Of a stretch of 64,000 nt of DNA, positions 1-64,000 are shown piece after piece. The notes under the pieces were generated by a model. That model was given only the letters and a program-made list of their open reading frames with translations. It did no database searches and was not told the origin of the DNA. The DNA comes from Mesorhabditis belari (lineage: Eukaryota; Nematoda; Chromadorea; Rhabditida; Rhabditidae), in assembly GCA_958450365.1 (NCBI GenBank), contig CAUEEP010000911.1, positions 310,001 to 374,000 of the forward strand, in the 5' to 3' direction. The translations under genes were made by a program, and so were the position numbers. Numbering within the stretch: position 1 is the first letter of the stretch; every line of letters begins with the position of its first letter.

Positions 1-53
1 ATCTTTCTGTCTATCTTTCTATCTTTCTATCTATCTATCTTCCTTTCTATCTA

Positions 54-284
54 CAGTACTGGACAATGAAATATCATATTTGAAAAAAGATCGTCACTTT
101 CGCGCGTCTGTAACTCCCTTGTCTTTGAGTTTAAACTCTTAGTGTTGCACATTTTCTGAAAGCTCTTTTCAAGGGCTACACAATGGTAATATTAATATTT
201 AGAAATACGGTAAAGACAAGAGAGTTACAGACGCGCGAAAGTGACGATCTTTTTTCAAATATGATATTTCATTGTCCAGTAGTG
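54..284. mobile_element. MITE with about 73-bp terminal inverted repeats, TA target duplication
   Basis: The two ends are near-perfect inverted repeats, 54-126 and 212-284, starting CAGTACTGGACAATGAAA on the left and CACTACTGGACAATGAAA on the complement of the right. Each end is bordered by TA (52-53 and 285-286). There is room for only about 85 bp between the arms and no coding capacity. This is a non-autonomous Tc1/mariner-superfamily type element inserted into a CTAT microsatellite, within an intron of the calcium channel gene that continues off the left edge. The TA rule and inverted arms are seen directly; the superfamily is inferred. Confidence 0.85.
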
Positions 285-286
285 TA

Positions 287-476
287 TCTATCTTCCTTTC
301 TATCTATTTACCTTTCCATCTTTCTTTCTTTCTATCTATTTATCTTTCTATCTATCTATCTTCCTTTCTATCTATCTTCCTTTCTATCTATCTTCCTTTC
401 TATCTTTCTATCTATCTTCCTTTCTATCTATCTTTCTTCCTTCCTTTCTTTCTTTCTTTCTTTCTATCTTTCTCTC
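287..476. repeat. CTTT/CTAT microsatellite
   Basis: Interrupted tetranucleotide array of TTTC and TATC units. The same array appears at 1-52, so the MITE at 54-284 split a single microsatellite. The open frames across it are low-complexity Leu/Ser/Phe/Ile strings and are not genes. It lies in the channel-gene intron and ends about 5 bases from the next exon's donor. Confidence 0.9.
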
Positions 477-480
477 TTAC

Positions 481-592
481 CGTAACAATCCGGCCCATAA
501 CTGAACGCCAACGATGCCAAAAATGAAAAAGACAAAAAAACACAACAATAGAACATTTCCGAGCATTGGTAGAGTGTCGAGGAGGAGATTCA
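481..592 (-). CDS. cca-1: T-type calcium channel, domain I S5 exon
   Basis: Exon of a Cav3 alpha-1 subunit, a voltage-gated calcium channel of the plasma membrane. On the minus strand it follows the acceptor ATTTTCAG and ends at the donor G|GTAAGA. The translation contains [12 protein letters not shown], then the hydrophobic run [19 protein letters not shown], then AGLLR. This is the S4-S5 linker and S5 helix of domain I, ending where the first pore loop should begin. Length is 112 bp: two bases complete the Val codon opened by the previous exon and two are left for the next Arg codon, so the phases agree. The next exon must lie beyond the left edge. Confidence 0.92.
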
Positions 593-891
593 CTGAAAAT
601 TCTCGAATTTTAACTATTCTGAAGTAACTGAAGCTAGAAATGAAAAATTTTAGGCAAAATTGGCTCTTTTCTCAGTAAAAAAATGATAAAACTAGATAAA
701 AGTGTGCGATTTTTTGAAAAGTTGAACCAGAAAATTGAACTGAAAGCGAGAGTCTTTGAAAATTGTGCAAATTTGAACGGTTTGCGTGACTAAAACGGCT
801 TCAAAAACAGTGACGAACTAGAGAAAGTCAAGAGAAATCATTTTTTTGGTTTTGGAATAATAATTTCCAAGTCAAATGGGTGAAAACTGAC

Positions 892-1010
892 CTAAAATCC
901 TCATCGATGGGATTCGGTTGACTGCGCGCAACGGCCGTAAAACACGAATCGTTCGAATCGCCGTCAAATTGATGTTTCCGACGGTTTCTTTCAGGAAAAC
1001 CTCAGCGATT
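892..1010 (-). CDS. cca-1: T-type calcium channel, domain I S4 voltage-sensor exon
   Basis: Minus-strand exon with acceptor AAATTGCAG and donor G|GTCAGT. It encodes an acidic S3-S4 stretch ([16 protein letters not shown]), then the voltage sensor [16 protein letters not shown] with an arginine every third position, then IPSMRIL. The order of charges and the IPSMRIL sequence after S4 are typical of domain I in Cav3 channels. Length is 119 bp. One base completes the Gly codon from the S2-S3 exon and one is left over for Val, which matches the neighbouring exons exactly. I saw no frameshift or stop. Confidence 0.93.
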
Positions 1011-1294
1011 CTGCAATTTCTCTGATAAATGATGAAGGAAAGCTTTTTAAAAAGCTTGTAGCTTTCTTGTAGCTTTCTTGTACCTTTCTAGTACACGCAA
1101 ATCTCAACTTCTCCATTTTCTTGCGCTTTTGTAAGAAAGATGAAGTGTTTAATGGACCAGAAAGGAAATTTTGAGCACCAAAAGGTTGAACTCGATTGTT
1201 GATTGATTGAATTGATTGAATTGATTGAATTGAATGATTGAAATGACTCGATTGAAATAAAGAAGTGAAGGACTAGGCAAGAAAAAAATCGATT

Positions 1295-1368
1295 TCCGGA
1301 GAGGAGATTGAACCCTCGACCTTTTGCTTCCTACTTCCGGATTGCTCTAACCACTGAGCTATCCACTA
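1295..1368 (-). pseudogene. tRNA-like pseudogene
   Basis: The minus strand has a D-arm/A-box (TAGCTCAGTGGTTAGAGC, about 1344-1361) and a B-box-like T-arm (GGGTTCAATCTCC, about 1301-1313) at tRNA spacing. The D stem GCTC/GAGC and a T stem GAGGG/TCCTC can pair. The 7-bp acceptor stem does not pair, so this is a decayed tRNA or the head of a tRNA-derived SINE. It is in an intron of the channel gene. Confidence 0.45.
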
Positions 1369-1375
1369 GACATGG

Positions 1376-2020
1376 TTACCGGATCGGATCGGAACGGTCC
1401 AGCCAGATCCGATCCGATAGGCCCAACCGATCAGGCCAGCCGGATCCGATCCGTCCGACCAATCGAGCTAGCCAGACCCGATCCGATAGGCCTAACCGAT
1501 CGGGCCAGCCGGATCCGATCCAATCCATCCGACCGATCGGGCTGGCCTGATCCTATTCGATACGTCCGACCAATCGGATGAGCCCGATCCGATCCGTCCG
1601 ACCGATCGGGTTAGCCGAATCCGATAGGTCGAACCGATTGGGCCAGCTCGATTCGATCCGATCCAATCTGATCCGATCCGTCTGGCCAATCGGGCTGGCC
1701 TGATCCGATTCGATAGGTCCAACCGAACAAGCCAGCTCGATCCGATCCGACCCAATCCGATCCGATCCGTCCGGCCGATCGGGCTGGCCTGATCCGATCC
1801 GTCCGACCGATTAAGCTAGCCCGATCCAATCCGATCCGATCCTTTCGACCGGCTGGGCTGATCCGATCCGATACGTCCGACCGATTGAGTCAGTCCGATC
1901 CGATCTGCCCGACCGAACGGGCTAGCCGGATCCGATTCGATAGGTCCAACCGATCGGGTCAGCTCGATCCGATTCTATTCGATCCGTCCGACCGATACGA
2001 TCCGATCCAATCCGATTTTT
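1376..2020. repeat. GATCCG satellite
   Basis: About 640 bp of diverged repeats built from GATCCGATCC and GACCGATCGGGCTAGCC blocks, with a higher-order period of very roughly 60 bp. Open frames on both strands are by-products of the repeat. The array sits in the intron between the S2-S3 and S4 exons of the calcium channel. Confidence 0.9.
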
Positions 2021-2092
2021 CCAAAAACCATGTCTACTATCCATTACCTTGCATTCGGGAGAGAAAGAAAGTGTTCAACCCCGTCAACTCAC

Positions 2093-2288
2093 CCGGCGAC
2101 AACGATGAAGAAATCGAGTCGATTCCACGTGTCTGATAAATACGCCGATTGTCCATAGAACCCCAGCGCTACAATTTTGATGACCATCTCCAGAGTGAAA
2201 TAAACGAAAATGATCTGATCGACGATGTCCAACGCGACGCAACGATACGTCGTGCAATCATCCCCGTCCTCGCACGGTCGGTACATTC
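2093..2288 (-). CDS. cca-1: T-type calcium channel, domain I S1-S2 loop, S2 and S3 exon
   Basis: Minus-strand exon, acceptor AATTTCAG, donor GG|GTGAGT, 196 bp. It begins [16 protein letters not shown], the cysteine-containing S1-S2 extracellular loop characteristic of Cav3 channels. S2 follows ([20 protein letters not shown]), then [19 protein letters not shown] and the start of S3 (IVVAG). The [10 protein letters not shown] motif is a hallmark of S3 in voltage-gated calcium and sodium channels. Reading frame and phase join the S1 exon upstream and the S4 exon downstream. This is the strongest single match in the window. Confidence 0.95.
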
Positions 2289-2399
2289 CTGAAATTGTGC
2301 CAGATGAAGGGCGATTACGCGGATCGCGAAGAACACCTCGCAACTCCCGAAGAAAAATCCGGAGGTGACTTCCCCCGGGATTTTTTCTGGATTTGTCTG

Positions 2400-3062
2400 G
2401 GAATTGGATCAATTGCCAAATTATTCTATCGATCTGGAGCGCACACTAGCTGAAATGCTCAAAAAATTTCTCCAAAAGAGGATTTAAAAAAGCTCGTCAC
2501 TCAGCGGAGTCGAACCAGGACCCTATCGCTTACTAAAAATTTGCATAAAGCTAAAATCCAAAAACTGCAATGAGCTATGTGCGCTCCAGAACTCCCAAAA
2601 AATTTATTAGAATTTTCGTTTCTTAAAGAATTCCGCGCCTTTTTGATCCAAACTCATTTGTCTCACTCCACCCACTAATTTCATCAAATTTACCCAAAAC
2701 TTTTGCAACGATTCCCCAATGTGACTTCCATAATGGCGGAATATTTCAAAATTTTATTCACTCCATAGATAGTTTTCGAGAAAATCACTCAAACTCGGAT
2801 TTTTCCGGATTTAAGTTGGAATTGGATCAATTCCTGAATCATTCTATCGACCTGGAGCACACACTAGCTGAAACGCTCAAAAAATTTGTGGAAAAGACGA
2901 TTTTTAAAAATTTCGTTACTCAGCGGAGTCGAACCACGGACCTATCGCTTACTAAAAATTTGCATAAATCTAAAATCTAAAAACTGCAATGAGCTATGTG
3001 CGCTCCAGAACTCCCAAAAATTTTATTAGAATTTTCGTTTCGCAAAGAATTCCGCGCCTTTC
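2400..3062. repeat. Two-copy direct repeat with tRNA-like promoter boxes
   Basis: Copies at about 2400-2650 and 2818-3062 share roughly 240 bp. Each contains, on the minus strand, an A-box-like TAGCTCATTGCAG and an exact B-box-like GGTTCGACTCC. The second copy has the slightly altered GGTTCGACTCC context GTCCGTGGTTCGAC. Each copy also carries two CTGGAGCGCAC/GTGCGCTCCAG boxes. Probably a tRNA-derived repeat duplicated within the intron between the S1 and S2 exons. Confidence 0.6.
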
Positions 3063-3149
3063 CGGTCTAAACATGAATCAAATCATGGGAATTTGCAATT
3101 TCATGAAAATGGCTTCAGGAAAGCCTGCTATTGTTACAGTAATGCTCAC

Positions 3150-3280
3150 CCAACGTGATACAATTCAGAACAATTACGGCCATGGTGATCCGGTCGAACC
3201 ACGGGCTCATCACAGCTGTGAGAGCCCATGACCGCGGTGCGCTCGCCTGCTTTAGACAGTGAAGTGCCGGCTCGACGAAG
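3150..3280 (-). CDS. cca-1: T-type calcium channel, domain I pre-S1 and S1 exon
   Basis: Minus-strand exon, acceptor GATTTTCAG, donor G|GTGAGC, 131 bp. The product reads [18 protein letters not shown], then [17 protein letters not shown] and the S1 helix end IVLNCITLG. The RPRSW-like and NPWFDRIS-like sequences before S1 and the VLNCITLG ending are conserved in Cav3 channels. The exon opens with one base that completes a Ser codon from the preceding exon. It leaves one base that, with the next exon, makes the Gly before MYRPCED. Confidence 0.92.
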
Positions 3281-3865
3281 CTGAAAATCTCATATTTACA
3301 AATCGAACGCTTTCAAGAGCAAAACTGATATCCAGTTCCGCTGAAAACAAATCATTTACCCAAATTTTTCTATCAAATAAACATTTTCCGGGCTGATAAC
3401 GAAAAATTCACTCACAAGATCTCAAAAAGATGTCAAAAAGGTATTTCTAAAAAGGTAAAAACGTAAAAAAGCTTTGTGCTATCCAGATAAACGAAATTGG
3501 GTAAAAAAAATTGAAATTTCCGGCTTCTATGGGGTTTCTAGTGGCGCGAACCGTTGCGGTTGAAAGTCGGCTAGCGAATCGCTTGATTGCAGGGCTCTAA
3601 AGAGGTTCTAAAAAGCTAAAGTGATAGCCAGAACAAGACTTGGTTTGCTCTGGTAAGTGATCTGGTCTTGGGTTTTCTGAAAAAGTAGCCAAAACCAAAT
3701 CTAGTTTTCAGAAGACTTTATCGTTGATATTTTTCGATCAAATGAGTGAAACGAACCCAGGATACGGCAGCTCGGAAATCTCATCAGCTCCAATCTCGTA
3801 TTGATCATTGTCCAGTACCACATCTTCGTCTCCCCACTCGACTTGTTTCACGTGAGGGCTGGAAT

Positions 3866-3972
3866 GGAAATGGCTTTGGCTTTGGCCTTGTCTTTGGCCT
3901 TGTCTTTGGCCTTGTCTTTGGCCTTGTCTTTGGCCTTGGCTTTGGCCTTGGCTTTGGCGTTGGCTCTAAATA
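3866..3972. repeat. TTGGCCTTGTCT minisatellite
   Basis: About nine 12-bp units of the TTTGGCCTTGTC type, with GGC TTT variants. It lies in the intron upstream (minus sense) of the S1 exon. No gene content. Confidence 0.9.
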
Positions 3973-4118
3973 TGAAGGCTGGCGGACTAGGCTGGCTTCC
4001 CAACCCTAATCTGGTCTGATTGAACTTGAAACTTGAGTAGCAAAGCTATAATTAGACCTGGGCTTGGCTCTAACCTTGCCTGATTTCAACAGTGAAATCT
4101 GATTGTCCTGGTCCCAAA

Positions 4119-4217
4119 GCCTAAGCCTAAGCCTGAGCCAGAGCCAGAGCCTAAGCCTAAGCCTAAGCCAAAGTCTAAGCCAAGCCTAAGCCTAAGCCTG
4201 AGCCTAAGCCTAAGCCT
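4119..4217. repeat. Interstitial telomere-like (GCCTAA)n array
   Basis: Degenerate GCCTAA/GCCTGA/GCCAGA hexamers for about 100 bp. The reverse complement is TTAGGC, the canonical nematode telomere repeat. Variants are scattered, so it is old or not telomere-derived. It is located in the roughly 1-kb intron between the third and fourth recognised channel exons. Confidence 0.75.
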
Positions 4218-4294
4218 TGGTCCTAGAACTTATTTCGTTTAGAGCATCGTTTAGAGTCAGTACAGTCAGTCAGCATCGCTATTCTGCAACTAAC

Positions 4295-4377
4295 CTTGTC
4301 GGATAATCAGCTGATCGGAAGCTGGTCGACGGCTGCTGTGGCTGAGCCTCGAGACGAGACGGGGACCCATCTATCGA
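4295..4377 (-). CDS. cca-1: T-type calcium channel, N-terminal cytoplasmic exon 3
   Basis: An 83-bp minus-strand segment between the acceptor TTTTTTAG and the donor AG|GTTAGT. Translation in the frame required by its neighbours is open: SIDGSPSRLEAQPQQPSTSF then RSADYPT. It starts in phase 0 and leaves two bases, which with the first base of the S1 exon give Ser. The N-terminal tail of Cav3 channels is poorly conserved, so assignment rests on splice signals, phase agreement and GC content rather than similarity. It is low-complexity, rich in Ser, Pro and Gln, as expected for a disordered tail. Confidence 0.65.
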
Positions 4378-4624
4378 CTAAAAAAAACGGAATTACTCAA
4401 TTTCAACGATTTCAGTCGCTGGTGTGCTATCCAGCTTGCAGAAATTCAATTTTTGAATTTTTGAATCCAGTAGCAATTTGCATTTAAAGCACCATTGAAG
4501 CAATGCTGATTAAATGAAAATTGTTTCAATGACTTTTAATTGACACAAAAACAATCACAAATCTTAGTGTGCGCTCCAGATTGGCATAATTTTCGATTTT
4601 TTAAATCCCATTCCTGCGACCAAC

Positions 4625-4700
4625 CTCACTATCGGTCCTGCGTCGACTCTGCGATTGCCGGCGCTGCTGTGCGAGGCTTTGGCGTCTAGCGAAGGCTCCC
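4625..4700 (-). CDS. cca-1: T-type calcium channel, N-terminal cytoplasmic exon 2
   Basis: A 76-bp minus-strand segment after the acceptor TTGCTTCAG. The donor GAG|GTTGGT is weak. It encodes GAFARRQSLAQQRRQSQSRR then RTDSE, a basic Arg/Gln/Ser-rich stretch expected to be cytoplasmic. The first base completes an Arg codon from the upstream exon and the exon ends in phase 0, which fits the exon at 4295-4377. Assignment to the channel is by context and phase. Confidence 0.6.
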
Positions 4701-4763
4701 CTGAAGCAAAATTGACATATACAATATGTAAATTTTAAGAAAATCCAAATTTCCAGTACCCAC

Positions 4764-4828
4764 CTTGGACCCGAGTACTTGGAGAGGGCCTGGAATGAGC
4801 GCAGCTCCGAGACGGGCTGCTGCAGCAT
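4764..4828 (-). CDS. cca-1: T-type calcium channel, likely first coding exon
   Basis: A 65-bp minus-strand segment beginning with ATG directly after the acceptor TAAATTTCAG and ending at the strong donor AAG|GTGGGT. It encodes MLQQPVSELRSFQALSKYSG then PR. An ATG placed right at a 3' splice site suits either spliced-leader addition or a non-coding upstream exon. A GC-rich segment at about 4939-4985 (minus, acceptor CGTTTTCAG) could be that upstream exon but has only a weak donor. The intron to the next exon is 63 bp. Start choice is inferred. Confidence 0.55.
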
Positions 4829-5162
4829 CTGAAAATTTTTAAATTTCAATATTTTTCCTTAATTTTTAGTCTTTGTGATATCCAGGATCGGCTTTAATGC
4901 AAAAATTTTCTTGCCTTGTTCTTTTATTTTCCAAAAACGATCGTTCGGTGGGGCGCATCGGCGCCCGAGAGGCGCATTCACCTACCTGAAAACGGATGGG
5001 GTTGAGAGAAACTTGAAAACAATAAAGAAAGAGAGTTTAGAAATGTATCAAGAAACAGACAAGAGACAGAAAGAAAGGACAGGACAGGCTCAGGGAAAAG
5101 GTTGGATCAGAGTAGGCTCAGAGTAAACTAGTTCAGAGCCAGCGATCGATCAGAACCGATTA

Positions 5163-5392
5163 GCCAAGCTGACTTGACTGGAGCTGGCTTGACTGGAGCT
5201 GACAAGGAGCTGGCTTGACTGGAGCTGACAAGGAGCTGACAAGGAGCTGACAAGGAGCTGACAAGGAGCTGACAAGAAGCTGACAAGGAGCTGACTTGAC
5301 TGGAGCTGATAAGGAGCTGACTTGACTGGAGCTGACAAGGACCTGGCTTGACTGGAGCTGACAAGGAGCTGACAAGGAGCTGACAAGGACAG
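5163..5392. repeat. GAGCTGACAAG minisatellite
   Basis: About 20 units of the 11-mer GAGCTGACAAG mixed with a 15-bp variant GAGCTGACTTGACTG. Ser/Gln/Leu frames on the minus strand are repeat artefacts. It lies just 5' of the channel gene in the minus sense. Confidence 0.9.
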
Positions 5393-6067
5393 ACGAGGTC
5401 CAGTGATCTTCCGTGAGCTCTAAATGCCTTAAGCCAAGCCAGAAAGTCTAAGCCAAGGTCAAACCTGACCCTTGTCAAACCTTGTCAAGCTAAGCAAGAG
5501 CATAACCAGATTCAGGACATTGCTGGTGTTTGTTAGGCTCAAAGGGTTTTGATCCAAGGGGTGAACAAGTACTTGTACGCGGAGAGTTTTGCCAAAAAAG
5601 CAAAACAAAAGTCTTGCCAAAAAGGAACTCGAGCAAAGAAACGCGGCGCTCGTTTTGTATTAAAAAACTAAAAATCTAAAAGCAAGAATGTTATTGAAAA
5701 AACTGACGTCCAAAACAAGAGAAAAACGAGAGAAATCGCCGTTTTCCAGTCTCACCCCGTATCTCAGGGCAAGGCCGGAAGGCCGATTTTCCTCATGAAG
5801 AGTGTGGTGAGGGGAAATAATGGGGTGTGAGTGTTGTGTACTCCAGAAAAGAGATTGCATCCATTTTCTTGTCGATAAAGCGAAAAAAAAACGTGTGAAA
5901 AGACTGGGATTTGGATTCGATGGCTGAATGTGCATTTTTTTTGCGAGGCACCCATAAATGAGCCCCTGAGAATCGATGCTGAGTGACAATTTGGGGATTT
6001 TTGATTTCCCAGAAAGGGGTTGTTTAATGAAAACGGATTTTTGAAGGGAAAGAGAGTGAAAACCAAA
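5393..6067. other. No convincing gene
   Basis: AT-rich with scattered purine runs. A short minus-strand segment around 5758-5800 (frame HEENRPSGLALRYG) ends at the donor-like GTGAGA, but it is too short and isolated to call. One CTGGA-box (TGTGTACTCCAGA) lies near 5843. Confidence 0.4.
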
Positions 6068-6990
6068 TGGGGGGTAGCGAATCGGGGAACCGAATGGGGG
6101 ACCGGATCGGGGGAACGAATGGGGAACCGAATTGGTGAACCGAATCGGGGAACCGAATGGGGGTAGCGAATCGGGGAAACCAAATGGTGGAAATCGAATC
6201 GGGGAACCGAATGGGGTAGCGAAGCGGGGAAACCGAATAGGGGAACCGAATGGGGAAGCCGAATCGCAGGAATCGAATGGGGGAACCGAATGGGGGAACC
6301 GAATGGGGAACCGAATAGGGGAACCGAATGGGGGGAACCAAATCCGAGGAGCCAAATCCGAGGAGCCAAATCCGAGGAGCCAAATCCGAGGAGCCAAATC
6401 CGAAGAACCAAATCCGGGGGAATCGAATGGGGGAACCGAATGGACGGAACCAAATCCGAAGAACCAAATCCGAAGAACCAAATCCGAGGAAACAAATCCG
6501 AGGAACCAAATCCGAGGAACCAAATCCGGGGAACCAAATCCGAAGAACCAAATCCGAGGAAACAAATCCGAGGAACCAAATCCGAGGAACCAAATCCGGG
6601 GAACCAAATCCGAAGAACCAAATCCGAAGAACCAAATCCGAGGAACCAAATCCGAGGAGCCAAATCCGAAGAACCAAATCCGAGGAACCAAATCCGAGGA
6701 ACCAAATCCGGGAAACCAAATCCGGGGAACCAAATCCGGGGAACCAAATCCGAGGAACCAAATCCGGGGAACCAAATCCGAAGAACCAAATCCGGGGGAA
6801 TCGAATGGGGGAACCGAATGGACGGAACCAAATCCGAAGAACCAAATCCGAAGAACCAAATCCGAGGAAACAAATCCGGGGGAATCGAATGGGGGAACCG
6901 AATGGACGGAACCGAATCCGGGGGCACCGAATCGGGGGGCACCGAATCGAAGGAGCCAAATGGGGAACCGAATGGGGGAACCGAATTAAC
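6068..6990. repeat. 14-bp GAACCAAATCCGAG satellite
   Basis: About 920 bp of 14/15-bp units: GAACCGAATGGGGG at the edges and GAACCAAATCCGAG in the centre. A larger block (GGAATCGAATGGGGGAAC and following units) recurs near 6418, 6790 and 6880. Because 14 is not a multiple of 3, all six frames are nearly free of stops, so long open frames on both strands (up to 426 codons) are artefacts. Confidence 0.95.
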
Positions 6991-7784
6991 AAAAGAAAGA
7001 CTGGATAAAGATGCTGACCGACTTGGAGCATGAAAAAAGCTCAAAGGATTCGATTTTTGTAACTTTCAAAAGGTTTCTGTTTCAGTTAAATCAGTCAACT
7101 TTAACTAATCAGTTAAATAACGAAAATTTCAAGGGTTTTACGTGCTTACTTGAGAAAAGCATCAAGAAAAAGTAGTAATACATTTTTTGACATCAAGGAA
7201 ACCCATTTTCTTGAAGCAAAGAACCAGGAATTTCCCGAATTTAGCATTCGCATTCAGTTGCTTTAACTTTAAGCTCTAGGATAGGCCTAGAACTCAAAAT
7301 CTAAAGAACCCGAAAGTGTTCGTCTCGGAAAATCGTTGAAAAACTATCCGGGGAAGTTGTTATAAACGAAAACTGAAAGTAAACGACTGCAGCTCGCAGC
7401 TGAGCTTAATCCTGCTCAAAATCCCGAACTTTCCCCCGTTTTCTAGCTATTTTTCGTCGTTTTTCCATTTGAAGTAATCGATTTCATAATTGCCGGTCCC
7501 GGGCCAGAAGAAAAGAACAAAAAAAAAATATAATTCCTCCTCTTTTCTGCGCGGAAATTTTCCCATTTTCTTGGATTGCTCGTCCAAGGACGAAATGCCA
7601 CTGGAATCACTGAAATCGGGGGAAATTTTTGTCATTTTTGCCAAGCTGGAGTCCACAGTACAGTTTTGATAAGTTGAAAATTGAAAATTTGAAAATTTGA
7701 AAATTTTGAAATTTTGAAGTTTTGAAAATTTTGAGAACAATTTGGTGAGCATAGAATGTTAATTCTTAAAGAATCGTTGCAATC
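6991..7784. other. No convincing gene
   Basis: Mostly AT-rich. A minus-strand stretch at about 7545-7610 reads DSSGISSLDEQSKKMGKF after an acceptor-like CGATTTCAG but has no matching donor. A small GAAAATTT run lies at 7675-7735. Confidence 0.4.
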
Positions 7785-8210
7785 GTTGAAATTCCTAAAG
7801 AATTAGCTACTGTGACTTCCAGATAGATGAATGTAAGCAAAAATGAATCAAAAAGAGATCAGTTTTTGACTCAAAACTTGACCGAAAGGGACGAGAGTCG
7901 ACGGAAAAAATTTAATCGACCAAAGTCGTTGAAATTCCTAAAGAATCAGCTATTGTGACTTCCAGATAGATGAATGTAAACAATAATGAATCAAAAAGAG
8001 ATTAGCTTTGGCCTCAAAACTTGGCCCAAAGGGACGCAGGTTGAGGTGGAAAATCTGATCAGCCAAAAATCGTTGAAATTCCTAAAGAATCAGCTATTGT
8101 GACTTCCAGATAGATGAATGTAAACAATAATGAATCAAAAAGAGATTAGCTTTGGCCTCAAAACTTGGCCCAAAGGGACACGGGTTGACTGATCGAAAAT
8201 GGCCGGTTCT
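7785..8210. repeat. 143-bp satellite, three units (TGTGACTTCCAG box)
   Basis: The phrase GTTGAAATTCCTAAAG recurs at 7785, 7928 and about 8072, giving periods of 143-144 bp. Each unit contains one TGTGACTTCCAGATAG box, the complement form of CTGGANNNCA. The unit sequence is unrelated to the satellites at 13.4, 14.6 or 21.6 kb apart from the box. Confidence 0.9.
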
Positions 8211-8260
8211 TGAGAGGGAAAAGGGGAAAAGGGGAAAAAAGGTTGGGTTTTCCTTGAAAG

Positions 8261-8334
8261 TGCCATCGAATCGAGGCATTGGAGAGATTGAGGAGAATCG
8301 GGGAAAAGAGAAACATATGTTTCGTGCAATCGAG
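8261..8334 (+). CDS. Exon-like segment of unknown gene
   Basis: Preceded by TTTTCCTTGAAAG and followed by the strong donor-like GAG|GTGAGG. Two frames are open (VPSNRGIGEIEENRGKEKH in one). I do not recognise it, and no partner exon can be joined with confidence. It could be chance in a purine-rich stretch. Confidence 0.2.
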
Positions 8335-8732
8335 GTGAGGGGACAATCGGGAATTGACTGGAGAAAGAGGGCCGATTTTTTTTTGGAGATTTTGCCTAAA
8401 AAAATGTTGAAAAACGGTTGCGTGCGCTCCAGAATGGCCAAAAATCGGTTCTGAGCCGCGTTTCAGCGATTGTTTCTTGGTGATTTTTGCTCAAAATCCC
8501 GAAAAACCGTGAGTGTAATGAAAAATCGATTCGGGTCGCGTTCCAGCTTGACGTAAAACATTGTTTTCTTTCTAAAGCTTGAGAATCCCTTACAAAATAG
8601 TCGGGAGCTCGATAGAAAAATGGAAAAATCCGTTTTCAATCCATGGCAACCATGGCAAAAAATTGGGAATCCTTCAAAAAATAGAAAAAACTTTCGAAAA
8701 CGTAGAAAATCCATGAAAGTTTTAAAAAATGT

Positions 8733-9215
8733 TGTTAATAGCTAGCGTGCGTTCCAGATCGCACAAAAAAAATTCTAAAATGAATTAGAGTGTTCTAGAA
8801 GCTTTAGAACGGCTAAACTCAATGCCCAAAAAAATCAAACTCAGAAAGTGAACATTTCGCCTTCCAAAAGTCACCAATAGCCAGCGTGCCTTCCAGTTTG
8901 GCCAAAAAAAACTCAAAAACTGAATTAGAGTGTTCTAGAAGCTTTAGAACGGCTAAACTCAATGCTCAAAAAACCAAACTCAAAAAATTAGCATTTTGCC
9001 TTCCAAAAGTCACCAATAGCTAGCGTGCGTTCCAGTTTGGCCAAAAAAACTTCAATTCTCATGAGTTTTCAAGAATTTTCTCACAAAATTCGCCTCCAAC
9101 TTGAAAGGGGAAAAATTTTTGAATCGAATTTTAAGGGGAATCTTCCCAAAGCGCATCAATAGCTAGCGTGCGTTCCAGTTTCGCCAAAAATACATCAATA
9201 GCCAGAAATGCGTTC
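8733..9215. repeat. About 140-bp satellite (GCGTGCGTTCCAGTTTGG box)
   Basis: AATAGCTAGCGTGCGTTCC and near copies occur at about 8733, 8876, 9014 and 9158, with a partial unit near 9189. Shared flanking text includes TTAGAGTGTTCTAGAAGC and CTAAACTCAATGC. One CTGGA-box is present per unit, on the complement strand. Confidence 0.85.
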
Positions 9216-9524
9216 CAATTTTTGGCAAAAAAGAACCCCGTGGATGGCCAAAAGGCAATTTTGCTCATTATTCCCAGAGAAAAGGGGTTAATCCATTTCC
9301 ATGGAAAATCAATTGGCTCCGAGGATGCTTTTGTTTTTCGCGAATCCATGAGAAAGCCCGGGAAAGACGGAGAAATCGAAAAAAACCATTTTCGGAAGAG
9401 AAAGAAAGCAAACGGAAAAGTGGAGAAAAATGGGAATTATGGGATTTTGAAAGTCAGCTTTTGGGTCTTTAAGATTTACCTCCAAAAAAATGAGAACGGT
9501 TGGCCCAATTTTGGCCCTCTAAAG

Positions 9525-10985
9525 GCCCATCTACGCCTTCTGAAAGCCCCTCTAGGCCTTCTGAAAGCCCTCTAGGCCTTCTGAAGGCCAATCTAGGCCC
9601 TCTGAAAACCCCTCTAGACCTGCTGAAGGCCAATCTAGGCCTTCTGAAAGCCCCTCTAGGCCTTCTGAAAGCCCCTCTAGGCCTTCTGAAAGCCCTCTAG
9701 GCCTTCTGAAAGCCCTCTAGGCCTTCTGAAAGCCCTCTACGCCTTCTGAAAGCCCCTCTAGGCCTTCTGAAAGCCCTCTAGGCCTTCTGAAAGCCCTCTA
9801 GGCCTTCTGAAAGCCCTCTACGCCTTCTGAAAGCCCCCTCTAGGCCTTCTGAAAGCCCTCTAGGCCTTCTGAAAGCCCTCTAGGCCTTCTGAAAGCCCTC
9901 TAGGCCTTCTGAAAGCCCCTCTAGGCCTTCTGAAAGCCCTCTAGGCCTTCTGAAAGCCCCTCTAGGCCTTCTGAAAGCCCTCTAGGCCTTCTGAAAGCCC
10001 TCTAGGCCTTCTGAAAGCCCTCTAGGCCTTCTGAAAGCCCCTCTAGGCCTTCTGAAAGCCCTCTAGGCCTTCTGAAAGCCCTCTAGGCCTTCTGAAAGCC
10101 CTCTAGGCCTTCTGAAAGCCCTCTACGCCTTCTGAAAGCCCCTCTAGGCCTTCTGAAAGCCCTCTAGGCCTTCTGAAAGCCCTCTAGGCCTTCTGAAAGC
10201 CCTCTAGGCCTTCTGAAAGCCCCTCTAGGCCTTCTGAAAGCCCTCTAGGCCTTCTGAAAGCCCCCTCTAGGCCTTCTGAAAGCCCTCTAGGCCTTCTGAA
10301 AGCCCTCTGGGCCTTCTGAAAGCCCTCTACGCCTTCTGAAAGCCCCTCTAGGCCTTCTGAAAGCCCTCTAGGCCTTCTGAAAGCCCTCTAGGCCTTCTGA
10401 AAGCCCTCTACGCCTTCTGAAAGCCCCTCTAGGCCTTCTGAAAGCCCTCTAGGCCTTCTGAAAGCCCTCTAGGCCTTCTGAAAGCCCTCTAGGCCTTCTG
10501 AAAGCCCTCTACGCCTTCTGAAAGCCCCTCTAGGCCTTCTGAAAGCCCTCTAGGCCTTCTGAAAGCCCTCTAGGCCTTCTGAAAGCCCTCTAGGCCTTCT
10601 GAAAGCCCCTCTAGGCCTTCTGAAAGCCCTCTAGGCCTTCTGAAAGCCCCTCTAGGCCTTCTGAAAGCCCTCTAGGCCTTCTGAAAGCCCTCTGGGCCTT
10701 CTGAAAGCCCTCTACGCCTTCTGAAAGCCCCTCTAGGCCTTCTGAAAGCCCTCTAGGCCTTCTGAAAGCCCTCTAGGCCTTCTGAAAGCCCTCTACGCCT
10801 TCTGAAAGCCCCTCTAGGCCTTCTGAAAGCCCTCTAGGCCTTCTGAAAGCCCTCTAGGCCTTCTGAAAGCCCTCTAGGCCTTCTGAAAGCCCCTCTAGGC
10901 CTTCTGAAAGCCCTCTAGGCCTTCTGAAAGCCCTCTAGGCCTTCTGAAAGCCCTCTAGGCCTTCTGAAAGCCCCTCTAGGCCTTC
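9525..10985. repeat. 20/21-bp satellite CTCTAGGCCTTCTGAAAGCC
   Basis: About 1.46 kb, more than 70 units of the 20-mer CTCTAGGCCTTCTGAAAGCC. A 21-bp form has one extra C, and ACGCC and GGGCC point variants occur. The 21-bp and ACGCC variants recur in the same order every few units (compare 10100-10330 with 10500-10720), indicating higher-order amplification. The 309 bp before it (9216-9524) are AT-rich with no gene seen. Confidence 0.97.
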
Positions 10986-11439
10986 TAAAGTCCCCCCAAG
11001 TGCCAGTGCCATAATTGTGAGCCACTCTGTAGTTTTATAGCTGACAGAGACCGGGATGTAAACCAGAAACAAGGCTCGGTCAGGCAAGACTTGAACTTCC
11101 TAGCTAGGACCCGGTTGGACCACTTTTGCCACTCACCTTCAAAATCCGTTTTCGGCTTGCTCAAATCCCTTTCTAAGGCCAGGGTAGACTAGGCCGTGTC
11201 CAGCTCACATTTTTGCGCCATTTAGTCTAGCTTGCAACCTAGATCACGAGTTAATCAGGTCAGCTAAACCTGGCCTGTCAAACGGCTCAAACCTAGGCCT
11301 AGTTTAGGTACAGATTGAGCGAATTAGCTGAGAACCAGGAATGTACGAAACGCAAAATGTCCAGGTCAGGCCGGAAGTCAGGATCTAGCCTGACCCTGGC
11401 CTGGTTTTACTTTTGAAACCAACCTAGGCCTCCCAGAAG
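10986..11439. other. No convincing gene
   Basis: Unique-looking sequence with many short AGGCCTAG and TAGGCC words, perhaps decayed satellite. No splice-flanked open frame was found. Confidence 0.4.
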
Positions 11440-11636
11440 CTAGGCCAGCCAGAAGCCAGTCCAGCTAGAAGCCAGTCCAGCTAGAAGCCAGTCCAGCCAG
11501 AAGCCAGCCCAGCTAGAAGTCAGTCCAGCTAGAAGCCAGTCCAGCTAGAAGCCAGTCCAGCTAGAAGCCAGTCCAGCTAGAAGCCAGTCCAGCTAGAAGT
11601 CAGTCCAGCTAGAAGCCAGTCCAGCAGCTGGCCTGG
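11440..11636. repeat. 16-bp AGCCAGTCCAGCTAGA minisatellite
   Basis: About 12 units of AGCCAGTCCAGCTAGA with minor variants (AGTCAG, CAGCCAGA). Confidence 0.92.
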
Positions 11637-12003
11637 CTTAATGACTTTTTCGTCCATCCCTGGTTAGACGCAGGTCTATGGGGTCTCAGGCTTAGGATCT
11701 CGCAACTTAAAGATCTATAATCATGCCCCAAAAATGCACCCACCCAGGGAAAGCTTTGATTTCAGAGACAAAAAAAGGCGATGTGTCTGTTTTGTGTGTA
11801 TAGAGTGGGCGGTAAGAAAAGGAAATGGATTGTTGAAGAGATCGCGTTGCGTCCATCTCCTTTTTTTGGGGCCTAAGAATCCTCGAATCTCTCACAACCC
11901 TTTACGCTGTCGTTGCCCTTCCCACTCCAGCCTTCTTATCCTCAGCATTGCTCTGCCCAGTTCCCCCTCCAGTTCCCCCTCAGCCACATTTTCTGTCCCC
12001 CAG

Positions 12004-12121
12004 GACCCACCCTATATAGATGGGATGATGATAGGTCTGCTTTGGAGCTCAAGCAGAGGATTTCTGTGCAGAGGATTTCGGAAAAGAGGACATTGGAAGC
12101 TTTGGAGTCTAGAAATTGCAA
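12004..12121 (+). CDS. Exon-like segment of unknown gene
   Basis: Follows the pyrimidine-rich acceptor TTTTCTGTCCCCCAG and ends at a possible donor CAA|GTACAA. The open frame reads PTLYRWDDDRSALELKQRIS then VQRISEKRTLEALESRNCK, a charged, probably helical sequence with protein-like composition. I do not recognise the family. The surrounding 11.64-12.36 kb has no other clear coding sequence. The donor is weak, so this is only a candidate. Confidence 0.3.
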
Positions 12122-12361
12122 GTACAACTATTTAGGATTCAAAATCGATGCAAGGTTAGAAATTATTTAATCAATGGCTTCTGTGAGGTCCAGGATGAGT
12201 AATTTGATCAAAGAGAGCTGTTAGAAAGGAGGAGTTGATCAAGAATTGGAGTAGATATCTAGTCTTCACTCTTAAAAAGTTTTTTGCGGCTTTTTGCGGT
12301 TTATTTTTAGGTTAACGACCTGTGTGATATCCAGGATTACCAAATTCAATCAAAAAATAAA

Positions 12362-12733
12362 ATCTCGAGGCTTTCCCGAGGCCCGAGGTTTTCCTGAGGC
12401 CCGAGGCTTTCCCGAGGCTTTCCCGAGGCTTTCCCGAGGCCCGAGGCTTTCCCAAGGCTTTCCTGAGGCCCGAGGCTTTCCCAAGGCCCGAGGCTTTCCC
12501 GAGGCCCGAGGCTTTCCCGAGGCCCGAGGCTTTCCCGAGCCTTTCCCGAGGCTTTCCCGAGGCCCGAGCCTTTCCCGAGGCTTTCCCGAGGCCCGAGGCT
12601 TTCCTGAGGCCCGAGGCTTTCCCAAGGCCCGAGGCTTTCCCGAGGCCCGAGGTTTTCCTGAGGCCCGAGGCTTTCCCGAGGCTTTCCCGAGGCTTTCCTG
12701 AGGCCCGAGGCTTTCCCGAGGCTTTCCCGAACC
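12362..12733. repeat. GAGGCTTTCCCGAGGCCC minisatellite
   Basis: About 370 bp built from GAGGCTTTCCC (11 bp) and GAGGCCC (7 bp) blocks in varying order. It follows a TGTGATATCCAG box at 12318. Gly/Lys/Pro/Arg frames in both directions are artefacts. Confidence 0.93.
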
Positions 12734-13356
12734 CTTAACGATCTCCCCACCATCGCTTCGAAGTCAGTCAATCCAAAAGTCAATCCCTTCAACTATTCAA
12801 TCCCTTCAACTATTCAACCCCTTCAACTATTTGTCTTCAATAGCTGCAGTGAGCTCCAGGATTACCAAATTTCATCAAAAAAATGAAAAATGACGGAATT
12901 CTCGGGCCTGGACCTTAACGATCTCGCCACCCTCGCAACGACGACTTTCGGGGGTTTTCGGCTCATATCGTTTCCCATAAAATGTGGCCCAGGCATCTTT
13001 TTTTTTGCGAATGTGTTCCCTTTTTCCTTTTCCATTTCGGAATTCATTGCGAATTCGCCGAATTTTCTCTTCTTTTTGCAATTTTTGGATTCTGAGCCGA
13101 GCTTATGGATTGAATGATGCGAATTTTTTTTTTTGGGGAAATTTTTGAAAAAATAACGTCATTTTGCGCAGCGTACGTGTCAAGCAAGCTCCACAGCAAG
13201 CTCACAGCAAGCAAGCATTTAATGAAAGTGAAATTGAAACCATTTTGATCCGGTTCAATTTGGGATCTGATCTGAAAAGCTGCAGCTTTAGATTGGGGCA
13301 TAAGTCTTTTACAGTCTTAATTACAATTGTTCTCAAATGGTGACTTCAGCATTGGA
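12734..13356. other. Intergenic; GC-rich island of unknown meaning
   Basis: A CG-richer island at about 12890-13000 is open in several frames on both strands (minus frame: DAWATFYGKRYEPKTPES; plus frame: FSGLDLNDLATLATTTFGG). I could not choose a strand or find a good donor/acceptor pair. The phrase CTTAACGATCTCNCCACC occurs at both 12725 and 12913. Confidence 0.35.
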
Positions 13357-13960
13357 TCTGGATGTCATGTAAGCTTTTCGTTTTGTTAGAAAACGATTTG
13401 ACTCATTTCTCAAAAAGTCGATTTTCGAGCCTTAGACTTTGAGGGATTTTGGGCGGATTTTTAAAGGCAAACTTTGTTTTTTTAAAAACCAAATGCTAAT
13501 CTGGATGTCATTTAAGCTTTTCGTTTTGTTAGAAAACGATTTGACTCATTTCTCAAAAAGTCGATTTTCGAGCCTTAGACTTTGAGGGATTTTGGGCGGA
13601 TTTTTAAAGGCAAACTTTCTTTTTTTAAAAAGCAAACGCTAATCTGGATGTCATGTAAGTTTTTCGTTGTGTTAGAAAACGATTTTACTCTTTTTCAAAA
13701 AAAACGGTTTTCGTGCTCTAGACTTTGAGGGATTTTGGGCCGATTTTACATGCAAATTTCGTTTTTTTAAAAAGCAAACTCTAATCTGGATGTCATTTCA
13801 GCTTTTCATTCTCTTAGAAAACGATTTTACTCATTTCTTAAAAAATCGACTTTTGAGCCTTAGACTTTGAGGGATTTTGGGCGGATTCTTAAATGCAAAT
13901 CTTGTTTTTTAAAAACCAAACGCTAATCTGGATGTCATGTAAGTTTCAAAGAAGAAAAAA
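13357..13960. repeat. About 142-bp satellite (CTGGATGTCAT box)
   Basis: Units begin CTAATCTGGATGTCAT at about 13357, 13502, 13644, 13787 and 13927, with spacings of 145, 142, 143 and 140 bp. The shared unit includes GTTAGAAAACGATTTGAC and GACTTTGAGGGATTTTGG. There is one CTGGA-box per unit, here on the plus strand. Confidence 0.93.
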
Positions 13961-14599
13961 AATGAAAAAATGAAGAAAGTGTCCAAATTTCGACTTCAGC
14001 ATCGGAGCAGTTTTGGGTGCTCGCTTTTGCGCATTTAAAACTCCACAAAAACAGCGACTTTTGAGAATTTGCCAAAAGCCATTTTGCACAGAAACAATCA
14101 AGCTTTTTCATAGTTCAAATAAAGATTTTGTTGGTGGCGGCATTATTTTAAAAAGACGTTTCAAAAAAAAAAATTGTAAAGAGGTAGCCTAAGCCATCAG
14201 CAGAATCACAGCCTGAATCATCAACAGAACAAAGACAAAAGCGCAAAAGACAAGAGCGCTTAAGTTAACGCGCATCGAGAGCAGGAAGGTTGAAAGGTTG
14301 AAAAGAAAAACGAAATCAGAAAAGCCAGAAAACCAGATTTCGCCTGTTTTCTAGGAATCAGGCAAAAGCGAAAAGCTTGAGCAAAATTGACGGGTTATAG
14401 AAATCTCACGAACAGATCTCGCGAAAAAAACAGAACAGTTCAAATTCTCGAGGAACACCCGGCAAAAAGGGAAAGCCCGCAAAAAAAAGCGTCCATTTTT
14501 GCCTAGTTTTCCCCATTTGAAATGCATGCTCGTCGCCACTCTTTTGCCCACTTTATCAGCTAAATCGTCTCGATGAAATTCAGACTTTTGCCCGTTTTT
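13961..14599. other. No convincing gene
   Basis: AT-rich unique-looking sequence between two satellite blocks. Only short open frames without splice context. Confidence 0.4.
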
Positions 14600-15790
14600 G
14601 AGCGATCTGGAACGCACAGCAAACTATGGGGCAAATAGAATAACGAAATTGGGGCAGGATAGGTTTTTGGAAAATTGTCGGAAGTTCGCGAGCTCTAATA
14701 GGCAAAATTGCCAATGAAAAACCTAGTTAGCATTGATTTTTGGCCAATCTGGAACGCACAGAAAACTATGGGAAAAATAGAATAACTATTTTCAGGCGAC
14801 AGTCAGTCAGGCGTTCAGTCAGGCGACACAGAAGATAATGCAATACTCCCAAACAAAACTATTAAGTGATATTAAGTAAATGAGGTGTATTCTAGTGTTC
14901 TATTCTAGTATTCTCTTTTTCAATTCCCCTCCCGGGTTTCATCCTAATATAGCATTTACGGTAAGCTGTAAGATGGGAATGAGCAAATCAAAACTTTTTG
15001 CTATTTATTTAATTTTTGGGTGATCTGGAACGCACAGCAAATTATGGGGTAAATAGAATAACGAAATTGGGAAAGGATAGGTTTTTGGAAAATAGTCGGA
15101 AGTTCTCGAGCTCTAATAGCCAAAATTGCCAGTGAAAAACCTCGTTTGCATTGATTTTTGACCGATCTGGAACGCACAGCAAACTATGGGACAAATAGAA
15201 TAACGAAATTGGGAAAGGATAGGTTTTTGGAAAATAGTCCGAAACTCTAGTAGCTTTAACCAGTAGAATTGCTAAAGAAAGATTTGTTTTTGTTTAATTT
15301 TTGAGCGATCTGGAACGCACAGCAAACTATGGGACAAATAGAATAACGAAATTGGGAAAGGATAGGTTTTTGGAAAATAGTCCGAAACTCTAGTAGCTTT
15401 AACCAGTAGAATTGCTAAAGAAAGATTTGTTTTTGTTTAATTTTTGAGCGATCTGGAACGCACAGCAAACTATGGGACAAATAGAATAACGAAATTGGGG
15501 AAGGATGAGTTTTTGGAAAATTGTCGGACGCGCTCATAGCTCTAATAAGTCAAATTGCCAATTAAAAACTTTGTTTGCATTGATTTTTGGTCGATCTGGA
15601 ACGCACAGCAAACTATGGGACAAATAGAATAACGAAATTGGGGAAGGATAAGTTTTTAGAAAATTGTCGGACGCGCTCATAGCTCCTATACCTCTAATAA
15701 GCAAAATTGCCAATGAAAAACTTTGTTTGGATTTATTTGCAGATCTGGAACGCATCTGGAAACACCAATCTGGAACGCACAGAAATCTTT
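14600..15790. repeat. About 142-bp satellite (CTGGAACGCACAG box), block A
   Basis: CTGGAACGCACAGCAAAC or close variants occur at about 14607, 14749, 15026, 15167, 15309, 15452 and 15597, with degraded copies near 15745-15775. The rest of the unit includes ATAGAATAACGAAATTGGG and GGATAGGTTTTTGGAAAA. The extra gap between 14749 and 15026 holds a 170-bp unique insert (AATACTCCCAAACAAAAC onward) that also occurs at 17682. Confidence 0.94.
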
Positions 15791-16199
15791 GGCCAATCCA
15801 GAATGCCAAAAATGGCCAAAATCAGCAATTTCATTTTTCTGAGGTGTCAAATTTTCGAAATTTTTTCCAAAATCGAAAAAATCCCAAACTGACTTGCGAA
15901 AAAATTGTTGTGAGCTCCAAAACGCAAAAAAATTTCTCAAAAACTCATCGCTTATAAATAATTTTTGAAATTTCGTGAAGGAAAGCGAAAATGCGAAATT
16001 TTTTTTTCGATTTCCCTCGGGATTCGTTTAAAAGTGAAGAAAATAAGAAAATAAGTCCAAATTTTGAACAAAACTAAAATAAAACTCAAAAATGATTCTA
16101 TTTTCGCAACAAATTCTCCCCAGACATTGTAAATCAGAAGAAAGAAATCAGAAAAGAATTCTTGGAGAGCTCAAATGTCAGTGAAGGGGGAGAGAGGGG

Positions 16200-17015
16200 A
16201 GGTGACGCGTTCCGAGACGTTCCGAGAAAGTCAGATTGAAACTTTTCAAGTCCAAAAAGTTTGCAATATCGAGAATGCACTCCAGTTTGGTGTTTGGAAA
16301 AGAAATTTCACTTCAATTTCGCGATTTTCAATCAATTTTGTGTCAATAGATCAATTTCTGAAAAACCAAATTGCAAAAAGCTTCAGAGAATGGAATTCTA
16401 AAGCTCAAAAGCTTACATGACTTCCAGTTTGAAGTTTTAAACCAAAACCGAAGCTTATTCATTGTATGGAATCAAGAAAATCGCTCGGTGAAGCTTCAAA
16501 CTGGTATGAAAAGTGAGAAAGCCGAAAAAAAGGTAATTTTAACAAACTAAGGTCAAGTGTGAGCTCCAATTTGGTTAATTTACAATAGCAGACCCCTCGA
16601 AATAGCGTTTTTTTGGGACAGAAGGGGAGAGAAAGGAGATGACCCGTTCCGAGACGTTCCGAGAAAGTCAAATCGAAACTTTTTAAGTCCAAAAGGTTTG
16701 CAATATGCAAAATGCACTCCAGTTTGGCGTTTAGAAAAGAAATTTCGCAGTTTTGATTCAATTTTGGTTCCATTTTGTGGCATTAGATCAATATCTTAGA
16801 AACGAAATTGCAAAAAACCTCCGAGAATGGAATTCTAACGCTCAAAAGCTTACATGACTTCCAGTTTGAGGTTTTAAACCGAAGCCGAAGCTTATTCATT
16901 GTATGGAATCAAGAAAATTGCTCGATGAAGCTTCAAACTGGTATGAAAGGTGGGAAAGCCGAAAAGGAGGTATTTTTAACAAACTAGAATCAAGCGTGAG
17001 CTCCAATTTGGTGAT
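16200..17015. repeat. 437-bp higher-order repeat made of three box-bearing subunits
   Basis: GTTCCGAGACGTTCCGAG recurs at about 16208 and 16645 (period 437). Within each 437-bp unit there are three boxes of the NNNTCCAG type: GCACTCCAG, GACTTCCAG and GAGCTCCAA, at about 16270, 16422 and 16564, then 16706, 16856 and 16998. Spacing is 142-152 bp although the three subunits differ in sequence. The preceding 15.79-16.2 kb is AT-rich without a gene. Confidence 0.85.
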
Positions 17016-17214
17016 AAATAACGTCAAAAACTCTAATAGAAGCCCCTCTCCAATAGAAGCCCCGTAACCCCTCGAAATCTCGTTTTTGGGACATTTTTTG
17101 ACGAGAATGAATCGAATTCGGCATAAATATGCAAATATCATCGGCATTTTTTCAAATTCGAGCTCACAGCTCTCGTGCTAAATGTTTCAAGTGGATGGGA
17201 GCGAAAAAAGTCGA

Positions 17215-17640
17215 ATGGCCGACATAGTCAAATCTGGATTTCATGGAAATGCCCTCGAAACAAAGTAATTTTATAGTGTGACTTCCAGCTTGACTGATAA
17301 GTGTGTTTTGGAAAGTCTTGTAGTTCAGGAAGGTTGTTAAACTTGACCAAAGTCGAACGGCCGACATAGTCAGATCTGGATCTCATGGAAATGCCCTCGA
17401 AACAAAGTAATTTTATAGTGTGACTTCCAGCTTGACTGATAAGTGTGTTTTGGAAAGTCTTGTAGTTCAGGAAGGTTGTTAAACTTGACCAAAGTCGAAC
17501 GGCCGACATAGTCAGATCTGGATCTCATGGAAATGCCCTCGAAACAAAGTAATTTTATAGTGTGACTTCCAGCTTGACTGATAAGTGTGTTTTGGAAAGT
17601 CTTGTAGTTCAGGAAGGTTGTTAAACTTGATCAAAGTCGA
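17215..17640. repeat. About 143-bp satellite, three near-identical units with two boxes each
   Basis: The phrase GTCGAACGGCCGACATAG and following 140 bp repeat three times with very few differences. Each unit holds ATCTGGATCTCATGG and, about 50 bp later, TGTGACTTCCAGCTTG, so the box is present in both orientations. High identity suggests recent amplification. Confidence 0.92.
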
Positions 17641-17681
17641 ACAGCATTATCGCCCTCACCAAAAAGAAAGGTGGGGGCAAT

Positions 17682-18480
17682 AATACTCCCAAACAAAACT
17701 ATTAAGTGATATTAAGTAAATGAGGTGTATTCTAGTGTTCTATTCTAGTATTCTCTTTTTCAATTCCCCTCCCGGGTTTCATCCTAATATAGTATTTACG
17801 GTAAGCTGCAAGATGGGAATGAGCAAATCAAAACTTTTTGCTATTTATTTAATTTTTGGGTGATCTGGAACGCACAGCAAATTATGGGGTAAATAGAATA
17901 ACGAAATTGGGAAAGGATAGGTTTTTGGGAAATAGTCGGAAGTTCTCGAGCTCTAATAGGCAAAATTGCCAGTGAAAAACCTCGTTTGCATTGATTTTTG
18001 ACCGATCTGGAACGCACAGCAAATTATGGGGTAAATAGAATAACGAAATTGGGAAAGGATAGGTTTTTGGAAAATAGTCGGAAGTTCTCGAGCTCTAATA
18101 GCCAAAATTGCCAGTGAAAAACCTCGTTTGCATTGATTTTTGACCGATCTGGAACGCACAGCAAACTATGGGACAAATAGAATAACGAAATTGGGGAAGG
18201 ATAGATTTTTGGAAAATAGTCCGAAACTCTAGTAGCTTTAACCAGTAAAATTGCTAAAGAAAGATTTGTTTTTGTTTAATTTTTGAGCGATCTGGAACGC
18301 ACAGCAAACTATGGGACAAATAGAATAACGAAATTTTGAAAGGATAGGTTTTTGGAAAATAGTCGGAAGCTCTCATAGCTTTAACAGCTCTAATAAGCAA
18401 GATTGCCAATGAAAAACCTTGTTTACATTTATTTTGGCCAATCTGGAACGCACAGGAATTTTTGGCCAATCCAGAATGCC
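17682..18480. repeat. Satellite block B, segmental copy of block A
   Basis: From AATACTCCCAAACAAAAC the sequence matches 14845 onward, including CCCCTCCCGGGTTTCATCC and the following CTGGAACGCACAG units at about 17870, 18008, 18150 and 18293. The insert and satellite units were therefore copied together. Confidence 0.92.
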
Positions 18481-18814
18481 AAATCTGATGAAAGAGCGGG
18501 AAAATTACAGAAATTTTAGGAATTGCGAAAAAATCGATGTCGAAACCTAAAGAAATCCGGAAAAACGAAGAAAAACGAAGAAAATTGATGGAAATTGATG
18601 GAAATTGGGTTGAATGATAAGTAGTTCCTTATTTTCATTCAAAAGAGAGAGTTTGAAAGGGGAAAGGGGAATGAAATAGATGAAATGGATGAAATGGATG
18701 AAATGAGGTACTCAGGGATAAGCCCCGCCCCTTTTTTTCCCTTCATATCATCAACCATAAATCTCGAGCCCATTTCCTGAAAATTTGCTCTTTTACGAAA
18801 AAACAACGATGGGA

Positions 18815-19150
18815 CAATTGAATGTGACATCCAGATCCGCAAATTTTTGATTCAAAATGGGAAAAGCTTTTGTTTGGCGAGAGTTGAAGGCTTGATCTCA
18901 GAATGATTGAAGCCAACTTCTTCAAAAGCTTCTCTTTATCAAAAAAAATGATCAACTAGTCGAATGCTATCCAGATCAGCAAATTTTTGATTCAAAATGG
19001 GGAAAGCTTTTGTTTGGTGAGAGTTGAAGGCTTGGTCTCAGACTGGTTGAAGTCAACTTCTTTAAAAACTTCTCTTTATCAAAAAAAAATGATCAACTAG
19101 TCGAATGCTATCCAGATCGGCAAATTTTTGATTCAAAATGGGGAAAGCCT
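18815..19150. repeat. About 141-bp satellite (GCTATCCAGATC box)
   Basis: Three units with TCCAGATCNGCAAATTTTTG at about 18829, 18970 and 19112, preceded by AAAAATGATCAACTAGTCG in two of them. One box per unit. Confidence 0.88.
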
Positions 19151-19914
19151 TTGGAAATCAAAAGTTATGGACTCAAAATCGGACTGACTCTGACTCTGAC
19201 TGACTCTGACTGACTCTGACAGACTCTGACAGACTCTGACAGACTCTGACTTCGGCCAGGTCAAACCAACCGACTCAAATTTGCTTTTCGTTACCAGAAT
19301 CGGAAAGTTGATGCTAACTTTAGACAAATCTATTCTCAAATTGAACGTTTGCTTCGAATTAAAAGAATAAATTGGGTAATTGAACCAGGGAAACAACCAG
19401 AAATTTGCCATTTGCCACCCTCAACTCCGAATCAAAACAAATGACGAGAGCAAGCGGAAATCCGCCTTCACTCTAGCCTTTTTTCGTCTTTTCCTTATTT
19501 TTCGTCTTTTCCTCATTTTTTGGGTCAGTTGGCACACGCGTTTCGCATTCTTTTCCCCTTGGAAAAGCAATGAGTGAACTTTTGAAGAGAAAAAAAAACA
19601 ACATTCTTGCCATTTTTCTGGCTAGATTGTTGTCATTTGGTGATGGAAGATCAATTACGCGCTGGATGACTGAAAAGTGAAAAGCGCTGGATGAAAATGT
19701 TTACTCAAAATTCGCTTATTCGGCAAATTTTCAGTGAGTAACTCGGGGTTTGAGTCATGCAAAAATTTGTGAAGTCTGAAAAAGCCTGAAAAGGTTTTTA
19801 AGCTAAGATTTTTTAAATATTCAAATTAACGACTTTTCTTTTTATCTGGATGCCAAAAGCCAAAAAATGGCATTATTCTGGAAAGTTTCTGGATTTCTGG
19901 AAAGATTAGACAAA
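19151..19914. other. No convincing gene; small GACTCTGACT array
   Basis: A short 10/11-bp array (GACTGACTCTGACA) lies at about 19183-19250. The rest is AT-rich without splice-flanked coding sequence. Confidence 0.4.
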
Positions 19915-20575
19915 GCTAGGTCCGACCAGGCCAGGCTAGACCAGGCTAGACCAGGCTAGACTAGACTAGGCTAGACCAGGCCAGGCTAGACTAGGCTAGA
20001 CCAGACCAGGCTAGACCCGGCTAGACCAGGCTAGACCAGGCTAGACCAGGCCAGGCTAGACCAGGCTAGACTAGACCAGGCTAGACCAGGTTAGACCAGA
20101 CCAGGCTAGACCCGGCTAGACCAGGCTAGACCCGGCTAGACCAGGCTAGACCAGGCTAGACCAGGCTAGACCAGGCCAGGCTAGACCAGGCTAGACCAGG
20201 CTAGACCAGGCTAGACCAGGCTAGACCAGGCCAGGCTAGACCAGGCTAGACTAGACCAGGCTAGACCAGGCTAGACTAGACCAGGCTAGACCAGGCTAGA
20301 CTAGACCAGGCTAGGCCAGGCTAGGCCAGGCTAGACCAGGCCAGGCTAGACCAGGCTAGACTAGACCAGGCTAGACCCGGCTAGACCAAGCTAGACCAGG
20401 TCAGTCCAGTCCAGTTCAGTCCAGGCTAGACCAGGCCAGTTCAGTCCCGCCTAGAGCAGACCGGTTCAGTCTAGTCTAGACTAAGCCAGGCCAGTCCAAG
20501 CTAGACCAGGCCAGTTCAGTCTAGGCTAGACCAGCCCAGTTCAGTCCAGCCTAGACCAGGCCAGGCTAGCCTTGT
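19915..20575. repeat. 10-bp CTAGACCAGG satellite
   Basis: About 660 bp of CTAGACCAGG with CCAGG, CTAGACTAGA and CCCGG variants, drifting to CAGTCCAGTTCAGT at the right end. Confidence 0.95.
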
Positions 20576-20706
20576 TTTGTTTTGTCTGAAAACCTTTCGA
20601 ACAACCCTAGCCCTCAATATCTTCCAATTAGAACATTCTTATAAATCAATTTTCTTATCAATAAATTTTCTAAATAAATTCTGAAAAGACGATAAATAGA
20701 GACATA

Positions 20707-20889
20707 AATTCGAGGAAAGCAATTCTTGGGTGGCTGGATGAACGACTGGGAGTCGATCGTGTGGTCCTGGCAAGGCCAAATCCCCTGGGGACCCATTTTG
20801 GGGGGATGTGGGTGGGGGAAAGAGACCCATCCAGGAGAGATGATCAGTTTGAGTCTAGGTTAGAGGCTGAATGGGCCAAAGAGCAGTAG
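20707..20889 (+). CDS. Exon-like open segment of unknown gene
   Basis: Plus-strand frame ending at TAG (20887) with protein-like composition: ILGWLDERLGVDRVVLAR, then PNPLGTHFGGMWVGERDPSR, then RDDQFESRLEAEWAKEQ. No good acceptor is visible upstream. The minus strand is also open after a CCCCAG acceptor (DLALPGPHDRLPVVHPATQ), so strand is uncertain. Not recognised. Confidence 0.25.
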   Translation, partial: NSRKAILGWLDERLGVDRVVLARPNPLGTHFGGMWVGERDPSRRDDQFESRLEAEWAKEQ

Positions 20890-21630
20890 AATGGGGAAAG
20901 AGGGGCGAACACCCACCCCTATTTCTCAATTCTTGGGAAAGGGAAAACCCTTTTCCTTCAAGGGGAAAGGGTTTTTCCCATTCAAGGCCTTGCAAAAAGT
21001 CATCCACGTTGATATGCAGTTGTTATGGAGAAAAGTTGAAGCTATTAAATTTAGGAAAAAGTCTTTGCCAATTTTCTAGGTCTTAAACTTGTCCAATCTG
21101 GACGCGCCATAGCTTATTTGAAAGCTAATCTTCTAGCGAATTGAATAGAAAAGACCGTTTGTTAATTTATCAATTTTAAAATTTTTTGCAGAGGTTTTAC
21201 TGAGTGGCGTCAGAGTCCAAATCTCAAAAAGAGTAATTTTTTCATTTTTTTGCACAGAAACCTAAGCTGAAACCATGTTTTTCGGAATCAGCGTTAAAAA
21301 TTACTCTAGCTCGTTCTTTTAGAGCAAAAAAAACACAAAGCTTGTTCGCTTACAAAATTTTTTTTTAAAAAAAAGGACCAAAGTTTAAAATGTGAATTTG
21401 AACCTAAAAAAGCAAAATTTCCTAAAAAAGCAAATTTTTCCAAAAATCTCCAAATTCTTTGTATTTTTACTACAAATCCTTGCATCATTTTTGCCAAAAA
21501 ATAGCCAAAAAGTCCAAATGTTTGTGGAAAGTTGGATAATTAAACCGATCCAAAGCCAAAATCGCGTCTGATGATTTACAATGATTTACAATGATTTACA
21601 AAAGCCCCAAAAGAAATCGGACTTTAATCT
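20890..21630. other. No convincing gene
   Basis: Contains a strong hairpin at about 20938-20979 (GGGAAAACCC...GGGTTTTTCCC) and one CTGGA-box (CTGGACGCGCCA, about 21102). Otherwise AT-rich. Confidence 0.4.
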
Positions 21631-21634
21631 GCAA

Positions 21635-22110
21635 TAGCTCTTCAAATTGGATGTCACAGCTTTTGTTTTGAGCGTTTCAAGTGGCTGACGTGCATTTTCT
21701 TTGTTAGACAACTTGCGTAATTAAACCGACCGCTTTTTACAAAGCTTCAAAAGAAAATGGACTTCAATCTGCAATAGCTCTTCAAATTGGATGTCACAGC
21801 TTTTGTTTTGAAAGTTTTGAGCAAATGGCGAAAAAATTTCTAAACCGGGCAAGTTGCGTAATTAAACCGGCTGTGTTTTACAAAAGGCCAAAGAGGAAAT
21901 GGACTTCAATTTGCAATAACTCTTCAAATTGGATGTCACAGCTTTTGTTTTGAGCGTTTCAAGTGGCTGACGTGCATTTTCTTTGTTAGACAACTTGCGT
22001 AATTAAACCGACCGCTTTTTACAAAGCCCCAAAAGAAAATGGACTTCGATTTGCAATAGCTCTTCAAATTGGAAGTCACAGCTCTTGTTTTGAGCCTTTC
22101 AAGCGGATGG
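21635..22110. repeat. 141-bp satellite (TTGGATGTCACAG box)
   Basis: ATTGGATGTCACAGCTTTTG or close variants at about 21645, 21786, 21927 and 22068, with constant spacing of 141 bp. Shared unit text includes GCAATAGCTCTTCAAATT and TTGCGTAATTAAACCG. The first base of the box has changed from C to T here, but the rest is retained. Confidence 0.93.
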
Positions 22111-22469
22111 GAGGCGAAAAAACTTTTTCTGGCACTTGGGTAACTAAACCGATGATCTCTGACTATCAAAAAGCTAATTTTCATGATTTTTCATTTTCAC
22201 ATCTTCATCTTCAAGCTAATTTTCATAAAAACTTGAGGGTTTTTGATCAAAATTCAATCCAAATTTTGCTTTCTTTTCCTCTAGATAAGATTTTTTTTCT
22301 TTAGATAACACAAAAAGTGAGCTTCTAGATGAATGAAAGTTTCTTCAGAAAGCAAAAAAAAAAGAACAAAGTCTCTCTCCTTTTCATTTTCCTTTTTTGA
22401 AAAAAACCCCAGGGAATTCCCATTCTTGTCCCCTTTTCAAGGTGTTCATTTGGTGAGATTAACACGCTT

Positions 22470-22585
22470 TCTCCATCATTTTCTCCCATTTTCTCCCATT
22501 TTCTCCATCATTTTCTCCCATTTTCTCCCATTTTCTCCCATTTTCTCCCATTTTCTCCCATTTTCTCCCATTTTCTCCCATTTTC
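22470..22585. repeat. 10-bp TTTTCTCCCA minisatellite
   Basis: About 11 units of CCCATTTTCT with ATCA insertions. Confidence 0.95.
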
Positions 22586-23304
22586 TTGTCGTTTCTGGGA
22601 AAAATGGCAAATTTAAATGCGACTCCTGGATGGCATTGCTTGTTTTTGAGGGGGAAATCTCTTTGAGAAACGTAAATTTTCGAAAGCACAGCAAAACGAA
22701 AGCAATACTTTAAGTTTTTCTTTAGATGGCGTCAAGAAGAGTAAAAGCAGGATCAAACAACGAAAAAGAGCAAATTAAAAATCCTGATTAAGAATCCTAA
22801 TTAAAAACCCTGAGGCGAGAAAATCCTGAGGCGAGAAAATCCTGAGAAACTCACCTGAGATCGAGTTTTGGCAAAAAGGAGAGATGCGGGAAATTCCCGA
22901 GGGAAAATTTTGAGAGCTAAGCCAAAATAAGACTCGCATCTGGTTATCGACTGAGAAGGAAGTGAACAATTTTGATTGATATTTGACTGATAGGAAGTGA
23001 ACAATTTTGACAATGAAGAATGAAGAAAAGAAGAACAATGAAGAACAATGAAGAAAACATCTCAAAAATGGAGGTGGAGTTGACCCCATTGGACCATTGG
23101 TTTCTTGGATTTGCACGGGATGATCTCAAGGTTTGCCTCTCGAGACGGTAGCTTTATTGAAGTTGATCAAGGCAATCAGGGCACTCATCCCATTCAATGA
23201 AAAGGAGAACTGTTTGTCAAGACCAAAGTCTAGGAGTTAAACGATAGTTGGCTCAGGGATTGATTCAAATACCGTAAAAACGTTAATCGTTTTGGTCGGA
23301 ACGT
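22586..23304. other. No convincing gene
   Basis: AT-rich. GAGAGCTAAGCCAAAATAAG followed by ACTCGCAT occurs here at 22911 and again at 23926. Confidence 0.4.
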
Positions 23305-23485
23305 CGACGACGACGGAATCGTCGGAATCGTCGGAATCGTTGGAATCGTCGGAATCGTCGGAATCGTCGGAATCGTTGGAATCGTCGGAATCGTCGGAAT
23401 CGTTGGAATCGTCGGAATCGTCGGAATCGTCGGAATCGTTGGAATCGTCGGAATCGTCGGAATCGTTGGAATCGTTGGAATCTTC
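23305..23485. repeat. 9-bp GGAATCGTC/GTT minisatellite
   Basis: About 19 units of GGAATCGTC with a GGAATCGTT variant recurring every two to three units (a 27-bp superperiod in places). Because the unit is 9 bp, it gives Ser-Glu-Ser frames on plus and Asp-Ser-Asn/Asp frames on minus. I see no flanking gene structure. Confidence 0.93.
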
Positions 23486-23811
23486 GGAATTCTGGATCAT
23501 TTGCCATTCTGGATCATTCGTGATTCTGGATCAATCGTGACTCTGGATCATTCGTGATTCTGGATCAATTGCCATTCTGCTTCATTCGTCTGCATCGTTC
23601 GTCTGCATTACTCGTCTGCATCATTCTGCACGTCTTGAATGACTTCTTTAATGACTTATGAGCTCTTTAGGCAGAGACAACAGTCAACAGACAACAACAA
23701 TCCATTAGAAATCAATCTCCATTGAAGAAGTTTTTAAATTTTTGGTTTTTCTCATGTTCATCATCCATTCTTCATACAAATGACGAATCTTTGACTTTTA
23801 ACGAAAGCGGA

Positions 23812-23915
23812 CTACGATAAATCAGCTTGTTCAAAGAACTTGGCTTGTTCCATCAGCACCACAACATCATCACCACAATGTCCAATATCAACGACTTGAG
23901 TTTCTTCTTGGTGTG
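23812..23915 (-). CDS. Possible terminal exon of unknown gene
   Basis: Minus-strand acceptor CGAATTTCAG followed by an open frame reading HQEETQVVDIGHCGDDVVVL then MEQAKFFEQADLS and a TAG stop. Composition is protein-like. No upstream exon could be joined, and the family is not recognised. A plus-strand segment at about 24172-24252 after TTTTCCCCTCAG (frame IPSKKRSHQASIGVENDLS) is a similar unplaced candidate. Confidence 0.25.
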
Positions 23916-24795
23916 CTGAAATTCGAGAGCTAAGCCAAAATAAGACTCGCATTTCCCTTGCACCGGTCCACTCAAACAATACCCAGACAATACCCAGACT
24001 TGACCTCAATTCACTTCTCCGCATTTTCTGATTTCAGAGCTTTTCTGATTTCCCGCAAACGTTGCAAGATATATCTTTCCTTTCGATTCGTAAAAATGGC
24101 ACTCAATGGGTGTCAATCTCTCTCTTTTCTCTCTCTTTTCTCTCTCTTTTCCCCTCAGCCATCCCCTCGAAAAAACGCTCTCATCAAGCGTCGATTGGGG
24201 TGGAAAATGATCTCTCGATCCTGGCTCGAGTTGAGATGAGATATTCAAGAATGGGTGAAAGGCAAGAATTTGAAAAATGAAAAAGGGATTTACTAGAGAA
24301 AGGCACAGGTCAAGGTGGTCTCTCAGATTGAAATAAATTAGGTAAAGGGTTCCTGTCCTGTTCTAACAGATCCCATATCGTTTCTTGTACTCAAAGTCAT
24401 TCCGATTAACACAACCCTGACAACAAAGAATCATTTGCATAAAATTTGAATTGATTTTCACTATTTTATGGACTTCAATTCCATTTTATAGAATTAAATT
24501 CCATTTTAAAGAATTCAATTCAATTTTATAGAATTCAATTCCATTTTCCGTATTGAATTCCATTATTTTTGACAAAAACAGTTCGTGAATCGTGAACAAT
24601 CTTCCAGCAACAAAGAACAATTATGAAGAAAAGCATTTCTTGTAGCATTTCTTGAAGCATTTCAGTTCTTGAATCATTTCTAAACATTAATCTAAACATT
24701 CTTCCGTTAATCAAAGTCAAAACAAATCAATCCTGATGGCATAAACATTTCTAATCATTTCTAATCATTTTCTCAAAAAAAGAAAACGAATCCAC
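23916..24795. other. No convincing gene
   Basis: Contains CTCTTTTCTCT runs at 24115-24160 and five AATTCCATTTTATAGA-like near-repeats at 24475-24555. Confidence 0.4.
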
Positions 24796-24872
24796 TGGGA
24801 GAGGACTCGAACCTGGGGAAGAAATGGTGAGCAAACTATCCACGGCTGAGCACACTATCCACTGCGCCATTA
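24796..24872 (-). pseudogene. tRNA-like pseudogene
   Basis: The minus strand has A-box-like TGGCGCAGTGGATAGTGTGC and an exact B-box GGTTCGAGTCC. The D-arm region is duplicated (GTGGATAGTGTGCTCA, then GTGGATAGTTTGCTCA) and the acceptor stem does not pair. Decayed tRNA or SINE head. Confidence 0.5.
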
Positions 24873-24982
24873 CCCTCTTTTTCTCCTCGAGAGAAAAGGC
24901 TTATAAGGAATCGGCCCTTGAGAGGAAAAGACGCGGAAAACCCGCACAAAACCCGCGAAAAAGCAACAGCTTCAACTTGTAG

Positions 24983-25055
24983 ATATGGTGCACTGCCAGA
25001 GCGTCTGTCTCTCGCTCCGTGCATTGAGGGTTCGAGTCCGCTTGCGACTTTCGAG
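24983..25055 (+). pseudogene. tRNA-like pseudogene
   Basis: A-box-like TGGTGCACTGCCAGAGCG and exact B-box GGTTCGAGTCC at tRNA distance. A second A-box-like copy without a B-box follows at about 25078 (TGGTGGACTGCTAGAGCC). Acceptor and anticodon stems are not convincing. Confidence 0.45.
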
Positions 25056-25577
25056 TTTTGCAAATCAATTTGTTCTCATGGTGGACTGCTAGAGCCTCTC
25101 TATCTCCGATCGTTTTTTAAAGTAGCGTGAGAATTCTCAAAAATCAATTTCAGAAGCAAAGTCAGAAGTTTAAAATCATTCGACAACAATTCGATGAATG
25201 GTGAAAAGGTAAAAATCGAGTTTCAGACTACCCAACTGCCATGTTTTCGCGAATAAATCGAAATTTAAAAAATGGATAGACTTTAGTAGACTCAAAGTAA
25301 ATTTTAAGAAAAAAAACGCAATCAAAACACGTTTAACGCGGAAAATGCAACTTTTTTGAGCTTTCACTCGTCAGAAAAGACTTTTAGAAACACTTGACTT
25401 GTAGAGTACACAGAGTTTTACCCAAAAAAAAAAATTTTGAAATTTTGAAATTTGAAATTTGAAAAGAATTTTGATTCAACAATGAAAAAAGATTTCAGAG
25501 AGCTCGTTTTCGTCGAAAATTGTTTTTTAAAAAGCGGAGAAGCATGATTTCAATGATCTTTTGGTGTTTTGCTTTAG

Positions 25578-25673
25578 GAAAAAAACTAGTAAAGATTGGG
25601 CTGAACCCCTTTTGGAAAGCACTTATCCTTTTTTCGGGCAAAAGGGAAAATTGCTGCTGGAGGGCGGCTGGGG
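25578..25673 (+). CDS. Exon-like segment with good splice sites, unknown gene
   Basis: Bounded by the acceptor TTTTGCTTTAG and the strong donor GGGG|GTGAGTG. Two frames are open; one reads KKTSKDWAEPLLESTYPFFG then QKGKLLLEGGW. Not recognised; no partner exon found. The 12-bp minisatellite starts 50 bp further on. Confidence 0.3.
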
Positions 25674-25724
25674 GTGAGTGCACGCGATCCGGCCAGATCA
25701 TCCATCTGGAAGGAGCCTTGGGGA

Positions 25725-25955
25725 AGGAGAGGTTGGAAAGGGAAGCTGGAAGGAGCCTTGTGGAAGGAGAGGTTGGAAGGAGAGGCTGGAAGGAAAGGCT
25801 GGAAGGAGAGGCTGGAAGGGAAGGCTGGAAGGAGAGGCTGGAAGGAAAGGCTGGAAGGAGAGGCTGGAAGGAGAGGCTGGAAGGGAAGGCTGGAAGGAGA
25901 GGCTGGAAGGAAAGGCTGGAAGGAGAGGCTGGAAGGAGAGGCTGGAAGAGGACTG
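25725..25955. repeat. 12-bp AGGCTGGAAGGA minisatellite
   Basis: About 19 units of AGGCTGGAAGGA with AGG/AAG and GGA/GGG variants. All frames on both strands are open because the unit is a multiple of 3 without stops. Confidence 0.95.
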
Positions 25956-27049
25956 GGCCCTTCTCCAGCCAAGGTAAACCCTGAGCTGTCTTTTTCCCAC
26001 CAGTTATGGAATCTATGGATGCCATTGGGAAAAGCCTCGATGCCAAGATTGCATGATTTGCGTTTTGGGGAGACTCTGTTTTCACCAGTGATGAGTTTGA
26101 GAGGAAATCTCGAGAATGAGAAAGATGAAGCTCAATTTCATGTGAATGATCTTTTATTTTGGAAGGCAGGAAGGCTGATTTTTGGTCGTTTTCTTGGAAA
26201 TTTGAAAATTGAGAAAAATTGCTGCTCCAGGTCGGTGGCTTTTCTACAACACTATTAGTCAAAAATTTTACACACAGCCTGCCTTGTGCGCTCCAGAAAA
26301 GCTATTTAGCTAGAGATTTCACCCAGATTTGCACTACATCCACCAGAAAAAGCGTCAGCCTAAACAACCGACAAAATTTGTCCGCCAGCGTTTCTGCTTG
26401 GACCCAAACTTGTTTATGCCCAAGATTATGCTGTAAACCTGCTTTGTGCCCTCCAGAAAAGCTAATCAGCCAAAATTTGACCCAATTTCACCACATTTTA
26501 GTTAGAAAACGGCTCAATTTCCTAGAGAAAAAAAAACCAAAAAACAAAAAAACAAAAACTTCAAAATTGAAACCGGAGAATTTTTGCTGTGAATTAGAAA
26601 TTCTCGGGCAATCCCGGGATTGAATTTTTCAAAGAAAATTTTCTGGGGAAATCTTTTTGAAAGTCGAGGGGAAAATGGGGGGAAACTGCATGCAAAAAAA
26701 AGCGGGAAGGAAGAGGAAAACATGGAGAAAAGGGGGAAATGCGATACATTTCCCCAACTCAGCCCCAGTCCCAGTCAGCCATTGCACCAAACGAACCGGC
26801 CAGACCTTTCTTTTCACTTCCGTAGGCAGATTTGACCGGGATTTGCAAAAAAAAGCTGTTGTGCCTTCAAGTTTAGCTGGCTAGCCGCAGAAGGCGATCT
26901 AAAATCGATTTTCTAGAAATTAACAATCTGATCAATTGCAATTTTTATATGCTAAGAATAAGAGAAATCCAAATAAGAAAAATCCAAAGTTTGGTTCAAA
27001 TCTGTCTACTCAAAAAAAAGTTAATAAGGTGAACACGTTTCCAGGCCAG
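25956..27049. other. No convincing gene; two box-bearing near-repeats
   Basis: CCTTGTGCGCTCCAGAAAAGCTA at about 26283 and CTTTGTGCCCTCCAGAAAAG at about 26440 head two roughly 150-bp diverged repeats. A decayed box lies at about 26860. No splice-flanked coding sequence was recognised. Confidence 0.45.
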
Positions 27050-27690
27050 ATGGACACGGGGACAGGCGGACGGACAGACGGACACATGAACAGAAGGACA
27101 TGTGGACAGACGAACGGACGGAGAGACGGACAGATGGACAGACGGACAGACGGACGGACAGATGGACAGACTGACGGACAGGCGGACAGGCGGACGGACA
27201 GACGGACAGATGGACAGACGGACGGACAGGCGGACAGGCGGACGGACAGACGGACAGATGGACAGACGGACAAACGGACAGACGGACAGACGGACAGAAG
27301 GACGGGCAGATGGACAGACGGACAAACGGACAGACGAACGGACGGACAGACGGACGGACGGACAGACGAACAGACGGATGGTCAGACGAACGGACAGATG
27401 GACAGACGGACGGACGGACAGGCGGACAGGCGAACGGACGGACAGACGAACAGACGGATGGTCAGACGAACGAACAGATGGAGAGACGGACGGACGGACA
27501 GGCGGACAGGCGAACGGACGGACAGACGAACAGACGGACAAACAGACAAACAAACAGACAAACAAACAAACAAACAGACAAACAAACAGACGGACAAACA
27601 GACAAACAAACAGACAAACAAACAGACAAACAAACAGACAAACAAACAGACGGACAAACAGACAAACAAACAGACAAACAAACAGACGTC
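27050..27690. repeat. GACG/GACA/AACA tetranucleotide array
   Basis: About 640 bp of 4-bp units: GGACAGAC in the left part changing to AAACAGAC from about 27535. A 4-bp period makes long stop-free frames on both strands, up to 258 codons. These are not genes. Confidence 0.97.
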
Positions 27691-28567
27691 TCTTTTGCTT
27701 CATATATCGTAGATTGTTCTTGTTCTTGTTTTCTTTCTATCGTGGTTCTAGTTATGTTTAAGTTAAAATTTAAACTAAAAGGTTTTTTTAGATCGCCAGT
27801 GCTTTTCTTGAAGTTGAAACGTTGCGGTTTTTGAAACAAATAGCCTAGAAACGTGTTCACCTTCTTAACTTTTTTTTTGAGTAGACAGATTTGAATAAAA
27901 CTTTGGATTTTTCTTAGTTGGATAGCATCTAAAAATTGGTTTCGAACAGATTGTTAATTTCTAGAAAATCGATTTTAACGTTACCCGTGGATCGTTGCGC
28001 GCAACACCCTGAGTAGGCCAGCATGCTGTTGGTTGGTTGGTTGAGAGTGGTTGAGACTTTGAAGACCTATATCTCAAAAATGGCTTACGATGAGTAGGAT
28101 TTGAAAGCAGTTTCGGGATGCTCTTAACCAGGTTTGCACCTCGGAATCCGTTTGCTCCTGAAATGTAACTTCATGGGGTTCCCTAGCTAAGCCCGACCAA
28201 GCCACTCTTGGATCGGGCTTCATCCTGATCGAGTTCAGCTCAAATAGATCAAGCCAATTAAGTGAAGTCAATCAAGTTAAACCTGATTGGGCTTTAGCTG
28301 GCTCATCTAGACAAGTTAAACTCGGATCGAGGTGGTTCAGCTTGATTGGACTTGGTCTGATTAGCTAGTCAAGCCAAGAAAACCAGGCCAGATTTCTCTG
28401 GGTTTTCTTGAGATTTTGAAGTGATCGGAGCTGATTTTTTAGGCCCTAAGACTCAGAAATCGGAAAATTTGTAATAACTCGGAAAGTTTACAATTTTTCC
28501 ATCCCTTGAACACAGCTTTAGGTCAAACCTGTCCCAACAAAGCCAGGATTGTTTAAAAACAGGACCA
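27691..28567. other. No convincing gene; boundary of inverted sequence
   Basis: AACGTGTTCACCTTNTTAAC followed by TTTTTTTTGAGTAGACAG at 27850-27890 is the inverse complement of 27000-27045 just left of the tetranucleotide array. The array is thus flanked by an inverted repeat of about 100 bp (27915-27985 also mirrors 26905-26995). The rest is unique-looking. Confidence 0.5.
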
Positions 28568-28908
28568 ACATTGGAAGAAGAACAGGGGCAAGATTGAAAG
28601 AAGAACAGGGCCAAGATTAGAAGAAGAACAGGGCCAAGATTGGAAGAAGAACAGGGCCAAGATTGGAAGAAGAACAGGGCCAAGATTGGAAGAAGAACAG
28701 GGCCAAGATTGGAAGAAGAACAGGGCCAAGATTAGAAGAAGAACAGGGCCAAAATTGGAAGGCCAAGATTGGAAGAAGAACAGGGCCAAGATTGGAAGAA
28801 GAACAGGGCCAAGATTAGAAGAAGAACAGGGCCAAAATTGGAAGGCCAAGATTGGAAGAAGAACAGGGCCAAGATTGGAAGAAGAACAGGGCCAACATTG
28901 GAAACAGG
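28568..28908. repeat. 23-bp GAAGAAGAACAGGGCCAAGATTG minisatellite
   Basis: About 14 units that start GAAGAAGAACAGGGCC and are 23 bp long, with two shortened AAAATTGGAAGGCCAAGATT junction units at 28750 and 28840 that mark a larger duplicated block. Confidence 0.93.
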
Positions 28909-29410
28909 CCAACAAAACGACAATGAGAACTTGTAACAATGTGACAATGACAATGAGAACTAAAGACAGACATTTCAAAAAGTGTAAAGTGTGTAACTTT
29001 CAGTAAAAAAAACATAGGTCACTGTTGTTTTAGTAAAAAAACGACTCGATCGTTTTCTCGATGAGATCTCTTTTCACAAAAAAGAAAGAAGAAAAGAATA
29101 CAATACACAAAAATCCCTTCTCATTTTCTCTCATTTATCCAGGGATGAAGCTGAAAAGTGTGAAAAGAAGAGAAAAAAAAGCACTCAAAAGTGTCGAGAG
29201 ATCCAACGGGAGAATGGATTTTGAAACGCTGGGATTCCACACGTGGATTGAGTTGAGTGCTGGGGGAAAGTTCATCGGCCATTTGACGCTATTATTTATG
29301 TGTTTCATTCAAAAAAGCACGTTTTAGAAATGAATAAAAATAACAAAATGATATTTTAAATAACAAAAGTTCTTGAAAACGAGTTTACACCAAAAATAAT
29401 CGTCATTAGT
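28909..29410. other. No convincing gene
   Basis: AT-rich sequence between the last minisatellite and a foldback element. Confidence 0.4.
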
Positions 29411-30090
29411 ACACTTGCGACGAGAAAATCCTGAGTTGGCGCTTTAAAGGGTGGTAAAAATACCGTACCCTTCCTAATTTAAGCGAATTTTTTTTTTCAT
29501 TCGTTGTTTTTGTTCTTTTTTGTTTCTTTTTGTTTCTTTTTTGTTTTTCATTCGTTCATTTCATTTTATTCTTTTTTCTGATTTGCTCGCGTTTCTTTTT
29601 TGCAGAAAACAAAGATGATCAAGCTAAGTTACGTTTTAATAGCATTTTCTCTGGCGAAAGCTTTGTTTGAGTTTTTTAGACCCACTTGCTTGACCTGTTG
29701 ATCCCAGTGAGAAAGCTTCTTCTATCAAATGCAACGACTGCAATCGCCATTTTACAAATCATGAAAATATGGCCAAACACTTTTTTGGAACGCATTTTGA
29801 TGAGAATATTAGATTGACTAACGTTTCTTTTAAAAAAAATTATTTTCTTTAGAGGGGATTCTAAGAATTTGAGCTTTTTGACCAAAGAAATACATACTAT
29901 CGTTTTAGTCAGTCAGTTATTCCTAGATAAATTAAATAACACTTAATCTTTAACTTTAGTTGAAAAAAAACACAAAAAGAATAAAAGGAAATGAACAAGA
30001 ATGAAGACGAAATGAAATTTCGCGCAAATTGGAGGGGTACAGTAGTTTGACCACACTTTAAAGCGTCAACCCAGAAAAAGGTCGCAAGTT
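29411..30090. mobile_element. Foldback element with about 75-bp imperfect terminal inverted repeats
   Basis: Left end ACACTTGCGACGAG...GGCGCTTTAAAGGGTGGT and the complement of the right end AAAACTTGCGACCT...GACGCTTTAAAGTGTGGT align for about 75 bp at roughly three-quarters identity, continuing as CATTCGTT/CATTTCGT-rich arms. It contains a zinc-finger coding remnant. The class is uncertain; the target site is not clear. Confidence 0.65.
29694..29852 (+). pseudogene. Zinc-finger remnant inside foldback element
   Basis: A 52-codon open segment (no ATG at its start) reads SIKCNDCNRHFTNHENMAK, then HFFGTHFDENI. The spacing C-X2-C-X12-H-X4-H is that of a C2H2 or BED-like finger, as found at the N-terminus of several DNA transposases. 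It ends at TAG 29850-29852. Nothing like a catalytic domain follows, so it is probably the remains of the transposase that moved the enclosing element. Confidence 0.55.
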
Positions 30091-30116
30091 TTAGTAAAGC
30101 CCACCGGTCGGGAGTA

Positions 30117-30241
30117 TTGGCTATTAGCTATTAGCTATTAGCTATTAGCTATTAGCTATTAGCTATTAGCTATTAGCTATTAGCTATTAGCTATTAGCTA
30201 TTAGCTATTAGCTATTAGCTATTAGCTATTAGCTATTAGCT
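30117..30241. repeat. 7-bp TATTAGC array
   Basis: About 17 perfect units of the heptamer. Perfect identity means recent expansion or active slippage. Confidence 0.98.
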
Positions 30242-30624
30242 CTGCCTATTCGCTATTGGCTAAAAAAGCAACTCTCCACATTGCGAATTCTCTAAAATGG
30301 GGAATTTCCTTTTCGTCCAGCTGGCACGCAAAGGCCAATTGGACAATTGGGCAAATTTTCGAAGAACTTTGTGGTTAAATTTTCAAAACAAAAGCCTAGC
30401 TTCACTGAAACATTTGCTCGGACTAAAAGACTGATATCACTCGTGCATTTCTACATCAAAATTGCCCAGTTATCCCGTTCGGTGAAGTGGAAACTCCTCG
30501 GGGAATTTTGTTCAAAATGGTTCAAGTGCTCAAAATTCAAAATTGGCTATCAAAAATATTGTGAAAGCTTTGTATAACAAAGTACGGAGCAGAATAGGCT
30601 TTCACTATGACATTTGTTTTGAAA

Positions 30625-30722
30625 GTTTAGAGTTTAGAGCTCTAAACTAACAAGTTTAGGCTCTAAACTAACAAGTTTAGACCCTAAACTAACAAGTTTA
30701 GACCCTAAACTAACAAGTTTAG
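30625..30722. repeat. About 20-bp CTCTAAACTAACAAGTTTAG repeat
   Basis: Four to five units, each partly palindromic (CTAAACT...AGTTTAG). Confidence 0.9.
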
Positions 30723-30949
30723 AGCTTTAAAAGTATCAAATGCATTTCAGAACACGAAAAAAGCAAATTTTTACCGGAATTTGATGCTAATAGCCTTCAC
30801 TTCCCCCTAAGAGCCCAAAAATTCCCTTCACACCTTTCAAAAATCAGATTTTTGCCCAATTCCGGTGATCATTAAGGGTTCAAAACACTCAAAAATCCTT
30901 TCCGACAATTCATGTTCTCACAAAAATCACTCAAAATCACTAACGTTTG

Positions 30950-31372
30950 ATCGCCTTTCTCTTTTCATCTCAGAAAGATGTTCACACATTTTGTCGTGAG
31001 CAAACATTTCTCTTGACACGTTTTTTGTGCTTTTGATGGTCACCAACTGAATGACTCTAGTTTTATCCCAACGAACAGCTAGGGATCACTTTTTTAAAGA
31101 TTTCAACCTTGTAACTTTCAGCATTCAAAGGCAAAAATAACGAAAAGCTAGTAATTTCATAAATCAACTTTTCAGCTAACGTATAATTGTACAATTTGAT
31201 ACTCGAGTTTTTCTCGAATTAGATTATGGCGCACCTGTCATTTTCCCTGTAATTTTTCCCTCAAATCTTATTTTTGGATTTATGAATGTATTTTTAAGAG
31301 GAATAAGAAACAATAATAGTCATACTTTATTCATGGCGCGTGAAAAAAAAGTGAGCCCAATATGTAAATATA
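30950..31372. repeat. Downstream duplication module with conserved AATAAA
   Basis: Matches 53580-53990 (GAAAGATGTTCACAC, GTCGTGAGCAAACATTTC, CCAACGAACAGCTAGGG). It ends in CATACTTTATTCATGG at 31321, which on the minus strand is CCATGAATAAAGT. The same block recurs near 35037, 41839, 46182, 53941 and 58879. That gives an AATAAA roughly 320-460 bp beyond the stop of the F-box genes once later insertions are removed, a plausible polyadenylation signal. The 30.24-30.95 kb stretch to the left has no gene; 30336-30450 is a diverged copy of 41025-41120. Confidence 0.7.
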
Positions 31373-31884
31373 TTGGGTTGATGCATAATTATCCGGACTT
31401 CTTTTATAAATGATTTTATTTAACAAAAAATAACATAAATAGTTAGAAAAATATGTTTAATTGATTATTCTGGAGCATATTCACCGCCTACATCAATAAC
31501 TGATTGCCATTTGCTTAGAAGACGATCGATTCCACGAGCGAAGAATAAACGATCTTTGGAGGCAATCCACGCTTTAACATCGTCTATCAAGTCATCCAAA
31601 TCGTTGTAGATCTTATTTGTTTGCCAATTTTTGAGCGATCGATTGACGTGGTAGTCCGTTGGGGCTTCTCCAGTTCTTTGAGATCGCGAAACGACTCTGC
31701 GGCAGACCATCCCTTTTCAAAGTGGTAGAGCATGATATGGCGAAGATGGATATGATTGTCGACACGCATTTTGTTCACTAAAGAATAACGAATATTTTAA
31801 AAAAAGAAATAGACAAAAAGCTTTCAAAACAAAAAAGATACAAGCACGCAAAAAAGAAGTCCGGATAATTATGCATCAACCCAA
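31373..31884 (-). mobile_element. Internally deleted mariner element with perfect 33-bp TIRs
   Basis: The ends are perfect 33-bp inverted repeats: 31373-31405 begins TTGGGTTGATGCATAATTAT and 31852-31884 is its exact complement. TA flanks both sides (31371-31372 and 31885-31886). Removing the element and one TA gives TGTAAATATATAG, exactly the sequence at the paralogous position near 53983. The element is 512 bp against roughly 1.3 kb for a full mariner, and contains the two ends of a transposase gene on the minus strand. It sits between an F-box gene and its AATAAA, probably in the 3' UTR. Confidence 0.93.
31465..31778 (-). pseudogene. Mariner transposase, central part deleted
   Basis: One minus-strand frame gives the N-terminal helix-turn-helix region (MNKMRVDNHIHLRHIMLYHF then EKGWSAAESFRDLK). 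A shifted frame gives the C-terminus (APTDYHVNRSLKNW, then FFARGIDRLLSKWQSVIDVG and GEYAPE). The APTDYH motif carries the third acidic residue of the mariner DDD triad; the first two and all sequence between are gone. Deletion with a frame change means no active protein. It depends on an autonomous partner for any past movement. Confidence 0.85.
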
Positions 31885-32300
31885 TATATAGCAGAAGCCG
31901 CTTTTGGCTTCGAAAACATAAACGTACAGAAAAGAATTGAAATTATATTTTAGTTTTGGACTTCTGTAAAGAAAGTCCAGAAATTCTGGTCTAGAAATAA
32001 AAATAAGTCAAATTCAAATATCTTAGGGAAAGGAATTAAATACAAAATCAATCTAAGACATTTAAAATCAAATCAACGGAGATTAAATTTCAAATTGAAA
32101 CACGTATTAGACACAATGAATAAATAATCAACAAGTCACAAGAGAAGAGTCATGAAAAACTGGCATTAACCCCACAAACTTAAAATTTTCGGCTTGATAA
32201 ATCTCCGAGTTTGAGATTAGTTAATGCTAGCTTAAAGGCAAAAACAGGATTTAAAGCACGCAAAGGCAATGTAAGGCCAGCAAAATATAGCCATAAAACA

Positions 32301-33290
32301 TCAATGATCGATCATTTCATCTGGCTTGATGTAAACGGCGAGAAATTCATGCAAGGACAACATGTAGATGCAATCTCGGGTCGCATTGATATTTCGTCGA
32401 AAACCCAGAGTTTTCATCGTCAAAGTGCCTCTGCTTCTCTTCCAACGATCGTTTGCCAATGCAATGAATGGTCGACGATTTTTCCCGTTGATTTGTTTCA
32501 TTCCTGGATATCCCTTGAGAAAAACAACGATCGTAGCCTTCATATCGTCCATAAAATCTTTGCAAACTGTCATAACCGCTGCGGGGTCTTTGCTTGGAAT
32601 TCCGTGGCTAACAACCCTTTGAATCGCTGGAACGATGAGATCTTCGTCGTAAAAACGGCTTCCAACACATTTGATGTGGGTCTTTGCCCAAGCATTGTAA
32701 TAAAACTGAAATTCATGATCATCCGAACAATCAAAATGGACTATTTCACATTCGTTGAGTTGAGCCTCAATGAAATGGTCAAGAAGATCAATAGGAATTG
32801 ATGGAGCTTCGTCAAAGAAGCTGTGAAGACCCGCGTATCTCTTTATCTTGATTGACAAATGAGAAAGCAACTCCAAGTGCTGAGGCGCACAATAATACAA
32901 AGATAGTGAATTCACTGTCTTCAGCTGTTTCAGAAAAGCGGCGTCATCTTTGTCGATTGGGCTGTTGTAATCCTCGTCCATCAACAATCCATTGCACGAT
33001 CGAATGTTTTTGATGAAAGGAAGATGACGAATGACATCCAGACTGACCCCACGTGACTCCGACTTCAGCTTCTTGATGTTGATTGCTTCAATTCCGTGTG
33101 AATCAAACCCAAATTCAATCGTATCCACATGATGTCCAAAAACTATTGACGGTCGACTCGAAATCATCGATTGGAATCCTTGATTGACTTTCCCCAATTC
33201 AATCACATCTTTTGCGTCCAATTGCTCCAAAACCTCCAACATCAGATCGAAGTAAAGACGTTCGATTGGAAATGTGGTCAGATTCCGCAT
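32301..33290 (-). CDS. F-box-like protein, family copy 1
   Basis: Full-length copy, 329 aa. Residues about 6-45 form an F-box-like helix bundle (FPIERLYFDLMLEVLEQLD then AKDVIELGKVNQGFQSMISS), the part that normally binds Skp1 in SCF ubiquitin ligases. A roughly 280-residue C-terminal region follows with regularly spaced leucines (VNSLSLYYCAPQHLELLSHL), a presumed substrate-binding domain I cannot assign to a named family. It ends CIYMLSLHEFLAVYIKPDEM. A 3' splice acceptor (ATTTGCAG) lies 20 nt before the ATG with no evident upstream exon, suggesting trans-splicing. Closest relative here is the copy at 54403-55407. The 3' flank is interrupted by a mariner. Confidence 0.85.
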   Translation of the reverse strand: MRNLTTFPIERLYFDLMLEVLEQLDAKDVIELGKVNQGFQSMISSRPSIVFGHHVDTIEFGFDSHGIEAINIKKLKSESRGVSLDVIRHLPFIKNIRSCNGLLMDEDYNSPIDKDDAAFLKQLKTVNSLSLYYCAPQHLELLSHLSIKIKRYAGLHSFFDEAPSIPIDLLDHFIEAQLNECEIVHFDCSDDHEFQFYYNAWAKTHIKCVGSRFYDEDLIVPAIQRVVSHGIPSKDPAAVMTVCKDFMDDMKATIVVFLKGYPGMKQINGKNRRPFIALANDRWKRSRGTLTMKTLGFRRNINATRDCIYMLSLHEFLAVYIKPDEMIDH

Positions 33291-33351
33291 CTTGAGTGGC
33301 GCCTTTCTACCTGCAAATGAAAAGAATTAGTCTTTGTAAGGAGCAGATCGA

Positions 33352-33460
33352 TGCAATGGATCACTTTCAGCATTTTCAATAGTGAAAGCTTGTTTTCTAA
33401 AGCGTGAATGATAAATTTCCAATAAAAGATTTGTTAAAATGCTAAAAGTGATCCATTGCA
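33352..33460. promoter_or_regulatory. Conserved upstream inverted repeat, copy 1
   Basis: Arms TGCAATGGATCACTTTCAGC (33352 on) and GCTAAAAGTGATCCATTGCA (to 33460), 25 bp with one mismatch, separated by about 59 bp. It lies 62-170 bp upstream of the F-box ATG. The same structure precedes the other family copies, so it may be promoter architecture, or a small TIR element carried along by duplication. No TATA box is evident. Confidence 0.6.
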
Positions 33461-33639
33461 CGGCTCTAGTACCGAAAAAGATACTAAAAGATAAGAAAAA
33501 GATACAATGATGATTCCAAAACTCAAACGATCAGCTTAGATTCTATCGAGATATTAGAATCCGAAGTTGAAAGTAGCCATTTTTGGCCTACGGCTTTTGG
33601 CCTGAGGCTTTTTCGAAAAACAAAAATTTAGCTCTAGAA

Positions 33640-34880
33640 GACGAACAAACAAAAGCAGTTTTTTTAATGTTATTTTGAAATAATTTTCATTGGCGGTATT
33701 TTCTAACGGAAAAGCCGAGCATGGCTATTACCAGAAACACATTTTTCAGAAAATATTCATCTTTGGACCCTCCAACTTAAAAGTCACGTAAGTCTTCAAT
33801 AAACAATTCAATTCTAAATCTTTTTGCACTATTTTGTAGAGGAGATTCAGGGGCTTTCAAACAGTTTACAACACTTATCGGATGAGGCTTGCAATTTTTT
33901 TAATTTTAGAAACATATGTGAGCGCTGCTTTCAATCCCATTGTCCTAATAGAATGAATATATGTGAATAAGACTTCCCGTTTTTGGATTTAATGGCATTT
34001 CTATCAATATTTTCCTCAAATTTACGCCATTTAGTCTACTTTTCGCTCTCAAGATGTGCGGCGGGCTCATTCAAGGAGAATGACCACACGTTAATTCGAT
34101 GGATTTTAGGAGACTAGCGCAAAAGATCTCATAATCTTTGTCAATAGAATTTGAGCAGGCATAAAAATCTGATCGATTTAGAGAATCTAGTATACACACC
34201 GCCGCTTTATCATAATCCAAATCAAAATGTAAACAGACCTGATCATTTCCTTCGGAGTAAAACCAGTTGAACGAATTTCGAAACCGATTCAGAGATGGTC
34301 AGAGCCCGGAAGAGGCGGCAAACTTTCCAGATCGATTACGTCGTCCGGACCGTCACAAATCACCATATCTAAAATAGAAGAAGAGCGGCAGAAAGTAGGA
34401 AATGTATTTAAAAAGAAAAGAGAGCTCGTAACACGGAAGCTTTCAAGTGAAATAGTGGGGTGATGAGACTTCTCGAATGACAATAAAAGAAATCACCTAT
34501 ACGAAAAAGTTTTCAAACAAAACCCACACGAGACTAGAGTAGTCACAGCAAAACAATATGGATCAGGACAATGCAGAAGAAGAAAGCTCTATCAGATTAA
34601 TTTTGTTTAACTCTCTTTTGTACAAAAAGGGAATGGAAAGTAATCGAATTGAGGTAAAACAAGTGGAATAAAACTCTATTTTTACCTCTTCCCTTCCAGA
34701 CACACCTACGAATAGTGGACGAAGCCGCCAATTGAAACACTCAGACAAACCGACTCGTTTAAAATCGATAAACCAGCCAGTCAAACGAGTCACTAGGAAC
34801 AATTTACAATAAAATGAAGGATTGCTTGAGAACAAACACATTTGGTAGATTCTGACAGATGCATTCATGAATGCCTAAAA
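33640..34880. repeat. Duplicated intergenic modules P and C
   Basis: 33640-33960 (GGAGATTCAGGGGCTTTC, CAGTTTACAACACTTATC) recurs at 38270-38500, 57560-57720 and, inverted, at 51600-51760 and 56930-57190. 34070-34510 (TTCGATGGATTTTAGGAG, CGCCGCTTTATCATAATCC) recurs at 38640-39900, 44275-44710 and 57885-58200. A minus-strand frame (34289-34483, SILDMVICDGPDDVIDLES) is kept in the 44485-44691 copy with substitutions, so a decayed exon is possible. Confidence 0.75.
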
Positions 34881-34897
34881 AGATAAGCCTTTTTTTC

Positions 34898-34990
34898 AGC
34901 GATGTCTGACTCGAAACGAAGATAGCGGAAAGAAAGAATGATTCGGCGAAGAAACGTTTGGTATTCAGGCATTTTCCTCAGAAAACCTTA
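34898..34990 (+). pseudogene. Broken copy of the MSDSKRRRQSG small exon
   Basis: After an acceptor-like CTTTTTTTCAG the sequence reads ATG TCT GAC TCG AAA CGA AGA TAG, so a nonsense codon ends it after seven residues. The intact version is at 58758. Other copies at 41690 and 46039 have lost the ATG, and the copy at 60665 is frameshifted. Confidence 0.45.
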
Positions 34991-35361
34991 TTTTTGGGTT
35001 TACATATTAGTTTTATCAGGAGTAACAAACGTTAAAAAACACTTTATTCATGGTGCATGAAAAAAGTGAGCCGAATCTGTAAATACGTAGAAGGAGCCGC
35101 TTTTGGCTTAGAAAGCATCAACGTACAGAAAAGAATTGAAACTATATCTTAATTTCGGACTTTTGTGTAGAAAGTCTAGAAAGTTTAGAAATTAATTCAA
35201 ATTCAAATATCTTAGGTAAGGTAATTAAATATAAATTCAAACGCATACATCTAAATTCCAAATCTCGGAGACTGAAATTAGTCAATGCTAGCTTAAAGGC
35301 AAAAACAGGATTTAAATCACGCAAAGACACTGTAAAGCCAGCAAAATATAGCAATAAAACA

Positions 35362-36384
35362 TCAATCATCGATCATTTCATCGGGCTTGATGTAGAAGGC
35401 GACAAAATAGATGTAACTCACTGCTTTGACCTCCTTCAAGTACAACATGTAGATGCAATCTCGCGTCGCATTGAAATTTCGTCGGAAACACAGAGCTTCC
35501 ATCGTCAAAGCGTCATACACACTCCAATGTTCTTTTGCCAGTGCACACAATGGTCGACGATTTTTCCCGTCGATTTGTTTCATTCCTGGATATGCCTTGA
35601 GAAAAACGACGATTGTAGCCTTCATATCGTCTATATAATCTTTGCAAACTGTCAAAGCCCCTCTGGGGTCTTTGCTTGGAATTCCGTGGCTAACAATCCT
35701 TTGAATGGCTGGAAGGATGATATATGCGTTTTTACAAATGATTCCAACATATTTGATGTGGGTCTTTATCAAAGCATTGTAGTAAAACTCAAATTCATCA
35801 TCATCCACACAATGAACTCCGACTCTTTCACATTCGTTTAGTTGAGTCTCAATCAAATGCCCAACAAGATCTTTTATTGATCTCTTTGAAGCTCTTTGAA
35901 GGTAGCCGGGAAGTGCCGCGAATCTCTTGACCTTGATTGACAAATGAGAAAGCAACTCCAGGTGCTGAGGCGGACACCAATACAAATAGAGTGAATTCAC
36001 TGCCTCAAGTTGTTTCAGAAAAGTGGCGTGATCCTTGTCGATTGGGCTGTCGTAATCCTTGCCATACGTCCTCATCCACAATAGATTGCACGATCGAATG
36101 TTTTTGATGAAAGGAAGATGACGAATGACATCCCCCCTCATCCCACGTGACTTCTTGATGTTGATTGCTTCAATTCCTTGTGGATCAAGCCCAAATTCAA
36201 TCATATCCACATGATGTGCAAAAACGATCGACGGTCGACTCGAAATCATCGATTGGAATCCTTGATTGACTTTCGCCAATTCAACGACATCTTTTGCCTC
36301 CAATTGCTCCAAAACCTCCAACTTCAGATCGAAGCAAAGACCTTCGATTGGAAATGTTTTCAGATTTTGCATCTTGATTGGCAT
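35362..36384 (-). CDS. F-box-like protein, family copy 2
   Basis: 340 aa. F-box-like region at residues about 9-48 (FPIEGLCFDLKLEVLEQLE then AKDVVELAKVNQGFQSMISS). The C-terminal half has the family phrases LYLYWCPPQHLELLSHLSIK and NATRDCIYMLYLKEVKAVS. It has the longer C-terminal form (IYFVAFYIKPDEMIDD), shared with the copy at 62835, in contrast to the shorter ending of copies 1 and 6. The start used here (MPIKMQNLKTF) follows an acceptor TTTATTTACAG; an alternative Met lies four codons later. No frameshift seen. Likely nuclear or cytoplasmic; no signal peptide or membrane segment. Confidence 0.85.
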   Translation of the reverse strand: MPIKMQNLKTFPIEGLCFDLKLEVLEQLEAKDVVELAKVNQGFQSMISSRPSIVFAHHVDMIEFGLDPQGIEAINIKKSRGMRGDVIRHLPFIKNIRSCNLLWMRTYGKDYDSPIDKDHATFLKQLEAVNSLYLYWCPPQHLELLSHLSIKVKRFAALPGYLQRASKRSIKDLVGHLIETQLNECERVGVHCVDDDEFEFYYNALIKTHIKYVGIICKNAYIILPAIQRIVSHGIPSKDPRGALTVCKDYIDDMKATIVVFLKAYPGMKQIDGKNRRPLCALAKEHWSVYDALTMEALCFRRNFNATRDCIYMLYLKEVKAVSYIYFVAFYIKPDEMIDD

Positions 36385-36442
36385 CTTGAATGGCGCCTTT
36401 CTACCTGTAAATAAAAAGAATTAATCTTTGTAAGGAGCAGAT

Positions 36443-37140
36443 CAATGAAATGGATCACTTTCAGCATTTTCAATAGTAAAGGCTTGTTTTCTAAAGCGTG
36501 ACTGATGAATTTCAAATAAAAGATTTGTTAAAATGCTAAAGGTGATCCATTGCACGGTTCTAGTACCAAAAAAAGATAGAAACCCAAAGAAATAAGCATG
36601 AAATCATGTATTCTAGTGGAATTTAGCAAAAGTTTATTTTTTACATTATTGAGTGATATGCGGCACGGCATGGTATTAATAATGTTAAAAACAGAACAAA
36701 AATACCGAGATCTACCCAAATGAATTAAAAAATTAATATTTTAAACAGGTGATATGCTTTAAGATGGGGTCTTATGCGTAAACTAAGCTGGCTTTGTCAA
36801 ATTCTAATCATTTTGCATTAAGAAATGGCGTTTAGTTGAGAAAATTTGGAAATTCTAGAATTTTAAACGTTTTAAAGCTTTGCGAATATGAAATTTGAAA
36901 GAATGGAAAATTTTGGACCGTATGCTATAATAAATGTTAAAAACGCGAGAAAAACACCGAAATCAAGAGAGATCAAAAAATGAAGAATGTCGCCAAATTC
37001 TTTCCTTAAATGCCAGCAGTTACAGTAGGATTTCCGACGAAACCTACCGTAATCCAGGTCATCCACGGGATAATTTACACACAACGAAGCAAAAAAACCA
37101 AAAACACTCAAATTTCCTCTAGAATCGTAGCGTTTTACCG
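36443..37140. repeat. Upstream duplication module U (copy 2) with two inverted repeats
   Basis: Contains the F-box upstream inverted repeat (36444-36555). Further along is a hairpin TTACAGTAGGATT...AAACCTACCGTAA (about 37029-37062), one extra mismatch here. The module recurs at 42580-43270, 47560-48060, 55470-56105, 59790-60475, 61705-62160 and, inverted, 52080-52540. A minus-strand frame (DDLDYGRFRRKSYCNCWH) is shared by four copies but crosses the hairpin and is interrupted elsewhere, so it is not called a gene. Confidence 0.8.
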
Positions 37141-37539
37141 TTTTAGTTAGTTTATCTAAAAAGAACCCCATTTTTAGTTGGTCATTTGGTGTTTTGCTTT
37201 ATGAAATGTATTGTATAAGACCTAATTTCACGGAGATTCGCCCAAAATTGTATAGAGAAAGGAAGAGAATCACGAGAAGTATAATTACTTGCACTTCAGG
37301 TAAGAGTGGATCAATGGATTGAATCAAAAGTTTTCGATTTAGCAAGAACTACTACAAAGTGGTCGCTCAAGCTCCAAACGCTAATAATATTGCCTCAGAT
37401 TTTGAGCATTTTTGATCTACCCGTTCTACACAGAACAAATGTCAGCTTTTTGGTTGTCTGTTAAGGAGCAACGAGAAACAGGGGAAATAAACACACGACT
37501 GAATTTGTCTGAAGACTTGACAAAGATTATATTTATTAT

Positions 37540-37944
37540 TCAATAACATACACAATGTCCAAAAAGACCGTTAAACCATGGAATACAAGACAAGATGACC
37601 AGAAAATACGTGGAATTTTCAGGGAAATGGCGGCGAACCATCACTTTTGCTGCAAACGTGTTCTTCAGACCTTCCTTCAAGAGTTGCAGATGGTTTTGAA
37701 CGTTATGCTTTGGCTCGATGGCAAAAATCTTTTCATCCGTGAACACCACTCGGTACAATCCTCGGTCAGCGACCAGACGTCGCATCACGCGCGCCTTTTG
37801 AAGTCTTTTCACTTTCTTCGCATCATTTAGAAAATGAGCTCGCGAAACTTTGTCGGTATTCATTTTCGAACTTAAATTGACTGTTAGAGACAAAAAAAAT
37901 AACAAAAAATATATTTTGAGATTTTGACTCATGGGGGGACACAT
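37540..37944 (-). pseudogene. Tc1/IS630-like transposase fragment
   Basis: Minus-strand reading MNTDKVSRAHFLNDAKKVKR, LQKARVMRRLVADRGLYRV, VFTDEKIFAIEPKHNVQNHL, then AAKVMVRRHFPENSTYF. The VFTDEKIF motif contains the first catalytic Asp of Tc1-type transposases, and the following Asn-Gln-Asn and VMV stretches fit the family. Both the DNA-binding N-terminus and the second and third acidic residues are missing. No terminal repeats identified. Adjoining 37141-37539 and 37945-38218 hold no gene; 38050-38210 matches 48170-48330. Confidence 0.75.
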
Positions 37945-38218
37945 GGTGGAAATTTGGATTGCATTTTTTGTACTGCTTGGCCAGGGTTGTCAAAGTCATC
38001 AAAAAAATGTTACAGTTCTTCTATTCTATGTGAAATTACACGTAGATTTTACGATTAATTGTTGTTTTTTAGCTTAGGCTAATGTAGAAAGAATGTAGAT
38101 TTTCTTAAAAAGCCAAAAAAATTTCCTTCCTTGCTTTTTCTTGCTAAAACTCTCTTCTTTCTTGCACTAACATTCATTTTTTAGGGACCGACACGAGGAG
38201 GAAGTTGAAGTCAGCCAA

Positions 38219-38339
38219 TAAGTGTTGTAAACTGTTTGAAAGCCCTGAATCTCCTCTTCAATAAACAATTCAATTCGAAATCTTTTTGCACTATTTTGTA
38301 GAGGAGATTCAGGGCTTTCGAACAGTTTACAACACTTAT
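38219..38339. repeat. 38-bp-arm foldback repeat
   Basis: AAGTGTTGTAAACTGTTTGA...GAATCTCCTCT (38221 on) and its near-perfect complement ending at 38339 flank about 45 bp. It is part of module P; the left arm is absent in the copy near 33850, so it arose by a local inverted duplication. Confidence 0.85.
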
Positions 38340-38763
38340 TGGCTGAGGGTTGCAATTTTTTTAGTTTTGGAAACATATGTGAGCGCTGGTTTCATTCCCA
38401 TTACCCTAATAGAATGAATATATGTGCATAAGACTTCCCGTTTTTGGATTTAATGGCATTTCTTTCAATATTTTCCTCAAATTTACGCCAAAATTTCGAG
38501 GGCTCATTCAGTTCCCTACTAACTAAAGGCTTGTTTAAGGGTTTTGAAAAACAGGAACGGGGCTAGGGAAAAACAGGAACGGAAAAAAGCCGATAGTCTA
38601 CTTTTCGCTCTCAAGTTGTGCGGCGGGGTCATTAAAGGAGAATGACCACGCGTTAATTCGATGGATTTTAGGAGAGTCGCGCAAAAGATGGCATAATCTT
38701 TGTCAATAGAATTTGAGGAGGCATAAAAATCTGATCGATTTAGAGAATCTAGGATACACACCG

Positions 38764-39835
38764 CACGTCCGCGCGAAATAAGGCGAAAAATGCGATCGCC
38801 GTTAAATTTGCTCAAGGTAAGTGTTATTCGATGCGAAAAAATGTCCTGAATTCAAATTTGAAAGAATTTTTCGAATCCGTCTGACAGATTTTTTTTAAAT
38901 CGAAAAAAATCGAAAAAATCACTATTTTTCCATATAAAGGCCAAAATTGCCTCTCTTTTACAGGCTGGTTCTCGGCGAAAAGGAAATTTTGGTGAGCGTC
39001 ATATACCAAACTTTATGCTCAAGGGTCTTGTGCACATTTTGACACCAAAACGAGATCAATTGGGTGAATCTGTGAAAAGTTGATGCCTTTTGAACACAAA
39101 AGTAGCGTTTTTCAACTTTCTGCGCGCTAAAGCGTGGGTAAACTACCGGAACTGTTACAAAAAAAAAACAAAATTATAAAACAAACAAATGTGTTTTTAT
39201 GAATTTTTTCAAAATTTATTGAATTTATACCCGTTTTAAACCCGATTCGATGAATTCAAAGACAACATAGAACAAATCAAAAAGGCAACTGATGGGGTCA
39301 TCTACCTGTAAAACACAAATCATTCGTTGAAATCAAAATTATGTAAACAATAAAAAAAGAGCCAAAATTTTGATTGAAGTGAAGAAAAACAAAAAGAATT
39401 GAAAAAATTCATAAAAACACATTTGTTTGTTTTATAATTTTGTTTTTTTTTTGTAACAGTTCCGGTAGTTTACCCACGCTTTAGCGCGCAGAAAGTTGAA
39501 AAACGCTACTTTTGTGTTCAAAAGGCATCAACTTTTCACAGATTCACCCAATTGATCTCGTTTTGGTGTCAAAATGTGCACAAGACCCTTGAGCATAAAG
39601 TTTGGTATATGACGCTCACCAAAATTTCCTTTTCGCCGAGAACCAGCCTGTAAAAGAGAGGCAATTTTGGCCTTTATATGGAAAAATAGTGATTTTTTCG
39701 ATTTTTTTCGATTTAAAAAAATCTGTCAGACGGATTCGAAAAATTCTTTCAAATTTGAATTCAGGACATTTTTTCGCATCGAATAACACTTACCTTGAGC
39801 AAATTTAACGGCGATCGCATTTTCGCGCGGATGTG
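38764..39835. mobile_element. 1.07-kb palindromic element with about 440-bp arms
   Basis: Arms 38764-39212 and 39399-39835 are near-identical inverted copies around a 186-bp centre. Ends read CACGTCCGCGCGAAA and, on the complement of the right side, CACATCCGCGCGAAA. The flanks give a CACCG duplication (38759-38763 and 39836-39840). The uninterrupted sequence TATACACACCGCCGCTTTAT is seen at 34192, 44390 and 57995. Open frames in the two arms are mirror copies of each other and are not genes. A left-arm-only insertion (AATAAGGCG) differs between arms. Confidence 0.88.
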
Positions 39836-40580
39836 CACCGCCCCTTTATCATAATCCAAATCAAAATGAAAACAGACTTCATCCCTTTCCTTCGGAGTAA
39901 AACAGGTTGAACGAATTTCGGCTCTAGATCTAGACTCTTCGACTCTAGAACGAATCTAGATTTATGCCTCGCTGTGCATTTCTCTATGATTATTTATTGA
40001 GTTTCACTTTATCATTGGAATAAAGTATCATTCTGATATTATTAAGAGAGAAGGTGGATTGTATATCTGGATTGCTATTTGAGATCTTTCGGCTTTTTGC
40101 ATTTTTCATATTTCACCGAAGATTTAAGATTCACTAGAACGGGAAATTGGTTTGAGGCTGTTTTAGACTGAAAACAATTCAGATATTATAATTTTTTATT
40201 AGCAAAACTGTATCATTTCCGGGACGGCATGGCATGGGATCGCGAGCTGAGCGGGCACATTTCTTCAATGTATGCTCTATATTGCTCAAAAGGCTAGTCT
40301 AGGTGGATCCATTGGTGGCTCCCAGAGTCAAGGTTGAATCTGTCTAAAGCACCCCAGGGCAACACAGAAAACTGGTTAAAACCCCCAATGATATACATGA
40401 GCGCTTCTATTTTTCATGCAAAATTGCTTTTATTAGAGGCTGCTCTCCTATTTCTTGATGATTAAAAATTGACGATGACAAATTTAGCCTAACTTCAGCC
40501 CATGATTTAGAGCCATTTTTGCAATCAATTTTTAAAGAGCCTTATCTTTCAGGTATCCAAATGTTATTTAAAATTTAGAA
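39836..40580. other. Duplicated flank, then unique AT-rich sequence; no gene
   Basis: 39836-39930 continues module C after the palindrome. 39930-40580 is unique in the window and has no splice-flanked coding sequence. Confidence 0.45.
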
Positions 40581-41020
40581 TTGCCGAACCTTAGAATAAT
40601 CAAGACCTGGGTTAAAGTTAGTCTAAATTTGTTTGTGGTTGAAACGTCGAAATATTTAAAGTTGTCTGAATTTTATTGCCTAAATGATCTTAAGGTCGAC
40701 GGAATTTTATTGCCTAGGTACCGTCCAAAAGTTTCCCAACTTTTCTGGCCAACCTTGGAAATCCACGTTGCGGCCAAAATCGAAGATTTCCACCGCCGTT
40801 TCCTTTTCAAAGATTGGATGTCGGTTATTTCAAGAGCAATGCTTATTTCTAAGGCATTTGCAAGGTCGAAAACCAAATGGCTTCACGATGGCTTCACGAG
40901 GAAGCTTGGAAAAACTACTACAAAGTATTGAAAGAAGCCGACTCTCTTGCAGCTGCCGACCTCAGCAAAATCATTCGCCAACACGAACAAATACTCGAAC
41001 GAACCAAAATTTTTGCTTAA
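40581..41020 (+). pseudogene. ORF of unknown family broken by an 11-bp tandem duplication
   Basis: One frame runs from 40581 (MPNLRIIKTWVKVSLNLFV) through EIHVAAKIEDFHRRFLFKDW and ISKAFARSKTKW. The 11-mer ATGGCTTCACG is then present twice in tandem (40877-40887 and 40888-40898). After it, a different frame continues with protein-like sequence (LHEEAWKNYYKVLKEADSLA, then AADLSKIIRQHEQILERTK) to TAA at 41018. Dropping one 11-mer would put both parts in one frame. The family is not recognised; sequence just downstream recurs at 30336-30450, so it may belong to a mobile element. Confidence 0.5.
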
Positions 41021-42079
41021 TTTGGCAATTGGTGGACCAAACTTTAAGGTTAAATTTGCGAAACAAAAGCCTAGCTTCACTGAAACATTTGCTCAGACTA
41101 CAATACCCAAATCACTTGTGCATTGCTACGTTTGTCGGAGAGCAAAGTACGTGGTCAGCATAAATTGCCGCAGCCAGGCAGCTTAAAAGCGATTAGCTAA
41201 GAACAAAGTATTATAAATGAAGAGTTGCTTAACAACAAACACTCGTTACAAACAAACACAAACACAACAAACAACGCTGAAACCGACACATCCGTTTGGT
41301 AGATTCTGACAGATGCGTTAATCAATGCCTAAAAAGGTTCGTACAAGAACAAACTTGGGATCTGAGGTGCCGATCGCACAACCAATCAAGTACCAAAAAG
41401 AGAGTCAATCCATTCTTTCAACAACGAACTTGGAGTTCGAAAAACAGTACCCAAACAAATCAAAACATGAGGGCTATTTGAACACCGAAATTTAGCTTTT
41501 CTTCATGATTTCGAGAAGCTAACCTTAAAATGACTGGTTGAAGAATTGGAACAATGGAAAGAGAGGCAAAAAGTCGGTATGGGCTTTGACAAGAACTAGA
41601 TCTTTTGAAACTTTGAATTTAACTTATTACTGATGCATAAAACCCAATAGAATGCCGATATAAAATGAGTAGATAAGCCTCTTTTCAGCGACGTCTGACT
41701 CGAAACGAAGAAGGCAAAGTGGAAAGAAAGAATGATTCGATGAAGAAACGATTGGCATTCAGGCATTTTCCCCAGAAAGCCTTATTTTTGGTTTTACATA
41801 TTAATTTTTCTCAGGAGTAACAAACGTTAAGAATCATACTTTATTCATGGTGCCTGAAAAAAGTGAGCCGAATATGTATATACGTAGAAGGAGCCGCTTT
41901 TGGCTTAGAAAGCATCAACGTACAGAAAAGAATTGAAATTATATTTCAATTTTGGACTTTTGTCAGAAAGTTTAGAATTTAAGTCAAATTCAAATATCTT
42001 AGGGAAAGGGAATTAAATACAAATTCAATCTCCGACATCCAAATTCAAATTCTCCGAGATTAAATTTCAAATTCACAAA
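41021..42079. repeat. Duplicated intergenic and downstream modules
   Basis: 41330-41530 matches 45800-45960 and 58560-58690 (CTTGGGATCTGA, GATTTCGAGAAGC). 41685-42060 matches the F-box downstream module, including the AATAAA-bearing CTTTATTCATGG at 41839. The small SKRRR exon copy at 41690 has lost its ATG (ACG). Confidence 0.7.
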
Positions 42080-42535
42080 TGCTTGACAAATGAGAAAGCA
42101 ACTCAAGGCGGATAGACGAACAGCCAATCAAATCGAGTGAATTCACTGCCTCAAACTGTTTCAGAAAAGGGGCACGATCCTTCTCGATTGGGCGGTCCCA
42201 ATACCTGCCATACCACAATAGATCACATGATCGAATGCTTTCGATGAAAGGAAGATGACAAATGACATCCAGATTGACCCCACGTGACTCCGAATTCAGC
42301 TTCTTGATGTTGATTGCTTCAAATCCGTGTGGAGCAAACTCAAATGTAAACTCATGTACGTGATGTCGAAAAGCTATCCTGGTCGACTCGAAATCATCCG
42401 TTGGAATCCTTGATTGACTTTCCCCAATTCAATCACACCTCTTGCGTCCAATTGCTCCAAAACCTCCAACTTCAGATCGAAGCAAAGACGTTCGATTGGA
42501 AATGTTGTTAGATCTCGCATCTGGATTGGCGCCAT
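42080..42535 (-). pseudogene. F-box-like family copy 3, truncated and frameshifted
   Basis: Begins MAPIQMRDLTTFPIERLCFD after the acceptor TTACAG and keeps the F-box region through GKVNQGFQRMISSRP. A 1-bp deletion then shifts the frame and reaches a stop at once: GACCAGGATAGC here against GACCATGGATAGC in copy 6. Homology resumes in another frame (FEFAPHGFEAINIKKLNSES) to LELLSHLS. Sequence after that point is missing, so about 200 C-terminal residues are gone. No functional product expected. Confidence 0.85.
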
Positions 42536-42559
42536 TCTACCTGTAAGTAAAAAGAATTA

Positions 42560-43280
42560 GATTTTGTATGGAACAGATCGATGCAATGAATCCCTTTCAG
42601 CAATTCAGGCAGTAAAAGCTTGTTTTCTAAAGCGTGAATGATGAATTTCCAATAAAAGATTTGTTAAAATGCTAAAGGTGATCCATTGCACGGCTCTAGT
42701 ACCGAAAAAGATAGAAAACCAAAGAAATAAGCGTAGAATCATGTATTCTAGTGGAATTTAACAAAACCCAAGTCTATTTTTTACATTATTCGGTGAAATT
42801 TGGCACGGGATGGTATTAAAAATGTTAAAAACAGCACAAAAACACCGAGATCTAGACAAATGAATTAAAAAATTAATAGAATTTAAAACAGGTGAGGTGC
42901 TTTAAGATGGGGTCTAGTACGTAAAATAAGCTGGCTTTGTCAAATTCTAATCAGTTTGCATTAAGAAATGACGTTTAGTTGGGGAATTTGGGAAATTCTG
43001 GAATTCTAAACATTTTAAAGCTTTGCGAATATGAAATTTGAAAGAATGGAAAATTTTGAACCGTATGCTATAATAAATGTTAAAAACACGAGAAAAACAC
43101 CTAAATCTCGAGACATCAAAGAATGAAGGATGTCGTCAAATTCTTTCCTTAAATGCCAGCAGTTACAGTAGGTTTTCCGACGAAACCTACCGTAATCCAG
43201 GTCATCCGCAATATAATTTACACACAACGAAACAAGAAAACCAAAAACACTCAAATTTTCTCTAAAATTGTAGCGTTTTA
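42560..43280. repeat. Upstream duplication module U (copy 3)
   Basis: Carries the F-box upstream inverted repeat (about 42581-42690). At about 43164-43197 it carries the 13-bp-stem hairpin TTACAGTAGGTTT...AAACCTACCGTAA with one A/G difference that would be a G-U pair in RNA. Confidence 0.8.
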
Positions 43281-43284
43281 CCTT

Positions 43285-43570
43285 TTTCAATTTGTTTCAA
43301 TCAATGCAGCACTCCTTGGCTGCAAAGAAGTTTAACGATTCAGACGGATTCGAATTTGTGTGACAAAGTTTTGTGAAGATCAAAAATGGAGGTTAATCAC
43401 GGATTATCTTTATTAACTTTAAATAGTCTCTTTTCAGGCATCGGATTTTGGTTTATGTCGTTTCAGCAGTGAAATGTTCTATGAATCTCGTGGGGGTAAA
43501 TTACCGTTAAAATGGATGTCTCCTGAAGCTATTGAATATGCACAATTATCGACGAAATCTGATGTGTAAA
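43285..43570 (+). pseudogene. Captured receptor-type tyrosine kinase fragment
   Basis: A complete exon at 43438-43565 lies between the acceptor TCTTTTCAG and the donor GT|GTAAAT. It encodes ASDFGLCRFSSEMFYESRGG, then KLPLKWMSPEAIEYAQLSTK and SDV. DFG starts the activation segment, and PLKWMSPEAI is the tyrosine-kinase-specific form of subdomain VIII. Upstream at 43310-43360, HSLAAKKFNDSDGFEFV resembles a damaged HRDLAARN catalytic loop, separated by a 77-bp intron-like gap. The rest of the kinase is absent. The paralogous module near 37130 lacks this block, so it is an inserted genomic fragment. Confidence 0.8.
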
Positions 43571-44848
43571 TTGTCGTAGTTGGTTTATCTAAAAGAATCC
43601 CATTTTTAGTTGGTCATTTGGTGTTTGACTTTATGAAATGTATTCTTTTGGAAAACTCCATTTCATTCAATACAAAAAATGGGGAAACGATGTGTAAAAA
43701 ATGTGTAAAAAATCATCATTGAAATCCTTGAAATACAAGATTCCCACAAAGATTCAGCTTCGATAACGGAACTTGATTCTAGAACACTTCATGCTCTTGT
43801 TTTGAATGTTTCGAGTGAACTGGGGTTGAAAAAGTAGCACTTGGATACTTTTGCATTTCAAATCCGATTCATTTTGCTTCTATTCAAAGGGGAAAACATT
43901 CAAAAAATTGCGTTTGAAGGCAGTTTGAAGGCAGTCTATTAAATGAAGTCTATCAATTGGAACACGGGCTGCAAATCTGGAACGCACGGAGCCCATTGAC
44001 ACCGATAAATTGAGCAAAACTATTCAAATCTTCAGAATTGCTTTTCTGGGCTCAATTCTGGAACGCACAGCACCCATTGGCATTCATTAATCGATCGAGA
44101 GTTAATTCCTCATCAATTCCCCCAAATCCCGTCGCAACCGACAAAATTGCGAGGGCTTATTCAGTTCCTTACTAACGAAAGGCTTGTTCAAGGGTTTCGC
44201 AAAACAGGAACGCCGGAAAAAAGGGGATAGTCTACTTTTAGCTCTCAAGATGTGCGGCGGGGTCATTAAAGGAGAATGACCACACGTTAATTCGATGGAT
44301 TTTAGGAGACTAGCGCAAAAGATGTCATAATCTTTGTCAATAGAATTTGAGGAGGCACGAAAGTCTGATCGATTTAGAAAATCTAGTATACACACCGCCG
44401 CTTTATCATAATCCAAATCGAAATGTAAACAGACTTGATCCTTTCTTTCGGAGTAAAACAGGTTGAGCGAATTTCGAAGCCGATTCAGAGATGGTCAGAG
44501 CCCGGGAGCCGCAAAAGCAGAGGCGGCAAACTTTGCAGATCGATTACGTCGTCCAGACAGTCACAAATCGCCATATCTAAAATAGAAGAAGAGCGGCAGA
44601 AAGTAGGAAATGAATTTAAAATGAAAAGAGAGCTCGTAACAAGCAAGCTTTGAAGTGAAACAGTGGGGTGATGAGACTCATCAAATGACAATAAAAGAAA
44701 TCACCTATACAAAAAAGTTTTCAAACAAAATTCAAACGATACTAAAGCAATCACGGCAAAACAATATGGATCAGGATAATGCAGAAGAAGAAAGCTCTAT
44801 CAGATGGATTTTGTTTAATTCTCTTTTGTACAAAAAGGGAATGGAAAG
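43571..44848. repeat. Duplicated modules with two CTGGA-boxes
   Basis: 43571-43640 resumes the module seen at 37140. CTGGAACGCACGG and CTGGAACGCACAG occur at about 43977 and 44058, the only clear copies in the F-box half besides the TTGGAAGTCACAT pair at 49303 and 50082. 44150-44740 is module C. No intact gene. Confidence 0.65.
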
Positions 44849-44850
44849 TA

Positions 44851-45627
44851 CCGTATTCTCTCTAATAGTAGTGCGCACTACTATTTTTTGAACCCCCTCT
44901 TGGACCGCAATACTATTAGAGAGTGCACTACTATTAAAGAGTTTTATCATTAAGACAGTAAGACAGTAAGACAGATATAAGATTTGTTCCAAAAATTCTT
45001 GCAATTCTTTCACGGGCTCCTTTGGCTCCTTTTCAAATACAGTTGTGGGCCGGCGAGTTGACAATTTGTGTCTTGACATGAATAAATTTGGCTATCCCTC
45101 TGATGCCGAAAATTCCTCGACACCTTTCCACATTAACAGAAATTATGTAATATTAAAATCGAACAAGATGGATTATTTTCTAGGATTGAGTTTTGATAAC
45201 AATAAAGCTTAGCGCTGCAAAAGCTAAGTAAATTCTCAAACTTTATACAGGTATATAAGAGCAAAAAAATGACTATAGCTTTGCGCGAATCTCGTAAGCA
45301 AACTTGAGTTAATGTGCCACTAAAACAATGTGTGGAAACAACAAAAAGATGTTTTTGCACTTTGCACAACAATCTTAGATTTTTTTGCTAATTTTTTTAT
45401 GAGAAGAATAGTTAATAAATGAATAAAAAAAGCCTCACTTTTGCTTGCTTGAATAGCTTTAGAATGTTACATAAACATAAAGTCAAAAAGGTTTAGATGA
45501 AAAAGAAGCACCAGAAATTCAAATTTTCGAGGGTGCACTACTATTTTTTTCAACCCCCTCTCGAACCGCAATACTATTAGAGAGTGCACTACTATTAAAG
45601 AGTGCACTACTATTAGAGAGAATACGG
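44851..45627. mobile_element. 777-bp DNA transposon with perfect 24-bp TIRs
   Basis: Begins CCGTATTCTCTCTAATAGTA and ends with the exact complement (24 bp identical). TA borders both sides (44849-44850 and 45628-45629). The paralog at 34637 reads GGAAAGTAATCGAATTGAGG, which is the filled site minus the element and one TA. Inside, TTAGAGAGTGCACTACTATT is repeated near both ends and an AACCCCCTCT...GGACCGCAATACTATTAG block occurs twice. The TA rule and ends resemble pogo/Tigger-type elements. A minus-strand frame (RRPTTVFEKEPKEPVKELQE) is short and has no recognisable catalytic motif. Confidence 0.9.
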
Positions 45628-46503
45628 TAATCGAATTGAGGTAAAACAAGTGGAATAAAACTCTATTTTTACCTCTTCCCTTCCAGACATACCTACGAAT
45701 AGTGGACGAAGCTGCTAATTGAAAAACTCAGACAATTTGAACTATTTGAAAGCTATTTGAACATTATTTCTTTACATTATAGAACATTATAGAGGGCTAT
45801 TTGAACACCGAAATTTAGATCTTCTTCACGATTTCGAGAAGTTAACCTTAAAATGACTTGGGATCTGACCTGCCGATCGAACAACCGATAAGGTGTCTTT
45901 AAAAGGATCGAGTCAATCCATTCCAGCAACAACGAATTTGGAGTTCAAACAACAGAACTTAACTTCTTACGGATACATAAAGCGCATTAGAATGGCGATA
46001 TAAAATGATCAGATTAGATAAGCCTTTTTTTCAGCGTTGTCTGACTCGAAACGAAGAAGGCAAAGCGGAAAGAAAAAGAATTCAGTGAAGAAACCATTGG
46101 TATTCAGGCATTTTCCCCAGAAAACCTTATTTTTGGTTTTACATATTAATTTTTAGCAGGAGTAACAAACGTTAAGAATCATACTTTATTCATGGTACAT
46201 GAAAAAAGTGAGCCGAATATGTAGATAGACAGAACGAGCCGCTTTTGGCTTAGAAAGCATCAACGTACAGAAAAGAATTGAAATCATATTTTAGTTTTGG
46301 AATTTTGTGTAGAAAGTTTAGAAAGTTTAGAAATTAAGTCAAATTTAAATATCTTAGGGAAGGGAATTAAATACAAATTCAATCTCATACATCTAAATTC
46401 AAAATCTCGGAGATTGAAATTAGTTAATGCTAGCTTAAAGGAAAAAACAGAATTTAAAGCACGCAAAGGCAATTTAAGGCCAGCAAAATATAGCAATAAA
46501 ACA
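45628..46503. repeat. Duplicated downstream module, copy 4
   Basis: Continues the pre-insertion sequence (AATCGAATTGAGG), then 46010-46503 matches the 3' flanks of other family copies, including the AATAAA-bearing CTTTATTCATGG at about 46187. The SKRRR exon copy at 46039 has TTG in place of ATG. Confidence 0.7.
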
Positions 46504-47508
46504 TCAATGATCGATCATTTCATCGGGCTTGATGTAGAAGGAGGCGAAAAAAATGATGCAACTCTCTGCATCGATCTTGCTTGCGGACAACATGTAGATG
46601 CCATCTCGCGCCGCATTGATATTTCGTCGGAAACACAGACTTTTCATCGGGAAATCTACATCTCTACTTTCCTTCCAAAGCTCGTTTGCCAATACAATGA
46701 ATGGTCGACGATTTTTTCTGCTGATTTTTCTCATTCCTGGATATCTCGTGAGAAAACCAACGATTGTAGTCTTCATATCGTCCATAAAATTGTCCCAAAC
46801 TGTCAGAACCCCTGCGGGGTCGCTGCTTGGAATTCCGTGGCTAACAATCCTTTGAATGGCTGGGAGAATGATATCTGCGTTGTCACAAACGATTACAACG
46901 TATCTGATGTGGGTCTTTATAAAAGCATTGTGGTAAAACTGAAAATCATCATCATCCTTACAGCCAAAACTGACCATTTTACATTCGTTGAGTTGAGTCG
47001 CAATGAAATGCTCAACGAGATCTTTTATTGATGGGGCTTTTTGAATGAAGCCGGGAAGTTCCGCGAATCTCTTGACCTTGATTGACAAATGAGAAAGCAA
47101 CTCCAAGTGCTGAGGCGGACAATCATACAAATAGAGTGAATTCACTGCCTCTAATTGTTTCAGAAAAGTGACGTAATCCTCGTTGAATCCGTTGTCCACG
47201 ATCAATAGGTCGCACGATCGAATGTTCTTGATGAAAGCAAAATGACGAATGACATCCAGACTGACCCCAGGTGACTCCGAATTCAGCTTCTTGATCTTGA
47301 GTTCTTCAAACCCAAATTCAATCGTATCCACATGATGTCCAAAAACTATCGACGGTCGACTCGAAATCATCGATTGGAATCCTTGATTGACTTTCCCCAA
47401 TTCAATCACTTTTCTTGCGTCCAATTGCTCCAAAACCTCCAACTTCAGATCGAAGCAAAGACGTTCCATTGGAAATGTGGTCAGATTTCGCATTTCGATT
47501 GGCGCCAT
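46504..47508 (-). CDS. F-box-like protein, family copy 4
   Basis: 334 aa, intact. F-box-like region at residues about 11-50 (FPMERLCFDLKLEVLEQLD then ARKVIELGKVNQGFQSMISS). It has a shortened central stretch compared with copies 1 and 10: the PHGIEAIN residues are missing and the MDEDYNSPIDKD segment is replaced by VDNGFNED. C-terminal phrases LYLYDCPPQHLELLSHLSIK and PAIQRIVSHGIPSSDPAGVL are kept. The ending is intermediate (IIFFASFYIKPDEMIDH). The acceptor TTTATTTGCAG lies close to the ATG, which here is inside the usual leader sequence, so the first five residues are extra to most copies. Confidence 0.85.
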   Translation of the reverse strand: MAPIEMRNLTTFPMERLCFDLKLEVLEQLDARKVIELGKVNQGFQSMISSRPSIVFGHHVDTIEFGFEELKIKKLNSESPGVSLDVIRHFAFIKNIRSCDLLIVDNGFNEDYVTFLKQLEAVNSLYLYDCPPQHLELLSHLSIKVKRFAELPGFIQKAPSIKDLVEHFIATQLNECKMVSFGCKDDDDFQFYHNAFIKTHIRYVVIVCDNADIILPAIQRIVSHGIPSSDPAGVLTVWDNFMDDMKTTIVGFLTRYPGMRKISRKNRRPFIVLANELWKESRDVDFPMKSLCFRRNINAARDGIYMLSASKIDAESCIIFFASFYIKPDEMIDH

Positions 47509-48070
47509 TCTACCTGCAAATAAAAAGAATTATTCTTTGTATGCGGATCGATGCAATGGATCACTTTCAGCATTTCCAGCAGTAAAAGCTTGTTTTCTAA
47601 AGCGCGAATGATGAATTTCCAATGAAAAAAATTTGTAAGGAGCCGATGAATGCAATAAAAGATTTGTTAAAATGCTAAAAGTGATCCATTGCACGGGTCT
47701 AGGTACCGAAAAAGATAGAAAACGAAAGAAATAAGCATAAAATCATCTATTCTAGTGGAATTTAACAAAACCCAAGTCTATTTTTTAAATTATTGAGTGA
47801 AATTTGTATAAAAATGTTAAAATATTGTATAAAAATGTTAAAAACAGCACAAAAACACCCAGATCTAGACAAATGAATTAGAAAGCTAATATTTTAAACA
47901 GGCGAGGTGCTTTAAGCTGGGGTCTCATGCTTAAAATACCCTGGATTTGTCAAATTCGAATCATTTTTCATTAAGAAATGGCGTTTAGCTGAAAAAATGG
48001 GAAATTCTAGAATTCTAAACATTTTAAAGCTTTGCGAATATGAAATTTGAAAGAATGAGAAGATTTTCAT
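47509..48070. repeat. Upstream duplication module U (copy 4)
   Basis: Contains the upstream inverted repeat (about 47560-47690, with a roughly 20-bp insertion AAGGAGCCGATGAATGCAAT in the loop) and the first half of module U. It stops before the TTACAGTAGG hairpin. 48071-48469 includes a copy of 38050-38210 and no gene. Confidence 0.75.
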
Positions 48071-48469
48071 AAATAAATATTTAGCTTATTAATTGAATAT
48101 CTTAAGTTCAAAAGGTTCACCTTCAAACGCGTGTGCCAGAGGCAGGGCGATTACGCGGCCAGACAAAGATTAATTTTACGATTAATTGTTGTTTTTCGAC
48201 TTGGGCTAATGTATTTTCTTAGCATGGCAAAAAAATTTTCTTTTTTGCTTTTTCATGCTAAAACTTTCTTCTTTCTTGCACTAACATTCATTTTTTAGGG
48301 ATCGACACGAGGAGGGAGTTGAAGTCGAGGAGGAAGTTGCAGTCGATCGAATGAAGCCAACTCGAGAAGAAATCCACGTCCTACTGCTAAGATCCATTTA
48401 GTTTCAGCTTAATCCCAGATGCTGACCTGAAGGACCTGAAGGATTTCCCTTTGAAGCGCAATACTATAA

Positions 48470-48545
48470 ATGGGTCGAACCAACAACCCCATACTTTTGC
48501 GCGGGATTCACGTCGCCCGCCTTAGACCACTCGGCCACGGTTTCC
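48470..48545 (-). pseudogene. tRNA-like pseudogene (long variable arm type)
   Basis: The minus strand reads GTGGCCGAGTGGTCTAAGGC (D-arm of Ser/Leu type), a GCGGG/CCCGC stem with an over-long loop, and GGTTCGACCC. The T stem and acceptor stem do not pair properly. Pseudogene or tRNA-derived repeat. Confidence 0.45.
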
Positions 48546-48911
48546 CCTTATGGTTTTGGGGTATTTTGCAAAATTTCTTTAAAGATGTTATAACTTTTTG
48601 TAGAGTTGAGCGAATTTGATGATCTTTGTATCAAAATGTTCGTGAGAGTCTCTAGAATAAAAACAATCCCCTCGTTTTTCCTTCTAGAGCCTGATTGTCG
48701 AGTTACGAGCCCCAAACTGCAGGGTACCACAAAATTTCCCATACAAAATGACCAAAAAACCGCTAAAACTAAATTTAAAAAATTTCTGTCAAAGCGATTT
48801 GAAAAATTGCTTTAGATTTGGAATCAGCACAATTTTCCGCATCTGAAAAGGGTACTCCCGGAAAAATCCGATAGAAAGCGCATTTTTGCCTTATTTCGCG
48901 CCGATGTGCAC
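48546..48911. mobile_element. Diverged half copy of the palindromic element
   Basis: Aligns with the right arm of 38764-39835 (TCAAAATGTTCGTGAGAG, AAATTTCTGTCAAAGCG, GCGCATTTTTGCC) and ends TTTCGCGCCGATGTGCACC, the same terminus with one change. The opposite arm is not found, so it is a half element or an older non-palindromic form. Confidence 0.65.
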
Positions 48912-49366
48912 CCTGTAAAAAGCGCAGTTCTGGAAAAAAAGCCGTTTAAAGTTTCCTTTTGGTGGAGCCAAATTAATTATTGCTCATATCTTCACACTAG
49001 AAGTCTTTTTTTTCATTAAAATCTGATGGTTGCTTTGATTTTTATGAACTTTTAACTAAATCTACTGGAATTTGCTTGTGTTGGAAAGTTTCAGCTTTGT
49101 AAACTCGAAAAAAACATTTCATTTCTTGAAAAAGGACACCAATTCTTAGTCTCTCGGGATCTCAAATGGAATTTTGTAAACACACGCTTTCTGGTGCACT
49201 GGATTCCTCATTTTCTCGCGAAATTTCACCAAATCGATGGATCTCGTGCATTCAGAAGGCGTTTCTATGGACCATCTTCGATAATATTTTGTATTTTGCC
49301 TAGTTGGAAGTCACATGAATTTCACATGCATTCAAAAGGCGTTTCTGGGGACAATTTTCGATAATA

Positions 49367-50059
49367 CAGGGTGGGCCAAAATTACCGTTACAATGCTCAC
49401 TCACGTGCAAATGCGAAAGCGAAATGAAAGAAAGCGAAATGGAAGAAAGCGAACGGTAACAACTTCAGCAACCGTCAGAAAAAAAGTGAGGAATCGTCTG
49501 TTGAGAACGCCAAACTAATCGGTGCGGAAAAATGGGGAATTAAGCGAACATCCATCATCAAAAATAAGATCAAGTTAAAGGCCTACAAGAAAAATAAATC
49601 ACAAATGCTATCAGTTGACGCTATCAACCACACAAAACTGTTGATAGTGTGAAAAAAGCGTTCGAAAAGGCTTGGGAAGAGCTGGATCTCCTATACCTTC
49701 TCTCGAAGAGCTGGATCTCCTATAACTTCTCTGGAAGAGCTGGATCTCCTATATCTTCTCTGGAAGAGCTGGATCTCCTATATCTTCTCTGGAAGAGCTG
49801 GATCTCCTATATCTTCTCTGGAAGAGCTGGATCTCCTATACCACGATCAACGCTTTTCTACGACGTTTGGACGCCTGTGTAAAAGCTATTGAAGATCTGT
49901 TTGAAAAGGAATCGTTTTTATGAATTGTTATGAGACAATAAAAGTTATTTTTAAGAAAAATCGTTGATCTTTTGAGTTGCTTTTTATACAGAGTTGCTTT
50001 TTATACAGAGTTGCTTTTGAGTTGCTTTTTATATGTAACGGTAATTTTGGCTCACCCTG
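49367..50059 (+). mobile_element. Tc1-like relic with minisatellite inside
   Basis: Ends CAGGGTGGGCCAAAATTACC and, complemented on the right, CAGGGTGAGCCAAAATTACC (24 of 25 match), with TA on both sides (49365-49366 and 50060-50061). The duplicated flank at 49280 (GATAATATTTTGTATTTTGC) shows the empty site. Decayed transposase pieces lie in shifting plus frames: GIKRTSIIKNKIKLKAYKK (helix-turn-helix, about 49540-49600), VKKAFEKAWEELD (about 49650-49690) and RRLDACVKAIEDLFEKESFL at the 3' end (about 49860-49920). Between the last two is a 29-bp minisatellite, AGCTGGATCTCCTATATCTT onward, about six units (49680-49840). Confidence 0.85.
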
Positions 50060-50061
50060 TA

Positions 50062-50769
50062 GTTTGTATTTTGCCTAGTTGGAAGTCACATAAAAACTTT
50101 CTGCGATTAACTTTTATGATTGCCGATAAAAGGGTTTACGGAGTGTGCCAGGAAGTGCGCCTTTTCGTCGAGCACAAAGTACACGTGCTTACAGGGATCT
50201 ACGCGCGTCCGAACAGTGATTTCTGAATCAAGCTTCTTCAAAAAAAGTCTCCATTGAAATCCAATACAATAGATGAATACAATAGACAACGAAGAGAGAA
50301 TGGAGATGACCGGGGAGGGTCATCAGACCGAAAAGGGGGCGGATGTCAGCTCCGAGCCAAACTGATATTTTAGTTACTATTGTTATTATTGAATGATTTG
50401 TCTAATCTTATGCAAATGTGTTCTCCTCTGTGCTTATCCTTTTTATTGCCGAGAAGGCGCGGTCCTTAGGATTGCCTAGGAGGGCAAGTGAGACTCTCAT
50501 TTGGAGTCCCCCCTTTCCCTTACACTCATTTGTAATCTATTCATCTTATTGTATTACTGTAAATAAAGATACGTATCTTCCGGGTCTATGCAACTGCAGT
50601 ACAGGTCGCTCATTTCACAGGGACTCCCCTCTATTACGTTGGAGGAGTTGAGTTGGGTTGTCGGGGTGTTAGAGATGGCGGGATATCAAAAGGGATCCAC
50701 TCTCTTTAACTTAACCCAAATTCTAGTCCACATCCGTTTACACCTAGGAACGTATATTTCTGATGATTT
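50062..50769. other. No convincing gene
   Basis: 50062-50110 repeats 49290-49320 (element flank). 50290-50650 has an AATAAAG at about 50563 after TTGTATTACTG and could be the 3' end of a retroelement, but no terminal repeats or poly(A) tract are clear. Confidence 0.35.
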
Positions 50770-51545
50770 CGAAAAGTTTTTACACAGGGAAGATTAGAGA
50801 AACGAGACGGTAATTAGCGAATATGTTCTTTGGGGATTTTTTGAGAAGCGGCAACACAAGATATTGTTAAGATCGACCGGATCTAAGTGGTCAAGCATTT
50901 ACGGTAAGAGTTTAGGTTGGGATAAAGGATCGATCTAAGAAGACGGCTTCTAATTGCGAGCTGAATTTTTCTTTTTGACCTAGATTTTTGAGGAAAGATT
51001 GATAGACTAAAATAAGTTGAGAAGTGGCGGATTTATTTTTAAGAAAGCCAAACGGTTGGTCAGAGGAAAGATGGCATTTGTCAAAATAAAGAAAAATTTT
51101 ATCTTTTATGATGATTTCGAAAAGTTTTTACACAGGGAAGATTAGAGAAATGAGACGGTAATTAGCGAATATGTTCTTGGGGATTTTTTGAGAAGAGGCA
51201 ACACAAGATATTGTTTCCAATACGTTGAGACCTTAGAGACAAGTAAAATCTTATTCAAGAATTTAGCAAGAGGATAGACCAGAACTTTGCAGGCTTCTTT
51301 AGAGCCAAAGCAGTAATTTTGCCTAGACTAGGTGATTTTTGGCTCTCAACTGACAACTGCTGACAACGATTTTTGGGGCCACAACTTTTTAAAAGCAGCT
51401 TCGATGTCACTGGCCGTAAGGGGAAAATTTACTTATGGTGGGATCTGTTTAGATGGAAAAGCCGGAAAGGCTTCGTTAGGTTATTGTCAACGCTGTGAAA
51501 GAATTTAGCAAACTCAAGAACAATTTTTTTGGGATCTAAAAAGTT
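50770..51545 (-). pseudogene. Non-LTR retrotransposon (LINE) ORF2 fragment
   Basis: On the minus strand, with frame changes, the order is LTASDIEAAFKKLWPQKS, then KEACKVLVYPLAKFLNK, then ANYRLISLIFPV, KLFEIIIKDKIFLYFDKCHL, SSDQPFGFLKNKSATSQL and LEAVFLD. This is the order of the N-terminal part of a LINE reverse transcriptase (NYRPISL, SDxQFGFRKGKST and the first catalytic Asp block). The palm YADD region is missing and stops interrupt it. A 100-bp part (GATTTCGAAAAGTTTTTACA onward) is duplicated at 50765 and 51110. Clade (CR1/Jockey-like) is a guess. Confidence 0.8.
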
Positions 51546-51589
51546 TTCACTATAGGATTGAATGAATCAAGGAAGGAATTTGAAGTTTA

Positions 51590-51890
51590 ATTGGGGTCCT
51601 TAGTTTTATTAGGGTAATGGGAATGAAACCAGCGCTCGCATATCTTTCCAAAAATAAAAATTGCCAGTATATTAAGGATATACAGCACTCAATATCCTCT
51701 ACAAAATAATGCAAAAAGATTTTGAATTGGATTGATTCTTGGGGACTTCGGTGTTAAAAAGTAGTCTCAACCTGGGTACCTGCGCCTGCTGGCTACTATC
51801 GCTTTCACGCCTGAAGTTCTTTCAGCTTTCAGCCTGAAATTTTGCCAGTATATTAAGCATATACAGCACTCAATATTTCGTACAATCATG
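51590..51890. repeat. Inverted copy of module P
   Basis: Complement matches 57370-57720 (GTATATGCTTAATATACTGG, CAGGCGTGAAAGCGATAG). 51310-51670 is also a direct paralog of 56660-57000. 51891-52079 has no gene. Confidence 0.75.
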
Positions 51891-52079
51891 AAAACTGATT
51901 CACAACATTTAAGTTTGTTTTGCTTTGGACAATTTTAAAACCTAATAGTAAGCCAGGACAGGGTCAGATCCAGGGCTGACCCACGTATTTCTTGATTGAC
52001 CCGTTAGATCGGGGCTTCGTTTTAGAGTTAAGCTATTCAATTAATAAGCCAAATATTTAGAGTGATTGGAGTAATCTTC

Positions 52080-52545
52080 TCATTCTTTCAAATATCATAT
52101 TCGCAAAGTTTTAAAATGTTTAGAATTCTAGGATTTCCCAATTTTCCCAACTAAACGCCATTTCTTAATGCAAAATGATTAGAATTTGACAAAGCCAGGG
52201 TATTTTATGCATGAGACCCGATCTTAAAGCACCTCGCCTGTTTAAAATATTCGCTTTCTAATTCATTTGTCTAGTTTTTGTGCTGTTGTTAACATTTTTA
52301 ATACCATACCGTGCCACATATCACTCAATAATGTAAAAAATAGACTTCGGTTTTTGTTAAAATGTCACTAGAACACATGATTTTATGCTTATTTCTTTGG
52401 TTTTCTATCTTTTTTGGTACTAGAACCGTGTAATGGATCTTTTTTAGCATTTTAACAAATCTTTTATTGCAGATTCATCATTCACGCTTTAGAAGACAAG
52501 CTTTTACTATTGAAAATGCTGAAAAGTGATCGATTGCATTGATCT
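52080..52545. repeat. Inverted copy of upstream module U
   Basis: Complement of the module preceding the other F-box copies. It carries the upstream inverted repeat (about 52431-52540) and leads into the only plus-strand family member, so promoter-side sequence and gene were inverted as one piece. Confidence 0.8.
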
Positions 52546-52605
52546 ACTCCTTACAAAGAATAATTCTATTTGTTTACAGGTAGAATCGAGCTAATCAAGG
52601 TGCCA

Positions 52606-53088
52606 ATGATGATCTGGAATATGACAACATTTCCACTCGAACGTCTTTGCTTCGATCTGAAGTTGGAGGTTTTGGAGCAATTGGACGCAAAAGATGTGAT
52701 TGAATTGGGGAAAGTCAATCAAGGATTCCAACGGATGATTTCGAGTCGACCATCGATCGCTTTTGGGCATCACGTCCGTCAGATTGAATTTGGGTTTGAT
52801 CCACACGGAATTGAAGCAATCAACCTCAAGAAGCTGAATTCAAAGTCACGTGGGGTCAGTCTGGATGTCATTCGTCATTTTGCTTTTATCAAAAACCTTC
52901 GATGGTGCAATGAATTGTGGATGGACGAGGATTACGACAGCCCAATCGACAGAGATCACGCCGCTTTCCTGAAACAACTTGAGGTAGTGAATTCACTCTG
53001 TTTAGAGTTACTTTCTCGTTTGTCAATCAACATTAGGATATACAATATAAAAAGCAAAGAACGAATGAGGGGAAAGACAGCACCTTAA
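52606..53088 (+). CDS. F-box-like family copy 5, C-terminally truncated, inverted
   Basis: About 160 aa from the ATG at 52606, which follows the acceptor TTGTTTACAG|GTAGAATCG at 52579; an upstream in-frame ATG at 52570 would be intronic. F-box-like region intact (FPLERLCFDLKLEVLEQLD then AKDVIELGKVNQGFQRMISS). The middle is collinear with other copies to VVNSLCLELLSRLSI, with a short in-frame deletion of the YCAPQH-type stretch. It then runs into unrelated sequence (RIYNIKSKERMRGKTAP) and stops. It has therefore lost about 170 residues of the putative substrate-binding region. Could be an F-box-only protein or a pseudogene. Confidence 0.65.
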   Translation: MMIWNMTTFPLERLCFDLKLEVLEQLDAKDVIELGKVNQGFQRMISSRPSIAFGHHVRQIEFGFDPHGIEAINLKKLNSKSRGVSLDVIRHFAFIKNLRWCNELWMDEDYDSPIDRDHAAFLKQLEVVNSLCLELLSRLSINIRIYNIKSKERMRGKTAP

Positions 53089-53575
53089 AAACGCGCTACA
53101 AAAACATAATAGAATCTAGGAAGGTAGAAGAAAACTTAGCGGGACTCGGCATAAAAACCCGATAAAGTTTGCGATTCGATCATGGAACGAAGGAGAATGA
53201 AAAGAATGGCAAAAGGGGAATTTTTGTGCGGGATACCGTAGGACATCTATACTTTAGAAAGCAAGTTCCGCTACTCGAATCGAATCGAATCGGTTCAAAT
53301 CGCTCAACTCGCTTCGAACCGATTCAACTTTTTAATTTAAAACCAAAGAAAAAGAAAGAAATTGGTATTGATACTTGCTTGCAAAAACTTAATTTTAAGA
53401 AGCATCTATTCGATTTTAACAAAAATTCTTAATTTTCATTTTTTTTTTGAAAAAAATTAGTACGATTTTTTCCTCAAAACCACTTTTTCTGGGATAGTTT
53501 TATGTGTAAATTCCGAAAAACACAACGAGAGCTTGGGAAAATGCGTTTTAAGCCCCAAAACTCGCCTTAAAACTC
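53089..53575. other. No convincing gene; GAATCG-rich patch
   Basis: Short CGAATCGAATCGAATCGGTT patch at about 53275-53335, otherwise AT-rich unique sequence at the 3' break of copy 5. Confidence 0.4.
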
Positions 53576-54402
53576 TCGCATTTCTTTTTTTGATCTCGGA
53601 AAGATGTTCACACTTTTGTCGTGAGCAAACATTTCTCTTGACACGTTCTTTTCGTGCTTTTTGATGGTCACCAACTGAATGATTCTAGTTTTATCCCAAC
53701 GAACAGCTAGGGGTCACTTTCTTTTAAAGATTTCAACAATTTTGTAACTTTCAGCATTCAAAAGCAAGAATAACGAAAAGCTAGTAATTTCATAAATCAA
53801 CTTTTCAGCTAACGTATAATTGCATAATTTTTCTCGAGCTAGATTCTGGCGCACCTGTCATTTTCCCTGTAATTTTTCCCTTAAATCTTATTTTTGGATT
53901 TATGAATGTATTTTTAAGAGGAATAAGAAACAATAATAGTCATACTTTATTCATGGTGCATGAAAAAAGTGAGCCCAATATGTAAATATATAGAAGAAGC
54001 CGCTTCTGGCTTCGAAAACATAAACGTACAAAAAAGAATTGAAATTATATTTTAGTTTTGGACTCCTGTAAAGAAAGTCCAGAAATTCTAGTCTCAAAAT
54101 AGAAATCAGTCAAATTCAAATATCTTCGGGAAAGGAATTAAATACAAATTCAATCAAAGACACTTAAATTCAAATAAACGGAGATTAAATTTCAAATTCA
54201 AACACGTAGTAGACAGAATGAATAAATAATCAACAAGGCACAAGAGCAGAGTCATGAAAAACTGGCATTAACCCCCAAAATTCAAAAGTTTCGGTTTGAT
54301 AAATCTCCGAGTTTGAGATTAGTTAATACTAACTTAAAGGCAAAAACAGGATCTAAATCACGCAAAGGCAATGTAAGGCCAGCAAAATATACCAATAAAA
54401 CA
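53576..54402. repeat. Downstream module of copy 6, mariner-free
   Basis: Collinear with 30950-32300 but lacking the 512-bp mariner; the empty site is at about 53981-53991. It carries the AATAAA-bearing CTTTATTCATGG at 53945. Confidence 0.85.
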
Positions 54403-55407
54403 TCAATGATCGATCATTTCATCGGGCTTGATGTAAAAGGCAAGAAATTCATCCAAGAACAACATGTAGATGCAATCTCGGGTCGCATTGATATTTCGTC
54501 GGAAACACAGACTTTTCATCGGGAAAGCTACACCTCTACTTTCCATCAAACGATCGTTTGCCAATGCAATGAATGGTTGACGATTTTTCCCGTAGATTTG
54601 CTTCATTCCTGGATATCCCTTGAGAAAAACAAAGATTGTAGCCTTCATACCGCGTTGTACCAAATCGTGGTAAATTCTCACAACCGCTGGGTTTTGGTTT
54701 TTGCTCGGAATTCCGTGGCTAAGAATCCTTTGAATCGCTGGAACGATGAGATTTTCGTTGCAAACACTGATCCCAACACATTTGATGTGGGTCTTTATCA
54801 AAGCATTGTAATAAAACTGAGATTCAAGATCATCCGAACAATCAAAATGGACTTTCTCACATTCGTTGAGTTGAGCCTCAATGAAATGCCCAACAAGCTC
54901 TTTTATTGATGGGGCTTTTTGAAGGAAGCTGGGAAGATGCGCGTATTTCTTGATCTTGATTGACAAATGAGAAAGCAGCTCCAAGTGCAGAGGCGCACAA
55001 TAATACAGATCGAGTGAATTCACTGCCTCTAATTGTTTCAAAAAAGCGGCGTGATCCTTGTTGATTGGGCTGTTGTAACCCTCGCGCATCCGCAATTCAT
55101 TGCATGATCGAATGTTTTTGATAAAAGGAGAATGACGAATCACATCCAGACTGACCCCACGTGACTCCGAACTCCGAATGAAGTTGATTGCTTCAAATCC
55201 GTGTGCATCAAACCCAAATGCAATCTCATGGACATGATGTCCAAAAGCTATCCATGGTCGACTCGAAATCATCGATTGGAATCCTCGATTGACTCTCACC
55301 AATTCAATCACATCTTTTGCGTCCAATTGCTTCAAAACCTCCAACTTCAGATCGAAGCAAAGACGTTCGATTGGAAATGTTGTCTCATTCCACATCATCA
55401 TTGGCAT
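54403..55407 (-). CDS. F-box-like protein, family copy 6
   Basis: 334 aa, intact; starts MPMMMWNETTFPIERLCFDL. F-box-like region at residues about 10-50 with KQLDAKDVIELVRVNRGFQS. The leucine-rich C-terminal part includes LDLYYCAPLHLELLSHLSIK and PAIQRILSHGIPSKNQNPAV. The QNPAVVRIYHDLVQRG segment differs from the CKDFMDDMK of other copies, a local hotspot of change. It shares the short ending (FLDEFLAFYIKPDEMIDH) and flanks with copy 1, so these two duplicated most recently. The leader has CTACCTCAAAATAAAA, meaning the acceptor before this gene is changed (TTTTGAGGTAG), which may weaken splicing. Confidence 0.84.
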   Translation of the reverse strand: MPMMMWNETTFPIERLCFDLKLEVLKQLDAKDVIELVRVNRGFQSMISSRPWIAFGHHVHEIAFGFDAHGFEAINFIRSSESRGVSLDVIRHSPFIKNIRSCNELRMREGYNSPINKDHAAFLKQLEAVNSLDLYYCAPLHLELLSHLSIKIKKYAHLPSFLQKAPSIKELVGHFIEAQLNECEKVHFDCSDDLESQFYYNALIKTHIKCVGISVCNENLIVPAIQRILSHGIPSKNQNPAVVRIYHDLVQRGMKATIFVFLKGYPGMKQIYGKNRQPFIALANDRLMESRGVAFPMKSLCFRRNINATRDCIYMLFLDEFLAFYIKPDEMIDH

Positions 55408-56105
55408 CTTGAATGGCGCCTTTCTACCTCAAAATAAAAAGAATTCGTCTTTGTAAGGAGCAGATCAATGCAATGGATCACTTTCAGCCTTTCCAGTAGT
55501 AAAAGCTTGTTTTCCAAAGCATCAATGATGAATTTCCAAAAGATTTGTTAAAAGGCTAAAGGTGATCCATTGCACGGTTCTAGTACCAAAAAGGATAGAA
55601 AACGAAAGAAATAAGCATAAAATCATGTATTCTTGTGGAATTTAACAAAACGCAAGCCTATTTTTTACACTATTGAGCGAAATTTGGCACGGTATGGTAT
55701 CAAAAATGTTAAAAACCGCACAAAAACACCGAGATCTAGACAAATGAATTAAAAAACTAATAGAATTTAAAACAGGCGAGGTGCTTTAAGATCGGGTCTC
55801 ATGCATAAAATACCCTGGCTTTGTCAAATTCTAATCATTTTGCATTAAGAAATGGCGTTTAGTTGAGAAAATTGGGAAATTCTAGAATTTTATACGTTTT
55901 AAAGCTTTGCGAATATGAAATTTGAAAGAACGAAACAATTTTACACCGGATGCTATAGCAAAGTTTAAAAACCCGACCAAGACACCGAAATCTGGACAGA
56001 TTAAAGAATAAAGAATGCCGTCAAATTCCTTCCTTAAATGCCAGCAGTTACAGTAGGTTTTCCGACGAAACCTACCGTAATCCAGATCATCCACGATATA
56101 ATTTA
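55408..56105. repeat. Upstream duplication module U (copy 6)
   Basis: Upstream inverted repeat at about 55468-55578, slightly shortened in the loop. Hairpin TTACAGTAGGTTT...AAACCTACCGTAA at about 56047-56080. 56106-56650 beyond it is unique, with no recognisable gene. Confidence 0.8.
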
Positions 56106-56659
56106 CACTTCAAGCCGCAAAATACAAAACACTGGTACTCAAATTTGGAACCGCACCCGTGAAGCGCATTGTCGTGAAGGAGAACGATCTTTGACTTGTA
56201 GGGCCTATTCCTCTTTCGTAGTAGGTTCGTGTGAGACTCAAAAATGGAGGACTGGAGATGTCCCAGTTTGGGCACTTTTGTTCAAAAGAAACCCATTTTG
56301 GTGTCAATAGAAAAGTTGTAGAGAAGCAAAAATTAGGTTAATATCTAAATTTCCAAAAAGTTACACCGAGTAGTTTCGCTTAAAATGCAAGTTTTGTGAA
56401 AATTCGTAAATTTGGCATTTCTTGAAAATCAGTTTTTGAATCTAGGAAAATTTGGATATAAGCTTCATTTTTGATTCTCTATTCTTTTGATTTTTGATTA
56501 ATCGCGGCCGGGTGACCATAGAAAATTTTTTACGGCTGTTTCTTGGCTTTCGAAAAAACAAGAGTATTTAGAAGACCATAAGCTAGCTCAGCTTAATGAT
56601 CTTTTGCATTATCTAAAAATAAAATCTCCATCTTGAAAAAGGTATTTTTTCTTTCTTTG

Positions 56660-56890
56660 GCTTTTTTCTTTGGATTCTTTGGCTCTCAACTGACAACTGC
56701 TGACAACGATTTTTTCGGTCACAACTTTTTAAAAGCAGCTTCGATGTCACTGACCGCAAGGAGAAAATTTGCTTGTGGTGAGATCTCTTTAGATGGAAAA
56801 GCAGGAAAGGCTTCGTTAGGTTATTGTAAACGCTGTGAAAGAATTTAGCAAACTCAAGAACAATTTTGTTTGAGATCTAAAAAGTTTTCA
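56660..56890 (-). pseudogene. Second LINE ORF2 fragment
   Basis: Same sequence as 51330-51545 with point differences (GTCAGCAGTTGTCAGTTGAG, GATGTCACTGACCGCAAG). On the minus strand it encodes the pre-RT stretch with LT(A/V)SDIEAAFKKL. The reverse transcriptase part seen in the other copy is absent. Confidence 0.7.
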
Positions 56891-56929
56891 CTAGGATTGA
56901 ATGAATCAAGGAAGGCATTTGAAGTTTAA

Positions 56930-58480
56930 TTGGGGTCCTTAGTTTTATTAGGGCAATGGGAATGAAATCAGCGCTCACATATCTTTTAAAAAAATTACAA
57001 GCCTTAGCCACTAAGTGTTGTAAACTATGTTGTAAACTGTTCGAAGGCCTGAATCTCCTCCACAAAATAGTGCGAAAAGATTTCGAATTGAATTGATTAT
57101 TGAAGACTTGGGTGACCTTTAAGTTGAAAGGTCCAAAGGTGACTATTTTCTGGAAAATGTGTTTCTGGTAATAGCCTTGCCCGGGTTTTTCATTAGAAAA
57201 TGCCACTAATTAAAATTATTTCAAAATAACATTTAAAAAAAACTCCTTTTGTTCGTTCGTCTTCTAGAGCTAAATCTTTGTTTTTCCAAAAAAGCTTCAT
57301 TTTGGGCCAGAAACGGCTACTTTCAACTTTGGATTCTCCTATCTCGATAGAATCTAAGCTGATCGTTTGAGTTTTGGTATAAATATTGAGTGCTGTATAT
57401 GCTTAATATACTGGCAAAATTTCAGGCTGAAAGCTGAAAGAATTTCAGGCGTGAAAGCGATAGTTGCCAGCAGGCGCAGGTGCGCAGGTTCAGACTCGAT
57501 CTGCGGTTACTTTTTAACACCGAAGTCCTCAAGAATCAATCTAATTCAAAATCTTTTTGCATTGTTTTGTAGAGGAGATTCAGGGCTTTCAAACAGTTTA
57601 CAACACTTATTGGCTGAGGCTTGCAATTTTTTTAAAAAGATATTTGAGCGCTGGTTTCATTCCCATTACCCATTCCCAATATATGTGAAGAAGACTTCCC
57701 GTTTTTGGATTTAATGACATTTCTTTCAATATTTTCCTCAAATTTACGCCAAAATTTCGAGGGCTTATTCAGTTCCTTACTAACTAAAGGCTTGTTTAAG
57801 GGTTTTGAAAAATAGGAACGCCGGAAAAAAGGGGCTAGTCTACTTTTAGCTCTCAAGATGTGCGGCGGGGTCATTGAAGGAGGATGACCACACGTTAATT
57901 CGATGGATTATAGGAGACTAGCGCAGAAGATGTCATAATCTTTGTCAATAGAATTTGAGGAGGCACGAAAGTCTGATCGATTTAAAGAATCTAGTATACA
58001 CACCGCCGCTTTATCATGATCCAAATCAAAATGTAAACAGACTTGATCCCTTTCCTTCGGAGTAAAACAGGTTGAACGAATTTCGAAACCGATTCAGAGA
58101 TGGTCAGAGCCCGGGAGCCGCAAACGCAGAGGCGGCAAACTTTGCAGATCGATTACGTCGTCCAGACAGTCACAAATCGTCACAAGCAATAGTCACAGCA
58201 AAACAATATGGATCAGGACAATGCAGAAGAAGAAAGCGCTATCTGATTAATTTTGTTTAACTATCTTTTGTACAAAAAGGGAATGGAAAATGGAAAGGAA
58301 TCGAATTGAGGCAAAACAAGTGGAATAAAACTCTCATTTTACCTCTTCCCTTCCAGACATACCTACGAATAGTGGACGAAGCTGCCAATTGAAACACTCA
58401 GACAATCCGACTCGTTTGAAATCGATAAACGAGCCAGTCAAACGAGTCACGAAGAGCAACTTACAATAAAATGAAGGATT
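56930..58480. repeat. Inverted and direct copies of module P, then module C
   Basis: 56930-57190 is module P inverted, 57560-57720 is module P direct, so the pair forms a large imperfect foldback. 57760-58200 is module C with the uninterrupted TACACACCGCCGCTTTATC at 57995, the empty site for the palindromic element. 58280-58310 is a variant empty site for the 777-bp element. No intact gene. Confidence 0.75.
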
Positions 58481-58757
58481 GCTTGAGAACAAACACAACA
58501 AACAACGCTGAAATCCCTAAACTCGTTTGGTAGATTCTGACAGATGCATTCATCAATGCCTAAAAAGGTTCGTACAAAAACACACTTGGGATCTGACCTG
58601 CCGATCGAACAACCAATAAAGTATCCAAAAGAGTCAATCCATTCCTTCAACAACGAATTTAGAGTTCAAACAATAGAATTTAACTTCCTACCAATACATA
58701 AACCCCATTAGAATAGCGATATAAACTGATCAGATTAGATAAGCCTCTTTTTCAGCG

Positions 58758-58922
58758 ATGTCTGATTCGAAACGAAGAAGGCAAAGCGGAAAGCAAAAGG
58801 ATTCGGCAAAGAAACGTTTGGTATTCAGGCATTTTCCCCAGAAACCCTTATTTTTGGTTTTACATATTAATTTTTATCATACTTTATTCATGGTGCATGA
58901 AAAAAGTGAGCCGAATATGTAA
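58758..58922 (+). CDS. Small basic ORF MSDSKRRRQSG, intact copy
   Basis: 54 codons from an ATG two bases after an acceptor-like TCTTTTTCAG: MSDSKRRRQSGKQKDSAKKR then LVFRHFPQKPLF. The basic start looks like a nuclear-localisation or nucleic-acid-binding tail. The later part runs into the shared downstream module (VHEKSEPNM), so only the first 28 or so codons may be original coding sequence. Four other copies are broken. Function unknown; may be the first exon of a lost gene. Confidence 0.35.
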   Translation: MSDSKRRRQSGKQKDSAKKRLVFRHFPQKPLFLVLHINFYHTLFMVHEKSEPNM

Positions 58923-59200
58923 ATACGTAGAAGGAGCCGCTTTTGGCTTAGAAAACATCAACGTACAGAAAAGAATTGAAACTATATCTTAATTTCGGAC
59001 TTTTGCAAAGTTTAGAAATTACGTCAAATTTAAAGATCTTAGGGAAGGGGAATTAAATACAAATTCAAACGCATACATCTAAATTCCAAATCTCGGAGAT
59101 TGAAATTAGTTACTACTAGCTTAAAGGCAAAAACCGGATTTAAAGCACGAAAAGGCAATGTAAGGCCAGCAAAATACAGCAATAAAACATCAATGATCGA

Positions 59201-59704
59201 TCATTTAATCCGCTTGATGTAAAAGGCGAGAAATTGATTCGAGAACAACATGTAGATCCAATCTTTCGTCGTATCGATATTTTGTCGATATTGGAAACGC
59301 AGAGCTTTCATCGTGAAACTTTGATATCTGCTTCTCTTGTCACGAAGTAGAAGGCTGTCGTAATACTTGCTCATCCACAATAGATCACATGATCGAATGC
59401 CTTGGATGAAACTAAGATGAATAATGACATCCAGACTAAATGACATCCGTGACCGTGACCCCGAATTCAGCTTCTGTTCTTCAAACATTTTGATGTTGAG
59501 TTCCTCAAAACGAGATCCAATATCATTCACATGACGTCCAAAAACGATCGACGGTCGATTCGAAATCATCCATTGGAATCCTTGATTGACTTTCACCAAT
59601 TCAATCACATCTCTTGCCTCCAATTGCTCCAAAACCTCCAACTTCAGATCGAAGCAAAGACGTTCGAGTGGAAATGTTGTCATATTCCCCATCATCATTG
59701 GCAT
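59201..59704 (-). CDS. F-box-like family copy 7, in-frame internal deletion
   Basis: 167 aa: F-box-like region kept (FPLERLCFDLKLEVLEQLE then ARDVIELVKVNQGFQWMISN), then about half the protein missing. Sequence goes from LLWMSKYYDSLLLRD directly to the C-terminal MKALRFQYRQNIDTTKDWIY and AFYIKRIK. The frame is preserved across the deletion of roughly 165 codons. The final residues change from the family's PDEMIDH by a 1-bp slip. The leader before the ATG contains an extra piece of coding-like sequence (AAATCTGACCACATTTCC) from another copy. A product with F-box but no substrate domain could compete for Skp1, or the gene may be dead. Confidence 0.65.
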   Translation of the reverse strand: MPMMMGNMTTFPLERLCFDLKLEVLEQLEARDVIELVKVNQGFQWMISNRPSIVFGRHVNDIGSRFEELNIKMFEEQKLNSGSRSRMSFSLDVIIHLSFIQGIRSCDLLWMSKYYDSLLLRDKRSRYQSFTMKALRFQYRQNIDTTKDWIYMLFSNQFLAFYIKRIK

Positions 59705-59759
59705 CTTGAATTGGAAATGTGGTCAGATTTTGCCCCTCGATTGGCGCCGTTCTACCTGC

Positions 59760-60475
59760 AAATAAAAAGAATTATTCTTTGTATGCAGATCGATGCAATG
59801 GATCACTTTCAGCATTTCCAGTAGTAAAAGTTTGTTTTCTAGAGCGTGAATGATGAATTTCCAATAAAATTTGTTAAAATGCTAAAATTAATCCATTACA
59901 CGGGTCTAGAAACGAAAAAAAAATAGAAAACGAAAGAAATACGCATAAAATCACGTATTCTAGTGGAATTTAACAAAACCCAAGTCTATTTTTTACATTA
60001 TTGGGTGAAATTTGGGACGGTAGCTATAAAAATGTTAAAAGCAGCACAAAAACACTGAGATCTAGACAAATGAATTAAAAAACTAACATTTTAAATAGGT
60101 GAGGTGCTTTAAGATCGGGTCTCATGCTTAAAATACCCTGGATTTGTCAAATTCTAATCATTTTGCATTAAGAAATGGCGTTTAGTTGAGAAAATTTGGA
60201 AATTCTAGAATTTTAAACGTTTTAAAGCTTTGCGAATCTGAAAATTGATAGAATGAAAAAATTTTGAACCGTATGCTATAATCAATGTTAAAAACACGAC
60301 AAAAACACCGAAATCAAGACAGATCAAAGAATGAAGATTGTCGTCAAATTCTTTCCTTAAATGCCAGCAGTTACAGTAGGTTTTCCGACGAAACCTACCG
60401 TAATCCAGATCATCCACGATATCATTTACACACAACGAAACAAGAAAACCAAAACACTCAAATTTCCTCTAAAAT
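59760..60475. repeat. Upstream duplication module U (copy 7)
   Basis: Upstream inverted repeat at about 59790-59900 with decayed arms (AAAATTAATCCATTACA). Hairpin TTACAGTAGGTTT...AAACCTACCGTAA at about 60369-60402. 60476-60765 is a duplicated fragment with a frameshifted MSNSKRRRRSGKKE copy at 60665. Confidence 0.78.
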
Positions 60476-60767
60476 TCGTACAAGAAAAAACTTGGGATCT
60501 GACCTGCCGATCGAACAACCAATACAGCATCTAAAAAAGATCGAGTCAATCCATTCCAGCAACAACGAATTTGGAGTCCAAACAGAAGAATTCAACTTGT
60601 TGCGGATACATAAAACCCATTAGAATGCCGACATAAAATGATTAAACAAGTCTTTTTTTAGCCATGTCTAACTCGAAACGAAGAAGGCGAAGCGGAAAGA
60701 AAGAATGATTCGGCGAAGAAACGATTGGTATTCAGGCATTTTCCTCAGAAAACCTTATTTTTGGGTC

Positions 60768-61641
60768 ATATCCGCTTCCCTTCCAACGATCGTTTGCCAA
60801 TGCAATGGATGGTTGACGATTTTTCCCGTTGCTTTGTTTCATACCTGGATACCCCTTGAGAAAAACAACGATTGTAGCCTTCATAACGTGCATAAAATCG
60901 TCGGAAGCTCTCACCACCGCTGCGGGGTTTTTGCTCGGAATTCCGTGGCCAACAATCCTTTGAATGGCTGGAACGATGTGATCTCCGTTGTAACATCCGA
61001 TTTCAAAATATTTGATGTGGGTCTTTATAAAAGCATCGTGGTAAAACTGAAATTCATCATCATCCCAACAATTAAATCTGACTGCTTCACATTCGTTGAG
61101 TTGAGCCTCAATGAAATGTCCAACAAGATCTTTTATTGATGGAGCTTTTTGAAGGAAGCTGGGAAGATACGCGTCACCCTTGATCTTGACGGCCGAATGA
61201 GAAAGCAACTCCAACTGCTGAGGCACCCACCCATCCAAATAGAGTGAATTCACTACCTCAAGTTGTTTCAGAAAAGCGACGTGTTCCTTCTTGATTGGTC
61301 CGTAATCGTTTTTTATCCACATTTGATTGCACGATCGAATGTTTTTGTATGAAAGGAAGATGACGAATGACATCCAGACTGACCCGACTTGACTCATTCG
61401 ACGAATTCAGCTTCTTGATGTTGATTGCTTTAATTCCGTGTGCAAACCCAAATTCAATCTCATGGACGTGATGTCCAAAAGCTATCCATCGTCGACTCGA
61501 AATCATCCGTCGGAATCCTTGATTGACTTTCCCCAATTCAATCACATTTCTTGCGTCCAATTCCTCCAAAACCTCCAACTTCAGATCAAAGCAAAGACGT
61601 TCGATTGGAAATGTGGTCACATTCCACATCATCATTGGCAT
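60768..61641 (-). pseudogene. F-box-like family copy 8, frameshifted and truncated
   Basis: Starts MPMMMWNVTTFPIERLCFDL and keeps the F-box region (ELDARNVIELGKVNQGFRRM). A 1-bp insertion near 61348 (TTTTTGTATGAAAGG here, TTTTTGATGAAAGG in intact copies) shifts the frame after VIRHLPFI. The shifted frame continues with recognisable family sequence (KNIRSCNQMWIKNDYGPIKK to IALANDRWKGSG). At about 60768 a deletion joins it to the GTATTCAGGCATTTTCC module, losing about 45 C-terminal residues and the 3' flank. The second part is conserved well, so the frameshift is recent. Confidence 0.85.
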
Positions 61642-62165
61642 CTTGAATGGCGCCTTTCTACCTGTAAATAAAAAGAATAAGTCTTTCTAAGGAAAAGATC
61701 AATGCAATGGATCACTTTCAGCATTTTCAATAGTAAAAGCTTGTTTTCTAAAGCGTGAATGATGAATTTCCAATAAAAGATTTGTTAAACTGCTAAACGT
61801 GATCCATTGCACGGGTCTAGTGCCGATAAAGATAGAAAACAAAGAAATACGCATAAAATTATGTATTCTAGTGGCATTTTAACAAAATCCAAGTCTATTT
61901 TTTACATTATTGAGTGATATGTGGCACGATATGGTATTAAAAATCTTAAAAACAGCACAAAAACATCGAGATCTAGACAAATGAATTAAAAAACTAATAA
62001 AATTTAAAACAGGTGAGGTGCTTTAAGATCGGGTCTCATGCCTAAAATATCCTGGTTTGTCAAATTCTAATCATTTTGCATTAAGAAATGGCGTTTAGTT
62101 GAGAAAATCGGGAATTTCTAGAATTTTAAACGTTTTAAAGCTTTGCGAAAATGAAATTTGTAAGA
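61642..62165. repeat. Upstream duplication module U (copy 8)
   Basis: Upstream inverted repeat at about 61705-61812, then the first half of module U, broken at about 62165 where a family fragment is joined. Confidence 0.78.
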
Positions 62166-62171
62166 ATGAAA

Positions 62172-62367
62172 AATCGCTGTTCATCGGGTTGTCGTGTCCA
62201 TGGTCCCACACCGTCAATTGATTGCACGACCGAATGTTTTTGATAAAAGGAAAGTGACGAATGACACCCAGACGAACTGAACTGATCTCAAGTGCCTTCA
62301 GCTTCACGATGCCGATTGCTTCAAATAAGTGTGAATTAAAATAAAGTTCAATCGCATCCACATGATG
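62172..62367 (-). pseudogene. F-box-like family copy 9, internal fragment
   Basis: Only the segment after the F-box remains: HHVDAIELYFNSHLFEAIGI, then VIRHFPFIKNIRSCNQL and DHGHDNPMN. Both ends are abrupt junctions (to module U at about 62168 and to the downstream module at about 62368), so this is a scar of unequal exchange. Confidence 0.8.
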
Positions 62368-62834
62368 TCAAAACAGGGTGAGTGAAAAGAGTGAGCCGAA
62401 TATGTAAATACGTAGAACGAGCCGCTTTTGGCTTACATAAACTTAGAAAACATACCGAAAACATAAACGTACAGAAAAGAATTGAAATTATATTTTAGTT
62501 TCGGAATTTTGTAAAGAAAGTTTAGAAATTAAGTCAAATTCAAATATTTTAGGGAAGGCAATCAAAATCAAAGAAATACAAATTCAATCAAAGACATTTA
62601 AATTCCAATTAACGAAGATTAAATTTCAAATTCTAACACGTAGTAGACAGAATGAATAAATAATCAACAAGACACAAGAAAGAGTCATGAAAAACTGGCG
62701 TTAACCCCCAAATTGAAAATTTTCGGTTTGAGAAATCTCCGAGTTTGAGATTAGTTAATGCTAGCTTAAAGGCAAAAACAGGATCTAAATCACGCAAAGA
62801 CACTGTAAGGCCAGCAAAATATAGCAACAAAACA
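62368..62834. repeat. Downstream module of copy 10
   Basis: GAGCCGAATATGTAAATACG onward matches other 3' flanks, but the part with CTTTATTCATGG has been lost at the junction with fragment 9, so this gene lacks the conserved AATAAA seen elsewhere. A TTACATAAACTTAGAAAACA insertion near 62440 is particular to this copy. Confidence 0.7.
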
Positions 62835-63857
62835 TCAATGATCGATCATTTCATCGGGCTTGATGTAGAAGGCGACAAAATAGATGTGACTCACTGCCTT
62901 GATCTCCTCTGAGTACAACATGTAGATGCAATCACGCGTCGCATTGATATTTCGTCGGAAAAACAGAGCTTGCATCCGAGTGGGATGTCCGCTTACCTCC
63001 AAACGATCGTTTGCTAATGCAACGATTGGTTGACGATTTTCCTCCTTGATTTGTTTCATTCCTGCATATCCCTTGAGAAAAACAACGATTGTAGCCTTCA
63101 TATCGTCCATAAAGTAGGCCCCAACTGTCAGAACCCCTGCGGGGTAGCTGCTTGGAATTCCGTGGCTAACAATCCTTTGAATCGCTGGAAGAATGATATA
63201 TACGTTGTTACAAGCGATCATAACATATTCGATGTGGGTCTTTATCAAAGCATTGTAGTAAAACTCAAATTCATGATCATCCCAACAATGCACTCCGACT
63301 ATTTTACTATCGTTTAGTTGAGCCTCAATGAAATGTCCAACAAGATCTTTTATTGATGGAGTTTTTTGGAGGAAGCTGGGAAGACCCGCGTATTCCTTGA
63401 TCTTGCTTGACAAATGAGAAAGCAAGCCCAGGCCGACAGGCGAACAGCCAATCAAATCGAGTGAATTCACTGCCTCAAGTTGTTTCAGAGAAGCGGCGTG
63501 ATCCTTGTCGATTGGGCTGTTGTAATCCTCGTCCATCCACAATTGATTGCACGATCGAATGTTTTTGATGAAAGGAAGATGACGAATGACATCCAGACTG
63601 ACCTTAAGTGACTTCCCATTCAGCTTCTTGATGTTGATTGCTTCAATTCCGTGTGGATCAAACCCAAATTCAATCTCATGGACATGATGTCCAAAAGCTA
63701 TCCATGGTCGACTCGAAATCATCGATTGGAATCCTTGATTGACTTTCCCCAATTCCATCACATTTCTGGCGTCGAATTGCTCCAAAATCTCCAACTTCAG
63801 ATCGAAGCAAAGACGTTCGATTGGAAATGTTGTCATATTCCGCATCATCATTGGCAT
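62835..63857 (-). CDS. F-box-like protein, family copy 10
   Basis: 340 aa, intact; starts MPMMMRNMTTFPIERLCFDL, with acceptor TTTATTTACAG|GTAGAAAGG about 30 nt before the ATG. F-box-like region at residues about 10-50 (LEQFDARNVMELGKVNQG). Middle: IEFGFDPHGIEAINIKKLNG and DEDYNSPIDKDHAASLKQL. The usual PPQHLELLSHL is changed to SPVGLGLLSHLSSK. It has the long C-terminal ending (SEEIKAVSHIYFVAFYIKPD), like copy 2. Best preserved reading frame near the right edge. Expected role: substrate adaptor of an SCF-type ubiquitin ligase, by analogy only. Confidence 0.85.
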   Translation of the reverse strand: MPMMMRNMTTFPIERLCFDLKLEILEQFDARNVMELGKVNQGFQSMISSRPWIAFGHHVHEIEFGFDPHGIEAINIKKLNGKSLKVSLDVIRHLPFIKNIRSCNQLWMDEDYNSPIDKDHAASLKQLEAVNSLDLIGCSPVGLGLLSHLSSKIKEYAGLPSFLQKTPSIKDLVGHFIEAQLNDSKIVGVHCWDDHEFEFYYNALIKTHIEYVMIACNNVYIILPAIQRIVSHGIPSSYPAGVLTVGAYFMDDMKATIVVFLKGYAGMKQIKEENRQPIVALANDRLEVSGHPTRMQALFFRRNINATRDCIYMLYSEEIKAVSHIYFVAFYIKPDEMIDH

Positions 63858-64000
63858 CTTGAATGGCGCCTTTCTACCTGTAAATAAAAAGAATTATTCT
63901 TTGAAAGAGCAGATCAGTGCAATGGATCACTTTCAACATTTTCAGTAGTAAAATCTTCTTTTCTAAAGCCTGAATGATGAATTTTCCATAAAAGATTTGT
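63858..64000. repeat. Upstream module U (copy 10), cut by window edge
   Basis: Splice acceptor and the first arm of the upstream inverted repeat (GCAATGGATCACTTTCAAC at about 63918) are present; the second arm lies beyond the edge. Confidence 0.75.

Follow-up and report, generated by a model that had tools for sequence, protein, structure and literature searches.

Thousands of copies of a short box, set at nucleosome-like spacing in either orientation, suggest a hidden DNA-packing code in the nematode Mesorhabditis belari

In a stretch of 64,000 nucleotides of the Mesorhabditis belari genome (hereafter the window), satellites without other recognisable homology share the same short box, as do certain satellites of Meloidogyne. 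The box is quantised in its spacing and has an A/T period of ~10 bp locked to it, as expected of a nucleosome-phasing element. It is enriched, clustered in samples and conserved within arrays, its flanks have little sequence in common, and its neighbours are separated by a first step that is independent of orientation and subdivided into helical steps. We lean, with modest confidence, towards the box being the binding site of a putative sequence-specific chromatin protein, kept in nucleosome register.

Box-bearing satellites and single boxes

The box consensus is roughly WTTT-N3-CRAT-CTGGANNKCAYA-N2-A-N4-TT, spanning ~32 bp with an 11-bp core. Between positions 2430 and 26450, the pattern CTGGANNNCAY was matched 55 times, compared with a mean of 1.25 over 100 second-order Markov sequences, none of which had more than 4, and the claimed excess over sequence of shuffled composition was thus borne out. 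The rest of the window (26451-64000) holds 9 matches (1.2 expected, maximum 5), 7 of them in related, F-box-like open frames. A position matrix, trained on the very boxes it then detects, gave 282 matches in real and 2 in shuffled sequence, with 13 in positions 27001-64000 of the window. Genome-wide, CTGGANNKCACA occurs in 9,037 copies versus 95 for the reversed pattern; such counts may include haplotypes, because the assembly has several copies of some genes, as indicated by identical Piwi matches on three contigs. Among the first 100 places listed, boxes fall on many contigs, including small scattered groups. Loci were sampled at 8 of 71 matches, together with 20 further stretches from six contigs already known to carry one box variant; since these came from box-matching contigs, their box densities are not those of a random genome sample. 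Within the sampled stretches the boxes are clustered, and box-bearing samples concentrate on contig C548 (3.2-3.4 and 3.7-3.8 Mb) and contig C569 (1.6-2.2 Mb).

Nine tandem arrays of ~142 bp lie in the window and form eight families without clear homology. The first three are family 1 (7781-8189, minus strand; period 144, box CTGGAAGTCAC), family 2 (8737-9218, minus strand; array 8737-9055, period 139, box CTGGAACGCAC or CTGGAAGGCAC, with extra boxes at 9168 and 9208 and a lone box nearby at 8422) and family 3 (13356-13943, plus strand; period 143, box CTGGATGTCAT). Family 4 (14607-15780, plus strand) has period 143 in its array at 15009-15685, box CTGGAACGCAC and outliers at 14607, 14749, 15745 and 15770; its second array, of period 142, lies at 17862-18455 on the same strand. 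Family 5 (16187-17012, minus strand) has a higher-order period of 437 bp with three boxes per unit ~142 bp apart, and family 6 (17207-17642, unstranded; period 142) carries two boxes of opposite orientation per unit, 44 bp apart. Family 7 (18824-19153, minus strand; array 18829-19153, period 140) has boxes CTGGATGTCAC and CTGGATAGCAT, and family 8 (21595-22103, plus strand; period 140) has box TTGGATGTCAC, in one copy TTGGAAGTCAC, with TTGGA in place of CTGGA. The original observation of same-period satellites sharing a box is real, and stronger than first stated. Array periods are 139-144 bp where 140-145 bp had been given, the 437-bp unit resolving into three boxes, and the array units carry the box, including the TTGGA form at 21.6 kb and the opposed pair at 17.2 kb. 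Eight families stand as proposed, except that the arrays at 15.0 and 17.9 kb, the latter absent from the earlier list, are one family.

Many boxes spaced like those of the arrays lie outside them. Two converging pairs at 2434-3008 (unstranded), 2434(+)/2579(-) and 2852(+)/2998(-), are spaced by 145 and 146 bp and are copies of one another. Six single boxes at 3476-7656 (3476(-), 4424(-), 4569(-), 4875(-), 5836(-) and 7646(+); unstranded as a group), among which 4424/4569 are 145 bp apart, likely occupy introns or the upstream region of a minus-strand T-type calcium-channel gene with an exon at ~2100-2300. Three more (12183-12859, minus strand) lie at 12183, 12324 and 12849, the first two separated by 141 bp, and the last boxes of the domain (22626-26456, unstranded) are 22626(+), 26286(-) and 26446(-). 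Neither Rfam, at gathering scores, nor a tRNA scan gave a match in the window. A degenerate interstitial run of TTAGGC, the usual nematode telomere repeat, lies at 4117-4217 in the window, and genome-wide there are 2,641 overlapping matches of six TTAGGC units.

When units were compared with the box masked, 1 of 36 pairs was clearly homologous (the 15.0 and 17.9 kb arrays, score 358), as the claim of unrelated units would have it; the claim needs qualifying for 3 others, each with the 16.2 kb unit, which scored 1-6 points above the highest of 60 shuffles. Mean pairwise flank identity was 0.288, equal to the column-shuffled value. The similarity of left flanks was slightly tied to that of right flanks (correlation 0.074, against a null with sd 0.029 and maximum 0.091), and therefore some groups share ancestry; some opposite-orientation pairs were copied from each other. 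Between array copies (47 pairs), mismatch was 0.032 in the fixed part of the box and rose to 0.110 in the near and 0.169 in the far flanks, in keeping with the proposal that the box is constrained and its flanks are free. The proposed nucleosome-scale spacing is likewise supported.

Spacing, helical steps and A/T phase

Among 155 neighbour gaps with non-homologous flanks, 72 fell at 130-169 bp, 2 at 200-289 bp, 24 at 294-353 bp and 11 at 443-523 bp, 99 homologous neighbour pairs having been removed from this set and kept in the opposite- and same-orientation counts and in those of a later 6 kb. For boxes of opposite orientation, 46 of 92 gaps were at 125-190 bp, compared with a mean of 12.2 and a maximum of 24 in 1000 randomisations, and 3 were at 191-280 bp, compared with 12.4; the randomisation for either orientation left the outermost boxes of each locus in place. 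The spacing between opposite-orientation boxes is not accounted for by tandem duplication. The first step also holds in diverging pairs (11 of 33 non-homologous gaps at 130-169 bp), and since opposite-orientation and non-homologous pairs both keep it, selection on spacing can be separated from shared descent. At the second step there was no excess in opposite orientation (9 gaps at 281-355 bp versus 7.6 at random) and a mild one in the same orientation (23 versus 15.4, random maximum 30). With the second step this weak, evidence for later steps comes chiefly from the empty interval that precedes them and from one further test (1 of 2000).

Within the steps we found a helical sub-step of 11.1 bp in opposite orientation (0 of 3000 nulls as strong) and 10.4 bp in the same orientation (0 of 2000), with opposite-orientation gaps of 195 bp (twice) and same-orientation gaps of 183 and 198 bp omitted from the analysis that gave the latter value. 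An A/T period of 10.4 bp, extending to both sides, is locked to the 112 flank-independent boxes with an amplitude of 0.073, compared with a null maximum of 0.032 (0 of 1000); at 428 non-box CTGGA sites the amplitude was only 0.006. The 33 isolated boxes gave a weaker signal (0.044), their strongest tested period being 12 bp (0.059). Mirror symmetry of the kind expected for a dyad was weak (0.31 at the box centre, 0.37 at -0.5). The later 6 kb, picked beside a known dense locus and with array copies and any homologues of earlier boxes retained, held 27 boxes, whose 26 gaps included 17 at 130-173 bp, one at 187, none at 188-281, 6 at 282-337 and 2 at 445-473; the A/T profile of 15 of its boxes correlated at 0.70 with the earlier profile (0 of 2000).

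Alternative readings and known boxes

An unlikely rival reading takes the box for the Ruby motif of nematode piRNA promoters in the version proper to this species, descended from one half (3') of the SNAPc-bound snRNA promoter element, so that the clusters would be piRNA clusters and the spacing would come from nucleosomes between small promoters. The snRNA element is conserved here: all 9 fetched U1 stretches have AATCGC, and the CTG-C part occurs in 7 of the 9 U1 (at -44), 6 of 7 U5 (as CTGGC or CTGAC) and 1 of 8 U6. In 4 of 9 U1 copies the 3' half of the element is CGATCTGGCGCA, which resembles CGATCTGGANNGCA, but U2 promoters have TCTGGG (3 of 5) or TCTCGC (2 of 5), and snRNA promoters show CTGG-N2-CA where the box has CTGG-N4-CA. 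Ruby promoters have a YRNT start at a fixed distance downstream. Here YRNT occurs at +46 in 16 of 112 boxes, the top single offset within 35-70 and near the expected start, yet this does not exceed the column prediction (15.0), and other offsets give 18-23. Summed over offsets 42-50, YRNT was found 67 times versus 82 expected for the 112 boxes, the best 8-bp window there held it in 0.48 of them compared with 0.32-0.47 elsewhere, and no piRNA start-site signature was found at a fixed distance from these boxes. The genome encodes a PIWI-clade Argonaute (best match Siwi, 3e-18); the canonical Ruby core CTGTTTCA is not in excess genome-wide (8,794 versus 10,166 reversed), and the box core differs from the GTTTC type. 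Moreover, neither the first step in diverging pairs nor an A/T period running in both directions from the box favours promoters. As described in PMC6436959, piRNA loci match the box in copy number (order of 10^4), clustering of short motifs and likely intronic presence, and the box may further be related to the snRNA promoter element; the same paper reports C. elegans-like Ruby core motifs in most nematodes with Piwi, and the box, by comparison, differs in core, start-site signature, stepped spacing and tandem units.

A role of the box in meiotic pairing centres, as the motif of a HIM-8/ZIM-like zinc-finger protein with box-rich regions on each chromosome, we consider distinctly improbable. 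The box is a 12-mer built much like the C. elegans HIM-8 motif. The concentration of box-bearing samples in parts of contigs C548 and C569 would suit this, as would the match to the C. elegans HIM-8 12-mer (4.81 of 12 in register versus 2.93 for shuffled 12-mers), although that match is largely a common TGG. Against it, boxes among the first 100 places listed are spread over many contigs, with small scattered groups, and we know of no nucleosome-stepped spacing described at pairing centres. The HIM-8/ZIM motifs of C. elegans (PMC9071541) are likewise clustered 12-mers.

Descent of all the satellites from one ancestor, with the box as the least decayed part, is very improbable, and alignment of flanks and units, the refuting test set for the earlier claim, did not bear it out. 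The slight left-right flank correlation, the identical period everywhere and the 3 marginal unit pairs speak for it. However, flank identity stays at the shuffled value, one unit pair is clearly homologous and no intermediates link the families among the 36 unit pairs; the flanks have A/T phase, not sequence, in common; and opposite-orientation neighbours keep a spacing that inversion at random breakpoints should blur. That the boxes are mobile-element ends, the terminal inverted repeats of small non-autonomous transposons, we reject as hardly credible: converging pairs such as 2434/2579 resemble inverted ends ~156 bp apart, but the first step is common to same-orientation and diverging pairs, no target-site duplication was seen by eye at 2434/2579, and linker insertion should lengthen the spacing, not shorten it.

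A resemblance to the CENP-B box had also been proposed and did not hold: similarity to its 17-bp consensus, as printed in PMC9673304, was hardly better than for shuffled sequence (9.14 of 17 versus 8.87), and the essential bases (TTCG....A..CGGG) were matched at 5.47 of 9 positions versus 5.09. What the alpha-satellite CENP-B box has in common with the present box is its place inside nucleosome-sized repeat units; here the unit families are unrelated, the orientation is mixed and no similarity goes clearly beyond shuffles.

Conserved boxes in unrelated satellites are already known, their purpose usually being guessed, and that of Meloidogyne is reportedly 19 bp long. In PMC3694981 and PMC9673304, this Box 1 or CENP-B box-like motif is common to divergent Meloidogyne satellites, so that the likeness lies in a nematode keeping a short box among otherwise dissimilar satellites. 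There, 11 such satellites have a holocentric FISH pattern, with signal reported along whole chromosomes (PMC9673304); the boxes here are clustered in the stretches sampled. One form of the present box alone has ~9,000 exact copies, and many boxes lie outside arrays, facing either way, at a ~142-bp step divided into helical sub-steps. The host genome differs as well (TTAGGC repeats are present), and the box here lacks CENP-B likeness, the comparison with the Meloidogyne box being one of descriptions.

A proposed nucleosome register

Under the chromatin-protein reading, adjacent boxes would enclose one nucleosome-sized stretch of ~131-187 bp, varying in ~11-bp steps with a mode at 142; gaps of 190-280 bp are avoided, and longer ones gather at ~295-350 and 440-525 bp. 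Box clusters (here ~24 kb) may thereby form ordered chromatin domains, even within what are likely introns of a gene. Nearly any sequence could be duplicated in tandem and become a satellite, provided that its box stays in register, which would be why unrelated satellites have only the box and the period in common. We infer that nucleosomes act as the ruler and that a dedicated protein binds the box, and the domains may serve chromosome behaviour, whether heterochromatin, meiotic pairing or the kinetochore. GC-rich midpoints hint at a box at the nucleosome edge rather than at the dyad; the 10.4-bp phase fits both. Because 142 bp is less than the 147-bp core, canonical nucleosomes would need to overlap, unwrap partially or take a sub-octameric form, and a histone-free looping or wrapping protein would equally be a source of helical steps.

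Tentatively, and as a possibility that falls short of an expectation, the box may be a genome-encoded nucleosome ruler: one predicted protein-bound box, set in either orientation at nucleosome distances with helical steps, could draft satellites and single-copy DNA into one regular array, the sub-nucleosomal step of 142 bp then being the mark of an unusual particle, for example a nucleosome of centromeric type. The DNA here suggests that what is constrained is position and rotational setting, not flank sequence. Why satellite units are so often nucleosome-sized is an old question, and it becomes directly testable in one worm.

Box density and satellite families

On both strands of window 2430-26450 we found 55 matches to the box, CTGGANNNCAY; 100 second-order Markov sequences of that stretch averaged 1.25, with a maximum of 4. 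Tandem Repeats Finder identified nine arrays in the window whose periods were 139-144 bp; one was reported as a higher-order unit of 437 bp. The 36 pairs of array units were locally aligned with boxes masked and scored against the best of 60 shuffles. Units of the arrays at 15.0 kb (15009-15685) and 17.9 kb (17862-18455) plainly formed one family; three other pairs beat the best shuffle by 1-6 points, and the remaining 32 did not. The masked-unit alignments and box density therefore confirm the original prediction of unrelated satellites with a common box and period, as eight families. The alternative raised with it, a single ancestor for all families, was unsupported by these alignments or by the flanks, whose mean identity between groups (0.288) equaled the value after within-column shuffling, with 3 flank pairs above 0.42 (1.2 expected). 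Left- and right-flank similarity was weakly correlated (0.074; null standard deviation 0.029, maximum 0.091 in 200 nulls), and a few groups are therefore related. Minisatellites with units of ~8-30 bp were numerous beside the ~142-bp arrays (window 5167-12722, 19931-20569 and 22477-28903).

Window 26451-64000 held nine matches (1.2 expected, maximum 5), seven of which, when box positions were compared with open reading frames, fell inside related F-box-like frames; this coding repeat contains CTGGATGTCAT and therefore mimics the box. At least seven such frames run through 27000-64000, mostly on the minus strand, and one of the two scanned scored above the Pfam F-box cut-off. Two boxes at 43977 and 44058 (plus strand; 81 bp gap) lay outside both the main domain and the F-box frames.

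Across the assembly containing the window (207.6 Mb, 714 contigs), CTGGANNKCACA matched 4,379 times forward and 4,658 times in reverse, and the backwards-read pattern 61 and 34 times. Within sampled stretches on non-randomly chosen contigs, boxes were clustered: 20 ten-kb stretches on six contigs held none in 13, 1-2 in four, and 11, 32 and 17 in three, while 20 stretches of 2.5 kb held none in 12, 2-13 in six, and no more than the reversed control in two. A box variant, GATCTGGAACGCACAG, recurred with similar internal spacing along one contig (G000:C688:297666-328304, 633479-665319 and 850718-853133), which suggests large duplicated segments.

Spacing and orientation of neighboring boxes

Many boxes were located outside tandem arrays yet at the same distance, such as 4424/4569 (145 bp) and 12183/12324 (141 bp). 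So were the converging pairs 2434/2579 and 2852/2998 (145 and 146 bp), which are copies of one another. Tandem duplication does not produce neighbors in opposite orientation, and 46 of 92 such gaps fell at 125-190 bp, whereas 1000 random placements in the same loci averaged 12.2 and never exceeded 24; 3 fell at 191-280 bp against 12.4 at random (random minimum 3). This set includes 6 kb sampled later beside a dense locus and retains duplicate pairs. These short gaps clustered near 131, 141, 152 and 164 bp, with a period of 11.1 (0/3000 smoothed nulls; before the later 6 kb was added, 9/2000 nulls were as good), and same-orientation short gaps had a period of 10.4 (0/2000 nulls).

We also called boxes with a position matrix derived from the same boxes (282 real matches versus 2 shuffled) and removed 99 neighbor pairs with homologous flanks. 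The 155 gaps left comprised 72 at 130-169 bp, 2 at 200-289, 24 at 294-353 and 11 at 443-523. At the second step, opposite-orientation pairs showed no excess (9 versus 7.6 at 281-355 bp) and same-orientation pairs only a mild one (23 versus 15.4; random maximum 30). For gaps of 200-700 bp (n = 54), periods of 170-190 bp fit about equally (1/2000 uniform sets as good). The later 6 kb held 27 boxes, whose 26 gaps, array copies included, comprised 17 at 130-173 bp, one at 187, none at 188-281, six at 282-337 and two at 445-473.

The minus strand at window 2100-2300 carries an exon from a T-type voltage-gated calcium channel (best PDB match alpha-1H, 1.3e-32), and boxes likely occupy introns and the upstream region of this gene. 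tRNA-like fragments, B-box-like when read by eye, occur between or near the converging boxes (2481-2560, 2900-2960 and 3160-3260), where ARAGORN called no tRNA. A degenerate interstitial telomere-type repeat, ~17 copies of (AAGCCT), occupies 4117-4217; six-unit TTAGGC had 2,641 overlapping matches genome-wide.

Box conservation and A/T phase

Across 113 flank-independent groups the core was CTGGA-N-(C/G)-(G/T)-CA-(C/T), its core letters having been fixed beforehand by the search pattern, with weaker preferences (numbered from the first box base) for T at -10 to -8, C at -4, A/T at -2, A at +14 and T at +19/+20. Of 47 array-copy pairs picked by flanks alone, 42 had an intact partner box. Mismatch was 0.032 at fixed box positions and 0.099 at variable ones, rising to 0.110 for near flanks and 0.169 for the pair-finding flanks; it was also low at the T positions -11 to -8 and +19/+20.

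The A/T fraction around 112 independent boxes had a 10.4-bp period (amplitude 0.073 versus a null maximum of 0.032 in 1000; 0.006 at 428 non-box CTGGA sites), peaking near -52, -42, -31, -22, -10, +19, +30, +41, +50 and +58. Fifteen boxes of the later 6 kb, independent among themselves with the earlier set outside that comparison, correlated at 0.70 with the earlier profile (0/2000 rotations). In 73 stricter groups the best symmetric fit was centered at +4.25, near the box center (period 10.35), and failed at the outermost right-hand position; mirror symmetry was modest (0.31 at the box center, 0.37 at -0.5). The 33 boxes lacking a neighbor within 200 bp gave a weaker 10.4-bp signal (0.044), exceeded by their signal at 12 bp (0.059). 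Half of 142 bp is nearly a whole number of turns, so the phase alone fits a box at either the edge or the dyad. Across 71 gaps, G+C was higher midway between boxes (A/T 0.53 there, 0.73 next to the box), and two-step gaps showed a slight second A/T rise at their middle (24 gaps); both features favor an arrangement in which nucleosomes would lie between boxes.

Candidate readers and a proposed mechanism

We rank second the possibility that the box is a nematode piRNA promoter derived from the 3' half of the snRNA element, because the first spacing step holds for diverging pairs too. Such a derivation is proposed for the nematode promoter in PMC6436959. The genome encodes a PIWI-clade protein, and upstream stretches of 9 U1, 5 U2, 7 U5 and 8 U6 genes revealed an element, AATCGC...(T/A)TCTGGC(R)CA, whose 3' half resembles the box, although its spacer is two bases shorter. 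The element was absent from seven of the eight U6 copies and one U5, two U1 lacked the CTG-C part, and the U2 version reads TCTGGG or TCTCGC. U2 genes occur on contigs C641, C286, C521 and C598 of the assembly, many in ~1.5-kb tandem steps (46 scored matches in all). The usual Ruby core showed no excess in the genome. Downstream of the box, YRNT had a weak maximum at +46 (16 of 112 boxes), no more than the column prediction of 15.0, and was not enriched over offsets 42-50 (67 versus 82 expected). A meiotic pairing-centre motif is a third possibility (PMC9071541; for the P. pacificus comparison, PMC8455136). The likeness to CENP-B in the original prediction was unsupported, as was CENP-B as the reader of the box.

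Excerpts of the literature describe boxes common to divergent satellites in Meloidogyne (PMC3694981; PMC9673304), nucleosome-based arguments for satellites generally (PMC3634726), and satellite turnover (PMC4595182) and elimination motifs (PMC13370393) in Caenorhabditis; in these excerpts we found no orientation-independent, helically stepped spacing of a satellite box.

From sequence, we infer protein binding, nucleosomes and selection at the boxes. A standard core particle is longer than the 142-bp step; this shortfall either counts against simple nucleosome packing or is a sign of a special particle. In the mechanism we propose, a protein would bind the box and set nucleosome positions on either side, selection or exclusion would hold boxes in step with nucleosomes, and duplications that preserve the step would survive as satellites.
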